Below are positions 1 to 64,000 of a stretch of DNA of 64,000 nucleotides, in pieces. Each line of letters begins with the position of its first letter. Position 1 is the stretch's first letter. Position numbers and translations under genes: made by a program. Origin of the DNA: an uncultured Victivallales bacterium (lineage in GTDB: Bacteria > Verrucomicrobiota > Lentisphaeria > Victivallales > UBA1829); assembly GCA_944391115.1 (NCBI GenBank), contig CALXSJ010000003.1, forward strand, positions 1 to 64,000, in the 5' to 3' direction. A model generated the notes under the pieces. The model was not told the origin of the DNA and made no database searches. It saw nothing but the letters and a program-made list of their open reading frames with translations.

Positions 1-350
1 ACCTCGGCCGCCCGGAATCTCGCAACCCCGGACAACATGGGGCATTAATTTAGCCCCCAATCCATAAATGTCAAATCCGTTTTATACTTTTTTTAGACTT
101 TTTTCGTGTTGGACACGGAAAAATACTGTATCCTGCCCAAATTAAGCAAAACGCATCCAAAACAGGACAATCATTGCCGATGTTGCTTTTTTCTGAAAAT
201 AACTGCTTTTCCCTCCCTTCTGCTTGCAAATCTTTTTTGCGCACATATAACGTCCCCATTGTATATTTTTTGCATGACGTTTTTTACCCATTTTCCATTT
301 TTCAGCTTTTTTGTGAGATCAATGATGCTCGCGGCATTCGCCGCAAAATG

Positions 351-390
351 AAGTTCCGGGGAAGCTTTTCTCCGGAACTTGTTTTTCTTT
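351..390 (+). terminator. Inverted repeat with T-rich tail
   Basis: AAGTTCCGG at 351-359 pairs perfectly with CCGGAACTT at 372-380 around a 12-nt loop. GTTTTTCTTT follows. The shape fits an intrinsic terminator for a transcript entering from the left. It also overlaps the possible -35 box of the next gene, so it could be an operator or attenuator instead. Confidence 0.4.
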
Positions 391-406
391 CCGGAGAGAT
401 TATATT
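379..406 (+). promoter_or_regulatory. Possible sigma-70 promoter of the 438-1406 gene
   Basis: TTGTTT (379-384), 16-bp spacer, TATATT (401-406). Transcription would begin near 413, leaving about 25 nt of leader with GGGGAGG just before the start codon. The -35 box is a weak match. Confidence 0.4.
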
Positions 407-437
407 TTCTTTTCCAATAAAATGGGGAGGAATGAAA

Positions 438-1406
438 ATGCGTTTTCTGTCAACGGCAGTCCTGTTTGTTTCCGCATTCACACTTTTTGCACAGCGCCAG
501 ATTACAGGCGCGTTCGGAATTACAATCGGAGCGCAGGCTCCGCAGGAAATAAAAATCATACGGAACGGGAATGTATTCGGAAATATTTTCAATCCCGGGA
601 AGATGAAATTCCGCAATTTTCAAAATTATCTGCTTTATGCGACGCCGAAAACGCATCTGGTGTACCGGATCATGACGGAACAGGAATTTGACACGATGGA
701 AAGCGCGGTTGCGGAAATGAATTTTATCAGGAATCTTTTCGAACGTTCCTACCGTGGGGAATTCGTGCAAAGCAAAAACGGCCTGTATGAAAAGGTGTTT
801 CTCCTTCCGCGCAATGGACGCTGTATTCTGCTCGGGATGGGACACAGCGGTTTAAAATTCAATGTCAATCTTCAGTATGTCGACCAGGCGCTTGAAGAAC
901 AGGCAAGGAAAGAACTGGACGAACTGGATTTTGGAAACAAACGGGTGTCCCGTCCGATAACAGGGGCGTTTGGCATAAAACTCGGAGGACAGGTCCCGGC
1001 AAAACAGGTCATTAAGCGTTTGAACAATATTTCGCTTCTGATCCGGCCATCCAGAAAGTTTAGGAATTTTTCGACATATATGGTTTTGGAAACGCCGAAA
1101 ACAAAAAAGGTTTATTCGATCGTATGTTGGCAGGATTTTGAAACCATGTCGGAAGCAACCGAGGAGATGAACATCGTCCGGAGTATTTTTGAACGATCCT
1201 ACGGAACGCGATTCCAGGACTCGGATGACGGGTTGAAAAAAGTCTTGTCACTGAAGCAGAAAAACCGGGAAATTTCTCTCATCGTCGATAGAAAACCGCT
1301 GAAAGCAACTCTCACCATTTACTATGCGGATCATGCCCTTTTCGTGCATGCGGATCAGGAAGAGAAACAAATCGAAATGCAGAATACCGACGCCTCAATG
1401 ATCTGA
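438..1406 (+). CDS. Secreted protein with a tandem-duplicated domain, unknown family
   Basis: I do not recognise this 322-residue protein. Residues 1-18 form a signal peptide (MRFLSTAVLFVSAFTLFA), so it is exported. The mature part is two copies of one domain, beginning near residues 22 and 174. Each opens with ITGAFGI and later carries RKFRNF or MKFRNF, TPKT, F(D/E)TM, EMN and FERSYG-like motifs. This indicates an internal duplication of about 150 residues. The second ATG (438) was chosen because GGGGAGG lies 7 nt before it; ATG 432 would be only 1 nt from that site. The gene stands alone, with phage remnant sequence 39 nt downstream. A binding or envelope role is possible, but nothing in the sequence shows it. 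Confidence 0.7.
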   Translation: MRFLSTAVLFVSAFTLFAQRQITGAFGITIGAQAPQEIKIIRNGNVFGNIFNPGKMKFRNFQNYLLYATPKTHLVYRIMTEQEFDTMESAVAEMNFIRNLFERSYRGEFVQSKNGLYEKVFLLPRNGRCILLGMGHSGLKFNVNLQYVDQALEEQARKELDELDFGNKRVSRPITGAFGIKLGGQVPAKQVIKRLNNISLLIRPSRKFRNFSTYMVLETPKTKKVYSIVCWQDFETMSEATEEMNIVRSIFERSYGTRFQDSDDGLKKVLSLKQKNREISLIVDRKPLKATLTIYYADHALFVHADQEEKQIEMQNTDASMI

Positions 1407-1445
1407 TCTTTTGACATCATCCCTTAATAAAAAGGGGGTGATGAA

Positions 1446-2029
1446 ATGGGCGAAAAAGCATCGTTTTCATTAAATATTAATTCCGTAGGAGCCGTGCAGA
1501 CGATCCGTGATATTCAGCAGGTTGCACGGGAAATCCAAATTGCCGCGAACGGAACAAAAAAATTACCGAGCATCTTATTCAGAAAACAGCGGCAACGCAA
1601 GCGTTCAGTGAAAAGGCTCTTTCTGCTCAAGGAAATTTTTCTGCAAAGACAGTTGCATCCGGCAATATTTTATCTGCCGGAATCACAAAAGCCTTTGGCG
1701 CGCTCAAGGCGTTTCTTTCCGGCTCCGTGGACGCATACACGATGCAGGAGCAGGCGGAAGCGAAACTCGGCGCCGCGCTCAAGGCGACCGGATATGCCGC
1801 GGGCTTCACGCTGAAACAGCTCGAGGACTACGCCTCGGAACTCCAGAACATGACCACCTTCGGCGATGAAGCGACGTTCCTGAGCATGACGATGCTTGCC
1901 GCGTTCAAGAATATCAGGGGTGACAACTTCAAGCAGGCGGAACAGGTCATGAACGCAGTCTGTGACATCAAGGTGGGACTCGGCGGAATCCTGATACTTT
2001 TTTGGGGCAGCGGGATCCATTTGAAATGA
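1446..2029 (+). pseudogene. Phage tail tape-measure protein fragment, frameshifted and truncated
   Basis: The first frame (1446 to about 1562) encodes an N-terminal stretch, MGEKASFSLNINSVGAVQTI. Downstream of an A7 run (1556-1562) the similarity continues in the -1 frame through ALKATGYAAGFTLKQLEDYA, MTTFGDEATFLSMTMLAAFK and NIRGDNFKQAEQVMNAV. These are typical of the N-terminal region of phage tail tape-measure proteins. Homology stops near 1980 and the frame ends at 2029, so at most about 190 residues of a protein normally many hundreds long remain. No other tail genes are nearby. The A AAA AAA run is in the right phase for -1 slippage, so programmed frameshifting cannot be excluded. A decayed prophage remnant is the simpler reading. 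Confidence 0.65.
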
Positions 2030-2115
2030 TGCTTCATGCGGGTGCTGTGCATTCCCTGCGTGTGATCCTCTTTGGCTGGCTGTAAAAAAAACTCTTTTTT
2101 TTTATTTTTTGTCTC

Positions 2116-2143
2116 TTGAAAAGCCTGGAGAGATTGTTATATT
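2116..2143 (+). promoter_or_regulatory. Promoter of glycan cassette 1
   Basis: TTGAAA (2116-2121), 16-bp spacer, TATATT (2138-2143). Expected start of transcription is near 2150, exactly where the GTTGCA repeats begin. Confidence 0.6.
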
Positions 2144-2149
2144 GATGAT

Positions 2150-2176
2150 GTTGCACGCAAGTTGCAGAGTGTTGCA
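2150..2176 (+). promoter_or_regulatory. Three phased GTTGCA repeats, candidate operator
   Basis: GTTGCA occurs at 2150, 2161 and 2171, with 11- and 10-bp spacing, about one helical turn each. The first copy lies over a small palindrome, TTGCACGCAA (2151-2160). The repeats lie between the promoter and the start codon of a GntR-type regulator, where autoregulatory operators are often found. Confidence 0.4.
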
Positions 2177-2190
2177 GATCGGAGAAAAAT

Positions 2191-3621
2191 ATGGATTCTG
2201 AATATAAAAACAAGAACGGTAATTCCGTGCAGATTGTCACTGAGATTGCCGCCAGAATTCGTTCCGGAGACTTTCCCGCCGGGACCCGTCTGCCGCCGGA
2301 AAAGGAACTTGTCCGGGAATACGGCGTCAATGTATACAGCATCAGGAAGGCGATTGCAGTTCTGAAGGAGCAGGGGTTGCTTTATTCCGTTCCGAAGGTG
2401 GGAGTGTTTGTTGTGCGGGATATCCGGATTTCCGGAGAGAATCCGCCATTCTATTTCGGTCCTGATCTGGGAAAACAGACCCTTCGCCTGGCAACGCAGA
2501 GCAATCTGGAAACGCAGCTGAAGTTCTGGAAGAGCGTGGAAAAAGTTCAGCCGAGCCTTTCCGCGGTTTCCATCTGGGATTCCTCTGCGGATTCGGGAAT
2601 TGCCGGTGATACGGCGCGCGCGGATATTTTCGAATACGGCACGTTTGACGCTGCTTACTACAGGCGAAAGGATTTTCTGAATGTCCGGAAGCATTTCTCC
2701 TGGGCGTTTCCCGCGGGGGAACCGATGCCGGATGAACACGGGATTCCGATTTATTCGGTTCCCGGGCTGCTGATGGTGAATCTCGACATGCTGAAAAAAA
2801 TCGGCGTTTCTCAGGAATATTACCGCAATTACGAGGAACAGAACGCCTATCTGGAGCGGATTCTCTCGGCAGCGGAACGGAAGGGACTGCCTCTTCCGGG
2901 GACTTCTCTGGGAATCATTAAAAGCATCGGACGCAGGCATCTTGCCGGGATGTATGCCATGATTCTTGATCCCGCGGCGAAACTGGAGGATTTCCGAAAG
3001 CGCTTTTCTCCGGTCATTCGCCGGGCAACCGCTCTCTGGCGGCGCTACAGGACCAGTTATCCGAATATCGCCGTCCCGGCTCTTCAGGATTTTCTTGCCG
3101 GACGGACACCTTTTTTCCGCGGCTCGGTGGCGGATTTCATCAGCATGAAGGAGCGGAAGCCGGAATTTCCCTGCACAGCGTCCATGCTGTTTGCTGAGGA
3201 TGACACCTACAACCGGATCCTGATGACCCTGTCCATTCATGCCGGAACGGAACATCCCGTGGAGGCGATTCAGCTGGCCCGTCTTCTGCGCGGTCCGGAA
3301 TTTCAAAGCAGATTTGCGGAAATGGGCGCGCTTCCGGTCGATCCGCTCTGCTGGAAGGATTATTCTCCGGAATCCTCGGATCTGGCGAAGAATCTTGCCG
3401 CTCCGCTCGTCTTCCGCTCTCCGGAGGAGTTTTATGTCTACGTCAATATATTGAACGTGGAACTCATGAGAATCATTCTCGGGCAGAAGGAACAGGCGGC
3501 TGCCGAATATGACGTTTTCATGTTTGGCAGATCCTATCTGGCGTTCCGCGAGGAACGGATGACGGAGGAGGAAAAAGAGCGGTTCCGCGAAAGCGGAAGA
3601 CGGAATGCGGCTGCCGTTTGA
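2191..3621 (+). CDS. GntR-type regulator fused to a solute-binding-protein-like domain
   Basis: This 476-residue cytoplasmic regulator begins with a GntR winged helix-turn-helix (about residues 10-77: IRSGDFPAGTRLPPEKEL, then VYSIRKAIAVLKEQGLL). The remainder (about 85-440) resembles an extracellular sugar-binding protein of an ABC importer, with a PIYSVPGLLMVNLDMLKKIG segment typical of that fold. There is no signal peptide. By analogy with GntR/LacI sensors, I infer that the C-terminal domain binds a sugar and controls DNA binding. It is the first gene of glycan cassette 1, behind its own promoter and three GTTGCA repeats. GGAG lies 6 nt before the ATG. The ligand cannot be read from the sequence. 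Confidence 0.85.
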   Translation: MDSEYKNKNGNSVQIVTEIAARIRSGDFPAGTRLPPEKELVREYGVNVYSIRKAIAVLKEQGLLYSVPKVGVFVVRDIRISGENPPFYFGPDLGKQTLRLATQSNLETQLKFWKSVEKVQPSLSAVSIWDSSADSGIAGDTARADIFEYGTFDAAYYRRKDFLNVRKHFSWAFPAGEPMPDEHGIPIYSVPGLLMVNLDMLKKIGVSQEYYRNYEEQNAYLERILSAAERKGLPLPGTSLGIIKSIGRRHLAGMYAMILDPAAKLEDFRKRFSPVIRRATALWRRYRTSYPNIAVPALQDFLAGRTPFFRGSVADFISMKERKPEFPCTASMLFAEDDTYNRILMTLSIHAGTEHPVEAIQLARLLRGPEFQSRFAEMGALPVDPLCWKDYSPESSDLAKNLAAPLVFRSPEEFYVYVNILNVELMRIILGQKEQAAAEYDVFMFGRSYLAFREERMTEEEKERFRESGRRNAAAV

Positions 3622-3719
3622 TAAAACTGCCGCATACAGGAAGAAATACCCGTTCCGGTATTTTCACCGTGTCGGCGGATTGTCCATAATCATGAAGAAA
3701 GCAGAGAAGGAGGAGGGAA

Positions 3720-4445
3720 ATGATTCGGAAAAGGCGGATGTGGTTTACTTTGATAGAGCTTCTGGTTGTGATTGCGATCATCGCGATTCTTGCGGCATTG
3801 CTCCTGCCGGCCCTGGGCCGGGCCAGAGAACAGGCCAGAACGGTCAGCTGCGCCGGCAATCAGAGACAGATTGCGCTCGGCCTGAACATGTACAGCATGG
3901 ACTGCAAAGATTATTATCCGCCTGCCGTCAAAGCTTCCTACTATACCTGGGTGGACAAGGTTTATTCCTATGTGAGTCCGGGAAACACGCTGACCGGCGG
4001 ATATGCCGTGTATGTCCCTTCCAAGCTCTTCCGCTGCCCGAGCAGCAACCAGCAGGAATTTTACACCACGCGGATCTCCTACGGGTTTCATATGTATTTG
4101 AACACCTCGGAATCCGCCACTCCCGGATTTGTTCCGAAAACAGTCAACATTCCGTTTCCATCGGAAGCGCTGCTTCTTTCGGAGCTTTACGACAAATACA
4201 TAATCGGAAATTATGAAGTTGCTCCGCGGCACGGAACCAGGGGGAATCCGGATGAAATGACCAGCTATACCAATTATACCTATTTGTCCGGCAGAGCCAA
4301 TATGGCGACTGTTGCCGGGAATGTGGTGAAGCATACGGCCAGGTATTTCATGTATGCCTATCGTCCCGTCTATCAGGATCCGACGGTGACTCTGCCCTAT
4401 AATCAGTCGTTTTCCAAAAACCCGAAACGTCCTCCCATGGATTGA
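3720..4445 (+). CDS. Type IV pilin-like protein (prepilin N-terminal domain)
   Basis: This 241-residue protein has the prepilin segment [20 protein letters not shown] at about residues 9-28, followed by a long helix and a variable globular part. It belongs to the pseudopilin/DUF1559-like group abundant in Lentisphaerae and Planctomycetes. The residue before FTLIE is Trp rather than the usual Gly, so cleavage by a standard prepilin peptidase is uncertain. The C-terminal region resembles the H-X9-DG segment, but the DG is replaced (MATVAGN). A strong site, GGAGGAGGG, precedes the ATG. It lies 98 nt after the regulator and 12 nt before the hydrolase-like gene, consistent with one operon. A role in the envelope or in handling secreted enzymes is inference. 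Confidence 0.85.
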
Positions 4446-4457
4446 AAGGAGTTTCCC

Positions 4458-7190
4458 ATGCTTTGCCGATGTCAGTTTCCTGCCGCCGTTCTGGTCTTTT
4501 TTGCTCTCTGCCGGGCGCTTCAGGCGGAGCCCGTGGAAATCATGACCGGAAACCGGGGATTTGAAGAGGTGAAGGACGGTCTGCCGGAACGCTTTCATGT
4601 TTCCGGCGGACGCCTGACCAGCTCTCCGGAAAAGACAAGTGGAAAATACGGTGCGAAATATGTGACGGAAAAAGGCCGTTCCCTGAATTTTTTCGCAAGC
4701 CGGTGGGACAACCCGACACCGGTCCGGTGCGGAGACGTCTACACCTTCCGTTTTTCCGCGAAGGGCAGCGGGAGCATCGGCTATCTGATTCCGCAGTATT
4801 CCGGCAATATGTTCCGGAAATCCCTGTTCGGCCCCTATGAGAAGCTGACCCCGGAATGGAAGCGCTATTCCTTCAAAATCCGGATCGAGCGCAAGGACAT
4901 CAACAACATCCTGCCGGGCGTCAGCGTTTCCTCCGGAGGATATGCGTTTCTGGACGACTTGTCCGTGACCTATGATCCGGCCGACAACGGCGGACGGCTT
5001 CTTCCCGTTGAAGAAGCGCCCGAAATCACAACTCTGCCGGTGAAAATGGCCTGTCGGAATGCGCGGGGTGTTCTCCGCATCAACGGGAAAAGCGTTTCTT
5101 CCATGGAGCTGAAGGAGGGTTTCAATGTCCTCGAAGTGGAACTGACGCCTTCCGGAGACAATCCGTCATTCCGGATGGAGGCGCCTGCCGGACTGGAAGC
5201 GCTGCGCAGTGGATGGAAGGAAGCTCCCTCCGGATTCGGAGCGGACTGTTCGTCCCCGGAATTCGACGACAGCGCGTGGGAAACTGCCCGGACGGACGCT
5301 TCCGGAGAAATCGTCTCCCGGCGCGGCGGACGCGCGCGCTTCCGTTCGGTCGTTTTGTGGAACCGGGATTATTTCGGCAAAGAGAGCATGCTGAACCGGA
5401 AACAGAAGGAGTGGCTTCTTCCCGCCGGTTCCATCCAGCCTCTGCTGCTGAAACTGGGGCCGAGTCCTTTCATCCGTCCCTGCAAGACACTGCATCTGGA
5501 ACTCTGGCTGCCGGACGGCGTGACCCTGATGGATCTGAAGCAGGAGAAACCCCGTTACGTGCTGAATCAGGAACCGGACAGAGTGGAAAGTAAGGGCAGA
5601 TGCCGGGTCGCGGGGAAGACATATGCAAAATACGTGCTCCAATGGGAGCAGGAAAAATTAAAGCCGTGGGGCTCCAACGGACAGGAACCGCAAAGCGTGA
5701 TTCCGCTGAAAGTGTCCGCAGAGGTTACGCCGGAGACGGAAGCGTCCATTCTGTTCGGCCGGGTCGTTCCGGGGGATTTTGTCGAGATTCCGAAGCGGAT
5801 TCCAGTGAAATTCTTTCCTCCCGTCCGCGGAAAACAGCCGAAGCGTCTCCGGCTGCAGACCTATGCGCCTGTTCCGCTTTTCGCTCTTTCCGCGCTTCCG
5901 TTTGAAGTGCTTGACGCCCTGATTCTTCAGGAAAAAAAGATCGGCGTCAATCAGTCGCTCGGCGCCGTCTACATGAAAGGATGGGAGACATACACCCGGC
6001 GTCTGATTGAAAACTGCGACCGCGCCGGAATTGACCGCTTTGCATGGCCGCCGCATAATTTCCCTCTGCATTCGATGTATCTGGGAAGCGGAGCCCCCCG
6101 GGATTGCGGATTTGCACAGCTTGCCGCGGAGCCTGCGAAACAGGCCGTCTATTTTCCCGCGGGACCGCAGACGGAATGGGGGGCCGATCCCTGGAACGGG
6201 GCGATGTACTGTCCTTCCCGTATGCTGGACACGCCGGAGGGAAAGGCCTTTTTCGCCTCCATGGCGGAAAAAGGATTCCGTCACTCGATTTCTCTGCAGC
6301 CGGGAGTGAAAGGAATTTTTCTGGACTGGGAGCAGGAGATCTGGCTTTCGCGGAACCGCATTCCCGGAAAAGGTTCCTACTGCTTCTGCGAACGCTGCCG
6401 CAGCGCCTTTCAAAAAGAATGGAAACTGTCCCGTCTCCCGTCCGCGAAGGAAATTCACGAGAAGTTTCTCCAGCAGTGGGAAACATTCCGTTCGAATCAG
6501 GACCGCCGCCTGAATGCCGTGATTCATGACGTATGCAGGAAGATGGGCTTGAAGCTGATGTTTTACACGCAGACGCAGATGAAAAGCTATTACACGCATG
6601 ACGGCGGTGCATTCGACTATCTGTTTCTCGGGCATCCGTCCGGCAACGCCATCAATTCCGGCAATCAGAAGGAACAGGACGATTTTGCCGCAAAGCTTCC
6701 CGGGAAACGCATGATCGCGCAGGTCTTTCCGGGCGTCACCTCCCGGGGCGCGGCGCAGGACGGCAATCCGGACGGTTTTGTCGTTCCCTCCCGCTGGAAA
6801 GGCATTCTGCTGCGTCTGTTCGCCACATACCGGACGGGAGCGGACATCTGCACGCCGACCGATCATATCGGCGGCGTCGGATATTATATCGGCGAGGCCA
6901 TGCGCGCAGTTGCGGATTTTGAGGATTTCTTTCTTTCGGGAAAACGCTCCGACCGTTCCGGTGCGGTTCGCGGCATCCGCTATCCGGATCTTCTCGTTCT
7001 TGAGAAAAACGGCGGGAAACTGCTTCTGCTGTTCAATGAATCGGAAAAAGACCTGGAGATTTCCGTTTGTCCGGGAGGCGGAGAAACGGCGAAGGCCTAT
7101 TATTCCGGACACGTTTTTCCCGGCGGAAAAACCGCCACGCTCCGCATCCCGCCCGAGAATGCGGAGATCCTGCTGATGGAACAGAAATAA
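4458..7190 (+). CDS. Secreted glycoside-hydrolase-like protein with a C-x-C-x2-C motif
   Basis: This 910-residue protein begins with a signal peptide (about residues 1-23, ending RALQA). The first 200 residues look like a beta-sandwich carbohydrate-binding module. The middle is unassigned. From about residue 470 the sequence reads like a TIM barrel of the beta-galactosidase/GH-A type, with GIFLDWEQE (acidic residues near 623-625) and a cysteine cluster, YCFCERCRSAF, with cysteines near 642, 644 and 647. A small beta domain closes the protein. A related C-(Y/F)-C-x2-C cluster occurs in the DUF4838 protein of cassette 2. Activity on a polysaccharide or glycoside is likely, but family and substrate are not established. 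GGAG precedes the ATG, 12 nt after the pilin gene. Confidence 0.7.
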   Translation: MLCRCQFPAAVLVFFALCRALQAEPVEIMTGNRGFEEVKDGLPERFHVSGGRLTSSPEKTSGKYGAKYVTEKGRSLNFFASRWDNPTPVRCGDVYTFRFSAKGSGSIGYLIPQYSGNMFRKSLFGPYEKLTPEWKRYSFKIRIERKDINNILPGVSVSSGGYAFLDDLSVTYDPADNGGRLLPVEEAPEITTLPVKMACRNARGVLRINGKSVSSMELKEGFNVLEVELTPSGDNPSFRMEAPAGLEALRSGWKEAPSGFGADCSSPEFDDSAWETARTDASGEIVSRRGGRARFRSVVLWNRDYFGKESMLNRKQKEWLLPAGSIQPLLLKLGPSPFIRPCKTLHLELWLPDGVTLMDLKQEKPRYVLNQEPDRVESKGRCRVAGKTYAKYVLQWEQEKLKPWGSNGQEPQSVIPLKVSAEVTPETEASILFGRVVPGDFVEIPKRIPVKFFPPVRGKQPKRLRLQTYAPVPLFALSALPFEVLDALILQEKKIGVNQSLGAVYMKGWETYTRRLIENCDRAGIDRFAWPPHNFPLHSMYLGSGAPRDCGFAQLAAEPAKQAVYFPAGPQTEWGADPWNGAMYCPSRMLDTPEGKAFFASMAEKGFRHSISLQPGVKGIFLDWEQEIWLSRNRIPGKGSYCFCERCRSAFQKEWKLSRLPSAKEIHEKFLQQWETFRSNQDRRLNAVIHDVCRKMGLKLMFYTQTQMKSYYTHDGGAFDYLFLGHPSGNAINSGNQKEQDDFAAKLPGKRMIAQVFPGVTSRGAAQDGNPDGFVVPSRWKGILLRLFATYRTGADICTPTDHIGGVGYYIGEAMRAVADFEDFFLSGKRSDRSGAVRGIRYPDLLVLEKNGGKLLLLFNESEKDLEISVCPGGGETAKAYYSGHVFPGGKTATLRIPPENAEILLMEQK

Positions 7191-7205
7191 ACTCCGGGTT
7201 CAGGA

Positions 7206-7224
7206 GCCCTCCCGGCCGGAGGGC
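7206..7224 (+). other. Intra-operon hairpin
   Basis: GCCCTCC (7206-7212) pairs with GGAGGGC (7218-7224) around CGGCC, between two genes of cassette 1. There is no T-tract, so it is more likely an RNA-stability or processing element than a terminator. Confidence 0.35.
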
Positions 7225-7265
7225 GCCCGGATGCATTCAGAAACAACAGACAGAAAGGAATTCCC

Positions 7266-7829
7266 ATGAACAAACAACTGATTTGTGCAGTGCTCGCTTC
7301 CCTGGCCGTCTTCAGCGTTTCCGGCGCTCCGGACGAAGGGAAGATGGATCTCGGCAAGGTGAATCCGGAGAACGGACAGCCGCAGGGCTGGGTCCTGAAC
7401 GCGGTCAAGCTCTCCAAGACTCCCGATCCCGTTCCTCCCGTTGCGGCGGTCAAAAAAGAGGCCGACGGCACGGCGTATCTGCATCTTGCCGGCGGCAATA
7501 CGACCATCAACCATTTCTATCTTCCGGATTTCTTCCCCGCTGCGGGCGGCAGGACGAGCATTGAATTCACCTTTGATGTCCGCCCGCTTACCGGAGGAGG
7601 CATTGCCTGCGGAGCGTATCTGTTCAGCGGGAAGAAATGGCTGCGGACGGCCTTCACAAACAAATGGGGGCTGAAGAAAGGGGAGTGGCAGAAAGTGACG
7701 GTCTCGATGCCGATTCAGGCGGAGTTCCGGGGAAGCCCGGTGGATTGCGTCCGTCCGCTTCTGATCTGCGGGCAGAAGGAGAAGGTGGATTTCCGGAACA
7801 TTGCATGGAAAATTGTTCCGGCGAAATGA
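7266..7829 (+). CDS. Small secreted lectin-like (beta-sandwich) protein
   Basis: This 187-residue protein has a clear signal peptide (about residues 1-20, ending VFSVSGA). The mature part has alternating beta strands with the WQKVTVSMPI and KVDFRNIAWKI pattern typical of jelly-roll carbohydrate-binding modules. No catalytic motif is visible. It probably binds glycan in the periplasm or outside the cell as an accessory to the neighbouring hydrolase-like proteins. AAAGGAA precedes the ATG. A protein of similar size and layout occupies the same place in cassette 2 (22779-23261). The family is unidentified. Confidence 0.65.
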   Translation: MNKQLICAVLASLAVFSVSGAPDEGKMDLGKVNPENGQPQGWVLNAVKLSKTPDPVPPVAAVKKEADGTAYLHLAGGNTTINHFYLPDFFPAAGGRTSIEFTFDVRPLTGGGIACGAYLFSGKKWLRTAFTNKWGLKKGEWQKVTVSMPIQAEFRGSPVDCVRPLLICGQKEKVDFRNIAWKIVPAK

Positions 7830-7862
7830 ATGTTTGAATCCCGGAGCGGCGGCGGAGGCATC

Positions 7863-10490
7863 ATGGATTTTGTGGAAGAACTGCATACCTGGCAGGAGAT
7901 CCCCTGTGCGGGAAATCCGGAATCTCCCGGGAACATCCGGGTGCATTCCGAATTCCCGGATCCGGAAGGAGTGCTGGATTCGGCATACTCTTTTCTGAGG
8001 CGCCTGAAATCTTTTCCTCTTCGTGTCGAAATCTTCAGAAGACAGACGGGGTGTTTCGAGGAATACGTGTTCGAGACGGAACCGGGAGTCTGCCGGATTT
8101 CCGCCTCGGATACCGAGGGCGTCCGGCGGGGCGTCTACCGGATCGGGGAGATCCTGCGCGAATATACCCCTTCGTCGCTGCCGGTCACCCGGGAGACATT
8201 CCACCCGTTTTTTCAGATCCGGATCAGCCGTTACCGCTTCGGCTCCCACACCTGTTCCGGCGAGAAATATGAACTGGATCCGGATTCCGACTACTATCCG
8301 GAGCCGTTTCTGGACCGTCTCGCCTCCGAGGGCGTCAACGCCGTCTGGTTCAACGCGCCACGGTTCGAGGATTTCTTTCTGACGGAATGGACCCCCGGAA
8401 ACGCGGAGAAGAAACGGGCATATTACGCCAAGCTCCGGGAGAATGTGGAACGCTGCCGCAGATACGGGATCCGGATTTTTCCGTATCTGGTGATTCCCGA
8501 GGCATGGGCGTTCGATCATCCGCTTCTGCGGAAATATCCCGGTCTGGCCGGTCCGGCGCTTACTGGACGGAAGTTTTTCTGCCCGGCCTTTGAAGGAAAG
8601 CGTTATCTGCATGATTCCATGCGCCAGCTTTTCCTGGATGTGAAGCATCTGGGCGGATTCCTGATTATCGTGCAGGGGGAAGGGGCCGCGGTCTGCCAGG
8701 AGTTCCTGCAGTTCGGGGAGATTCCCTGCCGGAAAAAATGCGGTCTGAGTCCCGGGGAAATTTTTGCGGAGAGTCTCCGTGCCATGTATGAGGGAATCCG
8801 TTCCGCGTCTCCGGAGGCGGAAATGTTCGCCTGGTTTTATCAGCCTTTTGCAAAAAATCCCGCGGAATACCTCCGGGAAACCTTTGCGCTTCTGCCGCGG
8901 GGAATCGTGTTCCAGTACAACGCGGAATCCGGCAGCCGCCCGGTGCAGCTGGGGAAAGAGCGCGAGATCGGCGACTACTGGCAGTGCGTCACAGAGCCGT
9001 CGCCCGCCTTCCGGAAATTTGCCGCGATGACCCGAACGGCGGGACAGCGTCTTTCCGCGAAGATTCAGGTCGGCGCCTCCCATGAAGTCGGATCGGTTCC
9101 CTACGTTCCGGTTCCCGCGCTCACTTACCGGAAATACAAGGCCCTGCGGGAGGAGGGGGCTGACAATGTCATGCAGGTCTGGGGAACGGGGGGAACGCCC
9201 GGCATGATGAATTTCACGGCGGGCCGTCTGGCCTTCACGGATTTTTCCCGGGTCTCCGAGGAGGAATTTCTGCTCTCGCTCGGCAGAACCCTGTGGGGCG
9301 AAGAACTTGCTCCGCAGGCGGCGTGCGCCTGGCGGATGCTCTCCGAAGCATACCATGAAAATTATCCTTATTCCAATATGGTTCAGTATTTCGGACCGGT
9401 CGCGGACGGCGTCAACTGGCCGCTGTATGCCGTTCCCGCGCGGAAGCCGCTTCTTCCGACGTGGAGTCTGAACGGCGGCGCGGTCAGCGGGGACAACCTC
9501 TGCGAATGTCTCAACAATCACACGTTTTCCGAAATCGTGACTCTGTTCGGGAACCTTTATACGCAGTGGAAGGCGGGGGTGGATGTCTTCCGCACCATGG
9601 CGCGGACGCATTCTCTCACGGCGGAGCAGAAGCGGGAAATCGTGCGGATGGAGGCTTTGGAGATCCAGTTCGGAAGCGCCTGGCGCATCTTCCGTTTTTA
9701 TCAGCTCCGGAACCGGATGTTCGCGGAAAAAAATACGGTCTGCGCGCATGAAATGCGGACGATCGCCGGGGAGGAGACGGCGGCGCGCCTCCGAATGCTG
9801 GAACTGATTGGCATGGATCCCGTTCTGGGATACAATCCGGAGGCGAGGGGATTCAAATATGACGAACGCTCCATCCGTTCCGGACTGGCCGCGATGGAGC
9901 GGACCCGCAGGGAGCTTGACCGTCTTGAGGCGGGGGATTTTTCGGATCCCTTTGTCCGGCACGGAGCCTGCCTGGACGGGCGTGCCGTCCGTCTGGAACA
10001 CTTTTCATGGAGCGGGACCTGCCGGGACGGCGTGCTCCGGATTCATGTGGAGTGCCCCGGACATTTCCGGGTGCTGGACGAGCTGTTCTTCGCCTTTGAC
10101 AATGACGGGGCGGACTATCCGATTCACGGCCATGCGGATTCCTTTGCGCGCATCTTTATAAAGCCCGGTGCCGCGCAATGGACGATCCGGCGCGGGGAGG
10201 ACTCCTGGGAGACGGATCTGGAAATCCCGGTTTCCGCGCTTCCCGGAGGCTCTCTGAAAAATGTGCGGATGAACCTGACGCGCCTGATCGACAGTTACGA
10301 CCAACGGTGCTCCTGGCCGGGGAAGGAGGGCGGTTTCCTGCGTCCCCGGCTGAACCTGGCGTTTTACGATCCGCAGGACATGGGCGATCTTCTGACGCCG
10401 GAAGGGCAGGGGGGTGTTTCTTCTCCATCCGGAAGTGTTGACGTGTCCCCCCGTGCCGCCATGTCTGCATGGCAAAACGGAGTCGCGTGA
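7863..10490 (+). CDS. GH20-like glycoside hydrolase with C-terminal CBM9-like domain, no signal peptide
   Basis: About 875 residues. The N-terminal 100 residues resemble the alpha/beta domain that precedes the GH20 barrel (TEGVRRGVYRIGEIL). The barrel follows (about 110-520), with HPFFQIRISRY and EGVNAVWFNAPRFEDF near its first strands. The Asp-Glu pair of classical GH20 hexosaminidases is not evident; GGFLIIVQGEGA occupies a comparable place. About residues 700-860 look like a CBM9/DOMON-type sandwich (DSWETDLEIPVSALPGG, then NVRMNLTRL). No signal peptide is seen, so it may act in the cytoplasm on imported oligosaccharides. I prefer ATG 7863, with GGAGG 4 nt upstream, over ATG 7830, which lacks a site. 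Confidence 0.65.
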   Translation: MDFVEELHTWQEIPCAGNPESPGNIRVHSEFPDPEGVLDSAYSFLRRLKSFPLRVEIFRRQTGCFEEYVFETEPGVCRISASDTEGVRRGVYRIGEILREYTPSSLPVTRETFHPFFQIRISRYRFGSHTCSGEKYELDPDSDYYPEPFLDRLASEGVNAVWFNAPRFEDFFLTEWTPGNAEKKRAYYAKLRENVERCRRYGIRIFPYLVIPEAWAFDHPLLRKYPGLAGPALTGRKFFCPAFEGKRYLHDSMRQLFLDVKHLGGFLIIVQGEGAAVCQEFLQFGEIPCRKKCGLSPGEIFAESLRAMYEGIRSASPEAEMFAWFYQPFAKNPAEYLRETFALLPRGIVFQYNAESGSRPVQLGKEREIGDYWQCVTEPSPAFRKFAAMTRTAGQRLSAKIQVGASHEVGSVPYVPVPALTYRKYKALREEGADNVMQVWGTGGTPGMMNFTAGRLAFTDFSRVSEEEFLLSLGRTLWGEELAPQAACAWRMLSEAYHENYPYSNMVQYFGPVADGVNWPLYAVPARKPLLPTWSLNGGAVSGDNLCECLNNHTFSEIVTLFGNLYTQWKAGVDVFRTMARTHSLTAEQKREIVRMEALEIQFGSAWRIFRFYQLRNRMFAEKNTVCAHEMRTIAGEETAARLRMLELIGMDPVLGYNPEARGFKYDERSIRSGLAAMERTRRELDRLEAGDFSDPFVRHGACLDGRAVRLEHFSWSGTCRDGVLRIHVECPGHFRVLDELFFAFDNDGADYPIHGHADSFARIFIKPGAAQWTIRRGEDSWETDLEIPVSALPGGSLKNVRMNLTRLIDSYDQRCSWPGKEGGFLRPRLNLAFYDPQDMGDLLTPEGQGGVSSPSGSVDVSPRAAMSAWQNGVA

Positions 10491-10504
10491 CAATACAGGA
10501 AGAC

Positions 10505-10533
10505 TTGCAAAGTTCACGCTGATGTTATAAGGT
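10505..10533 (+). promoter_or_regulatory. Possible promoter of the 10710-14246 gene
   Basis: TTGCAA (10505-10510), 17-bp spacer, TAAGGT (10528-10533). The -35 box lies between the arms of a GCGTGA...TCACGC inverted repeat (about 10487-10520). This suggests the large downstream gene is transcribed, and perhaps repressed, separately from the rest of cassette 1. Confidence 0.4.
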
Positions 10534-10709
10534 AAAAGAAGGGGTTCTGTCTGGGCAGCCTGCCCGTTCTTCCGGCGTTTCCCGGGCGGCCGGCTGTTCC
10601 GTCCGCGGCGTGCCGGATTGAAGTTCGCTGTCACGCGGAATCAAAGGTGTGCAAAACAACAGACACTGCCGAAGCATTCTGTTGGCATTTCAATTCAGGA
10701 AAGTGTATT

Positions 10710-13700
10710 ATGAAACCATTCTGCCGTCAGCGTTTCGATTGCTGTCCGGATCACGGATATCCTCATGGGTGGAAACTGGAGAAAAACAGTGCGAACAGCA
10801 ATTGTCTGGGAGAGGTCCGCGCGGGGATTTTCGAGCTTCTTTTTCCCGGAAACAGGCATATTGCCGTGACGCCGGAACTGACTGATTTCGAATGTGAAAT
10901 GGAAGTCGTGACGGGAAAAATCTTTCCCTGCGCCGGCCTCCGCATTTTTATCGGATATCAGGAAGAGCGGCGCACCGGATACCTGCTGACCTGCCGCTGG
11001 GGGACGCAGATTCCGCATCCGTGCCGCCGTTCCTTCCGGGGAGTGCCTCCGGAATATTTTTCCGCGGCTCTTTCCCTGTATGACGGACGGAAACAGGGGA
11101 TTTCCGCGACTCCGCTGCAGGAGGAGCGGGGGCCTTCCGGCATCTATTCTCCCGATTGTCCGCTCAAACTGGGCCTGAAGGTGAAGGACGGAATCCTCCG
11201 TCTTCATGCAAATGGAGCGTCTGCGGGCGTTTTCCCGCTTCCCGGCTATCGCGGGGGAATGCTGGGGCTGGACCGGAACCTCCGGGATTTCAAGGACAGT
11301 CTGGGAATTCTCTCCTTTCACCTGGATCTGCCGGAAGAGGCGTTTTCAGAGGAGATCCTCCTTCCGGAGCGCAGCATGGAGTTCCCACCCGGAGTGAACG
11401 GAATCGTTTCCCCCGTCCATTATCATGCATCGGTCATACGCAGGTGCGGGATTCCGGTACTGAAGATGCGTCTCACAGGCGGACCTCCGAAGGAATCCCC
11501 TTATCCGGAAATTGAACGATTCCGTCTGGGGGAGCGTATGACCTCCCCGTATCTCCGGCTGATCCGTGCGGACGGAAGCGAATGCGGCAGATACTGCTTC
11601 TGCCGCGGGACAGTCGGGCTGGATGCGGAATGCTGGAATGAGCTCTGCTCGGTCTATCCGCCATCTTCACACGCCTTTCCCGTCGAAACGGAATTTATCC
11701 TGCGCGAGTGGTCGGATGAGATGCGCTTTGTTGCGGGATATGAAAAATATGAGGCGGAAGACTCCAATTCCACGGCGGGCGGTCCGACGGAGGCTTTTCT
11801 GGATGCGCAATGGAATGTCCTCTGCGCCGGACCGGCGGAGGACGAGCGCGCGGAACTTCTCTCTGTTCCCGATAAAAAAATTGTCGCCGGAATCCCGCGG
11901 GACATTCCGGATTTTGAAAAGGCGCTTGCGTTCGCCCGCCGGAACTTTTTCTACGCCCCGGATGAGGAACCCCGCGTCGTTCTGCGTTTTTTGTCCCGCC
12001 ATGCCGGAGACGGCGTTTCGGGTCTGCGGGCGCTTCTGGTTCTGGAGAATGCCTTCGGCGAACCCGCGGACTGGAGCGCGGAGGTGACTCTGAAACGGAC
12101 GGCGGCTCCGGAGAATGCCGCCGGTTACGCCGTTTTCTCCGGAAACGGACTTCTGCCGAAACTGCCGTGTGGCGTCTGGCATCTCCGCGGGAAAGTCTTT
12201 TTCTCCGGCGTCCGGCATGAGGTCCGGAGGGCTCTGGAAATTCTGACGAATGATCTGAGTCTTCCGCCGCCTCAGGCGTCCGGACTTCCGGCGCTTCACT
12301 GCAACATCATTGCGGGGATTCCGTCCGAGCACTTCAATCCGTGGTCGGAGACGGTCAATGACATCATGCACTATCACAGTACGGGATCGTTGTTTTTCAA
12401 AGTCGCGCAGCGTCTTCAGGCACCCCGTCTGCTGCATGTCTACGGACGCCCGTATCTGTTCTGGCTGCGCGGCTGCTGCTTCGCTTCCGGCGGAATTGAG
12501 GAAAACGCCGGACTGGTCCGGGAGGCCGACTACACCGCCATAGAACGCTACCGCCCGGACTGCTGGTGCCGCGCGCATTACAACTCCCCGGATCTCCGGC
12601 GGACTCTGATCCGTTTCCTGAAGAGCGGCGCCTTCCATGCGCTTCCCGGCGGATGCCTTTCCGCCGCGACGGTTCCGGAAGATCCGCAAATCCCGCTTTC
12701 CGAGGCGCAGTTCCGGGAACTTTATGAATGTTTTTTCAATGAATGGCTTGACTGGTGCGACCGGGAAAGCGGCGCATTTGTCCTGGATTACGCGGATGCT
12801 CTGAAAAAGGCGGGCGCAAAAGGGCTTTACGCCTTCTGCAGTGCGGGGTATCCCACTTATGCCAGCGTCGGGAAATCCGATTATTTCCTGCGTTTCTGCG
12901 GACTGGATCCCCGCAACGGGCCGCCGGTCGAACAATATGCATGGGGCCCGAACGGCGTGGAGGATTATCCCTGGTCCTCCCGGTATCCGCTGTCCCGCGG
13001 CGTCTTTCAAATGGCGGCGGGGAAACTCTCCTTTCCGAATGCCCCGCAGAATCCGGAATGCTTCGGGACAAACGGGGAAACGGCCGACTCCCATGTCGTT
13101 TATGCGCATCCTCCTTTCGGACGATCCTCTCCGCCGGCTGGATTTCTGGAAAAGCTCTTTTACAATTACAGCTACGGAATCTGTTATTTCCGCGACGGGG
13201 CTTTTCATTACTGGAACGATCACGGGTATCATATCAGGATGTGGGAGAAACACCATTATGAGGACATGTTCCGTGCCTACCGGTTCATCCGGAGGCATTC
13301 CCCTGTCCGTCCGGCGGTCCGCTCCGTCGGCTTCGTGCTCAGTCTGGATTCCTGCGCCGCGCACAGGAGGGATTGCGACGATATTCCGGAAATTGCGCCG
13401 GGAGGCGGGATTTACAACACCGCGGAGGAGTTTGTCCCCTTCATTTACGAACAGCGCCGGAAACAGGGAGGAAGCGCGGGATTTGTCACACGCATGGAGG
13501 ATCTGGCCGGACTGCGCGGAGAGGATGTTTCGCTTCTGGTGGTGCCTCCGCTGGACGGAGTGCCGGAAAAATATCAGAAGGAGCTCCGGCGTCTGCACGG
13601 GGAAGGGACGTCGCTGCTCGGTTCGGAATCGCCCGGAACTCTGGCCGACCTTTTCGGCCTGAACGCGCGTTCCGCACCGCTGGAGGTCAGGAAAATTCTG

Positions 13701-14246
13701 CCATGTGAAGCGCTTGCCTGCCCGGCGGATCTTTCGGAAGTTCCGGAACAGCGCGCGCTTTTCGCCGGATGGGACGCTGCCGCCGGCGCAACGCTTCTGC
13801 TGCGTTCGGAAACAGATGCGCCTGTGCTTTCCGAATTTGCCTCAGGCGGTCCTCCGTGCGCGTTTTTCCATCTGCCGCCTTCCGCGGTCCGCCGCGCCCG
13901 GGAATATTTTCCCAGTTACGGCGCGGAGTCCCTCAGCACGCTGGTGAATCTGGCCGCGGGGGCGGTCTGCCGGAGACTGGAACGCTCCGGCGTTTCCCTC
14001 TCCGAAGGCAGCCTGCTGGATTTTCAGGACACCGCCGGGGAGAAACATTTTATCATCTCCGAAGATCATTGGCCGGAGGGAGAGAAAACCGTGTTCCCGA
14101 CTCTGGTTTTCCATATGAGAGGGATCACGCGGGAAAAAATTGAATCCTCCGTTCCGTATGAGACGCTTTGGGAGAAGGAGGACGCTCTGGCAATCTCCTT
14201 TATGCTGAAAGCGCATGAAAGCGCAATCGTCAGCATACGGACTTGA
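10710..14246 (+). CDS. Very large protein with N-terminal lectin-like domain, unknown function
   Basis: About 1178 residues from ATG 10710, which follows CAGGAAAG by about 6 nt; upstream in-frame ATGs lack a site. No signal peptide is present. The first 210 residues look like a concanavalin-type sandwich (LGLKVKDGILRLHANG, then GYRGGMLGLDRNL). A middle region of about 500 residues, rich in Trp, Asp and Tyr, could be a catalytic barrel. About residues 880-980 resemble the Rossmann-like amidotransferase-fold domain found in several glycosidases (SLLVVPPLDGVPEKYQKELR). I cannot place it in a named family. Its position after the cassette 1 enzymes points to glycan breakdown. Confidence 0.55.
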   Translation: MKPFCRQRFDCCPDHGYPHGWKLEKNSANSNCLGEVRAGIFELLFPGNRHIAVTPELTDFECEMEVVTGKIFPCAGLRIFIGYQEERRTGYLLTCRWGTQIPHPCRRSFRGVPPEYFSAALSLYDGRKQGISATPLQEERGPSGIYSPDCPLKLGLKVKDGILRLHANGASAGVFPLPGYRGGMLGLDRNLRDFKDSLGILSFHLDLPEEAFSEEILLPERSMEFPPGVNGIVSPVHYHASVIRRCGIPVLKMRLTGGPPKESPYPEIERFRLGERMTSPYLRLIRADGSECGRYCFCRGTVGLDAECWNELCSVYPPSSHAFPVETEFILREWSDEMRFVAGYEKYEAEDSNSTAGGPTEAFLDAQWNVLCAGPAEDERAELLSVPDKKIVAGIPRDIPDFEKALAFARRNFFYAPDEEPRVVLRFLSRHAGDGVSGLRALLVLENAFGEPADWSAEVTLKRTAAPENAAGYAVFSGNGLLPKLPCGVWHLRGKVFFSGVRHEVRRALEILTNDLSLPPPQASGLPALHCNIIAGIPSEHFNPWSETVNDIMHYHSTGSLFFKVAQRLQAPRLLHVYGRPYLFWLRGCCFASGGIEENAGLVREADYTAIERYRPDCWCRAHYNSPDLRRTLIRFLKSGAFHALPGGCLSAATVPEDPQIPLSEAQFRELYECFFNEWLDWCDRESGAFVLDYADALKKAGAKGLYAFCSAGYPTYASVGKSDYFLRFCGLDPRNGPPVEQYAWGPNGVEDYPWSSRYPLSRGVFQMAAGKLSFPNAPQNPECFGTNGETADSHVVYAHPPFGRSSPPAGFLEKLFYNYSYGICYFRDGAFHYWNDHGYHIRMWEKHHYEDMFRAYRFIRRHSPVRPAVRSVGFVLSLDSCAAHRRDCDDIPEIAPGGGIYNTAEEFVPFIYEQRRKQGGSAGFVTRMEDLAGLRGEDVSLLVVPPLDGVPEKYQKELRRLHGEGTSLLGSESPGTLADLFGLNARSAPLEVRKILPCEALACPADLSEVPEQRALFAGWDAAAGATLLLRSETDAPVLSEFASGGPPCAFFHLPPSAVRRAREYFPSYGAESLSTLVNLAAGAVCRRLERSGVSLSEGSLLDFQDTAGEKHFIISEDHWPEGEKTVFPTLVFHMRGITREKIESSVPYETLWEKEDALAISFMLKAHESAIVSIRT

Positions 14247-14267
14247 TGCATTTCCCGGACGGAACCG

Positions 14268-15521
14268 TCAGGGCTTCTTTTCCAGGAGTGCGCCGAACGC
14301 GCCGTCATGAACTTCCGAAGGCAGAAACAGTCTGCTGTTTTTCAGTGTGAAATCCGGATGCAGCGCAAGGAAATTCTCAATCTGAAGCGCATTTTCCTCC
14401 GGCTCAATGCTGCAGGTGGAGTAAAGCAGGCGTCCGCCCGGGCGCACCAGGCGCGAAAGCGAGTCCAGAATGTCCGCCTGAAGCAGGACGAGTTCCTCCA
14501 GGCGTCTGGCCTGATAGCGCCACGGCGCGTCCGGCCGTCTGCGGATCACGCCGCTGTTGCTGCAGGGAACATCCGCCAGAATCAGATCGAAGGATTCCGG
14601 TTCAAACGGATTCTCCTGCGCGGACGCCTGAAGCGTGCGTGCGCGGACTCCGGCGCGTTTCAGGTTGATGTTCAGCTGACGCAGACGCTGCGGGGAGCGG
14701 TCTGCCGCGGTCAGTCTGCAATCGCGTCCCGCGGCCAGATCGGACAGCATGATCGTTTTTCCGCCCGGAGCCGCGCAGGCATCCAGCACGCGGCCCGAGA
14801 CATCGCCCTCCAGAAGCGAGAGCGCCAGCGCAGTCGCGGGATCCTGCACATAGACCATTCCTTTTTCCAGCCAGTTCCGGCGGAAGAATCCCTCCGGATC
14901 GGCAGTCTGGCAAAAGCGGAATTCCGGCGGAAGATCGTCCGCGGCGACCGGGGTGCAGCGGAGTTCGTTCAGCTCCTGTTCCGGAAGTTCGGCGCGGATG
15001 CGGAAGGTCGTCTGCGGGTTCGAGGCGTAGCAGGAGAGAAGGCGCGATGTCGTCTCCTTCCCGAACTGGGCGAGCCACTTTTCCCGCAGGGCCTCAGGGA
15101 AGGAACACTGCGGAATCTGTTTCGCTTCCGGCGAGGACAGAACCGCCCGGAGAATCGCATTGACAAATGCTCCCGGCCCGTTCCCGAAACGCCGTTTCAC
15201 GGAGTCCACCGCGATGTTCACCGCCGACTGCGGCGCGATTCCCGTCTGGAACAGCGCCTGGGTCAGGGCGCACGCCACGACCACGCGCATCTCCTGTTTC
15301 ACATTGCCGCGCTTCGCATGCTTCCGGATCAGCGAATCGACGAAGCCCTTGTGACGGAAATATTCAAAAAGAAGCGAGGCGACGGCGGATTTTTCATGAC
15401 CGTTTTCCGCGCGGAGCTGTTCCAGACAGTCGTCCAGCGTGGCGTTGCCGCTTTCCCATTCCTTCAGGGATTCCGCGCCGCGTTCGAGGATTTTTTCAGA
15501 GACAAAATTTCGTTTTACCAT
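14268..15521 (-). CDS. rsmB: 16S rRNA (cytosine-967-C5)-methyltransferase RsmB
   Basis: A 417-residue protein that methylates C967 of 16S rRNA with S-adenosylmethionine. Residues 1-135 form the NusB-like RNA-binding domain. The methyltransferase domain shows the SAM-binding loop ACAAPGGKT, the catalytic-site motif DVPCSNSG with its Cys, and the second Cys in YSTCSIEPEEN, all hallmarks of the RsmB/Sun family. The start chosen (15521) has AAAGGGGA upstream; an in-frame ATG at 15536 is possible. It converges with the large gene at 10710-14246 and is divergent from proC. Confidence 0.93.
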   Translation of the reverse strand: MVKRNFVSEKILERGAESLKEWESGNATLDDCLEQLRAENGHEKSAVASLLFEYFRHKGFVDSLIRKHAKRGNVKQEMRVVVACALTQALFQTGIAPQSAVNIAVDSVKRRFGNGPGAFVNAILRAVLSSPEAKQIPQCSFPEALREKWLAQFGKETTSRLLSCYASNPQTTFRIRAELPEQELNELRCTPVAADDLPPEFRFCQTADPEGFFRRNWLEKGMVYVQDPATALALSLLEGDVSGRVLDACAAPGGKTIMLSDLAAGRDCRLTAADRSPQRLRQLNINLKRAGVRARTLQASAQENPFEPESFDLILADVPCSNSGVIRRRPDAPWRYQARRLEELVLLQADILDSLSRLVRPGGRLLYSTCSIEPEENALQIENFLALHPDFTLKNSRLFLPSEVHDGAFGALLEKKP

Positions 15522-15582
15522 CGTTTCCCCTTTCATTCGGCGGTAAAATAGCGCATAAAATGTGATTTTTCATCTTTTTTCG

Positions 15583-15611
15583 TTCACAAAATTCCGGAAT
15601 TATGATATATT
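15583..15611 (+). promoter_or_regulatory. Promoter of proC
   Basis: TTCACA (15583-15588), 17-bp spacer, TATATT (15606-15611), with about 70 nt of leader before proC. A run of five T residues precedes the -35 box. Confidence 0.5.
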
Positions 15612-15684
15612 ATCGGGAAGGAACCCGGTCATGGAGCGGGAAACACGGCTCTTCCGCCGGACTTAACCCATGGGGAGATGGAAT

Positions 15685-16494
15685 ATGCTGAATGATAAAA
15701 TCGCATTTATCGGCGCCGGCAAGATGGCCGGTGCGATTGCAAGCGGACTTCGCGGCAAGGGCGTTCCCGCCGGACAGCTTTCCGCCTACGATCCGTCCGA
15801 AGCGGCGGCGGAATCTTTTACCGCTCTGACGGGCGCGCCATGCGCTCCCGACATGGGCGGAGCGCTGAAAAATGCGCAGATCGTCATTTTCGCCGTAAAA
15901 CCGCAGTACGCGGCGGCGGCCTTCAGCGAGGCGCGCGAATTTCTCGGCGGAAAACTGCTGATTTCCATTGCGGCCGGTCTTACCGTCAGCAGGCTGACCC
16001 AGCTTTCCGGCGGACTTGGGAGGATCATCCGTGTCATGCCGAACACTCCCGCGCTTGCCGGAGCCGGCATGAGCTGCTTCTGCGGCGCGCCCGGGGCGAC
16101 GGAGGAGGATCTGTGCAGGGCCGAAGAGATTCTTTCCGCGTTCGGACTCTGCCGCCGCGTGCCGGAATCCATGCTGGACGCGGTCACCGGGCTCAGCGGA
16201 AGCGGGCCCGCCTATGTCTTTGAATTCATTATGGCGCTCGCCGACGGCGGTGTTTACGCCGGTCTCCCGCGCGACGCCGCCATTGAACTTGCCGCGCAGA
16301 CCGTTTACGGGAGCGCCCTGATGGTGCTCCGGCGCGGAAAGGAGCACCCCGCGGCGCTTCGCGACGCGGTCATTTCGCCCGGAGGAACGACGGCCCGCGG
16401 CGTGGCGGCTCTTGATGCCGGCTCGTTCCGCAGTGTCGTGATGAACGCCGTGATTGCGGCGGCGGAACGGTCAGCGGAACTGGGAAAACAGTGA
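15685..16494 (+). CDS. proC: Pyrroline-5-carboxylate reductase
   Basis: A 269-residue NAD(P)H-dependent enzyme that reduces 1-pyrroline-5-carboxylate to L-proline, the last step of proline synthesis. The N-terminal Rossmann fold begins IAFIGAGKMAGAIASGL. The family signature GLSGSGPAYVFEFI lies in the C-terminal half, and the conserved SPGGTTARG segment near the end. ATG 15685 is preferred because GGGGAGATGG precedes it; ATG 15670 would place that site inside the gene. The stop overlaps the start of the following methyltransferase gene, so the two are translationally coupled. Confidence 0.95.
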   Translation: MLNDKIAFIGAGKMAGAIASGLRGKGVPAGQLSAYDPSEAAAESFTALTGAPCAPDMGGALKNAQIVIFAVKPQYAAAAFSEAREFLGGKLLISIAAGLTVSRLTQLSGGLGRIIRVMPNTPALAGAGMSCFCGAPGATEEDLCRAEEILSAFGLCRRVPESMLDAVTGLSGSGPAYVFEFIMALADGGVYAGLPRDAAIELAAQTVYGSALMVLRRGKEHPAALRDAVISPGGTTARGVAALDAGSFRSVVMNAVIAAAERSAELGKQ

Positions 16495-17765
16495 CCGCTT
16501 TCCCGATGCAGACTGTTTTTCCATTGCCGCGCGGCGGAACGTCGAGATGTCTTGCGGTCCGGCTTTCGGAGAAGGGGCTCCGGAGCGTGCGCAGAAAACA
16601 TCCCTGGATTTTCGCGGATTCCATCGAAAAACTTTCCCCGGACGCGGCGCCGGGGGATGTCGCGGTGGTTTACGACGGGAAAAAAATCGTCGGCGCCGGC
16701 ATTGCCGATCCGGATTCGAATGTGCGTGTGCGCCTTCTGTCCTTCGGCGCATCCCGCGAGAAGGTCGGGCCGGAACTCTTCCGGCGTCTGGCCGGAACCG
16801 CGGCGGAGCGCAGGGCGGAGGCGGGAGTGCCCGGTCCGGGAACGGACGCGTGGCGGCTTCTCAACGGGGAATCGGACGGTTTCCCGGGGCTTGTCGCGGA
16901 TCAATATGCCGACGTGCTGGTGCTGAAAGTTTATACGAGCGCCTTTCTCCCGCATATCGGGGATGTGGCGGACGCCCTTTTCGCACAGTATCCCGCCTTG
17001 AACCGCCTGGCTCTGCGATTTTCGCGCGAGCTTTCCGCCATGAATGCGGAGCGGCGGCTCAGCCTGACGGACGGCATGCTGTTTTCCGGCGTTCCGGACT
17101 GGAACGGCGAGGTTGTTTTCCGGGAAAACGGGTTCCGCTTTCTCGCCGATGTCAGGAGCGGTCAGAAAACGGGTTTTTTCCTCGATCAGCGGGAAAACCG
17201 GGCGAGGACGGGCGCGCTTGCCGCCGGAGCCGCTTCCGTGCTGAACGTTTTTTCCTACTCCGGCGGATTTTCCCTCTATGCTGCGGGAAATGGAGCAGAA
17301 CAGGTGACGGACATTGATTTCAGCCGTCAGGCGATTGCCGCATCCATGCGGAATTTTGAACTGAACCGGGAGATCCCTGCCGTTGCGCGTTGCCGTCACA
17401 GGGGAATCGCCGACGACGCCTTTCATGCGATGGGGGAGCTGGATCGGGCCGGGGAGCGTTTCTCCGTCGTGATCGTCGATCCGCCTTCCTTTGCGAAATC
17501 CGCCTCGGAACGGCCTCAGGCTCTGAAATCCTATTCCCGGCTTGCGAAATCCGCCGTCCGGCTGCTGGCGCGGAATGGAATTCTGGTTTTCGCCTCCTGC
17601 TCCAGCCGTGTCGGAGCGGACGAGCTTTTCGAGGAAGTGCACCGCGCCGCGGCGGACGCCGGGCGGCCGCTGACGGAATTTGACCGCCGTGCCGAGGCTC
17701 CCGACCACCCCGCGCTGTTTCCGGAATCGCATTATCTCAAATGTCTTTACGCGCGCGTCCCGTAA
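16491..17765 (+). CDS. 23S rRNA m5C methyltransferase, RlmI-like
   Basis: A 424-residue SAM-dependent methyltransferase of the RlmI (23S rRNA m5C1962) family. An N-terminal PUA-type RNA-binding domain (about 20-95: GLRSVRRKHPWIFADSIEKL) precedes a Rossmann methyltransferase domain with FFLDQRENRA, VLNVFSYSGGFSLYAA (SAM loop), VIVDPPSFAKS (catalytic-site motif) and a Cys-bearing FASCSSRV. The gene starts with GTG in a GTGA overlap with proC; ATG 16506 is an alternative. The exact target nucleotide is inferred from the family. Confidence 0.85.
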   Translation: MTAFPMQTVFPLPRGGTSRCLAVRLSEKGLRSVRRKHPWIFADSIEKLSPDAAPGDVAVVYDGKKIVGAGIADPDSNVRVRLLSFGASREKVGPELFRRLAGTAAERRAEAGVPGPGTDAWRLLNGESDGFPGLVADQYADVLVLKVYTSAFLPHIGDVADALFAQYPALNRLALRFSRELSAMNAERRLSLTDGMLFSGVPDWNGEVVFRENGFRFLADVRSGQKTGFFLDQRENRARTGALAAGAASVLNVFSYSGGFSLYAAGNGAEQVTDIDFSRQAIAASMRNFELNREIPAVARCRHRGIADDAFHAMGELDRAGERFSVVIVDPPSFAKSASERPQALKSYSRLAKSAVRLLARNGILVFASCSSRVGADELFEEVHRAAADAGRPLTEFDRRAEAPDHPALFPESHYLKCLYARVP

Positions 17766-17908
17766 AAATAAAAACGGCGCGCATCATGCGCGGAATCCCT
17801 TCCCGTCCGCATCCTGATTTTCATGCTCCCGGAATCCGGCAAAGTCTGCGCGCGGACGGGATTGCGTGCTGGCGGCGTGAAAAACCTTGTTTTTTCCGGA
17901 TCCGCATC

Positions 17909-17937
17909 TTGACGCGAAGTTAGACCATCCATAAAAT
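17909..17937 (+). promoter_or_regulatory. Promoter of glycan cassette 2
   Basis: TTGACG (17909-17914), 17-bp spacer, TAAAAT (17932-17937). Transcription would begin about 20 nt before the regulator start codon. Confidence 0.55.
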
Positions 17938-17964
17938 ATATTCCGGAAAAACGGAGTTCCATAC

Positions 17965-19083
17965 ATGGCATTTCCATCGAAACAGAAGGCGATCTACGAC
18001 CGTCTTGTGCGGGAGATTGCGGAGCGGTATCCGCCCGGCGCGAAACTTCCGCCGGAACGGATGCTTGCCGCTCAGCTGGGAATCGCACGCATGACTCTGC
18101 GCGGCGCCATGGCGCGTCTTGCACGCGAGGGCAGGATTGAAAGAAGCGTCCGCGGAACCTTTGCAGCCGGAGAAAACCATCCGCTTTCCGGCGGGGAGAA
18201 AAGGCGGATTGTGCATATCCTGCTCCCCTGTCCGGATTACACGGTCCGTTCGGGAGCCTCATCCTGTTCGGCCGTCCGTTCCGTAATCCGCGGCGCCGTC
18301 CGGGCCGCGCTCCGTTATGATGCGCAGGTCGTCACGATTCCGGTTTCGGATACGAACGATCCCTCCGCGTTTGACCGGAATCAGCTCGCGCTCCTCAGAA
18401 AAAACGATATTGTCCTTTTTGTCGGCTCCTGGTATGAAAAACTCTGCCCACTGCTTGCGGAGCGCCAGTGCCGGGTCGGGTTCATTGTCAACGGAGTGGA
18501 ACGGATTCCCGCGTGCTTCCAGAACGGAAATCTGCCGTACTGCGTCTTTTCCCGCCCGATTCTGGCCAATTATCTGCCCGAGGTGCTGCGCCATGCGAAA
18601 CGTCTGCGCTTCCGGAAGGTTCTGCTCTTTCTCCGCAGGAATTTCTCCCTGTGCCGTTATCCCGGCGAACTTCTGGATGCCGCGTTGAAAAAGGAGACCA
18701 GGGAGAGTTTTCCGATGAGACTGAAAACTTACATCTGCCGCCAGGACGCTTCTCTTGCGGAGCAGTGCGAACGGATCCGCTCTCTTTATGAGCGCGAGGC
18801 TTTTGATGCGCTGATTTTCGATGCCGAGACAAAGGCGCGCTTTCCGCTTTCGCTTCACCGTCACTGCAATCTGCCGTCCCGCGTTGCCATTTATGTCCGC
18901 GGTCTCGATTTTCTGGAAGGGGCCGGGGAGGAGAGAAAGCATCTTTATTTTTCCCGCTCCGCCTTTCTTGAATGCGGCAGCGCCCTGGCCGCCTATTTCC
19001 TCTCCGGAGAGCGGCACGGGGGAAAAATCCTGAATTTCAGGCATATCCTTGTGAATGGAGACAACATATGGAGGAAAAGATGA
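17965..19083 (+). CDS. GntR-type winged-helix regulator with LacI/PBP1-like sensor domain
   Basis: A 372-residue cytoplasmic regulator. Residues 1-70 form a GntR winged helix ([20 protein letters not shown], then [19 protein letters not shown]). From about residue 80 the sequence looks like the periplasmic-binding-protein type 1 sensor of LacI/AraR-type regulators ([12 protein letters not shown], then [14 protein letters not shown] and RVGFIVNG). AraR has this GntR-LacI combination, so sugar-responsive repression is likely, though the ligand is unknown. It opens glycan cassette 2 and matches the position of the regulator in cassette 1, but the sensor fold differs (type 1 here, ABC-importer type there). 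Confidence 0.8.
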
Positions 19084-19201
19084 AAGACCAGAAAGGCGGA
19101 AACGGGGAGCGGATGATCCGCATTCCGGAGCTCATGCTGCCGGAAGCTGCCGGTGTGTCAGAACTCATGTCTGCCGGGAATTCCGGAAAACGGAGGAGAC
19201 C

Positions 19202-19924
19202 ATGAAACAGAGCTTTACTTTAATCGAGTTGCTGATCGTGATTGCCATCATCGCGATTCTGGCAGCCCTGCTTCTGCCTGCGCTCAACAATGCCAGAAGC
19301 ATTTCCATCGGGATCAAATGCCTGTCCAACATCCGGCAGATCGGCGGCATTTATGCGCTCTACGGGACGGACTACCGCGATCAGATTCCTTCCCCTTATT
19401 CCATGCGGAACAATTCCGGAGCGGATTATTCTTTCTTCGGAAAACTTGCCTCTCTTTATAAAATTCCGTTCGGACAAGATGCGGAAAACGGCATTTTCCG
19501 CTGTCCGGCCTATCCGAGAGAAGGGTATCTCGGGAATTCCTTCTACACCAGCTACGGAGGGAACACCTACGGGCTCACCGGGCAGCAGTCACCGTCCGCA
19601 TCCGGCGCGAACCAGCGGACGACCGTGTTTTTCAAGCAGCCGTCCAGAACGGTGTTTCTGGGAGAAAACCATAACCATCACAGGGTCGATATGGCCGGGA
19701 CGGTTCTGCCGCCGGAAACCCATACGAATGCGACCATCGCATTCCGCCACAGGGGGAAGGCTTCCTTTTCCTTCGCCGATGCGCATGCGGAACAGCGGTT
19801 GAAAAAGGCGGTTCCCTGCGTGCAGGGGTATCCGTTCATGACATCAAGCGCGGATCTGCTTCTTCTGAAAGGCAGCTACTTCTGGCATACCTTTGCAACC
19901 GCGGAAGCTTTCAACGGAATGTGA
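19202..19924 (+). CDS. Type IV pilin-like protein (prepilin N-terminal domain)
   Basis: A 240-residue pseudopilin-like protein. The prepilin segment [20 protein letters not shown] starts at residue 5. The residue before Phe is Ser, not the canonical Gly. Near the C-terminus [17 protein letters not shown] keeps the spacing of the H-X9-DG motif, with DA in place of DG. It resembles the pilin-like gene of cassette 1 in length and position. GGAGGA precedes ATG 19202; the open frame extends to 19055 but lacks a site there and would bury the prepilin segment. It lies 118 nt after the regulator. Function beyond a membrane-anchored, pilin-like fold is not known. Confidence 0.85.
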
Positions 19925-19935
19925 GGAGACCGAAT

Positions 19936-22782
19936 ATGAAAATCATTCTTCTGCTGGCCTGCGCGGCCATGAGCATGAACGCCTCGGAAATGACGATCGT
20001 GCGGGACGGACGCCCGGAAGCGGTCATTGTTCTCCGGAAAAAACCGACCGCCTCCGCCCAGATGGCCGCCCTGGAACTCAACCACCATATCGAAATGGTG
20101 ACCGGAACCAGACTTCCGGTCAGGACGGAAGAGGGCATCCCCGGAAAAATACGGATCGAACTCGGCGGCGATGCGGAGCCTTCCGCGCATGAGTATTCCT
20201 CCATTCAGTTCCGGAAAGACTGCATTCAGATCCGCGGCTCCGATACGGCCGACTTTCACAAGGTGGACTACAGGAACAGCGCGACTTTCCCGAAAGGCTC
20301 TTACGGAACCCTTTTCGCCGTCTACGATTTTCTGGAACGCTTCTGCGGCGTCCGCTGGTACGGACTGACCGACGATGCCACGGCGTTTGTCCCGCGAAGG
20401 ACGCTGACGCTGGAATGCCGGGATTTCCGGCACATTCCGAAAACGGACGCCTTCCGGAGCATTTACAACTCCGGCGGACGGGCGCAGACCCTGCGTGTCC
20501 TCTCCTACACGCCGCGCGACGAGGCGCTGATGAAATACCGCTGGCGCTGCGCCGCTTTTTTCGGACAGACCAATCACAATCTCTACCGGATTTACTTCAC
20601 ATACTGGGACCGGGCGAAAAAGCCTGCGTATGCCGCGCTTTTCCGCGGCCGGAAGCCGGAGTATTTCGCGCAGGGATATGCGGGGAAAATGATGCCTCTT
20701 GACGGATTTCTCCGGCGGGAATACCCCGATGACCCGGACTGTCCGCCGGGCATCTGCTTTTCCTCTCCGGGTCCCGTGGAGTTCTTCGCGGAACAGGCCG
20801 TCGATCAGTGGAACGGAAAACCGATGCCCGGACTGCCTTCCGGCGGCGCTTACCTGAAACGTCTGCCGGGAAGACCCTTTTTCTCATCGGTTCAGCATCT
20901 GGATACGCAGGGACCCTGTTACTGCGCGGCATGCGCAAAACGGGCCGCGGAGAACGGACAGAACCATCTGATGTGGCAGTGGATTGCCGACATTGCGAAC
21001 GCCGCGGGCGCAAAACAGCCCGGACTCGGAATCTCCACGCTGGCATACCAGCGGACCCTGGCTTATCCGGAACACGTGAAGCTGCCGGAGAATCTGTGCG
21101 TTCAGCTCTGCCTGGGCATTCATGCGTGGTGGAATCCGGAATTCTACCGGATCCAGCATGATGAAATTTACAGGAAATGGATGGAAAACAAAGGTGGCCG
21201 GGTCATGACATGCTGGCTGTACCTGTTCGGGCCGGGGTGGGATTCCAAGACCCGCTACAAGCATAAATTCTTTCCCGGCGTCTATCCGCGCCATGCGGGA
21301 CGGATCGTCCGGGAGATGGTGCGGGACGGCATCCGGGGCGCCTTCATTGAATGCGAATGGTCGCGCAACATGCTGGAAGTCTATCTTGCCACCCGGCTCT
21401 TTTACGATTCCGAACAGGATGTGGATGCGCTGCTGGACGAGCATTTCCGTCTTTTCTACGGGCGGTCCGGCGATGACATGAAGGCGTTTTTCACCGAACT
21501 GGAGAATATCTACTGGAATTGGAGGAATTACCCGGCGTCGATGTTCGGAAAGAACGGTGTGGCGTCACGCCTGCGCGCCCATTCGCTGGGAACCGGCATG
21601 CTCAGCGCGGCGAACAACTGGAGTGTTGCGAACGATGCGCGCATGAAGCGTCTCTCCTCCCTGATCGATGCCGCGGAGGCGAAGGCGGACACCCCGTTGA
21701 TCCGGAAGCGGATTTCCTGGATCCGGAAGGGATTCTGGGATCAGGCCCTGGAAGGATACCGGGATCACCGGAAACGGGAAAAAATTGCACGGATGCCGGA
21801 AAAAAGCATTGTCATTGCGCGCTGTCCCGACGCGGACGGGAATCCGGATGCCGTGGACTGGACACTCGGAACCTCGGCGGGAGACGCGCACACGCTGGAG
21901 GACGGCACCGTGCTTCCGAATGTGTTCCGTTTGAAACTTGCCGCGGACAGCCGGTATCTGTACTTCGACTTCCTGGAGGAGCGGAATCAGACACATCCCC
22001 GTCTCTGGAAAAATTTCTTTGAGATTTTTCTTTCTGCCGACGGCGCCATGCCGGTGACGCAGATCGCTTTCGCACCATCCACGAAGACGCCGCTCTGCTA
22101 CCGGACGGACATGGTGAACGATGTCACCCATACCGGAGCGTTTTCCCCGCCTCTGAAATTCCTCAGCGCGGCGGAAGAGGGGAAATGGCACTGGCGGATG
22201 GCGCTCCCGCTGTCCGTGATCGGTCCGGAGAGCCATCGGCGTTTCCGGATGAATTTCCGCCGTTTCCGTGAGGATTGCAAACTGGTCTGGAACAAGTTTT
22301 TCGCCTCGGCGGCCGATTGCGTCGGCAATATGGGGTATGTCTCCATCCGCGGCGGAAGCCCGATCGCGGTGAAACTGGGATTCCATGAGGGGAGAATCCG
22401 CGGGGAAATCGCCTCGTGGCATCTTTCCCGGGGAACAATCCGTTTCTCCTCCGTTCCGGATGCCGCCGATGTGGTGATGAAGGCGAAAGACTCTCTCATC
22501 AGCGCGGAGAAGATTCCCGTTGTGCAGGGGGAGACTGTCCGCGTCCTGTGGAGGGCTGAGGGGGATCGTCTCCCCCGCTGCGGCCTTCAGTTTTTCAAGG
22601 GCTCCGGGCCGGGAGGCGGCGTCCTGCGCGGGAAAACGCGCCGGAAGGAGGGGAATCTCCTGGAAAGCCTCTTTTCCGTTCCGGAGGGGGCGACGGCCTG
22701 CCGCTGCGTCTTTTCCGCGGAAGGCCCGCTTGCATTCCGCCTCTCGGATGTCACGGTTTCAACAGGAGAAAACATGCAATGA
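19936..22782 (+). CDS. Secreted DUF4838 protein, putative glycan-active enzyme
   Basis: A 948-residue exported protein (signal peptide about residues 1-18). The N-terminal alpha/beta domain resembles the one preceding GH20/GH67 barrels (YGTLFAVYDFLERFCGVRWY). The DUF4838 core follows, with FFSSVQHLDTQGPCYCAACA (cysteines near 328, 330 and 333) and a barrel-like region to about residue 560. Residues 640-790 look like a CBM9-type module (RYLYFDFLEE, WHWRMALPLSVIG, FRMNFRRF), and a further beta domain ends the protein. DUF4838 proteins are common in glycan-degradation loci and are assumed to be glycosidases, but the reaction is not established. ATG 19936 is preceded by GAGGAG. It overlaps the next gene by ATGA. 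Confidence 0.85.
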   Translation: MKIILLLACAAMSMNASEMTIVRDGRPEAVIVLRKKPTASAQMAALELNHHIEMVTGTRLPVRTEEGIPGKIRIELGGDAEPSAHEYSSIQFRKDCIQIRGSDTADFHKVDYRNSATFPKGSYGTLFAVYDFLERFCGVRWYGLTDDATAFVPRRTLTLECRDFRHIPKTDAFRSIYNSGGRAQTLRVLSYTPRDEALMKYRWRCAAFFGQTNHNLYRIYFTYWDRAKKPAYAALFRGRKPEYFAQGYAGKMMPLDGFLRREYPDDPDCPPGICFSSPGPVEFFAEQAVDQWNGKPMPGLPSGGAYLKRLPGRPFFSSVQHLDTQGPCYCAACAKRAAENGQNHLMWQWIADIANAAGAKQPGLGISTLAYQRTLAYPEHVKLPENLCVQLCLGIHAWWNPEFYRIQHDEIYRKWMENKGGRVMTCWLYLFGPGWDSKTRYKHKFFPGVYPRHAGRIVREMVRDGIRGAFIECEWSRNMLEVYLATRLFYDSEQDVDALLDEHFRLFYGRSGDDMKAFFTELENIYWNWRNYPASMFGKNGVASRLRAHSLGTGMLSAANNWSVANDARMKRLSSLIDAAEAKADTPLIRKRISWIRKGFWDQALEGYRDHRKREKIARMPEKSIVIARCPDADGNPDAVDWTLGTSAGDAHTLEDGTVLPNVFRLKLAADSRYLYFDFLEERNQTHPRLWKNFFEIFLSADGAMPVTQIAFAPSTKTPLCYRTDMVNDVTHTGAFSPPLKFLSAAEEGKWHWRMALPLSVIGPESHRRFRMNFRRFREDCKLVWNKFFASAADCVGNMGYVSIRGGSPIAVKLGFHEGRIRGEIASWHLSRGTIRFSSVPDAADVVMKAKDSLISAEKIPVVQGETVRVLWRAEGDRLPRCGLQFFKGSGPGGGVLRGKTRRKEGNLLESLFSVPEGATACRCVFSAEGPLAFRLSDVTVSTGENMQ

Positions 22783-23261
22783 AACATCTGGCAGCTCTCG
22801 TTTTTCTGTTTCTTTCCGCTTTTCTGACGGCGGATGAACTTGCCGAAGTGCAATGGCCGCCTGCAAACGGCGGGATTCCCGGCTGGACCGGGACATTTTC
22901 CGCTGGGAAAGGCGGTGAGATGGTCGTGAAAAAAGGTGTCGTCCACACCGGAAGCAAATATCCGGCCGGCGGCAGGCGCAGCCTGAATGTCCGCTTCGCC
23001 TTGAAAGGGACCGGCGCGGGAATCGGGCTGTATTACTATGACCGGGCGGGCCGTCTGCTGGGAAGGGATCCCGAACGGATTCCGAATGCGGAGGAGACGC
23101 GGGTTTTTCAGGCCGTTTTCCGGATTCCTGACAAATGGGAAGGGAAGGAGATTTTTTCCTTCCGGATTTATTTTTCATCCGGAAGCGGAATGACTTTGTC
23201 GCAGTTTCATGCGGATTTGCAAACAGGGAAAGGAATTGCAGATGTTCCGGAAAAATTATGA
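22779..23261 (+). CDS. Small secreted lectin-like (beta-sandwich) protein
   Basis: A 160-residue protein with a signal peptide (MKHLAALVFLFLSAFLTA). The mature part reads like a jelly-roll carbohydrate-binding module (RSLNVRFALKGTGAGIGLYY, then KWEGKEIFSFRIYFSSGSG). No catalytic residues are recognisable. It is translationally coupled to the DUF4838 gene (ATGA overlap) and its 3' end overlaps the oxidoreductase gene, so all three are co-expressed. It parallels the protein at 7266-7829 in cassette 1. The binding role is inferred. Confidence 0.6.
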   Translation: MKHLAALVFLFLSAFLTADELAEVQWPPANGGIPGWTGTFSAGKGGEMVVKKGVVHTGSKYPAGGRRSLNVRFALKGTGAGIGLYYYDRAGRLLGRDPERIPNAEETRVFQAVFRIPDKWEGKEIFSFRIYFSSGSGMTLSQFHADLQTGKGIADVPEKL

Positions 23262-24396
23262 CATTGCGGTGTGCGGCGCCGGAGTGGCCGGCGTCGCGGC
23301 GGCTCTGGCATGCGCGCGCCGGGGAATGAAAACCGCGCTGATCGAGAAGACGACGCAGCCGGGAGGTCTTGCTACGGGAGGTCTTGTGCTGGTCTATCTG
23401 CCGCTCTGCGACGGACTGGGGCGTCAGATGATCTCCGGCATTTCCGAGGAACTGCTTCTCGCCGCCAACCGTTACGGTCCGCGTTCTCCCAATCTCGAAT
23501 GGCGGACGCAAGGCAGATACACGGCGAGATTTTCCCCGTCCTCCTTTGTGCTGGCCCTTGACGAACTTCTGGAGGAGGCCGGTGCGGATGTCTGGCTTGA
23601 CACGCTGATTACGGGAGCGGAAACCGGAGACGGGCGCCTGGTTTCCATTTCCGTGTCCAACAAGAGCGGTCCGGGAAGCATTTCCGCAAAAGTTTTCGTA
23701 GACGCCACGGGAGACGCCGATGTTGTGCATCTCGCCGGGCATCCCTGCCGTTTTTCGGAGAATTCCATGACGTTCTGGGTGATCGAGCACAACGAAAATC
23801 AGCGTTCCAGCAACGATCTTGACCAGTCCTGCCAGGTCGCCGTCCATGCCGACCCGCTGGAAAACGTTTATACCTCCGACCCCCTGAGCGGGAAAATGGT
23901 GACCGATTTCATCCTGGAGGGGCGCAGGCGTTACCGGAGACTTCTGAAGGCGGAGTACGCCGCCGGAACCGCCTCGCGGACTTCCCATTATCCGGTTTCC
24001 CTGCAGACCGTGCCGCCCATCCGGCGGGGACGTTCCGTCGTCGGGCGTTTCACATTGGATGCCACCATGGCCGGGTGTTCCTTTGAAGACCCCGTCGGCG
24101 TCTTCGGCGACTGGCGGAAGAAGGGACGCCTCTGGCAGATCCCCTACCGGACGCTGCTTCCCGCGGAACTGGACGGCGTGCTGGTCGCCGGCCGCTGCAT
24201 TTCCGCAATCGGAGACGCATGGGAGGCCACGCGTGTCATCCCGGTTTCGGCGATGACCGGCGAAGCCGCCGGGACCGCCGCCGCGATTGCCGCAGCGGAA
24301 AACCGCCTCCCGCATGAACTGGATTATCCGCGCCTCGAAAAGGAGCTTCGTGAAAGAAACGGCTTCCGCCTTGCTTTCCCGCAGAGTTCCCGCTAG
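23242..24396 (+). CDS. FAD-dependent oxidoreductase of the glycan cassette
   Basis: A 384-residue flavoprotein with an N-terminal dinucleotide-binding fold (DIAVCGAGVAGVAAALACAR, then EKTTQPGGLATGGLV) of the FAD_oxidored (PF12831-like) group. A second FAD motif lies near the end (GVLVAGRCISAIGDAWEATR). No signal peptide is seen, so it is probably cytoplasmic. In PVC-group bacteria such enzymes sit next to sugar-processing genes, and oxidation of a sugar or sugar-derived intermediate is plausible. The substrate cannot be read from the sequence. ATG 23242 has AAAGGA upstream and overlaps the preceding gene by 20 nt. A terminator follows at 24424-24450. Confidence 0.8.
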   Translation: MFRKNYDIAVCGAGVAGVAAALACARRGMKTALIEKTTQPGGLATGGLVLVYLPLCDGLGRQMISGISEELLLAANRYGPRSPNLEWRTQGRYTARFSPSSFVLALDELLEEAGADVWLDTLITGAETGDGRLVSISVSNKSGPGSISAKVFVDATGDADVVHLAGHPCRFSENSMTFWVIEHNENQRSSNDLDQSCQVAVHADPLENVYTSDPLSGKMVTDFILEGRRRYRRLLKAEYAAGTASRTSHYPVSLQTVPPIRRGRSVVGRFTLDATMAGCSFEDPVGVFGDWRKKGRLWQIPYRTLLPAELDGVLVAGRCISAIGDAWEATRVIPVSAMTGEAAGTAAAIAAAENRLPHELDYPRLEKELRERNGFRLAFPQSSR

Positions 24397-24423
24397 AGCG
24401 GAGGATTTCCGGTGATTTTTCCG

Positions 24424-24450
24424 CCGCCGTCCCGCGCGCGGCGGTTTTTT
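24424..24450 (+). terminator. Intrinsic terminator after glycan cassette 2
   Basis: CCGCCG (24424-24429) pairs with CGGCGG (24439-24444), followed by TTTTTT (24445-24450). It lies 27 nt after the oxidoreductase stop. Confidence 0.7.
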
Positions 24451-24561
24451 CTTTCTTCCTTCCTTGTTGTGCGTCTTCTTTTGAATGCCGCGGAGCGTGT
24501 TCCCGCCGCCTTCTTCCGGTGAGCTATTGTTTTTTTTCGCGGTTTTATTGCCGATTCTTTC

Positions 24562-24590
24562 TTGACTTGTTGTTTATCTTATTATATATT
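24562..24590 (+). promoter_or_regulatory. Strong promoter of the glycerol-3-phosphate-type operon
   Basis: TTGACT (24562-24567), 17-bp spacer, TATATT (24585-24590), in an AT-rich island of the otherwise GC-rich sequence. Leader length is about 100 nt. Confidence 0.7.
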
Positions 24591-24593
24591 TTT

Positions 24594-24615
24594 ACTAAAC
24601 AAATAACTAAACAAA
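24594..24615 (+). repeat. Direct repeat ACTAAACAAA, candidate operator
   Basis: ACTAAACAAA occurs at 24594-24603 and again at 24606-24615, centred 12 bp apart and starting just after the -10 box. Placement over the transcription start suggests a repressor site. The XRE-cupin protein encoded by the last gene of this operon is one possible binder. Confidence 0.45.
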
Positions 24616-24699
24616 CTCTGAATTTAATGAAAATCCGGTTCGGGACAGGCCGCTTTTTTTTCTTTGGCGTTTCCCGGAGGACGGGGAAGGAGATTTTTC

Positions 24700-26175
24700 A
24701 TGATTTATGACGTGGCCGTCATCGGCGCGGGCGTCAGCGGCGCATCAACGGCATGGCGACTGTCGCGCTATCAGCTGCATACGGTTCTGCTGGAGTGGCG
24801 GTCGGATGTCGGCTTCGGGGTTTCCAAGGCGAATTCCGGAATCGTTCATGCGGGCTTTCATCACCCGCTTTCCACCCTGAAGGCGCGCCTGGAGATTCGC
24901 GGCAACCTGATGTTCGAGGCGCTTCAGCACGAGCTCGGATTTCCGTTCCGGCGGACGGGAATTCTCGTCGCGGCATTTTCCCGGGAGGAGATGGTCACGG
25001 TTCACAAACTTTACGAGCAGGGGATCGCAAACGGTGTGCCGGGCATGGAAATGTGCGGGCGGGAGCGTCTGCTTCAGCTGGAAAAGAAGCTGAATCCCGA
25101 GGTGGTTGGCGGCTGTTTCGCACCGGGCGGGGGGACGATCGAACCTTACCGCTATGTGTTCAGCCTGGTCGAGTCCGCGACGCGGAACGGGGTATGCCTG
25201 AAATGCGATTTCGAAGTTGCGGAGGCGTCGCGTGCGGAGGATGTCTGGAGGATCCGTTCCTCTTCCGGCGCGGAGGTGCGCGCGCGTTATGTCGTCAATG
25301 CGGCGGGGCTTTTTGCCGACCGCGTTTCCGGGATTTTCGGCGCGGAGGAGTTCACGATCCGTCCCCGGAAAGGGGAGGAGTATCTGCTGGACCGCAGCAG
25401 CGCGGCGCGGCCGGAACGGGTTGTCTTCCCGGTTCCGGGCGCGCATTCCAAGGGGGTGCTCGTCATCCCGACCGCCGAGGGGACGACGATGATCGGGCCG
25501 ACTTCGGATGCGGTCGATGACAAGTTCGACACGGCGGCAAGCGCGGAACAGATGCAGCGGATTCTTTCGCATGTCCGGAATCTGATTCCCGGAGTGTCTC
25601 CGCGCGACCTGATTACCTCGTTCGCGGGGCTGCGCCCGGTCATGGACAACGAGGATTTCTACATCGCGCTGTCGGAAAAGGCGCCCGCGTTTGTGCAGGT
25701 GGCGGGGATCCAGTCGCCGGGCCTGACCGCGTCTCCGGCGATCGGGGAGTATGTCAAGGACCTCCTGAAAAGCGCGGGACTTCCGCTGCTGGAAAAGGTC
25801 CATTTCGCCGTCGAGCTCGCTCCGCGGCACGAGGTGCGGCATGAATCGCCTGCCGCACTGGACCGCCTGCACAGCGGGAATCCGGCATGGACGCATATCG
25901 TCTGCCGGTGCGAGAAAATCTCCGAGGCGGAAATTGTCGAGGCGGTCCGCAAGGGACACACCACGCTTGACGGTGTCAAGTTCTACACCCGCGCCGGAAT
26001 GGGACGCTGTCAGGGCGGTTTCTGTGCGGCGAGGATCATGAGAATCATCAGCAGGGAGACGGGAATCCCGATGGAGGAACTGACGAAAAAAGGCGGAAAC
26101 AGCCGCCTTGCCGCCGGACGCCTTGGCGATCTTCCTGTGAATACTGCGGAAGTGCGCGGAGGAGAAGGGGCATGA
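24700..26175 (+). CDS. GlpA-like FAD oxidoreductase with C-terminal [2Fe-2S] BFD domain
   Basis: A 491-residue flavoprotein of the DAO/glycerol-3-phosphate dehydrogenase type. The N-terminus has DVAVIGAGVSGASTAWRLSR and the substrate-side motif SKANSGIVHAGFH. About residues 400-455 form a BFD-like iron-sulphur domain with the four Cys of IVCRCEK and GRCQGGFC. This domain order matches GlpA and the family that pairs with a second flavoprotein plus a DUF1667 protein. Oxidation of glycerol 3-phosphate to dihydroxyacetone phosphate is the likely reaction, supported by the phosphodiesterase gene downstream; another 2-hydroxyacid substrate is possible. AAGGAG lies 7 nt before the ATG. It overlaps the next gene (ATGA). 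Confidence 0.82.
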   Translation: MIYDVAVIGAGVSGASTAWRLSRYQLHTVLLEWRSDVGFGVSKANSGIVHAGFHHPLSTLKARLEIRGNLMFEALQHELGFPFRRTGILVAAFSREEMVTVHKLYEQGIANGVPGMEMCGRERLLQLEKKLNPEVVGGCFAPGGGTIEPYRYVFSLVESATRNGVCLKCDFEVAEASRAEDVWRIRSSSGAEVRARYVVNAAGLFADRVSGIFGAEEFTIRPRKGEEYLLDRSSAARPERVVFPVPGAHSKGVLVIPTAEGTTMIGPTSDAVDDKFDTAASAEQMQRILSHVRNLIPGVSPRDLITSFAGLRPVMDNEDFYIALSEKAPAFVQVAGIQSPGLTASPAIGEYVKDLLKSAGLPLLEKVHFAVELAPRHEVRHESPAALDRLHSGNPAWTHIVCRCEKISEAEIVEAVRKGHTTLDGVKFYTRAGMGRCQGGFCAARIMRIISRETGIPMEELTKKGGNSRLAAGRLGDLPVNTAEVRGGEGA

Positions 26176-27437
26176 TTCAGGAGGAAAAATACGAGGTTGC
26201 CGTGATCGGTGCGGGCGCCGCCGGGCTTTGCGCCGCAACGGTCTGCGCGTCCGCCGGGAGGAATACGCTCGTCGTCGACCGCGAGGAACATCCCGGCGGA
26301 ATTCTGCGCCAGTGCATTCACAGCGGGTTCGGGCTCCGGTATTTCAAGGAGGAGCTGACCGGGCCGGAATATGCAGAACGGGTTGCGGAAAAGGCGGAAC
26401 GCGCCGGGGTGCGCTTCCGGTTCGGGACGACGGTTGTCTCGATCCGCCGCGAGGAGAACGGCATGCTGGCGATCACCGCGCTTTCCGCAGCGGAGGGTGT
26501 CCGGATCATCCGGGCGGATGCGCTGATTCTGGCAATGGGATGCCGCGAACGCAGCCGGGGGAATCTGGCGGTTCCGGGGAGCCGTCCGGCGGGCGTCTTC
26601 ACGGCGGGCGCGGCGCAGCGCCTGCTGAACATCGAAGGCATTCTTCCGGGGAAAAAAGCCGTGATCGCGGGTTCCGGCGACATCGGACTCATCATGGCGC
26701 GCCGTCTCACATGGGCGGGGATCCGCGTCGAAGCCGTGGTCGAAATCATGCCGTATCCGGCGGGGCTGACGCGGAACATCGTGCAGTGTCTGGACGATTT
26801 CCATATTCCGCTCCTGCTGGAGCATTCGCTTGTCAACATCCTGGGACACGGGCGGGTTGAGGCAGTGGAAGTCGCACCGCTTTCCCGCGGCGTTCCGGTG
26901 ACGGAGCGCAAGTTCCGCATCGACTGCGACACGGTGCTGTTTTCGGTCGGACTGATTCCGGAAAACGAACTCTCCGCCGAAGCCGGCGTCGAACTCAATC
27001 CCGCAACCGGCGGGCCGCTGGTCGATTCCAGCTATGAAACGGGCGTGCCCGGCATTTTCGCCTGCGGCAATGTTCTCCATGTCCACGATCTGGCGGATTT
27101 CGTTTCGGAGGAGGCGGAACATGCGGCGCGGATGGTCCTCCGGCGTCTGGACGGAAGCTCCGGAGGGAGCGGACAGTTCCCCGTGCGCGTGGAGTCGAAT
27201 CTCAAATATGTGGTGCCGAACCGCTTTCTGCCGGGATGCGGCACGCGTTTTGCGTTCCGGTCGCTGATTGTCTGCGATGACGGAGTTCTGGAGGCGGAGC
27301 AGAACGGGAAAATCCTTCTGTCGAAACGTTTTTCCTGCGTCCGTCCGGCGGAGATGCTGACGCTCGAACTTCCCGGATCGCTTCTGAAGGAGCCCGGGGA
27401 ACTCAGGTTTCGTCTGCGGAAAGGGGAGGAAATATGA
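26172..27437 (+). CDS. FAD/NAD(P)-dependent oxidoreductase, partner of GlpA-like enzyme
   Basis: A 421-residue pyridine-nucleotide-disulphide-oxidoreductase-type flavoprotein. It has the FAD site EVAVIGAGAAGLCAATVCAS, a second nucleotide site KKAVIAGSGDIGLIMARRL, and the late FAD motif GIFACGNVLHVHDLADFV. Proteins of this kind follow GlpA-like enzymes in many anaerobes and probably pass electrons from the first flavoprotein through its iron-sulphur domain. It overlaps both neighbours by ATGA, so the three-gene set is tightly coupled. The electron acceptor is unknown. Confidence 0.8.
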   Translation: MIQEEKYEVAVIGAGAAGLCAATVCASAGRNTLVVDREEHPGGILRQCIHSGFGLRYFKEELTGPEYAERVAEKAERAGVRFRFGTTVVSIRREENGMLAITALSAAEGVRIIRADALILAMGCRERSRGNLAVPGSRPAGVFTAGAAQRLLNIEGILPGKKAVIAGSGDIGLIMARRLTWAGIRVEAVVEIMPYPAGLTRNIVQCLDDFHIPLLLEHSLVNILGHGRVEAVEVAPLSRGVPVTERKFRIDCDTVLFSVGLIPENELSAEAGVELNPATGGPLVDSSYETGVPGIFACGNVLHVHDLADFVSEEAEHAARMVLRRLDGSSGGSGQFPVRVESNLKYVVPNRFLPGCGTRFAFRSLIVCDDGVLEAEQNGKILLSKRFSCVRPAEMLTLELPGSLLKEPGELRFRLRKGEEI

Positions 27438-27799
27438 AAAAACGGGATCTGATCTGCATCGCCTGTCCGTCCGGCTGCCGCCTGCATGCGGAATGGCGCG
27501 GAACGTTTGAAGACTTGAACATCACGGGAAACCGCTGTCCGCGCGGGGCGGCATACGCCGGCCGGGAGCTGCGCAATCCCGCGCGGATCGTGACGGCGGT
27601 CGTCCGGAGCTCTTCCGCGGAGCATCCGTGGCTCCCTGTGCGGACCGACCGGGAGCTGCCGAAGCCTCTGATCGACGCTCTTCTGAACCGCCTTTACCGG
27701 ATGCGGGTGGAAATTCCGGTTTCGCGCGGGGATGTTCTGATCGAAAATTTTGAAAACAGCAGTGTCAATGTTATATTTTCCAGCACAACAACGAGGTGA
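27434..27799 (+). CDS. DUF1667 family protein
   Basis: A 121-residue protein with an N-terminal Cys-x2-Cys pair (IACPSGCRL) and a further Cys at GNRCPRGAAYA, the pattern of DUF1667. The family is found almost exclusively next to the two flavoproteins encoded just upstream, and is thought to be a small subunit of the same glycerol-3-phosphate dehydrogenase-like complex. The cysteines could hold a metal or an iron-sulphur centre. ATGA overlap with the upstream gene and 4 nt to the next gene place it in the operon. Confidence 0.85.
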   Translation: MKKRDLICIACPSGCRLHAEWRGTFEDLNITGNRCPRGAAYAGRELRNPARIVTAVVRSSSAEHPWLPVRTDRELPKPLIDALLNRLYRMRVEIPVSRGDVLIENFENSSVNVIFSSTTTR

Positions 27800-27803
27800 G
27801 ACA

Positions 27804-28556
27804 ATGAGAAAAGTGGAATGGATTTCCCATCGCGGCGAGTCGTTTGACGCGCCGGAGAACACGATCCGCGCATTTCAGCTGGCGATGGAGCGTGAAACGG
27901 ACGGCATCGAAACGGACATTCATCTGACCGCCGACGGCGCAGTTGTCTGCATCCATGACTCGGATACGGGACGGGTCGGGAACCGGAAACTGCCCGTCGA
28001 GACAACCCCGCTGAACGAGCTTCAGGAAGTGGATGTTTCCAACGGAATGGCGGAATTCAAGGGCGAAAAAATTCCTCTTTTCCGTTCCGTTCTGCGGATT
28101 CTCCGTCCGGGCCGGGTGTTTTTTGTGGAAGTCAAGCAGAATGACGAACGGCTCCTGGAAGCCATGCGCAGGGAAATTGAAGAAGCCGGCGTTCCGCATG
28201 ACCAGATTGTGATGATCTCCTTTTACCGGGAGATGGTAACGGCAAGCAAACGGATCATGCCGTCGGTGAGAACGCTCTGGCTGACAGGTTTTACGGAGGA
28301 AAACGGAACCTTCCGGCCGACTCCGGAGGAGACGATTGCGTTCCTGAAGGAGGCGAAAGCGGACGGAATCGATGCCCGCGCATTGGAAAAAGCGTTTGAC
28401 GCGGATTATATTAAGGCACTGAAGGATGCGGACTTTTACGTCGCCGTCTGGACTGTGGACGACGCCGGACTCGCGGAACGCTATATCGCCATGGGAGTGG
28501 ATTCCATCACCAGCAACTGCGCGGCGAAGCTGCGCTCAATTCTGAAAGGACAATGA
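27804..28556 (+). CDS. Glycerophosphodiester phosphodiesterase
   Basis: A 250-residue enzyme that hydrolyses glycerophosphodiesters to an alcohol and glycerol 3-phosphate. The family motifs are present: the first catalytic His in WISHRGESFDAPENT, the metal-binding Glu and Asp in DGIETDIHLT, and the second catalytic His in VVCIHDSDTGR. There is no signal peptide, so it is cytoplasmic. The product is the expected substrate of the GlpA-like enzyme encoded upstream. ATG 27804 is used because AGGTGAG lies just before it; the open frame reaches back to 27750 inside the DUF1667 gene. Confidence 0.93.
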   Translation: MRKVEWISHRGESFDAPENTIRAFQLAMERETDGIETDIHLTADGAVVCIHDSDTGRVGNRKLPVETTPLNELQEVDVSNGMAEFKGEKIPLFRSVLRILRPGRVFFVEVKQNDERLLEAMRREIEEAGVPHDQIVMISFYREMVTASKRIMPSVRTLWLTGFTEENGTFRPTPEETIAFLKEAKADGIDARALEKAFDADYIKALKDADFYVAVWTVDDAGLAERYIAMGVDSITSNCAAKLRSILKGQ

Positions 28557-28562
28557 CGAGTT

Positions 28563-29144
28563 ATGAACCTGCTGGAACTTTCCCAGACGATCCGCCGGGT
28601 GCGCCAGGCGCAGAAAATGACGCTGGAGGTTCTGGCGAAACGAAGCGGTTTCAGCAAAGGGTTCATCTCCCAGGTGGAGAATTTCCGCACGACTCCTTCT
28701 CTGAAGGCGCTTGAAAAGATCGCCGGTGCGCTCGGCGTCGGGATCGGCGATCTTTTCACGGGAAACAATGCGGGAGAGGAGTTCTCCTTCAGCCGTCTGG
28801 ACGAGGGCGAGGAGCTGGAACGCGACGACAGCGATCTTCACGGCATCCGCTATCTCGCTCTCGCCTACCGTCAGCCCGGACGGAAGATGGATCCGTTCAT
28901 TCTCGAATATACCGAGGCGGAACCCCGCAAGCTGATGTTCCATGATTCCGAGGAGTTTTTCGCCGTGCTGGAAGGCTCGCTGGATTATTTCATTTACAAC
29001 GACCTCCGGCCGCGGCGGATGGTCCCCGGCGACACCGTGTATCTGAAGGCCAACATTCCGCACCGGGCCGCGCTTGCGCCGGGATGTTCCCGCGCCAAGG
29101 CACTTGTCGTCTATTCGGAACCGGCGGGGCTTCCCGCAGACTGA
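28563..29144 (+). CDS. XRE-family regulator with cupin sensor domain
   Basis: A 193-residue transcriptional regulator. The N-terminal helix-turn-helix is of the Cro/CI type (LAKRSGFSKGFISQVENFRT). The C-terminal half is a cupin_2 barrel (FHDSEEFFAVLEGSLDYFIY, then RRMVPGDTVYLKANIPHRAA). This layout matches the SutR/PuuR group, where the cupin binds a small ligand. It starts 6 nt after the phosphodiesterase gene, so it is probably the last gene of the operon and a candidate for its control. The ligand is unknown. Confidence 0.88.
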   Translation: MNLLELSQTIRRVRQAQKMTLEVLAKRSGFSKGFISQVENFRTTPSLKALEKIAGALGVGIGDLFTGNNAGEEFSFSRLDEGEELERDDSDLHGIRYLALAYRQPGRKMDPFILEYTEAEPRKLMFHDSEEFFAVLEGSLDYFIYNDLRPRRMVPGDTVYLKANIPHRAALAPGCSRAKALVVYSEPAGLPAD

Positions 29145-29174
29145 GCATTCCGGGCGCGGAGGCGGGAAGCGTCG

Positions 29175-30122
29175 TCAGGAATCAAGCGGGAAGGAGACCT
29201 CCGCAATGTCCTGCCTGTCAGCAAAAAGCATCACAAGACGGTCAAACCCGAGCGCGGCTCCCGCGCAGGGCGGAATGCCCGCATCGATCGCTTCCAGAAA
29301 TGCCGCCGGCTCCGGATATTCCGCCAGATGCATTTTCTTCCGCGTTTCCGCGAATTGACGGAAGCGTGCGCGCTGAATGACCGGGTCGATCAGTTCCCCG
29401 TAGGCGTTGGCGAGTTCAATCCCCCCCATGTAGATTTCCCAGCGTTCGGCAAGAGTCGGATCGGAAGCCTTCGGACGGGCGAACGCGCCGAAACGGATCG
29501 GATAATCCAGGAGGACGCAGGGGCGGTCTTTCGGCAATGCCGGTTCGACCCGGTCCACCAGAACATATTCGAAATGCGCCTCCTCGGCGGCGCAGCGGTC
29601 GGCGTCCTCTCCCGCGAAACGGCGGAACGCCTCGCGGACGGGAATGATTTCCAGCTTGTCAATGTCGATCACCCCGTTTCCGAAATGGAAGCGGTGCGAT
29701 CCGTAAAGAGCCGAGCAGATGCCGCAGAGGAAGGATTTCGTGAAATCCAGCAGCTCCAGATAATCCGCGCCGGCCATGTAGTACTCCAGCATGGTGAATT
29801 CCGGACGGTGTTTCGTTCCGCTTTCTCCCGCGCGGAAACAGGGGCCGAGCTGATAGATCCGCTCCATTCCCGCTGCGAGCAGCCGCTTCATCTGAAGTTC
29901 CGGGGAGGTCCGCAGAAAAAAAGAACCCGCGCCGGGAGCCTCGATGTATTCCTCCGGAGCGGGAGCCAGAATCCCGACCGGGGTTTCCGTTTCGAGAAAA
30001 CCCGCGGATTCGAAGGCGCGCCGGAGCGACGAGGCGATTTTCGAGCGGAGCGCCAGAGCGTCTCCGAGCGCGCGGAGTGATGCTGTGGAGAGGTGCTCAG
30101 CCTTTGCTGACGCGTTCGGCAT
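29175..30122 (-). CDS. epmA: EF-P beta-lysylation enzyme EpmA (GenX/PoxA)
   Basis: A 315-residue class II lysyl-tRNA-synthetase-like protein without the anticodon-binding domain, the diagnostic feature of EpmA. It activates (R)-beta-lysine and attaches it to a lysine of elongation factor P. Class II motif 2 is seen in RIYQLGPCFRAGESG and PEFTMLEYY, and motif 3 in GAALGFDRLVMLF. Its start overlaps the 3' end of efp by 26 nt, so enzyme and target are made together. The lysine 2,3-aminomutase EpmB is not in this window. The ribosome-binding site is weak, fitting coupling with efp. Confidence 0.9.
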   Translation of the reverse strand: MPNASAKAEHLSTASLRALGDALALRSKIASSLRRAFESAGFLETETPVGILAPAPEEYIEAPGAGSFFLRTSPELQMKRLLAAGMERIYQLGPCFRAGESGTKHRPEFTMLEYYMAGADYLELLDFTKSFLCGICSALYGSHRFHFGNGVIDIDKLEIIPVREAFRRFAGEDADRCAAEEAHFEYVLVDRVEPALPKDRPCVLLDYPIRFGAFARPKASDPTLAERWEIYMGGIELANAYGELIDPVIQRARFRQFAETRKKMHLAEYPEPAAFLEAIDAGIPPCAGAALGFDRLVMLFADRQDIAEVSFPLDS

Positions 30123-30666
30123 AGAGACCGGTCCGGGTATCGACTTTGATCGTGTCGCCCTGATTGATGAAGAGCGGGACCATCAGCTCATAGCCGTTGT
30201 CGAGCTTCGCGGGTTTCTGGACGTTTGTGGAGGCCGTGTCGCCGCGGGCGCCGGGCTCGGTTTCCGCAACGACGCGTGTGATGAAGGTCGGCAGGGTGAT
30301 GTCGATCGGTTTGCCGTTGAAGAAGAGCACGTTGCAGGTCATGTTGTCGATCAGGAAATAGACCTTGTCGCCGAGCTGTTCGGCGGAGACCTGGATTTCC
30401 TCATAGGTTTCCGCGTCGCTGAAAATGTAATTGTTTCCGTCGTGGTAGGAGTAGAACATTTCTTTCTCCTCCAGGTTGGGCGTGTCCACCTTGTCCACCG
30501 GACGGAAGGTGCGGTCCATCGTGCTGCCGTTGATCAGGTTTTTGAGTTTGCAGCGGTAAAGCGCGGTGCCTTTTCCCGGCTTGCAGAATTCAAATTCGGT
30601 GATGGCATACGGAATGCCTTCGATTTCGATTTTCAGGCCTTTTTTCAGATCTGCTGCGGAATACAT
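30097..30666 (-). CDS. efp: Translation elongation factor P
   Basis: A 189-residue factor that rescues ribosomes stalled at polyproline. The three beta domains have family length. The modifiable lysine is K32 in the loop CKPGKGTA, matching K34 of the E. coli protein. ATG 30666 is used: GGAG precedes it, and the protein then starts MYSAADLKKGL as in relatives. An in-frame extension to 30717 has no site and overlaps the -10 box. Neighbouring epmA supports modification by beta-lysine. Confidence 0.95.
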   Translation of the reverse strand: MYSAADLKKGLKIEIEGIPYAITEFEFCKPGKGTALYRCKLKNLINGSTMDRTFRPVDKVDTPNLEEKEMFYSYHDGNNYIFSDAETYEEIQVSAEQLGDKVYFLIDNMTCNVLFFNGKPIDITLPTFITRVVAETEPGARGDTASTNVQKPAKLDNGYELMVPLFINQGDTIKVDTRTGLYAERVSKG

Positions 30667-30708
30667 GTTTGCTCCATTGTTAAATGATTTCAGTTGCATG
30701 AACCGGAT

Positions 30709-30737
30709 ACTATACACTCTGGCGGATCAAAAATCAA
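30709..30737 (-). promoter_or_regulatory. Promoter of efp-epmA
   Basis: On the minus strand: TTGATT (30737-30732), 17-bp spacer, TATAGT (30714-30709), about 40 nt before the efp start. Confidence 0.6.
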
Positions 30738-31028
30738 CAGCGCGCTTCAAAAAAACAAAAAACTGCGGATTTTTCCGCCGCAGGAAAGGGCGGTGTCGCG
30801 GTATTTTTACGACTGCGTCTGCGGAAATACGGACGGATTCCGCGTTTTCATGCGGGCGGACGGCAGGAGGTCTGCCGGGCGGACAGGAGCAAAATCGGAA
30901 AGTAAGACTCAGATCCCCGGCGTGTTTCCGGGGAGGTTACGGCGGAAAGGGAAGCCGGAGGAGGCATCCGGGAACGGGTTTTGCATTTTCTTCCGTTCCC
31001 GGGGCATCTTCCTTTTTTCCGTCCGGCG
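30738..31028. other. Gene-free region between efp promoter and Bax-inhibitor gene
   Basis: I see no gene here. A minus-strand terminator sits at 30756-30783, about 245 nt beyond the stop of the membrane-protein gene, which would give that mRNA a long 3' untranslated region. A weak GC-rich hairpin (CCCCGG/CCGGGG on the minus strand) lies within it. Confidence 0.5.
30756..30783 (-). terminator. Intrinsic terminator, minus strand
   Basis: CTGCGG (30783-30778 read on the minus strand) pairs with CCGCAG (30768-30763), followed on that strand by TTTTTTG. It likely ends the transcript of the Bax-inhibitor-1 gene before the efp promoter. Confidence 0.6.
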
Positions 31029-31736
31029 TCAGTTTCTTCTGCCGCCGAAAATGCGGAGCAGATAAAGGAAGAGGTTGATGAAATCCAGATACAGCGTAAG
31101 CGCTCCGAGCACCGCGATCTTCCGGACGGTTTCCGAGTCGTCGGTTCCCGCGGCAAGATACATCTGCTTGATTTTCTGCGCGTCATAGGCTGTGAGTCCG
31201 ACGAAGATCAGGACGCCTGCGTAAGTCACGATCCAGTAGAGGATGGAATTCTGCCAGAACAGATTCACGAGCGAGGCGATGATGAGTCCGATCAGAGCCA
31301 TGAAGAAAAGATTGCCGAGACTTGTCAGATCTTTTTTCGTCAGGGTCCCGATGACCGCCATGGCGCCGAACGTCCCCGCCGTGACCGCGAAGGTTACGGC
31401 GATCGAGCCCAGCGAATAGGCGATGAAGATGAAGGAGAGCGTCAGCCCGTTCAGCACGGAATACGCGATGAAAAGGGCGGTCGCGGTCGACGCCTGCATC
31501 CGGTTGATGCCGGCCGAAATCCAGAGGACCATGCCGAGTTCCGCCAGAATCAGGATGAGGAAGACCCCGCGGTTCTGAAAGATCATCCGGCTGAGTTCGG
31601 CGGAGGTTCCCACCGCCCATGCGGTTACGCCGCTGACCAGCAGCGCGAAGGTCATCCACCAGTAGACGTTCGCAAGACATGCCGCCAGCGCCGGAGACGC
31701 GGCGGAGCGTTCCATTTGACAGTTGTCGTCGTACAT
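31029..31736 (-). CDS. Bax inhibitor-1/YccA family membrane protein
   Basis: A 235-residue inner-membrane protein with about seven transmembrane segments, of the Bax inhibitor-1 (YccA/YbhL) family. Characteristic parts are the run from MTFALLVSGVTAWAV through VFLILILAELGMVLW and the C-terminal IVTYAGVLIFVGLTAYDAQK, then ALTLYLDFINLFLYLLR. Family members are calcium-leak channels or protease modulators; no specific role can be assigned here. AAGGAG precedes the ATG. It is monocistronic. Confidence 0.92.
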   Translation of the reverse strand: MYDDNCQMERSAASPALAACLANVYWWMTFALLVSGVTAWAVGTSAELSRMIFQNRGVFLILILAELGMVLWISAGINRMQASTATALFIAYSVLNGLTLSFIFIAYSLGSIAVTFAVTAGTFGAMAVIGTLTKKDLTSLGNLFFMALIGLIIASLVNLFWQNSILYWIVTYAGVLIFVGLTAYDAQKIKQMYLAAGTDDSETVRKIAVLGALTLYLDFINLFLYLLRIFGGRRN

Positions 31737-31860
31737 TGCATCACTCCTTGAGTTTTGTTTTTGTGCAGCCCTGTTTTCCGGGGAGAGGAGAAGGTGCGTG
31801 GCGCTGCGGCGCCTGCGGATCCCCCCGATCCGGAACCGGAGAAAAATATAGCTTCACAAC

Positions 31861-31888
31861 TTGAATAAATCAAATTGGGAATTAAATT
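31861..31888 (+). promoter_or_regulatory. Promoter of the release-factor-like gene
   Basis: TTGAAT (31861-31866), 16-bp spacer, TAAATT (31883-31888), in an AT-rich patch 29 nt before the start codon. Confidence 0.5.
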
Positions 31889-31916
31889 TATTTCCCTCTG
31901 AACAGGAAAGGAAGCC

Positions 31917-32420
31917 ATGAATACCTTGCGGAACAGCTGGCTGGAAGCCGATGACGAACATCTGCTGCGCGACTGCGTGCAGGATTTTCACAAGGCTTCC
32001 GGCAAGGGTGGGCAGAAAGTAAACAAGACCTCCTCTGCGGTCCGTCTTACGCACACCCCCAGCGGCGTCTCCGTGACGGAGGCGGGAAACCGGAGCCAGA
32101 CCGTGAACCGGATCAGCGCGCTGCGCAAGCTCCGTCTCCGCATCGCCATGACACTCCGCTGTGAAGTCGACGGCGACTCTCCTGTTGCGGATCCCTTTTA
32201 TATTCCGTCCGTTTCCAACGTTCATGCATACGCCCCCTGGCTGGCGGTGCTGCTGGATCATCTGGCCTTTGATGCGTGGGATGTTAAAAAAACCGCGGAA
32301 CGCTACGGGATCAGTCCTTCCAAACTTGTAAAAATCATATTCCGGGATGCGGAACTGTGGCAGGAGCTCAACCGGAAAAGAGCCGCCGCGGGACTTGTCC
32401 CGCTCAGAGGCGTCAAATGA
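31917..32420 (+). CDS. Release-factor-like protein with GGQ domain
   Basis: A 167-residue protein made of the peptidyl-tRNA-hydrolysing RF-1 domain, with no stop-codon recognition domains. The catalytic GGQ is at residues 31-33 in SGKGGQKVNKTSSAV, followed by the usual THTPSGVSVT strand. In ArfB (YaeJ) a lysine/arginine-rich tail follows. Here the C-terminal 60 residues instead look like a helix-turn-helix (DVKKTAERYGISPSKLVKI). It is probably a ribosome-rescue or special release factor, but its recognition mode should differ from ArfB. AAAGGAAG precedes the ATG, and the stop overlaps the next start (ATGA). Confidence 0.85.
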   Translation: MNTLRNSWLEADDEHLLRDCVQDFHKASGKGGQKVNKTSSAVRLTHTPSGVSVTEAGNRSQTVNRISALRKLRLRIAMTLRCEVDGDSPVADPFYIPSVSNVHAYAPWLAVLLDHLAFDAWDVKKTAERYGISPSKLVKIIFRDAELWQELNRKRAAAGLVPLRGVK

Positions 32421-34003
32421 AAGTATCCGTGGAAAATCTCACGCTTTCCGCCAAGGGGCTTCCCGCGACGATCGACGGGGAGCTGCACCCCCATATTGCC
32501 GCGCGTTGCGGCATCCGTGCGTCCGATGTTCTTGCCTACCGCATTGAAAAACGGAGCGTCGACGCGCGGCGCAAGCCCGATGTGAAACTGATTTACTCTC
32601 TCGTTGCCACGATCCGCGACGGCGCGGACGCGGCGTTCCCGCTTGTTCCCGCGCCGGAGGACATGGACAACGGCGTTCCGCGTTTCGAGTGCCGGAACGG
32701 CCTCATGCACCCGATTGTGATCGGTTCCGGCCCCGCCGGCCTCTTCTGCGCGCTGATTCTAGCGCAGGCCGGATGCCGTCCCGTTGTGCTGGAGCGCGGG
32801 AAGGACGTCGACCGCCGTCATGAGGACATCGACGATTTTCTTACCACGCGCAGGCTCGACTGCGAAAGCAACTATCTCTTCGGGGAGGGGGGGGCCGGCA
32901 CCTGGTCCGACGGCAAGCTTTATACGCGCGTCCGGGACGGCCGCGTCGGTTATGTGCTTGATACCTTCATCCGGTTCGGCGCGCCCCGGGAGATCGGATA
33001 TTTCAGTCATCCGCATCTCGGTTCGGACCGCCTTCCGCTGCTGGTTTCGGCGATCCGCGATGAGATCATCGCTCTCGGCGGGGAGTTCCGCTGGAGCACG
33101 CGCGCGGAAACGATTCTTGTAAAAGACAACGTCTGCAAAGGCGTCGTGCTGGCGGACGGCGAGACGCTGGAAGCGCCCGCCGTCGCCGCCGCCTGCGGGC
33201 ACAGCGCGCGGAAATTCATTCTGAATCTGATGAACGCCGGCGTGAAAACTTCTTTGAAGGGGTTTCAGATCGGATGCCGGATCGAACATCCTCAGGAATA
33301 CATCAATCTTCTCCGGTATGGCATGCGCAAGGCGCCGCCCGCGCTCGGAAGCGCGGAATACGGCTTTGTTTCGAAACCGGCGGCAAACGGGTCGGCCGGC
33401 GGCGCCACGACGTTCTGCATGTGTCCCGGCGGGGAACTGATTCCGGCGACTTCCGACTGCGGACGTCTCAGCACCAACGGGATGAGCAATTCCGGACGGG
33501 ACGGCTTCTTTGCGAACGCCGCGATTGTCACCGCGCAGGATATTTCGCGTTTTTCCGGCGCCGCCGAGGCGTTTGCATTTCTGGACACTCTGGAACGGAA
33601 AACGTTTGAAGCGGGCGGAGGCGACTACACCTGTCCGGCGCAGAACGCGGCGGATTTTCTCCGCGGCACACTGGGCGAGCTTCCCGACAACGGGTCCTAT
33701 GTGTTCGGACTCCGGAAATTCCGTGTGGATTCCCTGCTGCCGGAGGAGGCGAAACGCGCGATCCGGCGGGCATTGAAACACATCGGCGGCATGGCTCCCG
33801 GATATATTGAGAACGGGGTTGTCGCCGGTTTGGAAACCCGTGTATCCAGTCCGGTCCGTTTTGACCGCAATCCGGAGACCGGGGAAACTTCCGTCGCCGG
33901 TTTCTATGCGGCAGGCGAAGGCGCGGGAATGGCGGGCGGCATCACATCTTCCGCCGTGGACGGCATCCGGATTGCGGAAGCGATGCTGAAGAAAGCCCTC
34001 TGA
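32417..34003 (+). CDS. COG2509-type FAD-dependent dehydrogenase
   Basis: A 528-residue flavoprotein of the uncharacterised COG2509 family. About residues 1-95 form the small N-terminal domain typical of the family (AARCGIRASDVLAYRIEKRS). The FAD site follows (HPIVIGSGPAGLFCALILAQ), then the family-specific LFGEGGAGTWSDGKLYTR, with FCMCPGGELIPATSD and MSNSGRDGFF later, and the closing FAD motif GFYAAGEGAGMAGGITSS. The substrate is unknown. The start overlaps the stop of the release-factor-like gene (ATGA). The open frame extending to 32357 lies within that gene. Confidence 0.85.
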   Translation: MKVSVENLTLSAKGLPATIDGELHPHIAARCGIRASDVLAYRIEKRSVDARRKPDVKLIYSLVATIRDGADAAFPLVPAPEDMDNGVPRFECRNGLMHPIVIGSGPAGLFCALILAQAGCRPVVLERGKDVDRRHEDIDDFLTTRRLDCESNYLFGEGGAGTWSDGKLYTRVRDGRVGYVLDTFIRFGAPREIGYFSHPHLGSDRLPLLVSAIRDEIIALGGEFRWSTRAETILVKDNVCKGVVLADGETLEAPAVAAACGHSARKFILNLMNAGVKTSLKGFQIGCRIEHPQEYINLLRYGMRKAPPALGSAEYGFVSKPAANGSAGGATTFCMCPGGELIPATSDCGRLSTNGMSNSGRDGFFANAAIVTAQDISRFSGAAEAFAFLDTLERKTFEAGGGDYTCPAQNAADFLRGTLGELPDNGSYVFGLRKFRVDSLLPEEAKRAIRRALKHIGGMAPGYIENGVVAGLETRVSSPVRFDRNPETGETSVAGFYAAGEGAGMAGGITSSAVDGIRIAEAMLKKAL

Positions 34004-34059
34004 GAATTTTGATCTTTCCGCTCATATCGAGACATTTCTGAAAAAAAATGAATTCCGGT

Positions 34060-34088
34060 TTGACATTTCATTGTTTGCGTGATAGATT
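34060..34088 (+). promoter_or_regulatory. Strong promoter P1 upstream of rplM
   Basis: TTGACA (34060-34065), 17-bp spacer, TAGATT (34083-34088). The transcription start is expected near 34095, some 370 nt before rplM. Confidence 0.7.
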
Positions 34089-34094
34089 GCCCGG

Positions 34095-34235
34095 ACAGTG
34101 GAATTGTGAGAGGTTCCGCTGCCGCCGTCTTCCGGTTTTAGAGAGAGCCTGTTGACGGTCGAGTCTTCTCCTGACTTTAAAAAGGAGATCAAAAAAGTGG
34201 GGGTGGAGGTCGAGAGGCCTTCACCTTTTTTCTTT
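34095..34235 (+). ncRNA. Structured leader or small RNA ending in an intrinsic terminator
   Basis: From the expected start of P1 to the T-tract, about 140 nt can fold into four hairpins: GTGGAA/TTCCGC, GCCGTC/GACGGT, TCTCCT/AGGAGA, and the terminator stem 34202-34211 with 34216-34225. The last is a 10-bp stem with two wobble pairs, closing a GAGA tetraloop. No start codon with a ribosome-binding site is seen inside. It may be an attenuator that controls ribosomal protein genes, or an independent small RNA. I do not recognise a named RNA family. Confidence 0.45.
34202..34235 (+). terminator. Intrinsic terminator in the rplM leader
   Basis: GGTGGAGGTC (34202-34211), loop GAGA, GGCCTTCACC (34216-34225), then TTTTTTCTTT. 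It lies between the P1 promoter and the rplM gene. Confidence 0.75.
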
Positions 34236-34302
34236 AGTTTCTCCCCCCCGGAAAAATCCAGAAAAATATCGGGAAAAGTTTTTATTTTCCCTTTCCTCCT
34301 CC

Positions 34303-34330
34303 TTGAAAAAAGCAATCGGGATGTTACATT
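34303..34330 (+). promoter_or_regulatory. Possible promoter P2 of rplM
   Basis: TTGAAA (34303-34308), 16-bp spacer, TACATT (34325-34330), downstream of the leader terminator. It would allow expression of rplM-rpsI independent of P1. Confidence 0.45.
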
Positions 34331-34464
34331 ATATGCTTCCGCGGCTGCATTTCCCGATCGCGGCCCGGTGTCCGGATTCATGGCCTGGCAGCATGGATCC
34401 TGAAAACAGGTTTTTTTGGTATTAAGCTTGAATGCAAGTAATTTGGAAAGCGGAGAAGTAGAAA

Positions 34465-34893
34465 ATGAAGACGTATCTGGCAAAGGCCGGCGAAATCGAG
34501 CGCAAGTTCGTCCTTTTCGACGCGGCGGATGTTCCCCTGGGCCGTCTTGCAGTGAAAATCGCGAATTCCCTTCGCGGCAAAGACCGTCCCACCTATACGC
34601 CGCATGTTGACACCGGCTGTTTCGTGATTGTCGTCAATGCGGAGAAAGTGCTCCTGACCGGCGCGAAAGAGGAAAAGAAGATGTACGAGTCCTTCTCGGG
34701 ATACCGCAGCGGCCACAAACTCAAAAAAGCCGCTGAAATCCGTGCGAAGAAACCCGAACAGATGATCCGTGAAGCCGTCTGGGGCATGCTGCCCAAGGGC
34801 CGCCTCGGCAGAGCGCAGTATGCGAAGCTGAAAGTTTATGCGGGCGCGGAGCATCCTCATGCGGCGCAGAACCCCGAAGCGGTAAAACTTTGA
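34465..34893 (+). CDS. rplM: 50S ribosomal protein L13
   Basis: A 142-residue ribosomal protein of full family length. Recognisable L13 parts are FVLFDAADVPLGRLAVKIA, KDRPTYTPHVDTGCFVIVVN, the YRSGHKLKKAAEIRAKKPEQ region, and AVWGMLPKGRLGRAQYAKLK. It is followed 13 nt later by rpsI, the conserved L13-S9 pair. Control by the structured leader upstream is likely. Confidence 0.97.
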   Translation: MKTYLAKAGEIERKFVLFDAADVPLGRLAVKIANSLRGKDRPTYTPHVDTGCFVIVVNAEKVLLTGAKEEKKMYESFSGYRSGHKLKKAAEIRAKKPEQMIREAVWGMLPKGRLGRAQYAKLKVYAGAEHPHAAQNPEAVKL

Positions 34894-34906
34894 TGGAGAT
34901 GTTTGA

Positions 34907-35311
34907 ATGAACGCAGCAATGTCCAAATCTGAAATCGGTGCCACCGGACGCAGAAAAACGGCGAGCGCGAGAGTTCGCGTCTGCCAGGGTTCCGGCAAAA
35001 TTAAAGTCAACGGCGAAAATTTTGAAAAATACTTCAACGTGGAAGCCATCCGCGGCTTCATTCTTCAGCCTCTCACGCTGACCGGACTCGGCAATACGCT
35101 TGACGTTTGCGCGACCATCACCGGCGGCGGAAAAACCGGTCAGGCGGGCGCACTCCGCCACGGTATCGCGAGAGCCCTCATCAAATTCGACGAGTCTCTC
35201 CGTCCGGTTCTCAAGAACAGCGGAATGCTGACGCGCGATTCCAGAGAGAAAGAGCGCAAGAAAGCCGGTCAGCCCGGCGCCAGAAAGCGCTTCCAGTTCT
35301 CCAAGCGCTGA
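34907..35311 (+). CDS. rpsI: 30S ribosomal protein S9
   Basis: A 134-residue ribosomal protein whose C-terminal tail reaches the P-site tRNA. The family sequence is clear: GATGRRKTASARVRV near the start and the closing KKAGQPGARKRFQFSKR. The ATG at 34907 has GGAG upstream; a second in-frame ATG at 34919 is possible. It is followed by a perfect intrinsic terminator. Confidence 0.97.
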   Translation: MNAAMSKSEIGATGRRKTASARVRVCQGSGKIKVNGENFEKYFNVEAIRGFILQPLTLTGLGNTLDVCATITGGGKTGQAGALRHGIARALIKFDESLRPVLKNSGMLTRDSREKERKKAGQPGARKRFQFSKR

Positions 35312-35330
35312 CCGTTCTTACGGCGATTCG

Positions 35331-35366
35331 GGGGAAAGAAGAAGTTCTTTCCCCTTTTTTCTTTTT
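35331..35366 (+). terminator. Intrinsic terminator of the rplM-rpsI operon
   Basis: GGGGAAAGAA (35331-35340), loop GAAG, TTCTTTCCCC (35345-35354), then a long T-rich tract. The 10-bp stem is perfect. Confidence 0.9.
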
Positions 35367-35436
35367 TACGGTTTTGCATCATACATAATTCAGAAAAATG
35401 CGGGTGGGAAACGCCCGCCGGGAGTGGGGTAGTATC

Positions 35437-36468
35437 ATGTCTTCTAAAGTTCGTGCGGCCATTATCGGTGCTTCAGGGTATGCGGGAGAGGAACTGATTC
35501 GTCTTCTGATCCGCCATCCGGAAGTTGAACTGCGCGTCATCACCTCCAGAAAAGAAGCGGGGAAGAATATTTCCGATATTTTCCCGCGCTTCGGCGATTA
35601 CGATCTGAAATTTTCCGCGCCCGACGTGAAGGCGATTTCGGAGAGCTGCGACGTTGCCTTTCTCGCTCTGCCGCACGGTCTCGCCGCCGAGTATGCGGCG
35701 CCGCTGGTGGAAGCCGGCGTGAAAGTGATCGACATCAGCGCGGACTTCCGCATCCGCTCCACCGCGAAATACAAGGAATACTACGGTGTGGATCATCCCG
35801 CGCCCGACTTCCTGAAAAAAGCCGTCTACGGGCTGCCCGAACGCTATCGCAGCCGGATCCGCACCGCGGATCTGATCGCCTGTCCTGGCTGCTATCCGAC
35901 CAGCGTCATCCTGCCGACGGCGCCCGTGCTTGCCGCAGGCCTGGCGTCCCATGACAACATCATCGTTTCCACGGACAGCGGCGTGACGGGGGCGGGCAGA
36001 AAAGTCGATCTGCCGTATATCTTCCCGGAGTGCAATGAGAGCGTCCGGGCCTACGGGGTGGTGCGCCACCGGCATCTGCCTGAAATCGAGCAGGAGCTTG
36101 CCGTTGCCGCGGGGGTTCCGGACCTGGCGATGAATTTCATCCCGCATCTCGTCCCCGTGAACCGCGGCATCTTTTCGACGATCATTCTCAAGGCATCCGC
36201 CTCCTGCACGATGGACGCCGTTGCCGAAGCATATGAAAAGGCTTATGGCACGGAGCGTTTCGTCCGTGTGCTCCCGAAGGGAAAACTGCCGGACACCAAG
36301 CATGTCACCATGACAAATTCCTGTGAAATCGGATTTGTTCTCGACGAGCATACTGGCAATCTGATTCTCTGTTCCGTGATCGACAATCTGACCAAGGGCG
36401 CTTCCGGTCAGGCCGTGCAGAATCTGAACATCCGTTTCGGTCTGGATGAAACGGCCGGCCTGCTCTGA
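35437..36468 (+). CDS. argC: N-acetyl-gamma-glutamyl-phosphate reductase
   Basis: A 343-residue NADPH-dependent enzyme of arginine (ornithine) synthesis that reduces N-acetylglutamyl phosphate to the semialdehyde. The Rossmann fold opens AAIIGASGYAGEELIRLLI. The active-site Cys lies in IACPGCYPTSVIL, and the conserved HRHLPEIEQEL follows. ATG 35437 is preferred over 35398 because the protein then starts like its relatives. It is separated from rpsI by a terminator. No other arg gene is nearby, although speA, which consumes arginine, is 7 kb downstream. Confidence 0.95.
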   Translation: MSSKVRAAIIGASGYAGEELIRLLIRHPEVELRVITSRKEAGKNISDIFPRFGDYDLKFSAPDVKAISESCDVAFLALPHGLAAEYAAPLVEAGVKVIDISADFRIRSTAKYKEYYGVDHPAPDFLKKAVYGLPERYRSRIRTADLIACPGCYPTSVILPTAPVLAAGLASHDNIIVSTDSGVTGAGRKVDLPYIFPECNESVRAYGVVRHRHLPEIEQELAVAAGVPDLAMNFIPHLVPVNRGIFSTIILKASASCTMDAVAEAYEKAYGTERFVRVLPKGKLPDTKHVTMTNSCEIGFVLDEHTGNLILCSVIDNLTKGASGQAVQNLNIRFGLDETAGLL

Positions 36469-36573
36469 ATGACCTTCATCCGGGGCGGACGGGAAAGGAG
36501 CGTTTCCGCGCTTTGCCTTTTCCGCCGATCCCCGGAAATGGATTGTGGAAAACAAGGAAGGAGGACCGGGAAT

Positions 36574-36882
36574 ATGCCGACAGCCGAAGAAATTTTTGCC
36601 CGTGTGCCGAAAACGCACAATTGTGCCCAGTCTGTCGCCGCCGGATGCGGCCATGAGGAGCTTCTGGATGATCTGGCGGCATGCGGAGGCGGCCGCGCAC
36701 CCGGCGGATTGTGCGGCGCTTTGCATGCGGCGCTTGCCATGCTTCCCGAAGAAAAAAGAGCGGAAGCGAAAGCCGAATTCATTCGCCGGATCGGTGCGGC
36801 GGACTGCAGAACAATCAAGACAGGGTGCGGAACGCCGTGTTCCAAGTGTGTGGCCGTTGCCGCGGCGCTCGTACAGAAATAA
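36574..36882 (+). CDS. C_GCAxxG_C_C-type cysteine-rich protein
   Basis: A 102-residue protein with the spaced cysteines of the C_GCAxxG_C_C family, thought to be redox-active or metal-binding: NCAQSVAAGC near the start, a CGGGRAPGGLCGALHAAL segment, and TGCGTPCSKCV near the end. The core reads GLCGAL, a variation on the GCAxxG signature. AAGGAGG precedes ATG 36574; the frame extends to 36469 without a site. It may be co-transcribed with argC (105-nt gap). The function is not known. Confidence 0.75.
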   Translation: MPTAEEIFARVPKTHNCAQSVAAGCGHEELLDDLAACGGGRAPGGLCGALHAALAMLPEEKRAEAKAEFIRRIGAADCRTIKTGCGTPCSKCVAVAAALVQK

Positions 36883-36927
36883 CCGGGACCGGCTTGCGGA
36901 ATTCTCAGAGGCGGGGAGGGGGCGCGC

Positions 36928-38676
36928 TTATTCCGATCCTGCCGCAGCCTTCCGCTGCGGGGCTTCCAGAGCGATTGTCCGGTCGCAGTATTCGAGACTG
37001 GAGAGCCGGTGCGCGATCATAATGATCGTAATGGAGCCTTTCAAGGCATGCAGGGCGTCGATGAAAGCCTTTTCCGTCTCGTTGTCCAAAGCGCTTGTGG
37101 CCTCGTCCAGGATCAGGAGTTCCGGTTGCTGATACAAGGCGCGCGCAATGGCGATCCGCTGCCGCTGCCCGCCGGAGAGTCTCATTCCGAATTCTCCGAT
37201 TGTCGTATATTCCTTTTCCGGCAGCGTCTGGACGAAATCGAAAATCTGAGCGGTCTTCATGACTTCCGCAACCTTCGCGTCATCAATGTCCTCTTCGCGG
37301 CAGAACGCGATATTGCTTCGGACGGTATCGTCCAGAAGATAGATGTTCTGGGAAACGTAGCCGATTTTCGCCCGCCACGCTTTCAAATTTTCAAAGATGC
37401 TGATTCCATCCGCAAGAATGGCCCCGGAGTCCGGCGTGAGAAAGCCGATAATCAAATCCGCCAGTGTTGTTTTCCCGCTGCCGGAGGGGCCGGTGAAGGC
37501 CACGCACTCCCTGTGGCGGATGGTTGCGGAGAAGTGGTCAAACACGGGTATTTCACCGTAGGCGAAGGAGAGGTCGCGGATGGAGAGTTCCCTTTCGAAG
37601 CGGATGGGAACTTCGGACCTTTTCAGGGATTCCACCTTGAAATCCGTGAGATCCTCATAGAGCTTGTTCAGAATGAAGACTCCTCCCCGGATATAGACCA
37701 GATTATACTGAATTCTGGTGAAGGACGGCAGAAGCCGGAACATTGCGGCAATGAAGACCGCGGCATACATGATAATATGGGAGAGGGACGTGTTCATCCC
37801 GACCAGAAAAATCAGGATCAGCATGGCGAGAACGACGGCAAACAGTTCAATCATGAGACGCGGCAGCTGGGAGATGTCGTATGTCTTTTTTTCCGCGCGG
37901 GAGAGATTCCACCGGGCGTCGACGACGGAATTGATGAAGCAGGATTCGTCGCAGGAGAGTTTTACCTCCTTGATGGTGGCAAACGCCTGAAGCAGAGCTT
38001 TCTGGTATTTGCCGGTCCAGACAAACTGTTCCTGTCCGAGTTTTTCGATCTTTTTTTTCAGCGGCAGATAGGCGAAAAGGGAAAAAATCCCCAGAAGCAG
38101 TACAAGGCCGGCCGCGGCGGGCATGATGAAGCAGATCCCGAGAAAAAGCGCGGCGATGACGAAGATTTCCGAGAAAACCAGCAGAAGCGGTTGAAACACC
38201 TGTGCAAGCAGCGTCCGGATGCTCTGGACGCGGTTCATCAGTTCGCTCATTCCGTTGCGGACATGGAAAAGATAGGGTGCGGAAACATAGTTGGAAACCA
38301 GATTTTTTGTCAGAATCCTGGTGAGGTCCGCCACAAAACGCGATTGACTCCAGATCATCAGGTAATTAAATCCCGCTTTGAGGATGGCGAATGCAATCAT
38401 GGCCGCCGCGAGATAAATAATGAACACATGTTCGGAGGGGGCTCCGCAGAGACGGTACAACTGGCTCAGTCTTCCTCCGCCCGCGGTTGCGCCCGGATTG
38501 GATACGGCGAGAACCAGAGGCATCAGCAGGCCGAGCATGCCGAGTTCCAGGATGGCGCTGCATCCCATCATGACGATGAGGAAAATCGCAAAATATTTAT
38601 ATTTCGGCGGTATGATCCGCCGCAGCTTGTGAAGAATGTCCGGCATGTGCGTCTGCTTTCCTGTTTTTTCATGCAT
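36928..38676 (-). CDS. ABC exporter, fused membrane and ATPase domains
   Basis: A 582-residue half-transporter of the MsbA type. About residues 20-320 hold six transmembrane segments. The ATP-binding domain shows the Walker A motif (GPSGSGKTTLADLI), Q-loop, signature (MRLSGGQRQRIAIARALY), Walker B (LLILDEATSALDNET) and H-loop (IMIAHRLSSL). Substrate is unknown; a lipid, a polysaccharide precursor or a peptide are all possible. ATG 38676 has GGAG at good spacing. The frame continues to 38868 through a 24-bp tandem repeat that is unlikely to be coding. It lies downstream of dnaG in the same direction. Confidence 0.88.
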   Translation of the reverse strand: MHEKTGKQTHMPDILHKLRRIIPPKYKYFAIFLIVMMGCSAILELGMLGLLMPLVLAVSNPGATAGGGRLSQLYRLCGAPSEHVFIIYLAAAMIAFAILKAGFNYLMIWSQSRFVADLTRILTKNLVSNYVSAPYLFHVRNGMSELMNRVQSIRTLLAQVFQPLLLVFSEIFVIAALFLGICFIMPAAAGLVLLLGIFSLFAYLPLKKKIEKLGQEQFVWTGKYQKALLQAFATIKEVKLSCDESCFINSVVDARWNLSRAEKKTYDISQLPRLMIELFAVVLAMLILIFLVGMNTSLSHIIMYAAVFIAAMFRLLPSFTRIQYNLVYIRGGVFILNKLYEDLTDFKVESLKRSEVPIRFERELSIRDLSFAYGEIPVFDHFSATIRHRECVAFTGPSGSGKTTLADLIIGFLTPDSGAILADGISIFENLKAWRAKIGYVSQNIYLLDDTVRSNIAFCREEDIDDAKVAEVMKTAQIFDFVQTLPEKEYTTIGEFGMRLSGGQRQRIAIARALYQQPELLILDEATSALDNETEKAFIDALHALKGSITIIMIAHRLSSLEYCDRTIALEAPQRKAAAGSE

Positions 38677-38732
38677 ATCTCCGTAACATATCCGGACTCG
38701 CATGTTTTTCAATGCCGCTGAAGAAAAAAAAG

Positions 38733-38788
38733 GAAATGAGGCGTGCCGCAGGAGGGGAAATGAGGCGTGCCGCAGGAGGGGAAATGAG
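38733..38788. repeat. 24-bp tandem repeat, 2.3 copies
   Basis: The unit at 38733-38756 is repeated exactly at 38757-38780, and its first 8 bases again at 38781-38788. It lies between the ABC exporter start and the dnaG stop. Copy number could vary between strains. Confidence 0.85.
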
Positions 38789-38830
38789 CGATTGCAGGCG
38801 GCAATATGATTGTTCCCCGCGTTCAGACGA

Positions 38831-40792
38831 TCAGTCCGGTTCCGCTGTGTCCCGAAGAGCCGTTTCATCGGGAAGGAGATAACGTTTCCCGGTGGTTGTC
38901 GGTTCCCTCAGGCGCGGATGGTTGAGCGCATTGAGCGCGCGCGTCAGTTCCACCGTTTTTTTCAGAAGTTCGTTCCGCTCCGTTCCGCGGGGCGTGGAGG
39001 CGAAATTTTTCTTCAGCTCCCGCAACTGCTTTTCCAGCGAAAGAATCCGGATGCGTTTCAGGCAGTCCCGGGCCGTTTTCGCGCAGTAGGAGCGGGAATG
39101 CTTCCGCGGTCCGGCTGCGAGAATCGCGCTCAGCGGACTGCAGTCGAATTCGCATTCCAGCAGGCGCCGTGTAATCATTGCGGGAGCATCCTCCCACTCG
39201 TCGTTCATGCGCGCCTGAATTACTGTTTCGACCGCTACCGCAAACGGGCCGTTGTCGAGCATCTCCGGCGGAAGTTCCTCCTTGGTGAAATCGGCGGCCT
39301 CCGCATCGCCTAAAATCACTTCCAGAAGTTCGGCCAGCGCCCTGGCGAGAAGCGGATTTGCAACGGATTCCGGGAGGGGGGACGCCGGAGAAGAGGATTC
39401 CTGCGCCGATTCCCGGCGGTTGCGCGCCTCATCCTGAAAACGGTTTCTCCGAGCCTCCTTCGCGGAGATTCGCCGTACTTCGGCAAGCATGGCGTCTGCG
39501 CCGAGACCGAGCTTGCCGGCCAGCCATTGAATATAGGAGTCCCGCGCCACTTCGCTTTCCGGGAGCATGATGAATTTCAGGAGCTTTTCCGCGATTCCGG
39601 TCTTTACCGCGGGTTGCGCGAGGTCCTTTCCTTCGGATTCCTTTGCCAGCAGAAACGCAAAAAAATCCTCCGCGTCTTCGATTGCCTTCCGGACGGCTTC
39701 CGCTCCGGCGTTCTTGAGCAGTTCATCGGGGTCTTTCCCGCCGGGAAAGCGCGCGATCTTGAGCGTAAAGCCGAGCGGAAGAAGAATTGCCGCATCCTTG
39801 AGAATCGCATTGAGGCCCGCGCTGTCCGAGTCGAGCGCAAGCGTAATGTTTTCCGTGTAGCGGTGCAGAATCATCGCCTGTTCATTGCCGAACGCGGTGC
39901 CCTGCGCCGCCACCGCGTTGGCGCAGCCCGCGCTGTGCATCGCGATGACGTCCATCTGCCCTTCGCAGATGACGGCAAATCCCTTTTTCGCAATTTCCTG
40001 CCGTGCGAAGTTCAATCCGTACAGGATCCGGCTTTTTTTGAAAATGACGCTCTCGCTGCTGTTGACATATTTTCCGCCGCCCTGATCGGGATCGATCTGG
40101 CGCGCGCTGAATCCGACGACCCGTCCCTGTTCGTTCCAGATCGGGAAAATGAGACGGTTGCGGAAGAAGTCGAAGAACTTTCCCGGGGTCTGTCTGCTTT
40201 CGGAAACCAGACGCGCCTCCTTCATTTCCTCGATTGTGAATCCTTCGCGCTTCGCCCACTGGATCATGCCGTCCCAGAGATCGGGAGCCGCGCCGATCAT
40301 GAAACGTTCCGCGAAAACCGGATCCATGCGGCGGGTTTTGAAGTATTCGGCGGCTTTTGCCGCGCGGCCGTTCACCAGATTCGCCCGGTACCAGGCCGCA
40401 AGTTTTTCATGCAGCAGAAAGACGCGTTCCCGCAGGTTGTAAGCGGCTTCCGCCGCCTCCTTGTTTTTTTTGCCGGAATGCCTGTGCTCGGGTTCGGGGA
40501 TGATGACGTTGTATTTGCGCGCAAGCAGCTGCGCAGCATCGGGGAACTGAAGATTCTCGATCATCATGACAAATGTGAAGACGTTTCCGCCCTTGCCGCA
40601 GCCGAAGCAGTGAAAGGTGTTCGAATCCGGATTCACAATGAAGGATGGAGTCTTCTCCTGATGGAACGGGCAGCAGGCTTTCCAGCGCGATCCCGCGTGC
40701 TGGAGTCCCGGCACGTAACTTTGCACAACGTCGACAATATCGGCGCGCGCGGCGATTTCATCAATGATCTGGTCTGGAATGTATCTGCCCAC
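38831..40792 (-). CDS. dnaG: DNA primase DnaG
   Basis: A 653-residue primase that makes RNA primers at the replication fork. The N-terminal CHC2 zinc finger has ligands C41, H44, C62 and C65 (CCPFHQEKTPSF and HCFGCGKGG). The RNA polymerase core follows (about 115-250). The TOPRIM domain shows VICEGQMDVIAMHSAG and the metal-binding ALDSDSAG. The C-terminal third is the less conserved helicase-binding domain. The start is GTG (40792), with only a weak ribosome-binding site. It follows the TPR lipoprotein gene by 27 nt. The usual rpoD partner is absent. Confidence 0.95.
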   Translation of the reverse strand: MGRYIPDQIIDEIAARADIVDVVQSYVPGLQHAGSRWKACCPFHQEKTPSFIVNPDSNTFHCFGCGKGGNVFTFVMMIENLQFPDAAQLLARKYNVIIPEPEHRHSGKKNKEAAEAAYNLRERVFLLHEKLAAWYRANLVNGRAAKAAEYFKTRRMDPVFAERFMIGAAPDLWDGMIQWAKREGFTIEEMKEARLVSESRQTPGKFFDFFRNRLIFPIWNEQGRVVGFSARQIDPDQGGGKYVNSSESVIFKKSRILYGLNFARQEIAKKGFAVICEGQMDVIAMHSAGCANAVAAQGTAFGNEQAMILHRYTENITLALDSDSAGLNAILKDAAILLPLGFTLKIARFPGGKDPDELLKNAGAEAVRKAIEDAEDFFAFLLAKESEGKDLAQPAVKTGIAEKLLKFIMLPESEVARDSYIQWLAGKLGLGADAMLAEVRRISAKEARRNRFQDEARNRRESAQESSSPASPLPESVANPLLARALAELLEVILGDAEAADFTKEELPPEMLDNGPFAVAVETVIQARMNDEWEDAPAMITRRLLECEFDCSPLSAILAAGPRKHSRSYCAKTARDCLKRIRILSLEKQLRELKKNFASTPRGTERNELLKKTVELTRALNALNHPRLREPTTTGKRYLLPDETALRDTAEPD

Positions 40793-40819
40793 GATGGAGG
40801 CTCTTTTCCGGAGATGCGG

Positions 40820-41584
40820 TCAGCGCGCGGCGATTTCCGTCAGGCGTTTCTGGACTTTGACGCGCATTGCGTCGAAGCCCGCCTTGTCCCGGGTCAGGCG
40901 CAGGAACTTGTTGTAATACGGTACGGCGTTCATCGGGCTTTTCAGGGCGGAGTCGTTCAGAACGGCGAGATTCAGCGCGATCAGCGGATTGTCCGGCGCG
41001 CGGCGTTCGGCGAGCATGAAATAAGATCGTGTCAGCGTCGGGCGTGTTTTCAGAAACGTCATGCCCAGTCCGATCCATGGCGCGGGGGTCGGATAAAACC
41101 TGCGGTCGCGGGCGATGATTTTGTAGTATCCCGCCGCCGCGGTCGTGTTCCGGAGTTCCAGGGATGCCTGCGCCAGCAGAATTGCGCTGTTCATGTCGGA
41201 GGGGCGCAGCGAACGGGCGATGCGCAGCGGTTCGATGCATTGATCGTAGCTGCGGTTCTTGTAGAGCAGATAGCCTTTCAGGTATTGCGCGGTAAAACTG
41301 CCGGGGGCGAGCTTGACTGCTTTCAGGGATTCGTCAATCGCGCTCTGAAGCCGGTCCGTGTAGCTGAGCGCGAGCGCGTGCAGCAGCAGCGCCGTGACAT
41401 TGGACGGTTCCTGAGCGACGGCGCGTTCGGCGAGCTCCTCGGCGTTTTTCCAGTCTCCCGCCATGGCGCTGTCGAAGGATTTTTTTATCAGGACATCAGC
41501 CGGTTCCGATTTCGAGGAACACGCGGCAAGACAGAACGCCAGAAGAAGCGCGGCGGAAAGCATGGCGGAAATTTTCAGTTTCAT
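40820..41584 (-). CDS. Lipoprotein with TPR repeats
   Basis: A 254-residue lipoprotein. The signal peptide ends in the lipobox LAAC (Cys about residue 21), so it is lipid-anchored to the envelope. Repeated helix pairs with TPR spacing follow (AEELAERAVAQEPSNVTALL, then IDESLKAVKLAPGSFTAQYL and AILLAQASLELRNTTAAAGY). These form a protein-binding superhelix, perhaps for envelope assembly. The partner is unknown. It is transcribed toward dnaG, with 27 nt between. Confidence 0.8.
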   Translation of the reverse strand: MKLKISAMLSAALLLAFCLAACSSKSEPADVLIKKSFDSAMAGDWKNAEELAERAVAQEPSNVTALLLHALALSYTDRLQSAIDESLKAVKLAPGSFTAQYLKGYLLYKNRSYDQCIEPLRIARSLRPSDMNSAILLAQASLELRNTTAAAGYYKIIARDRRFYPTPAPWIGLGMTFLKTRPTLTRSYFMLAERRAPDNPLIALNLAVLNDSALKSPMNAVPYYNKFLRLTRDKAGFDAMRVKVQKRLTEIAAR

Positions 41585-41652
41585 GATAACGACTCCGGAT
41601 TGTTTTCATTCAGGGAAACTGTATTATCAAAACGCCTTTTTGTCAAGGGCAG

Positions 41653-42528
41653 TCACGCGAGATGATCGAAAATATGCATCGGACGTTCCTCCGCGGGTGC
41701 ATTTTCCAATGCCCTGCGTGTGGTGACTCCGGTCATCATCAGTCCGGACCCCATGCCCATCGCGTTGGCTCCTGCGATGTCCGACTTCAGGAAGTCGCCC
41801 AGCATCAGGACCCGTTCCGGACACAGGCCGGTCAGGCCGCAGCCGTTGCGGAACTCTTCAAGCGCATAGTCGAAAATCGCCCGGTAGGGTTTCCCGAGAT
41901 AGAGCGGCTCCTTGGCGATGCCGAGTTCCGAAAGCAGCTGAACGACATAGCGCGCCTGCGCTCCGGCGCCGATGCCGTAACCGCCCTCCGGTTCCGGATA
42001 GTAGCTGTCGGGATTCGCCACGATGAAAGGCTTGCCGGGATTCCGTGCGAGCTCGTTGAAGACGGCGAGGATGGATTCCCGCCATTCATAGCGGCCCCCG
42101 GCGGCGAAAATCGCCGCGCATTCCGAAATTCTCTGCGGATCCGTGACGGGGTTCAGCGCCGCGTCGCGGATGTAGTCTCCCGGCGGAACGGGATTTCCCA
42201 TCACGAACAGATCGCTTCCCGCCAGGCCGAGGCGTTGCGCGGTTCCTTTCAGCGCATGGGAGCAGCTGATGACCTCCTCCGGCGTCACGCGGATTCCCGC
42301 CTCCGTGACGAAGGAGCATTTGCGTTCGCGCGGACGGTTTCCGTCGTTGGTCAGGAGCCGGAACGGGCAGGAGGATGCGTGCAGATAGTCGATTGTTTCC
42401 GGTGCGCCCGGCATGGGATTGCCCCGCCCGAGAATCAGCGTGCCGTCGATGTCGAACAGAATGGCGTCGTAATGTCTGCGGCCCTCCTGTTTCCACCAGT
42501 CGAGAAAAGTGGGGTGCGTCTCCATCAT
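41653..42528 (-). CDS. HAD-IIA family phosphatase (NagD-like)
   Basis: A 291-residue hydrolase of the HAD superfamily, type IIA. The nucleophile motif is ILFDIDGTLILGRGN, a Thr/Asn-containing motif II lies in RLLTNDGNRP, and the metal-binding motif is MLGDFLKSDIAGANAMG. Family members act on small phosphates such as nucleotides, sugar phosphates or 2-phosphoglycolate; the substrate here is unknown. The start (MM) overlaps the stop of the cobO gene, so the two are coupled. Confidence 0.88.
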   Translation of the reverse strand: MMETHPTFLDWWKQEGRRHYDAILFDIDGTLILGRGNPMPGAPETIDYLHASSCPFRLLTNDGNRPRERKCSFVTEAGIRVTPEEVISCSHALKGTAQRLGLAGSDLFVMGNPVPPGDYIRDAALNPVTDPQRISECAAIFAAGGRYEWRESILAVFNELARNPGKPFIVANPDSYYPEPEGGYGIGAGAQARYVVQLLSELGIAKEPLYLGKPYRAIFDYALEEFRNGCGLTGLCPERVLMLGDFLKSDIAGANAMGMGSGLMMTGVTTRRALENAPAEERPMHIFDHLA

Positions 42529-43052
42529 CAGAATTCGATTCCTTTCAGGGCGGGGCGTCCCCGGGTGTAGTAATGCCTGCGGCAGACGATTTCCGAAACA
42601 AGGTCGGCGCGTTCGAGAACCGCCGGCGGCGCATTCCGTCCGGTCAGGATCAGCTCGGTTGCGCCGGCACGGGCGTTCATCAGGGCGAGAACGTCCTGTT
42701 CCGTCAGAAGTCCCGCGTGCATTGCGCCGAAGATTTCATCGGCGAAGACAAGGTTGAACGATCCTGTTTCCAGTGCGGAATAGAGCGCCTCAAGGGTGCG
42801 TTCCGCCCGTTCAATTTCCTCCTTCGCGGGTGTTCCGGTGATGAATTTTCCGCTGCCGCGGCAGAAATAATGAAAACGCTCCGGTGCGCTCTGTCTGAAA
42901 AACGCGATTTCGGAGCTGCTTCCATCCTTCATGAACTGCGCAAAGAAGACGCGCAGACCTGCGCCGAGAGCGCGGGCGCAGAGGCCGGCTGCGGCCGTCG
43001 TTTTCCCTTTTCCGTCGCCGGTGTAGACGTGTATTTTCCCTTCCTGCTTCAT
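42528..43052 (-). CDS. cobO: Cob(I)yrinic acid a,c-diamide adenosyltransferase
   Basis: A 174-residue ATP:corrinoid adenosyltransferase of the CobA/CobO/BtuR family, which attaches the 5'-deoxyadenosyl group in making coenzyme B12. The P-loop is IHVYTGDGKGKTTAAAGLC. The conserved FVFFAQF-like segment (RVFFAQFMKDG), LVFADEIFGAMHAGL and the ELILTGRNAP motif follow. ATG 43052 has AAGGAA 8 nt upstream; an extension to 43112 has no site. No other cobalamin gene is nearby, and I see no cobalamin riboswitch. Confidence 0.9.
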   Translation of the reverse strand: MKQEGKIHVYTGDGKGKTTAAAGLCARALGAGLRVFFAQFMKDGSSSEIAFFRQSAPERFHYFCRGSGKFITGTPAKEEIERAERTLEALYSALETGSFNLVFADEIFGAMHAGLLTEQDVLALMNARAGATELILTGRNAPPAVLERADLVSEIVCRRHYYTRGRPALKGIEF

Positions 43053-43213
43053 TGCGGAATTCCTTTTGTCCTCAGAGAGCGTCAATATACCAACGCGCCG
43101 GCTTTTTTTCAAATGGCCTGCCGGAAGAAGTTCGGAAAAGACGGTGTTCCGGAGCGTGTTTCCCGGAAAGTTTCCGCCGGGGGAAAGTGTTTGTTAAATT
43201 TTCATAAACTGAA

Positions 43214-43242
43214 TTGAATTTTCAGGCGTTTGAATCTATATT
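43214..43242 (+). promoter_or_regulatory. Promoter of the polyamine operon
   Basis: TTGAAT (43214-43219), 17-bp spacer, TATATT (43237-43242). About 57 nt of leader precede speA. Confidence 0.6.
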
Positions 43243-43305
43243 ACCGGCATTTGTCTTCAACATGGGACCGGGAAAGTTTTTTAAGGTAGGAGGAACTTCC
43301 GGAGA

Positions 43306-45228
43306 ATGAACGTTCATAAAGACGCTTTTGAACACTGGACAGCCCGCGATTCCGCGGATCTCTACGGAATCAAGGACTGGGGCGCCGGCTATTTCGACAT
43401 CAACGAGAAGGGAGAGCTTGTTGTGACGGCTTTCGGTCCGAAGGGGCCCGCTGTCAGTCTCATGGAAATCGTGAACGGCATTCAGGAGCGCGGCATGGAC
43501 ATGCCCGTGCTGCTCCGGCTCCGGAACATTCTGGATACGCAGATCCGGCTCCTCCACGCCAGCTTCCGCAAGGCGATCCAGCAGACGAACTACACCGGCC
43601 AGTACCGCGGCGTCTACCCGATCAAGGTCAATCAGCAGCAGCAGGTGATCGAGGAGGTCGCCCGCTTCGGAAGGGAGTTTCATCACGGGTTCGAGGCGGG
43701 AAGCAAGGCCGAGCTGATCGCCGCGATCGGCAATATGACCGATCCCGACGCCTGTCTCGTCTGCAACGGCTACAAGGACGAGGAGTTCATCGATCTTGGA
43801 CTGTATGCTACGAAACTCGGCATCCGCTGCATTCTCGTCGTGGAGATGCCCGGCGAGGTGCCGGTCATCATCGAACGGAGCAAGGCGCTCGGGATCAAGC
43901 CCAACATCGGGCTCCGCATGAAGCTCTCCACCCGCGCAGGCGGGCAGTGGACCGACTCCGGCGGCGACCGCAGCGTCTTCGGACTCAACACGGCCGAACT
44001 GATCGCGGTGGTCGACCAGATCCGCGACGCGGGGATGCTCGACTGTCTGAAGCTTCTCCATTACCACATCGGTTCGCAGATCCCCAACATCCGCGACATT
44101 CGCGCGGGGGTGATCGAAGCCTGCCGCGTCTACTGCGGACTGGTCGAGGAGGGGGCTCCGATGGGATATCTGGATCTCGGCGGAGGACTCGCGGTCGACT
44201 ACGACGGTTCCCATACGAACTATCACGCCAGCAAGAACTACACGCTGGACGAATACTGCGTGGACATCATCGAGGCCGTCGCGGAGACCCTGAACGCCAG
44301 GAAAATCAGTCATCCGAACATCATCACCGAGTCCGGGCGCGCGACCGTCGCCTATTATTCCGTGCTCCTGTTCAACATTCTGGACGTCACCTGCTTCGCC
44401 CCGTCGAAGATGCCGGCGAAGGTGCCGGACGACGCCAACGAGATGACCAGGGACCTGATGAACATCCTCGGCACGATCAACGCCAAGAATCTGCAGGAGT
44501 GCTATCATGACGCGATCTACTACCGCGACGAGATCCGCATCCTGTTCAAGAACGGGCGCATCTCCCTGCGCGAACGGGCGCTGGCGGAAAACGCGTTCTG
44601 GCACATCATGGTTTCCGTGAACCGGGAGGTCAAGCGCCTGAAATACATCCCGGACGAATTCGAGGGCCTGGATGCCGCGCTTGCCGACATCTATTACGCG
44701 AATTTCAGCGTGTTCCAGTCGCTTCCGGACTCCTGGGCGATCAAGCAGGTCTTTCCGATCATGCCGATCCACCGCCTGACCGAACGCCCGACCTGCAACG
44801 GCATCATTTCCGACATCACGTGCGACTGCGACGGAAAAATCGACAAGTTCGTCGATCTGCACGACGAACGCCGGACGCTTCCGCTGCACCCCGTCAGCGA
44901 CGATGACGAATATTATCTCGGCGCGTTTCTGGTCGGCGCCTATCAGGAGACCCTCGGCGACCTTCACAATCTGCTCGGCGACACCAACGTGGTCAACATC
45001 AACATCAGCCGCGAAACCGGGCATTTCGAAATCGTCAAGGAGATCGAGGGCGACACCGTCGCGGACGTTCTCAGCTACGTGGAATACAGCCCCAAGGACC
45101 TGATCAACAGTTTCCGCAGCATCGCCGAACGCGCGATCGAGGAGAAGAAGATCACCCCCGCCGAGCGGCGCACGATCGTCAACGCCTACGAGAACGGACT
45201 GCGCGGCTACACGTATTTTGAACGCTGA
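43306..45228 (+). CDS. speA: Biosynthetic arginine decarboxylase
   Basis: A 640-residue PLP enzyme that decarboxylates arginine to agmatine, the first step of polyamine synthesis from arginine. Length and order match SpeA. The PLP lysine is in RGVYPIKVNQQQQVIEEV, the phosphate-binding glycines in YLDLGGGLAVDY, and ESGRATVAYYSVLLFNI follows. AGGAGGAA lies upstream of the ATG. It leads an operon with the carboxynorspermidine dehydrogenase and decarboxylase genes. Agmatinase or agmatine deiminase, needed to reach putrescine, is not in the window. Confidence 0.96.
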   Translation: MNVHKDAFEHWTARDSADLYGIKDWGAGYFDINEKGELVVTAFGPKGPAVSLMEIVNGIQERGMDMPVLLRLRNILDTQIRLLHASFRKAIQQTNYTGQYRGVYPIKVNQQQQVIEEVARFGREFHHGFEAGSKAELIAAIGNMTDPDACLVCNGYKDEEFIDLGLYATKLGIRCILVVEMPGEVPVIIERSKALGIKPNIGLRMKLSTRAGGQWTDSGGDRSVFGLNTAELIAVVDQIRDAGMLDCLKLLHYHIGSQIPNIRDIRAGVIEACRVYCGLVEEGAPMGYLDLGGGLAVDYDGSHTNYHASKNYTLDEYCVDIIEAVAETLNARKISHPNIITESGRATVAYYSVLLFNILDVTCFAPSKMPAKVPDDANEMTRDLMNILGTINAKNLQECYHDAIYYRDEIRILFKNGRISLRERALAENAFWHIMVSVNREVKRLKYIPDEFEGLDAALADIYYANFSVFQSLPDSWAIKQVFPIMPIHRLTERPTCNGIISDITCDCDGKIDKFVDLHDERRTLPLHPVSDDDEYYLGAFLVGAYQETLGDLHNLLGDTNVVNINISRETGHFEIVKEIEGDTVADVLSYVEYSPKDLINSFRSIAERAIEEKKITPAERRTIVNAYENGLRGYTYFER

Positions 45229-45286
45229 AGATCAGCATGAACCGGAACAGGAAAACCCAATTCATCATTATTCAGGAGAAGAAACC

Positions 45287-46489
45287 ATGGCACGAATTCT
45301 GATTATCGGCGCAGGCGGCGTCAGCGGAGTGGCGGTGCACAAGTGCGCACAGGCGGCGGACGTCTTCACGGACATCTGCCTTGCGAGCAGAACGAAATCC
45401 AAATGCGATGCGCTTGCCGCGCAGGTCAAGGCGAAATACAACCGCGACATCCGGACCGAACAGGTGGATGCCGACAATGTGCCGCAGCTCGTTGAACTCA
45501 TCCGGAAGGTCCGGCCCGACGTCGTGCTGAATCTCGCGCTTCCCTATCAGGACCTGCATATCATGGACGCCTGTCTCGAAACCGGCGTCAACTACGTCGA
45601 TACCGCGAACTACGAGCCGCCCGAAGTGGCGCATTTTGAATACAAGTGGCAGTGGGCGTATCAGGACCGCTTCAGGGAGAAGGGCATCATGGCGCTTCTC
45701 GGCAGCGGATTCGATCCCGGCGTGACCAACGTCTACACCGCGTGGGCGATGAAGAACCACTTCGACACCATCGAGACGCTCGACATCATCGACGCGAACG
45801 CCGGCGACCACGGACAGCCGTTCGCCACGAACTTCAATCCCGAAATCAACATCCGCGAAGTGACCTCCAAAGGCAGATACTGGGAGAACGGCAAGTGGAT
45901 CGAGACCGAGCCGCTTTCCGTCAGGGAGACGATGGACTTTCCCGACGGAATCGGCCCGAAGAACATCTATCTCATGTTCCACGAGGAGCTCGAATCGCTG
46001 ACGAAGCATCTCGCGCCGAAGGGACTCAAACGCGCCCGTTTCTGGATGACCTTCTCGGACAACTACCTCAAGCATCTGGAGGTGCTCGAAAATGTCGGCA
46101 TGACCCGGATCGACCCCGTGATGTACCAGGGACACGAGATCATTCCGCTGCAGTTCCTCAAGGCCCTTCTGCCGGATCCCGCCTCGCTGGGACCGCTTAC
46201 GAAAGGCAAGACCTGCATCGGCTGCCGGATCAAGGGGACAAAGGACGGACGCGAGCGCGAATACTACATCTACAACGTCTGCAATCACGAGGACTGCTAC
46301 AGGGAAGTCAGTTCGCAGGCGATCTCCTACACGACCGGCGTTCCCGCGATGATCGGGGCGATGATGGTCGCAACCGGCACATGGAAGGGATGCGGCGTCT
46401 TCAACATGGAGGAGTTCGATCCCGCGCCGTTCATGGAAAAGCTCACGCAGTACGGGCTTCCGTGGACCGAGGTGTTCCTGAAGAAATAA
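45287..46489 (+). CDS. Carboxynorspermidine/carboxyspermidine dehydrogenase
   Basis: A 400-residue saccharopine-dehydrogenase-like reductase. It condenses putrescine (or diaminopropane) with aspartate semialdehyde and reduces the product to carboxyspermidine (or carboxynorspermidine). The Rossmann start is RILIIGAGGVSGVAVHKCAQ. The family-specific GIMALLGSGFDPGVTNVYTA and an internal VDTANYEPPEVAHFEYKWQW are present. ATG 45287 has AGGAGAA 7 nt upstream. Location between speA and nspC fixes the pathway. Confidence 0.93.
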   Translation: MARILIIGAGGVSGVAVHKCAQAADVFTDICLASRTKSKCDALAAQVKAKYNRDIRTEQVDADNVPQLVELIRKVRPDVVLNLALPYQDLHIMDACLETGVNYVDTANYEPPEVAHFEYKWQWAYQDRFREKGIMALLGSGFDPGVTNVYTAWAMKNHFDTIETLDIIDANAGDHGQPFATNFNPEINIREVTSKGRYWENGKWIETEPLSVRETMDFPDGIGPKNIYLMFHEELESLTKHLAPKGLKRARFWMTFSDNYLKHLEVLENVGMTRIDPVMYQGHEIIPLQFLKALLPDPASLGPLTKGKTCIGCRIKGTKDGREREYYIYNVCNHEDCYREVSSQAISYTTGVPAMIGAMMVATGTWKGCGVFNMEEFDPAPFMEKLTQYGLPWTEVFLKK

Positions 46490-46513
46490 GCCGTTTCAAA
46501 GGGACTTCCTTTC

Positions 46514-47665
46514 ATGGGGACAAGCTGTGTGACGCTTCCGGATGGGATTCCGACGCCGTGTTTCGTCGTGGATCTGTCGCGTCTGCGGAGGAATCTGGAG
46601 GTTCTCTCTTCCGTCCGGCGGAAGACGGGAGTGAAGATTCTGCTTGCGCAGAAGGCGTTTTCGATGTTTTCCGTTTACGGCCTGCTCAGCGGGGCGCTCG
46701 ACGGCACCTGCGCGAGCTCTCCGCACGAGGCGCGCCTCGGACGCGAGGAGTTCGGAAAAGAGGTCACGGCGTTTGCCGCGGCGTATTCGGAGAAGGATCT
46801 GCGCGAACTGCTTGCCTGTTGCGACCGGATCATCTTCAATTCGTTCTCCCAGTGGAAACGCTTCCGGGCACTTGCGCGGGAGGCCTCCGGCGTGAAGTTC
46901 GGGCTGCGCTGCAATCCGGAGCACTCCGAGGGCGATGTCGCGATTTACGATCCCTGTGCGCCGAATTCGCGCCTCGGCATCCGGCGCGCGGATTTTGAAG
47001 GCGAGTCCCTGGAGGGGATCACGGGGCTGCATGTGCACAACCTCTGCGAGAAGAATTCCGACGCGTTTGCCCGCACCCTCGCGGTGTTCGAGGAGAAGTT
47101 TGCCGACATCATACCCCGCATGGAATGGGTCAATCTCGGGGGAGGGCACCACATCACGCGTCCCGACTACGACATTGACCTCCTCTGCCGTCTTCTGAAC
47201 GGTTTCCGGAAGCGCTGGGGAACGCCGGAGATTTTTCTGGAACCCGGCGAAGCCGTCGCGCTGAACGCGGGCTATCTCGTCGCGACCGTTCTGGACGTGG
47301 TGCACAACGGGATGGACATCGCGATTCTGGACACCTCCGCGGAGGCGCACATGCCGGACGTGCTCGAAATGCCCTACCGTCCGAACATCGTCGGCGCGGG
47401 ACTGCCCGGGGAGAATGCGCACACCTACCGCCTTGCGGGGCACTCGTGCCTTGCGGGGGATGTGATCGGCGACTATTCCTTCGGGGAAAAGCTCGACTAT
47501 GGTTCCCGTGTCGTTTTTCTCGACATGGCCCACTACACAATGGTCAAGACCAACACATTCAACGGACTCGGGCTGCCCTCCATCGCGACCTGGGATCCGG
47601 AGACGGAGGAATTCAAACTCATCCGCGAGTTCGGATATTCCGACTTCAAATCGCGCCTTTCATAA
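46514..47665 (+). CDS. nspC: Carboxynorspermidine decarboxylase
   Basis: A 383-residue PLP enzyme of the alanine-racemase-fold decarboxylases. It removes CO2 from carboxy(nor)spermidine to give (nor)spermidine. The N-terminal TPCFVVDLSRLRRNLEVL and the PLP lysine in ILLAQKAFSMFSVY are typical of NspC. GITGLHVHNLCEKN, VNLGGGHHITRPDYD and EPGEAVALNAGYLV follow. It lies 24 nt after the dehydrogenase gene. With speA it gives an S-adenosylmethionine-independent route to spermidine. Confidence 0.95.
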   Translation: MGTSCVTLPDGIPTPCFVVDLSRLRRNLEVLSSVRRKTGVKILLAQKAFSMFSVYGLLSGALDGTCASSPHEARLGREEFGKEVTAFAAAYSEKDLRELLACCDRIIFNSFSQWKRFRALAREASGVKFGLRCNPEHSEGDVAIYDPCAPNSRLGIRRADFEGESLEGITGLHVHNLCEKNSDAFARTLAVFEEKFADIIPRMEWVNLGGGHHITRPDYDIDLLCRLLNGFRKRWGTPEIFLEPGEAVALNAGYLVATVLDVVHNGMDIAILDTSAEAHMPDVLEMPYRPNIVGAGLPGENAHTYRLAGHSCLAGDVIGDYSFGEKLDYGSRVVFLDMAHYTMVKTNTFNGLGLPSIATWDPETEEFKLIREFGYSDFKSRLS

Positions 47666-47701
47666 ATTCATCAACCACAGAATGCGAGGACAGGAAAAAA
47701 A

Positions 47702-48529
47702 ATGGCTTGCAACGGACAGTGTTCTTCCTGCGGGGAGAAGGGAAAATGCGAAGACGAGAAACTGAATCTCGTCCTGGGGAAAATCAAGCATAAGATCATG
47801 GTGCTTTCCGGCAAGGGCGGCGTCGGGAAGAGTTCCGTCGCGGCCGCGCTTGCGGTCTCTCTTGCGAAGAAGGGGTTCAAGGTCGGGCTGCTGGATCTGG
47901 ATTTTCACGGGCCCTCGCAGCCGACGCTGTTCGGCGTGCAGCATCTGCGCATGGACGGGAGCGAGTCCGGGCTTCTTCCGATGGAGGTGGCCTGCGGCGT
48001 GAAGCTGGTTTCGGTCGGGCTGCTTCTGGAGGACGAGGATCAGGCTGTCATCTGGCGCGGCCCGGCGAAGATCGGCGTGCTCAAGCAGCTTCTGGAGGAG
48101 GTTGTCTGGGGCGAACTGGATTATCTCGTGCTCGACTTCCCGCCGGGAACCGGGGACGAGGTGCTCTCCGCCTGCCAGATGATTACCGGCGACAAGCAGG
48201 CTGTGATCGTCACGACGCCGCAGGAGCTTTCGATGGCGGACTGCCGCAAGTGCCTGGACTTCTGCGCCAAGGTCGACGTGCGCGTCGGCGGCATCGTCGA
48301 GAACATGAGCGGCTTCACCTGTCCCGACTGCGGACACACGCACCCGCTGTTTTCCAACGGCGGCGGCGAGCGTCTCGCCAAGGCGTATTCGATTCCTTTG
48401 ATCGCGCAGCTTCCGCTGGATCCGAAATTCATGGCAGAGTGCGATGCGGGCGTCATTGCCGAAGCGCTGGAGAAGGCTCCGGCGATCGGTTCCGCGCTTT
48501 CCGTGGCGGCGGAAATTCTCTCCCGCTGA
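47702..48529 (+). CDS. mrp: Mrp/NBP35-type iron-sulphur cluster carrier ATPase
   Basis: A 275-residue P-loop ATPase of the Mrp/ApbC/NBP35 family, which carries iron-sulphur clusters to apoproteins. It begins with a short Cys-rich segment (CNGQCSSCGEKGKC), like that of NBP35. The deviant Walker A is VLSGKGGVGKSSVAAALAVS. LDFPPGTGDEVLS and a Cys-x2-Cys pair in SGFTCPDCGHTHPLF (the cluster-bridging cysteines) follow. It lies 36 nt after nspC and may be co-transcribed. Confidence 0.93.
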   Translation: MACNGQCSSCGEKGKCEDEKLNLVLGKIKHKIMVLSGKGGVGKSSVAAALAVSLAKKGFKVGLLDLDFHGPSQPTLFGVQHLRMDGSESGLLPMEVACGVKLVSVGLLLEDEDQAVIWRGPAKIGVLKQLLEEVVWGELDYLVLDFPPGTGDEVLSACQMITGDKQAVIVTTPQELSMADCRKCLDFCAKVDVRVGGIVENMSGFTCPDCGHTHPLFSNGGGERLAKAYSIPLIAQLPLDPKFMAECDAGVIAEALEKAPAIGSALSVAAEILSR

Positions 48530-48545
48530 CGGAATAGGAACTGTA

Positions 48546-48575
48546 TTATGCGGCGGCTGTCATGCCGCCGCATAA
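48546..48575. other. Perfect inverted repeat between convergent genes
   Basis: TTATGCGGCGGC (48546-48557) and GCCGCCGCATAA (48564-48575) pair over 12 bp around TGTCAT. No T-tract follows on either strand. It sits between the stops of mrp and the P-type ATPase and probably acts as a bidirectional RNA 3'-end or stabilising hairpin. Confidence 0.55.
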
Positions 48576-48580
48576 GGCTC

Positions 48581-51259
48581 TCAGCGTTTTCCGCTCAGCC
48601 GTGCAGTCAGGCGGATGATTTCGCCGACGGCCAGAACCAGCGCACTGCATCCGATCAGGCGGATCCACTGGCCGAAGTCCAGGGGAACGGTTCCGAACAT
48701 TCTCCCGCCGAACTGGGTAATCAGAATCTGGCCGGCGGGGATGATCGCGGCAATGATCCAGAAGGTCGGATTCTCCTTCCATGCCGTGAAGACCGAGCGC
48801 GACGCTCCGAAACATTTCACATTCAGAAGATTCCAGAACTGGAGCATGACAAATCCGCTGAAGATCATGCAGCGGTCCTCCGGAGAAATGCCGTTTCCTC
48901 CCGTGTGCGTCAGCGCATACCAGATGAAAATCCCGATGAAAAGCGCCGCCGTCAGGAAGATGTCGAAAGCCATTTTCCCCGTCACGATGAAGGCTGACGG
49001 ATTGCGCGGCGGCTGTTTCAGGAGTTCGGGATTCGGCGGTTCGGTCGCAAGCGCGAGCGCCGCCATCGTGTCCATGATGAGGTTGATCCAGAGCATCTGA
49101 ATGACCGTGAGCGGCAGCGCGATTCCGAGGAAGGGGCCGAGCAGCGCGATTCCAAGCGCCGCAACGTTGATCGTGAGCTGGAAGACGAGAAAACGCTGGA
49201 TGTTCAGATAGAGCGAACGTCCCCAGAGAACGGCGTTGACGATGCTGCGGAAGGAGTCGTCCAGCAGAATGATGTCGGACGCTTCGCGCGCAATCGCGGT
49301 TCCGGTTTTTCCCATTGCGATGCCGACGTTCGCGTAGTTCAGCGCCGGAGCGTCATTGGTGCCGTCTCCGGTCACGGCGACGACTTCATGGTTTTCCTGG
49401 AGCGCCTTGACCAGCTTGAGCTTGTCGTTCGGACGGGCGCGGGCGATCAGGCGGAGCGCCTGCACTTCCCGAACCGTTTCATCGTCGGAGAGTTTTGCAA
49501 AATCACGCCCTTCGATCAATGCCCCTTCCGGCGGACGGGAGGTTTCCCAGAGCCCGATCTGACGGCCGATTTCCGATGCCGTTCCCGGCGTGTCCCCGGT
49601 CACCACCTTGATTTCGATTCCCGCGTCGCGGCAGGCGCGGACCGCCTCCGGCACCTCCGGACGGACCGGGTCGGCGATGCTGACGAACCCGAGATAAACC
49701 AGATCGCGCGCAGCGTCCGCCAGATCATCGGCAAGGCGGTCCGTTTCGCGGCATGCCAGAGCGAGCGTGCGACAGCCCGTCGCCTGCGCCTGCGCCAGTT
49801 TCTCCAGAATTTCCGCGCGGTCCTGATCCGTCAGATTCCGCACGGAGGAGGGAAGGTGCAGAAAGGAACAATTTGCAAGCACGATTTCCGGCGCGCCCTT
49901 GACGTAAAGTGTTCTTTTCCCTGAAAGCGGCGAAATTCCCTGCGTCGCCATCATTTTCGTTTCCGTGGTGAAGGTCCACTGCCGTTCGGTGCGGAACGCG
50001 GCGCGGATTTCCGCATAATCGGATCCGCAGCGGCGGACGTATTCCAGAAGCGCGCCTTCCGTCGGATTGCCGATGATCTCAGGATCCGGACCTTCCCCGT
50101 GCAGGCTGGCGGTGGAGTTTGCGCAGACGGACTCGGCGAAAAGACGCCATTCCGGACTCTCCCTGTCCGGAAGCCCGCCTTCCGGAAATGCCGGGATGTC
50201 GACGGCCCGCGTCCGCATCCGGTTCATCGTGAGGGTCCCGGTTTTGTCCGTGCAGATGACGGTGGTCGCGCCGACGGTTTCACATGCGTGGAGCTTGCGG
50301 ACCAGACAGTTGCTTGCCGTCATGCGCCGCATGCTGTAGGCGAGGCTCAGGGTGACGCTCATGGCAAGTCCTTCCGGAACCGCCACGACGATCAGCGTGA
50401 CGGCGATCATGAAAAGCCCCAGCAGCGCATGGAGATTCTCCCACTGCGCATAAGCGCGGATCGAAGACGGCAGCGTGCCGTTCGCCGTTCCCTGCGCGAT
50501 CAGGATGACGAGCAGGGCAAGGGAAAGTGTCGTGCCCACGGCGGCAATCAGTTTTCCGAGTTTGTTCAGCTGTTTCTGCAGCGGCGTTTCCACGGCCGTG
50601 ATATCGGTTGCCGCCCGTGCGGTCCGGCCCATTTCGGTATCTCCCCCGACGGCGGTGATCCGGACATAGGCATTGCCTTCCAGAACGGTCGATCCGCGCA
50701 GAAGCTGGTAATACGGATAGGTCGCGTCGCGCATGGATTCCGGAACATCCTTCTCCTGCTCCGGCATTTTGGGAACAGGTTCCGGTTCCCCCGTGAACTT
50801 GGACTGGTCGACATGCAGATTCACCGCGGCAAGCACCTTCGCGTCGGCGGGCACCTCCTCGCCGGTTTCGAGGAAAACAACGTCGCCGACCACCAGATCC
50901 TGTTTCGGAATCTGTATGAGTTCTCCGTTGCGGACGGTCTTAAATGGCAGCGTGTCATCGACCTTGTTGAGAATGTCGAACTCTCTGCCGGCCCGGTATT
51001 CGTTCAGGAAGGCGATTCCCGTGGCGAGGATGACTGCGAGAATGATCCCGGCACCTTCGATGAAGCCGCCCGTGAGGGCGGAAATCATTGCTGCGACAAG
51101 CAGAATGCAGATGATGGGATCCTTGAATTTTTCAAGAAAAAGTTTCCAGGCGGAGGTGCGCGGCGGCTCCGGCAGGGCGTTTGCTCCGTGTTCTGCGCGG
51201 CTCGACGCCACTTCTGCGTCGGTCAGCCCGGAATAAGGGCACTGTGTTTTTTGTGTCAT
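48581..51259 (-). CDS. Calcium-type P-type ATPase
   Basis: An 892-residue cation pump of the P2 group, closest in motif to plasma-membrane calcium ATPases. An N-terminal cytoplasmic region leads into transmembrane segments around 60-105 and 240-330, with the ion-site motif IVVAVPEGLAMSVTLSLAYS. The phosphorylation site is VICTDKTGTLTMNRM, the nucleotide-domain motif YVKGAPEIVL, and the hinge VTGDGTNDAPALNYANVGIA. Four to six transmembrane segments close the protein. Export of Ca2+ is inferred from the PEGL site. A weak ribosome-binding site precedes the start. A lipoprotein gene lies 57 nt upstream. Confidence 0.92.
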   Translation of the reverse strand: MTQKTQCPYSGLTDAEVASSRAEHGANALPEPPRTSAWKLFLEKFKDPIICILLVAAMISALTGGFIEGAGIILAVILATGIAFLNEYRAGREFDILNKVDDTLPFKTVRNGELIQIPKQDLVVGDVVFLETGEEVPADAKVLAAVNLHVDQSKFTGEPEPVPKMPEQEKDVPESMRDATYPYYQLLRGSTVLEGNAYVRITAVGGDTEMGRTARAATDITAVETPLQKQLNKLGKLIAAVGTTLSLALLVILIAQGTANGTLPSSIRAYAQWENLHALLGLFMIAVTLIVVAVPEGLAMSVTLSLAYSMRRMTASNCLVRKLHACETVGATTVICTDKTGTLTMNRMRTRAVDIPAFPEGGLPDRESPEWRLFAESVCANSTASLHGEGPDPEIIGNPTEGALLEYVRRCGSDYAEIRAAFRTERQWTFTTETKMMATQGISPLSGKRTLYVKGAPEIVLANCSFLHLPSSVRNLTDQDRAEILEKLAQAQATGCRTLALACRETDRLADDLADAARDLVYLGFVSIADPVRPEVPEAVRACRDAGIEIKVVTGDTPGTASEIGRQIGLWETSRPPEGALIEGRDFAKLSDDETVREVQALRLIARARPNDKLKLVKALQENHEVVAVTGDGTNDAPALNYANVGIAMGKTGTAIAREASDIILLDDSFRSIVNAVLWGRSLYLNIQRFLVFQLTINVAALGIALLGPFLGIALPLTVIQMLWINLIMDTMAALALATEPPNPELLKQPPRNPSAFIVTGKMAFDIFLTAALFIGIFIWYALTHTGGNGISPEDRCMIFSGFVMLQFWNLLNVKCFGASRSVFTAWKENPTFWIIAAIIPAGQILITQFGGRMFGTVPLDFGQWIRLIGCSALVLAVGEIIRLTARLSGKR

Positions 51260-51316
51260 GATGTCTGATAGAACCTTTTTTGTCTGATTTGTAGCTGCTG
51301 GCTGTATTCCGGAAAA

Positions 51317-51688
51317 TCAGACGGCGGAAGGTCCCGCGCGAACGGGCAGGCAGACGGACAGAATTTGCTTCCCGTAATGAAAAGGCCTGCTCCGGGGGAG
51401 GGGAGGCGGCGCTTCGTGCACAAAGAAAAGCAGGGTGTTTTTTTCCGCGGAAAGAAGGGCGGGAAAGGCCGGAAAAACCTCATCCGGCGCGCCTTTCTGG
51501 CGATTGGACTGGAGTCCGGAATTGTCCGGCGTGAAAAAATTGTCGTCGTAGGGATTGGTGTCGCTGTTCAGGTCAAGGACCGCGACATGCGGCTTCCCTG
51601 CGCTGAAGGGATCGAAGAAGGAATAGGACGCGCAGGCTGTCAACGCCGTCAGAGACAGCAGAAACAACAGAGTTCGAAATCGGATCAT
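51317..51688 (-). CDS. Small lipoprotein, unknown function
   Basis: A 123-residue protein whose signal peptide ends in a lipobox (LTACAS; Cys near residue 17). The rest has no repeats or motifs I recognise; it includes VAVLDLNSDTNPYDDNFF and a Pro-rich segment. ATG 51688 is preferred, with AGGAAAGG upstream, over the one at 51712. It lies just upstream of the P-type ATPase in the same direction and could share its transcript. Confidence 0.6.
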   Translation of the reverse strand: MIRFRTLLFLLSLTALTACASYSFFDPFSAGKPHVAVLDLNSDTNPYDDNFFTPDNSGLQSNRQKGAPDEVFPAFPALLSAEKNTLLFFVHEAPPPLPRSRPFHYGKQILSVCLPVRAGPSAV

Positions 51689-51842
51689 TGCGTCGCCTTT
51701 CCTGTTTTGCATCCGGTACTATATCCCGTTTCGGCGGAGTTTCAAGCAGAAGGCGGGAAGTGGGGGTCTTCCGCTCCGTTCCGGGAATGACGGCCTTCCG
51801 GGCACAGGCGCGCGATAATCGTTTTTTTCATATGAAATGAAG

Positions 51843-51870
51843 TTGATTTTTTCCTGCGGAGTGCTATATT
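51843..51870 (+). promoter_or_regulatory. Promoter of adk-map-infA
   Basis: TTGATT (51843-51848), 16-bp spacer, TATATT (51865-51870), about 35 nt before adk. Confidence 0.6.
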
Positions 51871-51905
51871 GCCGTTTATTGAATTTTTGGGAGAATACAG
51901 CCATC

Positions 51906-52559
51906 ATGATCAGAAAAAGAAATCTTGTTTTTCTCGGACCTCCCGGCGCCGGCAAGGGCACCCTGTCCGAAATCCTCATCAGCGATGAGAAGCTGGTGCA
52001 TATCTCCACGGGGGATATCTTCCGGGCCGAGATCCGGAACGGGACCGCGCTCGGCAGCGAGGCCAAGGCTTACATGGATGCCGGAAAACTGGTGCCGGAC
52101 CGCCTCGTGGTCGACATGGTGGCTGCGAGACTCGCAAAGGACGACTGTGCGGGCGGCTTCATTCTTGACGGGTTCCCCCGGACCGTCGTTCAGGCGGAAA
52201 TGCTCGATCAGATTGCCGGAAAGACCGGCCGGCGGATTGACTGCGCCGTCCTTTTCGACGCGCCCCGCGATCTCCTGATTCAGCGGCTGACGGCCCGTCT
52301 GACCTGCAGGAACTGCAAGGCGAACTTCAACAAGCTTTTCGCAAAGCCGCGTCAGGAAGGCGTCTGCGACCATTGCGGCGGCGAGCTCTACCAGCGTTCC
52401 GACGATTCGCTTGAGACCGCTCAGAACCGGCTCAAGGTTTACGAGGAGCAGACCGCGCCTCTGATTGAATTCTATACCGCCGGCGGACTTCTCGCCAGAA
52501 TCGATTCCTCCCTTCCCAAAGACCGGGCCTATGCCGCCCTCCTTGCCGTGCTGAGCTGA
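51906..52559 (+). CDS. adk: Adenylate kinase
   Basis: A 217-residue enzyme that interconverts ATP plus AMP and two ADP. The P-loop is NLVFLGPPGAGKGTLSE. GFILDGFPRTVVQAEML and the AMP-site ISTGDIFRAE are present. The lid carries four cysteines (LTCRNCKANF and VCDHCGGELY) that would bind zinc, as in Gram-positive and many PVC adenylate kinases. ATG 51906 is used, with GGGAGAA upstream. Three nucleotides separate it from map. Confidence 0.96.
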   Translation: MIRKRNLVFLGPPGAGKGTLSEILISDEKLVHISTGDIFRAEIRNGTALGSEAKAYMDAGKLVPDRLVVDMVAARLAKDDCAGGFILDGFPRTVVQAEMLDQIAGKTGRRIDCAVLFDAPRDLLIQRLTARLTCRNCKANFNKLFAKPRQEGVCDHCGGELYQRSDDSLETAQNRLKVYEEQTAPLIEFYTAGGLLARIDSSLPKDRAYAALLAVLS

Positions 52560-52562
52560 ATC

Positions 52563-53330
52563 ATGAGACCTGAATACGTTGTCCATACTCCTCAGGAGAT
52601 TGTTAAAATCCGCAAGGCGGCGCACATGACCGCGGTTGCGCGCGACCGGATCTGTTCTCTGGTTCATTCGGGAATGACGACGAAGGATCTGGACAATATC
52701 GCAGGAGAGGTGATCCGCTCCATGGGCGGCGAACCTGTATTCCTGAACTACCGCGGATATCCCGGGAATATCTGTATCTCCGTGAATGACGAGGTCGTGC
52801 ACGGAATCGGACGCCATGACCGTTTCATCCTCAAGGGGGATGTGGTCAGCATTGACGTTGGCGTCGCCTTCGACGGCGGTGTCGGCGACAGCGCGCGGAC
52901 GGTTTATGTCGGAAACGAGGAGGATATGCCTTCGGATATCGCACGGCTTCTGGAATACACCCGCAGATCCCTGGAGGCCGGGCTTGCCGCCGCGCATCCA
53001 GGCGGATACGTCCAGGATATCTCCCGCGCGGTCGAGGAGGTCGCGCAGGAGGCTCATCTCGGAATCGTCCGCGAATATGTCGGGCACGGATGCGGGACCA
53101 GGCTTCATGAACCGCCCGATGTCCCGAATTTCGCCCAGCATCGCAAGGGACCGAAGCTTCTTCCCGGCATGGTGCTCTGCGTCGAGCCCATGCTGAATCT
53201 CGGATCCCACAGGGTTTACACGGAAAGTGACGGATGGACGGTGCGCACCCGCGACGGGGAGCCTTCCGCCCATTTCGAGCACATGATACTTATTACAGAG
53301 AACGGAACGGAGGTCTTAACTCGTGTCTAA
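52563..53330 (+). CDS. map: Methionine aminopeptidase, type I
   Basis: A 255-residue metalloprotease that removes the initiator methionine. The five metal ligands are visible: Asp in [12 protein letters not shown], Asp in [11 protein letters not shown], His in [13 protein letters not shown], Glu in [10 protein letters not shown] and Glu in [12 protein letters not shown]. It stands between adk and infA, as in many bacterial ribosomal-protein clusters, though secY and rpmJ are missing here. The last 8 nt overlap the infA start. Confidence 0.96.
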
Positions 53331-53538
53331 GGATTTGATCAAAGTCGACGGCGTTGTCAAGGAACTGCTGCCGAACACCATGTTCATGGTGGAACTGCCG
53401 AACAAGCATACGGTTCTTGCGCACATCAGCGGAAAAATGCGTTTGAACTTCATCCGCATCCTGCCGGGCGATACCGTGACGCTTGAGATGTCGCCTTACG
53501 ACCTTACCAAAGGCAGAATCGTTTTCAGACAGAAATAA
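53323..53538 (+). CDS. infA: Translation initiation factor IF-1
   Basis: A 71-residue OB-fold factor that blocks the A site of the 30S subunit during initiation. The whole protein matches the family ([20 protein letters not shown], then [20 protein letters not shown] and [11 protein letters not shown]). The start is GTG (53323), inside the end of map, with GGAGG 9 nt upstream. It is the last gene of the adk-map-infA unit. Confidence 0.96.
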
Positions 53539-53708
53539 CTTCCCTTCTTTGATACTTCCTTTCCTCTCCTTTCCGTTTCTCCGGCGGTTCCTTTTTTATG
53601 TACAAAGGGAGGATTCCGCACATTTTTCAGACTGCAGCATACCGCGGAAACCGGCGTATGCGTGCTGAAACGTGCAGGATGCCGTCTGTCCGAAAACAGG
53701 AGATTACG

Positions 53709-54506
53709 ATGACTGTTCGCTTTCACGGCGGGAAGCCTTATCGCGCCGCCGCCGTTCACGGCGGACCCGGAGCCGCCGGCAGCGCCGCCGGGCTGGCGGA
53801 GGAACTTGCAGGAGTTTGCGGAACGATTGAGCCCTTGCAGACAAAAGATTCCGTGAACGGCCAGGTGGAGGAACTTGGAGAACAGCTCCGGAGTTCGGGG
53901 AATGGGAAACCCTTTGTTCTGATCGGTCATTCATGGGGGGCATGGCTCTGCGCCATGACCGCGGCCCGGTATCCCGAACTGGCTGCCCGTCTGATTCTTG
54001 TCGGTGCGGGACCGCTGGAGGAACGCTATGTCCCGATCATTGAAAAACGGCGCCTGTCACATTTTTCCGGAGAAGAGAGGAATCTCTACTTTTCCCTGCT
54101 TGAAAAGCTGCAGGATCCGCGATCTGCGGAAAAGAGCCGCCTTCTGCAATCCCTTGGAGAGTTATGCGGGAAAGCGGATTCCTTCTGTGAGCTTCCTGAC
54201 ACGGAACCGCCCGTCATTCCGGACGGGGAAATTTATTCCCGTGTATTTTCCGAGGCGGCGGAAATGCGGAAAAACGGCGCGCTATGCGCTGTTTTCCGGA
54301 AACTCCGCTGCCCTCTGCTTATTCTTCACGGCGAATATGATACGCATCCGCCGGAGGGATTGACGGAACCGCTGGCGAAGGAAGGTATTCCCTGCCGTTT
54401 CCAGCTGTTGCGGAAATGCGGACACACCCCGTGGCGTGAACGGTTTGCCCGGACGCGCTTTCTGACAATTCTGCGCAGGGAAATCCATGCCGCAGGCTGC
54501 TGCTGA
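53709..54506 (+). CDS. Alpha/beta hydrolase
   Basis: A 265-residue hydrolase. VHGGPGAAG (HGGPG at residues 17-21) is the oxyanion-hole motif of the prolyl-iminopeptidase group. The nucleophile is S75 in LIGHSWGAWL. The catalytic Asp is probably in LHGEYDTHPP and the His in KCGHTPWRE. The cap region is short, so an esterase or small peptidase is possible; the substrate is unknown. AGGAGA precedes ATG 53709. It is separate from infA by 170 nt without a gene. Confidence 0.8.
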   Translation: MTVRFHGGKPYRAAAVHGGPGAAGSAAGLAEELAGVCGTIEPLQTKDSVNGQVEELGEQLRSSGNGKPFVLIGHSWGAWLCAMTAARYPELAARLILVGAGPLEERYVPIIEKRRLSHFSGEERNLYFSLLEKLQDPRSAEKSRLLQSLGELCGKADSFCELPDTEPPVIPDGEIYSRVFSEAAEMRKNGALCAVFRKLRCPLLILHGEYDTHPPEGLTEPLAKEGIPCRFQLLRKCGHTPWRERFARTRFLTILRREIHAAGCC

Positions 54507-54562
54507 GGCTTTGGCGTTTCATCTTTTCCCGCATGATGATGCTGCGGAAGTTCCGGGGAATC

Positions 54563-55309
54563 TCATTCCGCAAACGGAAGAAGACCGTTTCCCACCCATT
54601 TGTTGGCTGCGAGATCAATCCTGATTTCGTGGACGGGATATATCCAGAGAAGGTTCATGGAATTTTCTTTTGCAGGCCATTCATAAGTCTTTTTCCCGGA
54701 AAGCGGAATCAGCTTGATCCGGCTTTCCTGTTTCTGGAAATGCGCAATCAGAATCTGTCCGGAGTCGCGGAGCTTTGCTGCAACAATGCCGCCGTCCTGG
54801 GGATATTCGCCCCAGGCGATCAGAAATGCGGTGCCGTCCGGACAGAATGACTTGACGGAGGCGTCGGACGCCAGCGCGAAATATCCGTCCTTTATTTCGC
54901 AGGCGAATTTCACTTTGCCGGAACCGAACGGATATTTTTTTGCGAAGTCGACAGGTGATTCCACCAGCGGATCGAAATCCGCGAATTTCTCAAAAGTGGT
55001 GATGAAAACATCCGGATTTTCTTTCGAGACCTGTTCACTCCCGTAAGCCGCCCGGTCGTCGCGCAGCTGATATTTTGCGGCATTCAGACTTTCCATTTCC
55101 TTGTAGTGGATTCCGCCCGGCATGAACGGCTTCAGCTTCTGATGAATCTTTTCAATCCAGAGCTTGCCGCTGATGTTGGTTGTCTTGCCGCTGCGCCAGA
55201 AGAGGATGGTGCTGTGTGCTATGCCCAGGTGCTGGGCAAGCAGGGTAATGTTGCCGTAATAATCGCTGGCCCGATCGATCGCATCAAGAATTTCAGGAGT
55301 GACTTTCAT
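54563..55309 (-). CDS. HTH regulator with degenerate LexA/S24-like C-terminal domain
   Basis: A 248-residue protein. The N-terminal 65 residues form a helix-turn-helix (NITLLAQHLGIAHSTILFWR). The last 90 resemble the LexA/CI (peptidase S24) fold: FALASDASVKSFCPDGTAFL in the place of the catalytic-Ser segment, then PQDGGIVAAKLRDSGQILIA and KLIPLS. The Ser of the usual DSM motif and the catalytic Lys are not conserved, so self-cleavage is unlikely. It could be a phage-repressor-like regulator that senses something by other means. ATG 55309 is used; the frame reaches 55453. It is monocistronic and convergent with the hydrolase gene. Confidence 0.6.
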   Translation of the reverse strand: MKVTPEILDAIDRASDYYGNITLLAQHLGIAHSTILFWRSGKTTNISGKLWIEKIHQKLKPFMPGGIHYKEMESLNAAKYQLRDDRAAYGSEQVSKENPDVFITTFEKFADFDPLVESPVDFAKKYPFGSGKVKFACEIKDGYFALASDASVKSFCPDGTAFLIAWGEYPQDGGIVAAKLRDSGQILIAHFQKQESRIKLIPLSGKKTYEWPAKENSMNLLWIYPVHEIRIDLAANKWVGNGLLPFAE

Positions 55310-55546
55310 ATTTCCTTCTCGCTGTTCTACGGTATTTTTACTCGTTGAAACTGTATAATAATCCGTTCCCCGGGCGGATGCAAGGGTGCTTCCGAATTTT
55401 TTACCGGAAAGTTTGGGATGTTTCCGGACATGAAAAGGGATATTTCCGGACATGACGGATCCGGAAAATGCCTCATCCGGGCATCCTTGTTCTCTGCTGG
55501 TTTCCTCCGGAAAAACGCAGGTTCGGCGTCGGATCCGGCGGGCAAT

Positions 55547-55573
55547 AAAAAACGCAGCCTTGCAAGGCTGCGT
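55547..55573 (-). terminator. Intrinsic terminator of fba
   Basis: CGCAGCCT (55553-55560) and AGGCTGCG (55565-55572) pair around TGCA. On the minus strand a T-tract (opposite the A-run at 55547-55552) follows. T residues on the plus side also make it bidirectional in form. Confidence 0.9.
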
Positions 55574-55602
55574 TTTTTTCCCGAATTCGCAGGGAAAGAG
55601 AC

Positions 55603-56619
55603 TTATTTGTCGTAGGCGTGACCGGCGGAGCCGAGCACGTTGATGACTTTGTGCGTATACATCGCTTTCATTCTGTCGCGGGCCGGACCGAGATATTTTC
55701 TCGGGTCGAACTCTGCGGGTTTTTCCGCGAAAACCTTGCGGACGCCGGCCGTCATGGCGAGGCGGGAATCGGAGTCGATGTTGATCTTGCAGACTGCGGA
55801 TTTCGCGGCTTCGCGAAGCTGTTCCTCCGGAATGCCGACAGCCGCCTTGAGCGCTCCGCCGTATTTGTTGATGATGTCAACTTCCTCCTGCGGGACGGAG
55901 GACGCGCCGTGAAGAACGATCGGGAAGCCGGGGAGCTCCTTTTCGATTGCCTTGAGAATGTCGAACGCAAGCGGCGGCGGAACCAGTCTGCCGGTTTTCG
56001 GATCGACCGTGCACTGTTCCGGAGTGAACTTGTAGGCGCCATGGGAGGTGCCGATGGAGATCGCGAGGGAGTCCACACCGGTCTTGGTCACGAAATCGAC
56101 AACCTGTTCCGGTTTCGTGTAGTGAGACTCGGCAGCGGAGACTTCATCCTCGACACCGGCGAGAACGCCAAGTTCGCCTTCGACCGTGACGTCGCGCGGA
56201 TGCGCGTATTCCACAACCTTCTTGGTCAGTGCGACGTTTTCATCATAGGGGAGGGAGGAGCCGTCGATCATGACCGAGGAGAAACCGAAGTCAATGCAGG
56301 ACTTGCAAAGCTCAAAGCTGTCGCCGTGGTCGAGGTGCAGAACGATCGGAACCGGTCCCTTGCCGTTGCTGATTTCCCGAGAGTATTCGACGGCGCCCTG
56401 CGCCATGTAGCGAAGCAGTGTCTGGTTTGCATACTGGCGCGCGCCTTTGGACACCTGGAGAATGACAGGAGACTCATTTTCCGTGCAGGCCTGGATGATC
56501 GCCTGAAGCTGTTCCATGTTGTTGAAGTTGAACGCCGGAATCGCATAGTGACCGGCCATTGCCTTTTTGAACATCTCGCGGGAATTCACGAGACCGAGGT
56601 CCTTGTAGCTTACTGCCAT
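55603..56619 (-). CDS. fba: Class II fructose-1,6-bisphosphate aldolase
   Basis: A 338-residue zinc-dependent aldolase of glycolysis and gluconeogenesis that splits fructose 1,6-bisphosphate into two triose phosphates. The class II motifs are seen: IVLHLDHGDSFELCKSC with the catalytic Asp and zinc His, VTVEGELGVLAGVED, the His of AISIGTSHGAYKF, and the zinc His in IVLHGASSVP. AAGAAAGGA precedes the ATG. It is monocistronic, with a strong terminator. Confidence 0.96.
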   Translation of the reverse strand: MAVSYKDLGLVNSREMFKKAMAGHYAIPAFNFNNMEQLQAIIQACTENESPVILQVSKGARQYANQTLLRYMAQGAVEYSREISNGKGPVPIVLHLDHGDSFELCKSCIDFGFSSVMIDGSSLPYDENVALTKKVVEYAHPRDVTVEGELGVLAGVEDEVSAAESHYTKPEQVVDFVTKTGVDSLAISIGTSHGAYKFTPEQCTVDPKTGRLVPPPLAFDILKAIEKELPGFPIVLHGASSVPQEEVDIINKYGGALKAAVGIPEEQLREAAKSAVCKINIDSDSRLAMTAGVRKVFAEKPAEFDPRKYLGPARDRMKAMYTHKVINVLGSAGHAYDK

Positions 56620-56799
56620 TTTGAAATCCTTTCTTTAAAGGTGAAAAATCTGTCCAGCTACTTTATACTCCAAACGGAAAATTTCAACTGCCGGAACATA
56701 AAAGTTTACATAAATTGCATCGGAGTCCCTCGGTCTGCGGAATTCGCCGGGAAAGGGAAAAACAGTGCAAAAAGCGGGGAAACGCATATGGAGAACAGA

Positions 56800-56885
56800 T
56801 GGTGCCGAAGAAGGGACTTGAACCCTTACGCCCGTAAGAGCGCCAGATTTTGAGTCTAGTGCGTCTGCCATTCCGCCACTTCGGC
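56800..56885 (-). tRNA. tRNA-Leu (anticodon CAA)
   Basis: On the minus strand the acceptor arms GCCGAAG and CTTCGGC pair, followed by discriminator A and an encoded CCA. The anticodon loop is CTCAAAA between CTAGA and TCTGG, giving CAA (reads UUG). A long variable arm (GGCGCTCTTACGGGCGTAAG) and the T-loop GGTTCAAGTCC are present. The length of 86 nt fits leucine tRNA. Confidence 0.95.
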
Positions 56886-56898
56886 AGGGAACGCCCTT

Positions 56899-56926
56899 AA
56901 TATAGATTTTTGTATGGATTTGTCAA
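56899..56926 (-). promoter_or_regulatory. Promoter of tRNA-Leu
   Basis: On the minus strand: TTGACA (56926-56921), 16-bp spacer, TATATT (56904-56899), 14 nt before the tRNA. Near-consensus. Confidence 0.75.
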
Positions 56927-57051
56927 GGCGCTTCCGCAATTTTTTTCAAGGGAAAACCCGTCTGAGGCTTTCCTTCCGGCTGATTCCCGCGCAGCCTGTG
57001 TTTTTGTGTATCCGCATACGGGAAAAAGAGAAAAGTTTGTCCCCGGGAAAT

Positions 57052-57080
57052 TTGAAAAACTTCTCTTCGGATACTACAAT
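57052..57080 (+). promoter_or_regulatory. Promoter of the 57185-57868 gene
   Basis: TTGAAA (57052-57057), 17-bp spacer, TACAAT (57075-57080). The leader is about 100 nt. Confidence 0.5.
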
Positions 57081-57184
57081 AAACCTGTTCCGGAATTTCC
57101 GTTTCCGCTCTTCTCCCCGCAGACAGGGCGGTCCGCAAACGGAAGACGGCTACGGGAAATGAAACAGCAGGAGTGAAGAGAATA

Positions 57185-57868
57185 ATGAGTTGTCTGACAG
57201 AAAAATACTGCAGTCTGATGCTGGCGCTGTGCGCATCCGCATGCCTGTCGGGCGCGGACGCTTATTCCACGACGTTTGCGCGCGGCAAATGGGATCCCTC
57301 CATGTGGATCCCCGTCAAAAGCCCCCGCTTTTCCTATGTGGGGGAGATGGTGCAGTTTGACGATCATATCATGAACCGGACGCCGGAACTTTCCGATGAG
57401 GAGATTTTCCGGAAGCATGCCGCGGATGTTTATTCCTGTCTGATGCTCAAGCGGAAATTCACCGGGAGTTCCGTAATCTCCTCGACGATGAGTTTCGATC
57501 ACCGCATGGCGCCGCTGATCGTCATCGCCCCGCAGATCGGGAAAAGCGCCGACGGCAGAGCTGAACACCGGGAGCATTATGAGATTGTGCTTTTCGATGA
57601 CGGAATCAATATCTGGCGTCATCTATGGAAGGACGGCAGACCCTCCTGGTACAGAGCGGCATTTCTGATGACGAAATTCGAACCGGGAAAACGCTACCGC
57701 CTGGAGGTCCGGCTCTCCTGCACGAAAAACGGACGGAGCCTGACCGTGAGCTGCGGCGGAAAAATATTCGGCTACCGCGATGACAACCTGCCGGATTCCT
57801 ATTATGTCGGCGTCACGGGCTGCGAAGGACGGAACCGCTTTTATGATTTCAGCGTAACAGAGAAGTGA
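57185..57868 (+). CDS. Secreted lectin-like protein (DUF1080/LamG-like)
   Basis: A 227-residue protein. Residues 1-25 form a signal peptide (MLALCASACLSGADA). The mature part resembles the concanavalin-type sandwich of DUF1080/LamG proteins (FEPGKRYRLEVRLSCTKNGR, then DSYYVGVTGCEG and FYDFSVTEK). It probably binds or cleaves glycans, like the other secreted proteins of the window, but has no regulator or pilin gene beside it. The ATG is 57185; an in-frame GTG at 57173 is possible. GGAG lies about 11 nt upstream. Confidence 0.6.
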   Translation: MSCLTEKYCSLMLALCASACLSGADAYSTTFARGKWDPSMWIPVKSPRFSYVGEMVQFDDHIMNRTPELSDEEIFRKHAADVYSCLMLKRKFTGSSVISSTMSFDHRMAPLIVIAPQIGKSADGRAEHREHYEIVLFDDGINIWRHLWKDGRPSWYRAAFLMTKFEPGKRYRLEVRLSCTKNGRSLTVSCGGKIFGYRDDNLPDSYYVGVTGCEGRNRFYDFSVTEK

Positions 57869-57897
57869 ACTTCCCGTTTTTTGAACGGGGATTCATC

Positions 57898-57925
57898 TTG
57901 TATTTTCCCCGCCGCGTGATATATT
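57898..57925 (+). promoter_or_regulatory. Promoter of the alcohol dehydrogenase gene
   Basis: TTGTAT (57898-57903), 16-bp spacer, TATATT (57920-57925), about 80 nt before the start codon. Confidence 0.5.
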
Positions 57926-58007
57926 CCCCGTTGTACGATAGATGATTCTCTGGAATATGTGAACCCTCTGAACCGCTATTGAAATCTTAACGAACTGGAG
58001 AGCAGAA

Positions 58008-59114
58008 ATGGCAGAAATGGCAAAACTCGCGTATCTCGTAAAACCCGGTGAATTTGAATTCAGAGAATACCCGATTCCTGAAATCGACGACGACCAGATT
58101 CTCATCAAGGTGGAAGGCTGCGGTGTCTGCGGAACCGACGGCCATGAATACAAGCGCGATCCGTTCGGACTGTGTCCTGTCGTTCTCGGACACGAGGGGT
58201 CCGGCGAGATCATCAAACTCGGCAAGAACATCAAAACCGATTCCGCCGGAAAACCTGTGAAACTCGGCGACAAGCTTGTGACATGCATTATTCCGTGCGG
58301 GAAATGCCCCGCCTGCAAAAACACCCCGGCGCGGACGAACCTGTGCGAGAACTGCGGCGTTTACGGGCTCTTTCCCGATGACGACATTCACCTGAACGGT
58401 TATTTCGCCACGCATATGGTCATCCGCAAAGGATCGACATTCTTCAATGTCACGGGCATGACGCTCGACCAGAGAATGCTTGTGGAGCCCGCCGCCGTCG
58501 CGGTCCATGCCGTCGAGCGCGCGAAAACGACCGGTCTGCTGAAATTCAATACGACGGTTCTGATCCAGGGATGCGGCCCGATCGGTTTGATGGTCATGGC
58601 CGTGATCCGGACCCTCGGCATTGAAAACATCATCGCTCTGGACGGAAATGACAACCGTCTCGAAATCGCAAAGACGCTCGGCGCGTCTCATACGTTCAAC
58701 TTCACGAAGTATCCGGATTTCAACAAGATGCTCTCCGAAATCAAGGCCGTTACAGACGGCCTGGGCGCGGAATTTGCCTTCCAGTGCACCGGAGTGCCTG
58801 CCGCGCATGCCAGCGTATGGAAAATGATCCGCCGCGGCGGCGGACTCTGCGAAGTCGGATTTTTCCTGGACGGCGGAAACTGCTCCATCAATCCGCATTA
58901 CGATCTCTGCAACAAGGAGGTCGCAGCGGTCGGCTCCTGGGTTTACACCCCGCAGGATTATCCCACGACCTTCGACTTCCTCCGCAGGGCGAAAGCGATC
59001 GGACTTCCGGTTGAGAAGTTCGTCACGCACCATTTCCCGCTTGCGCAGATCAAGGAGGCTCTGGAAACGAACGTGCAGATGAAGGGAATCAAAGTCGCGG
59101 TCGTCAATGAATAA
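58008..59114 (+). CDS. Zinc-dependent alcohol/polyol dehydrogenase
   Basis: A 368-residue medium-chain dehydrogenase, probably NAD(H)-dependent. The catalytic zinc site is CGVCGTDGHEYK and GHEGSGEIIKLG. The structural zinc cysteines are in IPCGKCPACKNTPARTNLCE. The nucleotide site is VLIQGCGPIGLMVMAVIRTL. The closest groups are sorbitol, threonine and galactitol dehydrogenases; the substrate is probably a sugar alcohol or similar, but is not determined. The start has two in-frame ATGs 9 nt apart (58008 and 58017). It is monocistronic, with a terminator downstream. Confidence 0.85.
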   Translation: MAEMAKLAYLVKPGEFEFREYPIPEIDDDQILIKVEGCGVCGTDGHEYKRDPFGLCPVVLGHEGSGEIIKLGKNIKTDSAGKPVKLGDKLVTCIIPCGKCPACKNTPARTNLCENCGVYGLFPDDDIHLNGYFATHMVIRKGSTFFNVTGMTLDQRMLVEPAAVAVHAVERAKTTGLLKFNTTVLIQGCGPIGLMVMAVIRTLGIENIIALDGNDNRLEIAKTLGASHTFNFTKYPDFNKMLSEIKAVTDGLGAEFAFQCTGVPAAHASVWKMIRRGGGLCEVGFFLDGGNCSINPHYDLCNKEVAAVGSWVYTPQDYPTTFDFLRRAKAIGLPVEKFVTHHFPLAQIKEALETNVQMKGIKVAVVNE

Positions 59115-59163
59115 CGGCTGACGCGTTTTTCTCCCGGATATTGCCGGAATCCCGGCAGACTCT

Positions 59164-59204
59164 TCCCCGCGGCTGGAAATCTCCGGCTGCGGGGATTGTT
59201 TTTT
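59164..59204 (+). terminator. Intrinsic terminator after the alcohol dehydrogenase
   Basis: A 12-bp stem with two wobble pairs (59165-59176 with 59183-59194) closes an AAATCT loop, then ATTGTTTTTT follows. Confidence 0.8.
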
Positions 59205-59301
59205 CCGGAAATGAAAGGAAACGGCGTTTCTTCCTGATGTTTGCGGGGATGCAATACGAAAGGAACCGGCCAGTTCCCGGGGGGGGCGTGCACCCGCCGG
59301 G

Positions 59302-60822
59302 TTACTTGGTGATGAGTGTCTTTTCGTGCGCCAGCGGGATGACGTTTTCCGTGTCCTTTTTCGGCTTCGAGCGCGTCAGCCAGCCGGAACGGTGGATTGT
59401 GAAAATGGAATACGGCCCGATCCAGGAAAGCGACAGGAAGTTGAAGACGCCGTAGACGTAAGACCAGAGCGCCTCTTTTTTGCTGTATTTGCTGGCGTAG
59501 ACGAAAGCCGGCAGCGTGGACCAGATCAGTGTCGCCATGATTGACGCATACAGGAATGTCAGCGGGGAAACCGCCAGACAGTAGACGGTGGATGCGACGA
59601 AAAGCATCGGAGTCAGGGTCCACAGTGTCTGCATGACAAGGTTGATCTGCATACCGAGGAGATCCTCGTCCGCGAAATCCATTCTGCGGAAGGCGAACTT
59701 GAACATTTCAAGATTTTCCCGCACATTGCTTCTGGACCAGCGGATGAACATTTTGCACAGGCCCGCATAGTCTTTCGGCACTTCCGTATAGACAAACGCG
59801 CTTTTCTGGAATACAACCTGATGGCCTTCCCGCAGAATGATGTTCGAGATTGCGCGGTCCTCGCCGATGTTTGCGGGCCGTCCCATGAATTTCTGGTTGA
59901 CCCATTCCGGCATGAACGGCATGATGACGCTCCTCCGGTAGGCGCTCAGCGCACCCGGGGTGCAGAAGACGGAGTGAACCATGCTCTGGGCGGAGCGGAG
60001 AAATTCAAAGCTGAATACGAAATTCACATCCAGCATGCGTGGGATCACGCCGTCGGAACTGTTCAGGACGCGGATGTTGCCCGCCACCCCGCCGATTTTC
60101 CTGCTGCGGACCAGCGGGGCGACGATTTTCCGCACCGTGTCGGGCAGGACGATGGAATCGCTGTCGATGGTTACGACGATTTCGGCGCCGGTGCTCCGGA
60201 ATCCCTGGTAAAGCGCATTGCGCTTGCCACCGTTTCGGGTCAGATTCAATGCGCGGATCCTGCCGTCGGAGGAGTCCGCTGCGTCTGCAATCCATTTCCA
60301 GGTGTCGTCGCAGCTGCCGTCGTTGACCGCGATGATTTCCATTTTTTCCGGCGGATAATCGCTTTTCAGGAGGCTTTCCAGCGTCAGAACGACCTGTCTG
60401 CCTTCATTGTATGCGGGTACCACCACGGCGCAGGACGGCAGCTCCTCGTCGGATACGTCTTCGTAAGCCCTGTAGTGAACGGCAAGCACAATCTGCCAGG
60501 CGAAGTAAAAGAGGTTTCCGGCAAGAAGGATCATGCTGAAGGTCAGCACGCAGAGGTCAAGCGTCCCGAGATCGTTGAAAAACGATTCCGACCACGCGCT
60601 CAGCATCAGGGACCCCATGGCGGCCAGAACCGTCAAACCCAGAAGAATCCGGACCGTGTTGTTCAGCTGGATGTTTCCGGTGATCTCCTCCGTGTCCTTT
60701 CCGGCGGATTCCATATAGTGTTCCAGTCCGTCCGCCCAGCGCTGAAGAATGTCGATCAGTTTGCGGACGGCAAGCAGGATAAAAAGCAGCAGCAGATGTC
60801 TTTTCTTCTGATTTTTCGCCAT
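59302..60822 (-). CDS. Membrane glycosyltransferase family 2 (processive polysaccharide synthase type)
   Basis: A 506-residue membrane protein. Two transmembrane segments (about 50-105) precede the GT-A domain, which starts CAVVVPAYNEGRQVVLTLES. AVNDGSCDDTW and the DXD-type TIDSDSIVLPD bind the nucleotide sugar. The acceptor-site GEDRAISN and the (Q/R)xxRW-like IRWSRSNVRE are present. Three to four transmembrane segments follow. The layout matches hyaluronan/cellulose/poly-N-acetylglucosamine synthases. The product is unknown. The ATG is 60822; a TTG at 60831 lies nearer to AGGAAAG. Confidence 0.85.
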   Translation of the reverse strand: MAKNQKKRHLLLLFILLAVRKLIDILQRWADGLEHYMESAGKDTEEITGNIQLNNTVRILLGLTVLAAMGSLMLSAWSESFFNDLGTLDLCVLTFSMILLAGNLFYFAWQIVLAVHYRAYEDVSDEELPSCAVVVPAYNEGRQVVLTLESLLKSDYPPEKMEIIAVNDGSCDDTWKWIADAADSSDGRIRALNLTRNGGKRNALYQGFRSTGAEIVVTIDSDSIVLPDTVRKIVAPLVRSRKIGGVAGNIRVLNSSDGVIPRMLDVNFVFSFEFLRSAQSMVHSVFCTPGALSAYRRSVIMPFMPEWVNQKFMGRPANIGEDRAISNIILREGHQVVFQKSAFVYTEVPKDYAGLCKMFIRWSRSNVRENLEMFKFAFRRMDFADEDLLGMQINLVMQTLWTLTPMLFVASTVYCLAVSPLTFLYASIMATLIWSTLPAFVYASKYSKKEALWSYVYGVFNFLSLSWIGPYSIFTIHRSGWLTRSKPKKDTENVIPLAHEKTLITK

Positions 60823-60948
60823 TTTATGCAATCGGCTTTCCTGTCAATATTATAAAAGGAATAATATAGCATGGAAAGCGGAGGAAACAAGCCGTTTCCT
60901 CATGTTTTACAGAAGAATTTCCGGCGATCTCCGCTTTGAAAGGGGGGA

Positions 60949-61311
60949 TCAGGAGTCTTTTCTTTTTTCCATGGCGGCCGCGCCGGCGCAGAATCTCCGC
61001 CAGGAGGGAAAATTCCAGCGCAGCGGAAAATCCCTGCACTGTTTCGGCTTGACGGGATTGATCCTGCATGCCTTTTCCGCATCGTCGTAGTAAAGGCAGG
61101 AGCCGTCCTCTTTTTCCAGAAGGGAGAGCGAGCGGCGGTCGGAGGTCAGACGGGTGTATTCCCGGATGAACCGCTGCAGGTCGATCCCGAGAAAATCCGC
61201 GATCCGGTCGATTTCCCGGTCCGAGACCCGTACCGGTCCCTCCCATTTGCAGCATGCTCCGCACCGTATGCAGCGGAAGCTCGACAGATCTTCCTGTTGT
61301 TCCCGATTCAT
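60949..61311 (-). CDS. YkgJ-type cysteine-cluster protein
   Basis: A 120-residue protein of the YkgJ/CxxCxxCC family, with the cluster FRCIRCGACCKWEG at residues 13-26 and later Cys in GSCLYYDDAEKACRINPVKP and KQCRDFP. The cysteines are thought to bind zinc or an iron-sulphur cluster. The function is unknown. It lies 126 nt upstream of the glycosyltransferase gene in the same direction. Confidence 0.88.
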   Translation of the reverse strand: MNREQQEDLSSFRCIRCGACCKWEGPVRVSDREIDRIADFLGIDLQRFIREYTRLTSDRRSLSLLEKEDGSCLYYDDAEKACRINPVKPKQCRDFPLRWNFPSWRRFCAGAAAMEKRKDS

Positions 61312-61333
61312 GGAAATTCCCGTCTCAGTACAG

Positions 61334-61360
61334 AAAAAACGCTCCCCGGCGGGGGAGCGT
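61334..61360 (-). terminator. Intrinsic terminator, minus strand
   Basis: ACGCTCCCC (61339-61347) pairs with GGGGAGCGT (61352-61360). On the minus strand the stem is followed by a T-tract opposite the A-run at 61334-61339. It ends the 61376-61960 gene. Confidence 0.85.
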
Positions 61361-61375
61361 CAGCAAAAAACTTTC

Positions 61376-61960
61376 TCAGTCCACCAGCAGCTTGTAATCG
61401 TTGCCGAGCAGATCGTAACAGAAAATACCGGTGAAGAAATCCGCGATGTTCAGCGGATGAAGCCCGAATTTCACTTCCGCCAGCGCGGCGGCGTCCACTT
61501 CCAGCGCCCAGTAGTCCTTGACTTTGTTGGCGAAGATGGACTCGCCCGGCGTCTGCATTCCGCTGTAGATATACCAGAAGTCGGGAAGGTTTCCAACCGT
61601 GTATTCCCGTGTCAGATCGCCTTTTCCGATCGCCAGAAAATACGCCTGCCAGCCGTCGTCCAGCGCGAAGCCGTAGGTGCGGTTGAAGCCTTTCACGACT
61701 TTGCCGGAGGGGCCGATTCCCGCGCCGATTCCGAACGCGTGAGTCAGTCTGACGCCGAGTTTTGCCGTCGCTCCGGAACCCAGTTCCAGGGAGAAAATGT
61801 CGAACAGCTCCACGATGCGGTTCGGGATATACATTATGACTTTATCGGCAATCATCATGCCGGTGTCGTTTTTCCGGCCGACATCCTCCTGCGCCTGCAG
61901 GGCGGCGCCGGATATGAAGAGAGCGACGGTCAGAAGCGCAATAGTTCCGATTGTTTTCAT
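61376..61960 (-). CDS. Secreted protein, unknown family
   Basis: A 194-residue protein with a signal peptide (MKTIGTIALLTVALFISGAALQA). The mature part (IPNRIVELFDIFSLELGSGA, then TAKLGVRLTHAFGIGAGIGP) looks like a small beta-rich envelope protein. I cannot name a family. GGAGGAA precedes ATG 61960; an extension to 62140 would bury the signal peptide. A strong terminator follows, and the gene is monocistronic. Confidence 0.65.
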   Translation of the reverse strand: MKTIGTIALLTVALFISGAALQAQEDVGRKNDTGMMIADKVIMYIPNRIVELFDIFSLELGSGATAKLGVRLTHAFGIGAGIGPSGKVVKGFNRTYGFALDDGWQAYFLAIGKGDLTREYTVGNLPDFWYIYSGMQTPGESIFANKVKDYWALEVDAAALAEVKFGLHPLNIADFFTGIFCYDLLGNDYKLLVD

Positions 61961-62164
61961 GATTCCTCCGGAATGATGTATTCTTGATTTTACTTGTGCG
62001 TGAGCGTTTCCGGTAAATATAACAGGTGCGGCGGCGATTGCAACAGTCCATCCGGGAAGTTTTGAAAAAAAATGCGGATATTTGTTGCCATTGCGCCTTT
62101 CCCGCGTTATGTTACCGTTCTGTATTTCCCTTGCACACAATTACAAAGAGAGAGATGGAAAAGT

Positions 62165-62863
62165 ATGAAAGGATCGGATTTCATCGCCGTCGGATTTATC
62201 GTCCTGTATTTCTGCGGGGTTTTCTTTTTTCCTCTGACCGTTTCGCCGGAAGGCGCGGTTGTGCCCGGCAGCCTGTCCGAGGGATTTGCCAACTTCGGGC
62301 GCATGACGGGCGCCCACCCGTATCTCATGGGATTTTTCAAAGTCGGGCTGCTTGCGACATTCGGGGAAATGCTGAAGGTGCGCCGCAAAACCGGTTCCTG
62401 GAAAGTCCCGCGTCTGTTTGCCCGGTTTGTCGTATGGGGAATCACCGGGCTGGTTTTCTCCTATGTGTTCGCAATGTTTGCCGCCGGCGTCGGCGCCCTG
62501 ATGGGCTCTCCTGTCTGGCCTGTCGGAAGTGTGGAGAGAAACACCTGGAGCGCAACGCTGATTTTTGCCGTTTCCACCTCTTTCTGGCAGAACATGATCT
62601 TCGCCTATCCCATGATGCTCGGGCATGAATGGTGCAACGAGGTCATCAACAAAAGGCGTTTTGTCGGCGGGGAGGAGTTTCTCGCTTCCATCGACAGGCA
62701 CATCTGGGGATCCTTCATCCCGAAGACGATCGTCTTTTTCTGGATTCCCGCGCATACCGTGACATTCTGTCTGCCGCCCGATTACCGCGTGCTGATGAGC
62801 GCAGTCCTGAGTCTGGCCCTCGGGTTCATCCTGACGTTCCGCCCGAAACCGGCGAAGCAGTGA
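62165..62863 (+). CDS. Integral membrane protein, possibly Mpv17/PMP22-like
   Basis: A 232-residue membrane protein with about four to five hydrophobic segments. The C-terminal HIWGSFIPKTIVFFWIPA and PPDYRVLMSAVLSLALGF resemble the end of the Mpv17/PMP22 family (a Trp, a Pro-containing helix, then VPxxxR), but the match is weak and needs a profile search. The function is unknown. ATG 62165 has GAGAGATGGA upstream; the open frame extends back to 62072. It is divergent from the secreted-protein gene. Confidence 0.6.
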   Translation: MKGSDFIAVGFIVLYFCGVFFFPLTVSPEGAVVPGSLSEGFANFGRMTGAHPYLMGFFKVGLLATFGEMLKVRRKTGSWKVPRLFARFVVWGITGLVFSYVFAMFAAGVGALMGSPVWPVGSVERNTWSATLIFAVSTSFWQNMIFAYPMMLGHEWCNEVINKRRFVGGEEFLASIDRHIWGSFIPKTIVFFWIPAHTVTFCLPPDYRVLMSAVLSLALGFILTFRPKPAKQ

Positions 62864-62890
62864 CGCCGTTCCGCGTGTGAGCGCCGGTTC

Positions 62891-64000
62891 TCAGATTCCC
62901 TTACGGGGTGTTTTCCAGATCCCCGCGGGGCGGTTGATCGCATATCTGCGGTTGAATGCAAACCAGAAGCAGGCGTCTCCGCAGTCCAGACGGAGAAAAC
63001 GGGTCTCTCTCTCCTCCCGCGATGCCGGATCCCCTTCCGCCAAAAGCGCGTCTTCCGGCGGACGTTCCGCTTTCCGCGCCGCCGCGCCGGGTCCGGCTTC
63101 CGGCGGAAATCCGGCCCGGAGCCATTGATATGCCAGAACTTCCCGGGGCAGTTTCCAGTTTCTGCCGGAAAGATAACTTTCCACAAGCAGAAAACGCTTC
63201 TTCAGATCGAAGATGCGTTTCAGGTCCAGTCCGTTCGAGAGGAAAAACGAAAGAAATTCCGGCAGGAAATCCTCTTTTTCCCGGTGAACGGCGCGGATGA
63301 CTTCATGCAGCGCCGGATGGTTGCAGGTCAGATCCAGGAGGCGGGAGAGTTTCCGTGCAAGCAGAATGTCTTCCGCTGACATGGTTCCGGTCCGCATGAC
63401 GTCATACGGGGCTTCCGGCGAAAAAAGAATTCCTGCTTCCGCGGCCTGGCTGCGCAGCGGGGTTCCCGGCAGAACTTTGAGCGTTTCCAGCTGAATTTCC
63501 GCCGCGCCGGTTTCGATCAGGAGCGAGACGTCCCGGAACAGACTGTCCATCGTCTGCCCCGGCAGACCGGCCAGCAGATCCGCATGGGTTTCAAAATTCG
63601 GGCATGAACAGAGAAAGCGCAGTCCGGAGAGGACCTCCTCTGCGCGGCTGTTTCTTCCGATCGCCTTCTGCACATCATCCTCCAGGGATTGAACGCCGGC
63701 CTCCAGATGCAACTGTCCGTGCGGGGCTTCCGCCAGTTCCTTCCGGATTGCGGCGTTCAAATACTGCGGGTGGATTTCCAGATGGAAGCGCAGATCGGGA
63801 AAATCCTGCCGGAAGAGCCGCAGCAGTTCCGCGCCGCGTTCCTGCGGGAGGTTGAACGTGCGGTCCAGCAGACGGATTTCCCGGACGCCTTTTTCCCGCA
63901 GCAAGGCCAGTTCCTCGGCCACGGCGTCAAGGCTTTTGAAACGGAGTTCCGTCCGGCAGCTGGTGCAGTAGGCGCATCCCATCGGACAGCCTCGCGAAGT
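62891..64000 (-). CDS. Radical SAM protein (partial, cut at the window edge)
   Basis: At least 369 residues are visible; the 5' end lies beyond base 64000. The first visible residues, TSRGCPMGCAYC, carry the Cys-x3-Cys-x2-Cys of the iron-sulphur cluster, so an in-frame Met within that motif is not the real start. The rest of the barrel follows (EIRLLDRTFNLPQERGAELL, then HLEAGVQSLEDDVQKAIGRN and HADLLAGLPGQTMDSLF). The C-terminal 150 residues resemble the DUF4080 domain of B12-binding-type radical SAM proteins. The upstream part may therefore hold a cobalamin-binding domain. The reaction is unknown. Confidence 0.88.
   Translation of the reverse strand, partial: TSRGCPMGCAYCTSCRTELRFKSLDAVAEELALLREKGVREIRLLDRTFNLPQERGAELLRLFRQDFPDLRFHLEIHPQYLNAAIRKELAEAPHGQLHLEAGVQSLEDDVQKAIGRNSRAEEVLSGLRFLCSCPNFETHADLLAGLPGQTMDSLFRDVSLLIETGAAEIQLETLKVLPGTPLRSQAAEAGILFSPEAPYDVMRTGTMSAEDILLARKLSRLLDLTCNHPALHEVIRAVHREKEDFLPEFLSFFLSNGLDLKRIFDLKKRFLLVESYLSGRNWKLPREVLAYQWLRAGFPPEAGPGAAARKAERPPEDALLAEGDPASREERETRFLRLDCGDACFWFAFNRRYAINRPAGIWKTPRKGI

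Follow-up and report, generated by a model that had tools for sequence, protein, structure and literature searches.

Large sets of prepilin-type proteins have been described in the Planctomycetales; according to the available part of PMC8567305, proteins combining N_methyl with SBP_bac_10 (DUF1559) occur there in 41 or more copies per genome, Tuwongella immobilis carries 100 N_methyl proteins, and the genes are often flanked by signal-peptide genes. The pilins described here belong to the same class and are likewise multi-copy with signal-peptide neighbours. However, sampled planctomycete and verrucomicrobial pilins keep Gly/Ala at position -1 (17/17 and 39/40, respectively) and seldom lie beside a regulator (2/13 and 1/34), whereas here the residue is mostly lost and a regulator is often adjacent. 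A second comparison is with the pseudopilins of the type II secretion system (T2SS), GspG and GspH-K, which have in common with the cassette pilins the N1 helix, Phe at +1, Glu at +5 and, in the model, a possibly pilin-like fold. Unlike them, the cassette pilins come one per glycan operon and apart from the machine genes, are longer, have divergent heads and mostly lack Gly/Ala at -1. The SusC/SusD loci of Bacteroidota, in turn, link a sugar-type regulator to secreted glycan enzymes in many copies per genome, and this linkage is also present here; the differences are that no TonB receptor was found, that each unit has a pilin, and that the regulators are of the GntR, LacI and AraC types. Relaxed type IV prepilin peptidases have a precedent in a broad-specificity archaeal enzyme, reportedly described by Albers (2003). 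The peptidase here is, by contrast, a bacterial full-length PilD whose relaxation is suggested by its substrates, and it is the substrates of a whole order that largely lack the -1 rule. In the open-licence literature we recognised no account of Lentisphaerae pilins beside regulators and glycan enzymes, or of -1 glycine loss in that group, and the terms pilin, T2SS, GntR and SusC were absent from the available part of PMC11361711 on Lentisphaerae WC36.

The window, that is, the whole stretch of 64,000 nucleotides analysed, derives from an uncultured Victivallales bacterium and contains two such cassettes, with the following genes:

2191-3621, + strand: regulator 1, GntR winged helix (PF00392, E 2.4e-15) with a solute-binding-protein-like sensor
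3720-4445, + strand: pilin-like protein 1, DUF1559/SBP_bac_10 type (PF07596, E 1.3e-6), 241 aa; Trp at -1, Phe at +1, Glu at +5
4458-7190, + strand: large secreted-type protein, 910 aa, with C-x-C-x2-C; a glycan enzyme by context only
7266-7829, + strand: small secreted-type protein of cassette 1, with jackhmmer relatives in seven other cassette genes
7863-10490 (alternative start 7830), + strand: the second of the large proteins in cassette 1, without a Pfam match; glycan-type judging by its context
10710-14246, + strand: large 1178-aa protein, no Pfam match, likely still cassette 1 (219-bp gap)
17965-19083, + strand: regulator 2, GntR winged helix (PF00392, E 3.9e-15) with a LacI-type sensor
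19202-19924, + strand: pilin-like protein 2, 240 aa (N_methyl E 2.3e-6, scanned from start 19199); Ser at -1, Phe at +1, Glu at +5
19936-22782 (start possibly 19921), + strand: DUF4838 protein (PF16126, E 3e-17) with C-x-C-x2-C
22779-23261, + strand: small secreted-type protein of cassette 2
23242-24396, + strand: FAD-dependent oxidoreductase (PF12831, E 2.6e-63), last gene of the described region

The sequence-only reading had proposed that both cassettes open with a GntR winged helix joined to sensors of two different kinds, followed by a pilin-type gene and a large C-x-C-x2-C protein, and the profile and structure searches bear this out. The sensor of regulator 1 is similar to solute-binding proteins of the ABC type (PDB 6wpm, E 2.6e-4; SBP_bac_8, E 0.0023, under the cut-off). 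That of regulator 2 gave no match as a single sequence, but a profile of four members (A6) matched the LacI-type regulators (9nt3, E 2.2e-6). We take the architecture of regulator 2 to be AraR-type; regulator 1, with its different sensor, departs from that type, as does the position of both regulators in front of a pilin gene. Pilin-like protein 1 scored 19.8 bits against N_methyl as a protein, slightly under the cut-off, and over it in the genome search; the 910-aa gene follows it after 12 bp. The 910-aa protein had no Pfam match and no PDB match and is not a DUF4838 protein, whereas its counterpart in cassette 2, scanned from 19921, reached 63.2 bits against PF16126 (cut-off 26.6). As the earlier reading also held, the two are not copies: BLASTP found no similarity between them (best E 1.3), which excludes recent duplication. 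Cassette 1 probably extends as far as 14246, and the oxidoreductase that closes the described region is not glycan-specific. As candidate operators, the short inverted repeats that lie between the regulator and pilin genes are not alike in the two cassettes, and this lead was dropped.

A small secreted-looking protein does come next in both cassettes, as had been noted, but it is not a fixed part of cassettes genome-wide, where genes of <280 aa make up 16/100, 21/89, 17/65 and 17/51 of those at positions +1 to +4 after the pilin. Similarity between the two small proteins is only weak (E 0.016). Relatives of the first, found with jackhmmer, occur in other cassettes both as small proteins and as segments of long ones, and it may be a carbohydrate-binding-like module; the second had no relatives among the cassette genes searched.

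Given this arrangement in the window, the positions of prepilin-type genes were compared with those of regulators throughout the genome, which holds 115 N_methyl and 177 regulator matches. A GntR, LacI or AraC regulator lay within 2.2 kb of 72 N_methyl matches, against a mean of 25 and a maximum of 43 under random placement. One pilin could not be located, so that further counts are out of 114. On the same strand, 0.2-1.8 kb upstream of the pilin, there were 26 GntR and 19 LacI genes (under random placement 1.8 and 1.0 on average, at most 7 and 5), and the nearest same-strand GntR/LacI gene within 2.2 kb was upstream of the pilin 47 times and downstream never. A GntR or LacI gene stood directly 5' of 45/114 pilins; the median gap over these pairs was 23 bp, and 14 of the 45 overlapped the pilin. 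For another 45/114, the directly upstream same-strand gene was something other than a recognised regulator (in the upstream-gene alignment A2, 15 of 49 unlabelled genes were left out, including four on the opposite strand). The cassette pilins are mostly 220-285 aa long, with divergent heads. The same arrangement is found again across the order but is almost missing from Verrucomicrobia and Planctomycetes, and in the relatives the nearest GntR/LacI gene was upstream of the pilin 19 times and downstream once. The earlier idea of a recurring, modular system is thus supported, its proposed comparison of co-occurrence with shuffled positions having come out in its favour in this genome; a GntR-sensor protein in first place, in contrast, describes the window but is not a rule, with LacI (19/114) and divergent AraC (11/114) genes in the same position.

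The gene after the pilin shares its strand in 105/112 cases, with a median gap of 54 bp and 98 of the 105 gaps below 300 bp. It is usually long, signal-peptide-like and often glycan-type. Scored by our own heuristic, 80/101 next genes were signal-peptide-like, compared with 17/40 genes just upstream (Fisher P 4e-5). Among 103 next proteins (two of the 105, both from L020 and one itself a pilin, were left out of alignments A3/A4), DUF4838 was found in 25, GH67N in 10, Laminin_G_3 in 8 and CBM9_1 in at least 8. Viewed from the enzyme side, 43/57 DUF4838 genes had a pilin less than 5.5 kb upstream (random 4.8, maximum 12), and C-x-C-x2-C was present in 46/123 long cassette genes versus 4/22 long upstream genes. 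Mantel tests over 43 GntR/LacI cassettes showed no correlation between the distance matrices of sensor, pilin head and next enzyme, as expected if cassette parts are shuffled. Cassette-matched pilins were therefore rejected: heads track neither sensors (rho -0.05, p 0.76) nor enzymes (rho -0.07, p 0.90), so that a lock-and-key pair of pilin and enzyme is not supported. For sensor against enzyme, rho was 0.13 (p 0.06, rising to p 0.41 with shuffling confined to each regulator family).

The residue before the expected cleavage site has largely been lost. The published motif is [GAS]-x4-[DE] (available part of PMC3244431). Gly/Ala stood at -1 in 10/112 pilins of this genome (two of the 114 had no readable motif) and in 18/111 core-type T2SS pseudopilins of the order, versus 27/28 outside it; with Ser allowed, the genome count rose to 25/112. 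Pilin 1 of the window, with Trp, departs from the Gly/Ala/Ser rule altogether, and pilin 2, with Ser, fits the wider rule only. Information at -1, -2 and -3 was 0.52, 0.60 and 0.68 bits, so that -1 is as free as its neighbours. The remainder of the N-terminus is kept: the leader is short and carries positive charge, and a long hydrophobic N1 helix follows it. The reading pattern asks for Glu at +5, or for both Phe at +1 and Glu at +5, so that "112 of 112" under it partly reflects the pattern itself. A count free of this condition comes from alignment A1 (113 rows, two of which stop short at a misplaced start; the short L091 pilin was left out), where each residue was present in 111/111 rows reaching it, although the N_methyl profile by which the set was selected favours both. 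In the T2SS core-type pseudopilins of the order, read with +1 and -1 free and Glu at +5 fixed, Phe occupied +1 in 110/111. In another residue count, the residue taken for L298 belonged to a neighbouring pseudopilin; the L298 GspG has Pro as well, which leaves the total unchanged, and two loci gave no motif. Since -1 is free while +1 is fixed in both groups, we argue that such sites are still processed. The -1 residues of 60 score-ranked pilins of relatives, all Gly, Ser or Ala (29, 19 and 12), were dropped from this claim as a selection effect, because the N_methyl profile includes the -1 position; among 26 other pilins of the same loci, chosen without score, Gly/Ala was found in 3 (alignment A5 leaves out 9 of the 85 listed pilins).

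Profile A1 matches solved pilins through the N1 helix (PilA 6xxd, E 2e-15; GspG 5wda, E 3.9e-8). The model of window pilin 1 (mean pLDDT 75, lower in the head) has a helix at 11-61. Foldseek gave no match under E 0.001 for this model, the head of which is of low confidence; VIA gave Z 5.3 to PilA4 and 3.1 to the XcpGHIJK pseudopilus, and the eight matches listed were all pilins or pseudopilins. The genome encodes one full-length prepilin peptidase, of PilD type, in which the two catalytic Asp and four Cys are present, and a PilD match was found in 35/35 sampled genomes of the order. A T2SS operon, GspD-E-F-G-H-I-J, lies on C1, and tandem PilB-like ATPases on C19 together with further secretins indicate that the machine could be a pilus. 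Of 59 PilD positions that are conserved outside the order, 10 are different within it, among them Leu212, which lies three residues beyond the second catalytic Asp and is Phe/Tyr in 22/23 sequences of the order versus 1/26 (five same-class peptidases matched in the first half only, their second halves falling outside the comparison). The order-specific changes were not significantly clustered near the two Asp (P 0.11), and a changed active site was kept as a lead only.

No TonB receptor (PF00593) was found in the genome, which is 95% complete, while the control search was positive in three known genomes; SusC is thus absent, as had been claimed. The further claim that the pilin-like protein takes the place of SusC/SusD gained no support; nothing in the data makes it an uptake protein. 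The retained Phe at +1, Glu at +5 and N1 helix, together with the T2SS operon, point instead to a secretion or pilus machine. We propose that the cassettes are operons induced by sugars, each contributing secreted glycan enzymes and a pseudopilin of its own to a shared export machine with a relaxed peptidase, a reading to which we give about an even chance. Each cassette would be switched on by a one-component regulator, whether LacI, a divergent AraC or GntR carrying a borrowed sugar sensor, and would then yield a single pilin-like protein together with at least one glycan enzyme exported through Sec. The pilin, which keeps the parts for entering a type IV pilin-class filament, would most likely be cut and methylated by the single full-length peptidase, its -1 specificity presumably relaxed in the order. 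It could then enter the shared machine, either the T2SS or a type IV pilus, as a pseudopilin specific to its cassette, and may help to export that cassette's enzymes or to hold them at the surface. More tentatively, and with rather less confidence, the whole order might have left the -1 Gly/Ala rule through one relaxed PilD, with more than 100 pseudopilins, many sugar-switched and each from its own glycan operon, exchangeable in one secretion machine.

Alternatively, the pilins may make up surface type IV pili, or the tips of such pili, with the glycan itself as ligand; each cassette would then add a glycan-specific adhesin, with no part in secretion. The conserved N1 helix with divergent heads, the tandem PilB-like ATPases and the listed VIA matches all suit this, and type IV pilin-like structures are cited for fibre-degrader adhesion in the available part of PMC4704652. 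On the other hand, heads do not track the sensor, the one modelled head (a low-confidence part of its model) had no significant structural match, and with so few machines 115 pilins would have to be mixed heavily or expressed strictly one at a time; we consider such pili rather unlikely. It is less probable still that the proteins are not cut, the pilin-like start serving simply to anchor them in the membrane and Gly having disappeared from -1 because processing was lost. The freedom of -1 and the scarcity of the first motif letter agree with this, but Phe at +1 and Glu at +5 would then have little reason to persist, although the N_methyl profile behind this set favours both. The T2SS core-type pseudopilins, moreover, show the same -1 loss with Phe at +1 kept, and PilD is retained in every sampled genome of the order. 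Core-type pseudopilins need cutting in known systems.

A regulatory or sensing pilin, such as one that detects sugar at the surface and reports back to the regulator, is suggested by its position beside the regulator gene, but we regard it as very improbable. The overlap of regulator and pilin genes in 14 of 45 pairs would fit; however, the short leader offers little cytoplasmic part for signalling, the next gene, mostly signal-peptide-bearing, is about equally close, and pilin and sensor distances are uncorrelated. That chance or mere density places these genes side by side is hardly credible: regulators, pilins and glycan genes are indeed all numerous, but random placement yields far fewer pairs, and the association is side-specific both here and in the relatives.

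If the proposed export reading is correct, it would define a SusC-less layout for polysaccharide utilisation in a group that includes the cultured Victivallis vadensis, and would tie the pilin expansions of the PVC group, so far unexplained, to regulator-linked enzyme operons. Because the -1 residue is gone, prepilin motif searches that require [GAS] at this position would miss most pilins here, and natural substrates without it make the specificity of the prepilin peptidase directly testable.

The two cassettes of the window lie on the same strand. The housekeeping genes in between are, as we take them from inspection of their translations, an rRNA methyltransferase (other strand), a proline-synthesis-type reductase and a second rRNA methyltransferase.

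Genes of the two cassettes (window positions, all on one strand)
2191-3621, cassette 1, GntR-sensor regulator
3720-4445, cassette 1, prepilin-type protein (pilin)
4458-7190, cassette 1, large protein
7266-7829, cassette 1, small protein
7863-10490, cassette 1, large protein
10710-14246, cassette 1, probable further member
17965-19083, cassette 2, GntR-sensor regulator
19202-19924, cassette 2, pilin
19936-22782, cassette 2, DUF4838 protein
22779-23261, cassette 2, small protein
23242-24396, cassette 2, oxidoreductase

The sequence-only reading had placed a GntR winged helix at the head of each cassette, which Pfam made certain for both regulators. As it had also proposed, the sensors are of two kinds (solute-binding-protein-like in regulator 1, LacI-like in regulator 2), and the long proteins of the two cassettes were unlike each other by BLASTP. 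Cassette 1 probably extends to 10710-14246. Neither the three long proteins of cassette 1 nor the small protein of either cassette matched Pfam, with E values up to 10 admitted; the label of glycan enzyme in cassette 1 is therefore given by context. The module of 7266-7829 occurs as a small free secreted-type protein (other copies listed with it, in fetched loci: L092:5372-5872, L026:3575-3982, L008:3321-3863) and inside long cassette proteins (L074:5197-7674, L080:4728-7580, L057:3519-6071, L026:4013-7723). After cassette 2, following a gap of 303 bp, three genes at 24700-27799 resemble by inspection an anaerobic glycerol-3-phosphate dehydrogenase set.

We assessed the recurrence of this layout in the window's genome (3.66 Mb, 44 contigs, 95% complete), in which 115 N_methyl matches (150 of 155 candidates scored) and 65 GntR, 74 AraC-type and 38 LacI matches were found at E up to 0.001. 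A regulator of one of these three families lay within 2.2 kb of 72 of the 115 pilins, whereas 1000 random placements averaged 25.3 and never exceeded 43. When arrangements were counted at 0.2-1.8 kb upstream of the pilin and compared with 500 random sets, the excess lay in GntR on the same strand (26; random mean 1.8, maximum 7), LacI on the same strand (19; mean 1.0, maximum 5) and AraC on the other strand (11; mean 2.3, maximum 10). GntR on the other strand (5; mean 1.8, maximum 7), LacI on the other strand (2; mean 0.9, maximum 6) and AraC on the same strand (4; mean 2.1, maximum 9) were not above chance. Counted from the regulator, 27 of the 65 GntR genes were followed on their own strand, at 0.3-2.2 kb, by a pilin; 2000 random sets gave 2.1 on average and 8 at most. 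The random placements took the largest listed coordinate as contig size (2.86 Mb in total for this last count), which raises the random counts. The recurrence expected from the sequence alone was thus borne out in this genome, GntR-pilin same-strand neighbours being well above random sets.

Gene directly upstream of the pilin (114 pilin genes placed, from 92 fetched stretches and the window)
GntR, same strand: 26
LacI, same strand: 19
AraC, divergent: 11
GntR, divergent: 3
AraC, same strand: 2
Another pilin: 1
Other gene, same strand: 45
Other gene, opposite strand: 4
None within the stretch: 3

The median gap between GntR or LacI and pilin was 23 bp over 45 pairs, 14 of which overlap, and the pilins are mostly 220-285 aa long. 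Among the unlabelled upstream genes, 34 of 49 were scanned with Pfam; AP_endonuc_2 was found in 6, Laminin_G_3 in 2 and various glycoside hydrolase families in one or two each, indicating that some pilins without a labelled regulator also sit in sugar-type operons. GntR winged helices were also seen inside open frames of about 900 residues at C5:79666 and C14:61515 (contig:position), the former at the start of locus L025. One of the two was read as a protein of 858 aa with a pilin gene immediately after it; it may carry an exceptionally large sensor or be a regulator-enzyme fusion.

Downstream, the neighbouring gene was on the pilin's strand in 105 of 112 cases, at a median gap of 54 bp and within 300 bp in 98 of the 105. 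By a home-made signal-peptide heuristic, 80 of 101 first and 45 of 85 second downstream genes were positive; the rates were 17/40 for unlabelled same-strand genes directly upstream and 13/34 for window genes beyond 26.5 kb. Pfam scanning of 103 of the 105 next proteins gave DUF4838 in 25, the GH67 N-terminus in 10, Laminin_G_3 in 8 and CBM9_1 in at least 8, with GH2, GH16, GH123, PL8, heparinase-like and other families in ones to threes, as counted over the 25 most frequent families in either half of the set (several families may match one protein). Some next genes, e.g. transporters and a formyl transferase, are not glycan enzymes. Conversely, 43 of the 57 DUF4838 matches in the genome had a same-strand pilin less than 5.5 kb upstream (1000 random sets: mean 4.8, maximum 12).

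N_methyl matches were present in 41/41 sampled genomes of Victivallales, the window's own included, at 3 to at least 150 each. Of 60 relatives' pilins (22 genomes), hand-picked among the 150 best-scoring rows, 31 had a regulator no more than 2.2 kb away; GntR or LacI lay upstream on the same strand in 19 and downstream on the same strand in 1. At 80 loci of named records, located by pilin pattern and grouped by record title, not from a tree, a regulator adjoined the pilin in 10/25 of Lentisphaeria, 1/34 of Verrucomicrobia, 2/13 of Planctomycetes/Phycisphaerae and 1/8 of others, including 7 loci with less than 1.5 kb upstream. Lentisphaeria and Verrucomicrobia differed at Fisher P 4e-4; the regulator profiles came from the window's genome, and near relatives may have been favoured by this. 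The positive loci include L250 and L260 of Victivallis vadensis DSM 14823. Rare neighbours outside Lentisphaeria, in Planctomycetes bacterium syqfu (L236) and Phycisphaerales (L206), were LacI on the same strand and AraC divergent.

According to passages of PMC3244431 and PMC3584216, PilD, the prepilin peptidase, cleaves after glycine or alanine, and the search motif has [GAS] at -1. In the window's genome, most of the 112 pilins that could be read depart from this rule.

Residue at -1 in the 112 readable pilins
N 18, S 15, R 12, K 9, G 8, F 8, D 7, C 6, Y 5
I 5, T 4, L 4, E 3, A 2, P 2, H 2, W 1, V 1

Even the wider [GAS] was carried by 25 of the 112. Information was 0.52 bits at -1, 0.60 at -2, 0.68 at -3 and 4.35 at +1, under a reading pattern that requires F+1 and E+5; in a 113-row alignment free of that condition, F+1 and E+5 each occurred in 111 rows, two rows being cut short. 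The identity of the -1 residue is independent of start codon choice. At named-record loci, found by patterns that do not reach upstream of F+1, the -1 position held G or A in 39/40 of Verrucomicrobia, 17/17 of Planctomycetes, 10/11 of others and 2/32 of Lentisphaeria (Lentisphaeria versus Verrucomicrobia, Fisher P 9e-17, the related sequences not being independent). Other Victivallales genomes had G or A in 3 of 26 pilins not chosen by score. The 60 relatives' pilins chosen by N_methyl score all had G, S or A, which we set aside as a selection effect. In the pilins of the window's own genome, synonymous choice in the N1 helix (codons +10 to +15) was unusually uniform, e.g. GCG in 71/92 Ala +11, ATC in 88/104 Ile +12 and ATT in 88/100 Ile +15; the 5' end may have undergone gene conversion or spread recently as the heads diverged.

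The same departure was seen in the type II secretion system (T2SS). Contig C1 of the window's genome carries an operon of GspD, E, F and G, then H, I and J (the last three named from place and N-terminus), and the -1 residue of its GspG is Asp. With a pattern leaving -1 and +1 free and fixing E+5, 111 core-type pseudopilins from 29 Victivallales loci had F+1 in 110 and G (13) or A (5) at -1 in 18, whereas 28 from twenty loci outside the order had G in 22, A in 5 and R in 1 (G/A inside versus outside, Fisher P 9e-16). Two of the twenty outside loci are of the same class and another order, with G/A in 3/4; the change at -1 thus looks order-level, on a thin sample. Some pseudopilins of the order keep Gly, among them three of the four in genome G083, showing that Gly is tolerated. 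A PilD relative was found once in the window's genome, in 35/35 genomes of the order and in 109/115 of the phylum sample (one genome with two); in an alignment of 50 relatives (23 of them Victivallales), conservation was at least 90% for both catalytic Asp and for the four Cys. The genome's two other A24 peptidases adjoin Tad-type loci, so labelled by inspection. At L281 and L279 (contigs C2 and C25), Tad-type on the same basis, there are small Flp-like pilins; read as A-V-M-M-E-Y starts, one has Gly at -1 and another His. Contig C19 (L093/L094) carries two tandem PilB/GspE-type ATPase genes, and the gene after them looks on inspection like a PilC/GspF-type gene.

The simplest reading to unite the observed gene order, its recurrence, the machinery genes and the residue patterns is a relaxed peptidase serving a shared machine. 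The leader peptidase of the order would recognise F+1, E+5 and the helix, the -1 residue no longer being read; cassette pilins would be processed as GspG is and then enter the filament of the shared machine. Every sugar-induced operon would supply its own pseudopilin together with its own Sec-exported enzymes, and the pilin may help in their export or surface retention. The pilin heads showed no pairing with sensor or enzyme, and the predicted pilin model (mean pLDDT 75) was reliable mainly in the helix. That the pilins act instead as adhesins of a pilus is a less likely but plausible alternative.

Passages of PMC8567305 describe an N_methyl/SBP_bac_10 expansion in Planctomycetales, with at least 41 copies per genome and frequently with signal-peptide genes beside them, and a passage of a paper on R. 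baltica (PMC2754498) terms PF07596 a family of solute-binding proteins. Searches of open-licence papers brought up no publication on the regulator-pilin-enzyme layout or on the loss at -1, the feature of these pilins that breaks a textbook rule.

Follow-up and report, generated by a model that had tools for sequence, protein, structure and literature searches.

As ribosomal leaders illustrate, unrelated RNAs have often evolved to bind one protein. For L13, the leader found in Firmicutes (L13_leader) is Rfam family RF00555. Leaders of rplM have been verified in E. coli and predicted in the Firmicutes and in the Bacteroidia, and all are assigned to L13 (PMC7247131). The Bacteroidia L13 leader is from Eckert and Weinberg 2020 (PMC7247131). 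A structured RNA from the Lentisphaerae, the Acido-Lenti-1 RNA (RF01687), was judged not to be cis-regulatory (PMC2864571). We found no ribosomal leader described in the literature for the Lentisphaeria, nor did our searches return a paper on this group that describes such leaders or small RNAs next to rplM.

The region upstream of rplM-rpsI

The window analyzed here is a stretch of 64,000 nucleotides from an uncultured Victivallales bacterium. A first-pass annotation of it had listed a near-consensus promoter, four hairpins, a strong intrinsic terminator and a second possible promoter ahead of rplM-rpsI, and every one of these features is present. On the plus strand the region runs from a promoter (34060-34088) through four hairpins to a terminator (34199-34228) and, after a gap, from another promoter (34303-34330) through a 5' UTR of about 128 nt into rplM (34465-34893) and rpsI (34907-35311). 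The two genes were correctly named, their products matching ribosomal proteins L13 (PF00572, Pfam 1.7e-38) and S9 (PF00380, Pfam 9.5e-47). The distance from the terminator to rplM, given before as 230 nt, is about 235 nt when measured to the ATG at 34465. Three promoter-like sites occur in 1.9 kb compared to 0.7 expected from shuffles. The first promoter, TTGACA-17-TAGATT with an extended TG, has 10 of 12 matches and is rightly called near-consensus; the second, TTGAAA-16-TACATT, is weaker.

We compared the rplM upstream regions of the family, in which 32 of 36 genomes have rplM. The two halves of the region differ in history, the first being found in two genera and the second in the whole family. 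It is likely that they are two adjacent, independently transcribed units: a small RNA gene (unit A) and an L13-controlled rplM-rpsI leader (unit B). Conservation or covariation in relatives had been named beforehand as the check on this region; A is kept in six genomes, and the stems of B covary family-wide. Searched against Rfam 15, neither unit matched a family at the gathering threshold and nothing credible appeared down to E = 10. No L13 family was among these matches, in agreement with the earlier remark that no known L13 leader shape was recognised.

A candidate small RNA gene beside rplM

The predicted RNA of unit A is about 140 nt long (34093-34235, plus strand) and comprises hairpin 1 (34093-34123), hairpin 2 with a GAGAG loop (34124-34159), hairpin 3 (34167-34188) and an intrinsic terminator (34199-34231). 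The terminator is strong, with a 13-pair stem (34199-34228) followed by a T run. The predicted fold of the 140-nt transcript consists of these four hairpins in a row, with an energy of -60.1 kcal/mol (z = -4.4); 0 of 200 shuffles were equally stable. Homologues are found in three congeners (G016, G017 and G018) and in two genomes of the sister genus (G013 and G014). Four of these relatives have the same order of four hairpins (z from -1.9 to -5.2), making five of the six homologues with the window included. The two sister-genus copies diverge in the 5' half, and that of G014 folds differently there. Between species the arms of hairpins 1 and 2 vary with pairing retained. GAGAG tops hairpin 2 in five homologues, and a GAGAG loop is seen in G014 too. 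All six retain the terminator stem, which shows a single two-sided change (G-C to A-U) alongside several changes on one side only (G-U to A-U, U-G to C-G). Hexamers similar to those of the promoter at 34060-34088 precede the homologues at the same distance and on the strand of the RNA, including the inverted copies described below.

The most conserved module, AGUC-UU-CUCC-N-GACU-(A-rich)-GGAG-AUCAAAAAAGUGGGGGUG, lies at 34162-34205, and a 22-nt core, GGAGATCAAAAAAGTGGGGGTG, is identical in the six genomes. The AGUC/GACU and CUCC/GGAG helices of the module are mutually compatible, and the third loop is A-rich. Together they would possibly form an H-type pseudoknot, whose pairs are almost invariant, so that covariation speaks neither for nor against it.

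Each genome that has A carries a single copy, which is adjacent to rplM in every case; these are all four members of the genus and two of the three members of the sister genus. The exact core is present in 6 of 198 genomes of the class and absent from the remaining 192, even allowing 2 mismatches. A covariance model of the 3' part recovered the same six genomes at 86-101 bits and no other among the 198. An exact 20-mer scan of the core over 84,980 species genomes gave only two additions, L098 (Geobacteraceae) and L104 (Oscillospiraceae). Both are apparently protein-coding and score 12-18 bits as compared to 86-101 for true members, and we rejected them as homologues. The true 20-mer matches carry the labels Lentisphaerae, Lentisphaeria and Victivallales. 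No copy was found in viral contigs. The evidence for A comes from six genomes of two genera only.

In the window and the three congeners A has the orientation of rplM. The copies in G013 and G014 occupy the equivalent place but are encoded on the other strand; the promoters of A and rplM are neighbours there, and the terminator of A faces a convergent ORF. A gene cannot be attenuated by a unit that is divergent from it, and the arrangement in these two genomes therefore argues that A is an independent RNA. The first-pass annotation had left a choice between such an RNA, of about 140 nt, and an attenuator, with rplM-rpsI transcribed from the promoter at 34060 and L13 or S9 regulating the terminator at 34199-34228. 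The closeness of A to rplM and their shared orientation in the window and three congeners fit the attenuator. A regulated terminator of that kind would lie on the strand of rplM in all homologues, but in the sister genus A is on the other strand and points away from rplM. In addition, rplM retains its own conserved promoter and leader behind the terminator, and most of the family has leader B without A. The attenuator is contradicted by these observations and we regard it as extremely unlikely.

The position of A behind a gene for an FAD-dependent protein, in the window and in G016, would also suit a unit without a functional RNA that serves the upstream gene as its 3' end or as an insulating terminator. 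Different genes lie upstream in G017 and G018, and this variation of the far-side gene among congeners means that A is not a 3' UTR tied to any single gene. A strong promoter precedes A, and conservation extends over the whole unit rather than the terminator alone, leaving the 3'-end explanation very unlikely. The length of A is similar to that of 6S RNA, and the Rfam 6S model finds nothing in the window's own genome (G000), as might be expected if A were a diverged housekeeping RNA of this type. However, A folds as four separate hairpins, whereas 6S RNA is a single long hairpin with a central bubble, and A is confined to two genera and has no Rfam match, RF00013 included; a 6S-like identity is hardly credible. 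With a promoter and a terminator of its own and conservation independent of its orientation to neighbours, A is supported as a stand-alone small RNA gene with a predicted sigma-70-type promoter and intrinsic terminator. The independent RNA proposed earlier is borne out in that the homologues retain promoter, hairpins and terminator.

The small RNA may act in trans through its conserved 3' module, where a CU-rich strand and an A-rich single-stranded stretch, possibly in a pseudoknot, would be available. It would do so without Hfq. A search for Hfq (PF17209) detected it in 5 of 14 control genomes but in none of the four from the genus, and we set aside an Hfq-dependent sRNA on the latter result. 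Pairing of A with the rplM 5' UTR was no better than with shuffles in five genomes. A short ORF in the core, with GTG GGG GTG as its start, was rejected by inspection, because the change of its next codon from GAG to AAG between genera tracks stem pairing.

Other RNA genes were noted along the way. In G029, from a genus without A, immediately past the rplM leader comes a tmRNA gene (153 bits; L022 2197-2553). Which RNA gene sits beside rplM therefore differs between genera. Elsewhere in the window a tRNA gene is encoded at 56803-56885 on the minus strand (57 bits).

A putative L13 leader in the family

Unit B begins behind the putative rplM-rpsI promoter at 34303-34330 (plus strand), and similar elements are found in the equivalent place in relatives. 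The leader, or 5' UTR, spans 34337-34464, with a covariance-model match at 34331-34405 (70 bits). It contains two hairpins with invariant loops, CCCGAUC and CUGGC(A/G)G. Hairpin 1 (34339-34368) carries the apical loop AUUUCCCGAUC (34349-34359) and is an order-wide element. Hairpin 2 (34374-34400) has 9 pairs and the loop GCCUGGCAG (34383-34391) and is a family-wide element. The rplM Shine-Dalgarno sequence, GCGGAG (34450-34455), is found in relatives too. The earlier suspicion of a new rplM leader was right in that an undescribed leader is present, but it is located after the second promoter, in a stretch that had not been called structured. Directly behind hairpin 2 seven T (34411-34417) follow CCTG-AAAA-CAGG, a weak terminator-like element of this species; the T run is not conserved in relatives.

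CCCGA followed by CUGGC(A/G)G, each in its own hairpin loop and behind the second promoter, was present in 29 of the 29 family sequences examined. A covariance model built from 22 family sequences gave 30 matches at E < 1e-5 in the 198 class genomes. All are in this family and just upstream of rplM, and for each of the 30 genomes, including G019 from outside the training set, the rplM site is the best match. DNA upstream of rplM is available in 31 family genomes, and 30 of them have B; the exception, G002, is the only testable one without a strong match and retains hairpin 1. Within the window the model scores 70 bits at the leader and at most 11 elsewhere. As in a ribosomal leader, B is a structured 5' UTR RNA with the same gene consistently downstream.

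The stems of B also covary as those of a ribosomal leader would. In the model alignment of 24 distinct sequences, which leans towards the model used to make it, two-sided changes occur in 15 of 16 pairs. Cells with two-sided changes number 77, compared to 35 +/- 5 in shuffles and at most 44 with the partner slid, though the sequences are related and such counts and shuffle tests overstate significance. An alignment-free test likewise found that stems flank both loops better than shuffled flanks do.

Reach of the CCCGAUC hairpin through the order

Beyond the family, 26 of 35 genomes from the rest of the order have CCCGAT in the 200 nt ahead of rplM, with 0.7 expected by shuffling. In other orders of the class it was found before rplM in 2 of 24. 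Of the 29 sequences with the motif, 24 have it in the apical loop of their predicted fold, as against 4.8 +/- 2.0 with shuffled flanks. The stems of this hairpin have no common sequence across the order. An invariant loop on stems free to vary would resemble a hairpin recognised by a protein. Leader hairpin 2 was not seen in other families of the order. One large family has a recurring GTGCGAA motif downstream of the CCCGAUC hairpin (L041, L044, L045 and L050), which is perhaps a different second leader element.

Ligand and level of control

Strong B matches precede rplM-rpsI only. As the other rplM leaders are assigned to L13, this protein is a likelier ligand than S9, and B is probably a new ribosomal leader by which L13 controls its own production. 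Surplus L13 would bind the leader, and the bound leader would lower translation of rplM-rpsI. No conserved terminator was found in the leader among relatives, which favours translational control over attenuation. The rplM Shine-Dalgarno region is often predicted to be paired. We tried its sequestration by the leader hairpins as a candidate and rejected it: only one genome showed such pairing above the level of shuffles, which leaves the translational step weakly supported.

A real leader with another ligand, either S9 or no ribosomal protein at all (a growth-rate or RNA-stability signal, for instance), is rather unlikely, yet several observations are compatible with it. The operon also contains rpsI, a search for rRNA mimicry for L13 found none, and ligand predictions for multi-gene leaders are uncertain (PMC7247131). 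Weighing against such a ligand, L13 is the assigned ligand of all three rplM leaders described elsewhere, one of which is experimentally verified (PMC7247131).

The question of mimicry was raised by the 5' end of the E. coli 23S rRNA, which has CCUGGCAG and hence CUGGCAG. That motif is missing from the family's own 23S and the candidate was dropped. In one complete 23S of the family neither full motif, CUGGCRG or CCCGAT, is present, and the 5' end reads CCUUGGCA. This gives no support for mimicry of the L13 site. Mimicry of rRNA sites is common among ribosomal leaders and is not required. No 23S rRNA was detected in the window's own assembly (G000); missing 23S rRNA is common in metagenome bins. 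In the ribosome uL13 is located near H1, H41 and H25, a placement that does not decide the question (PMC9687910, PMC10460392).

Comparison with known systems

At this locus the terminator before a ribosomal-protein operon appears to end an unrelated small RNA gene, and a terminator in that place need not be an attenuator. In size, promoter, terminator and its CU-rich conserved stretch, A is like trans-acting intergenic sRNAs. Unlike them, it belongs to no Rfam family, is known from two genera only, and occurs in a genus where no Hfq was found. Neither A nor B matches Acido-Lenti-1 (RF01687).

A wider proposal joins the two units. The CCCGAUC hairpin would be the core of a fourth kind of L13 leader, distinct in structure and shared across the order, and one family would have gained a second recognition hairpin. 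The small RNA next to it, which has stayed beside rplM despite an inversion, would be functionally coupled to the supply of ribosomal proteins. We offer this as speculation that is unlikely to hold.

B itself is like the known L13 leaders, the E. coli rplM operator and those of Firmicutes and Bacteroidia, in being a structured rplM-rpsI 5' UTR, probably autogenous via L13. If this is true, the Lentisphaeria L13 leader would be a further independent solution, with a minimal invariant loop and stems without common sequence, and B would be a compact system for L13-RNA recognition without obvious rRNA mimicry. Compared to the Firmicutes L13_leader, B has no match to the Rfam covariance model (cmscan down to E = 10), and compared to the E. 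coli rplM operator, the B model has no match in the region before E. coli rplM. From the Bacteroidia L13 leader B is set apart by its lineage, the Lentisphaeria.
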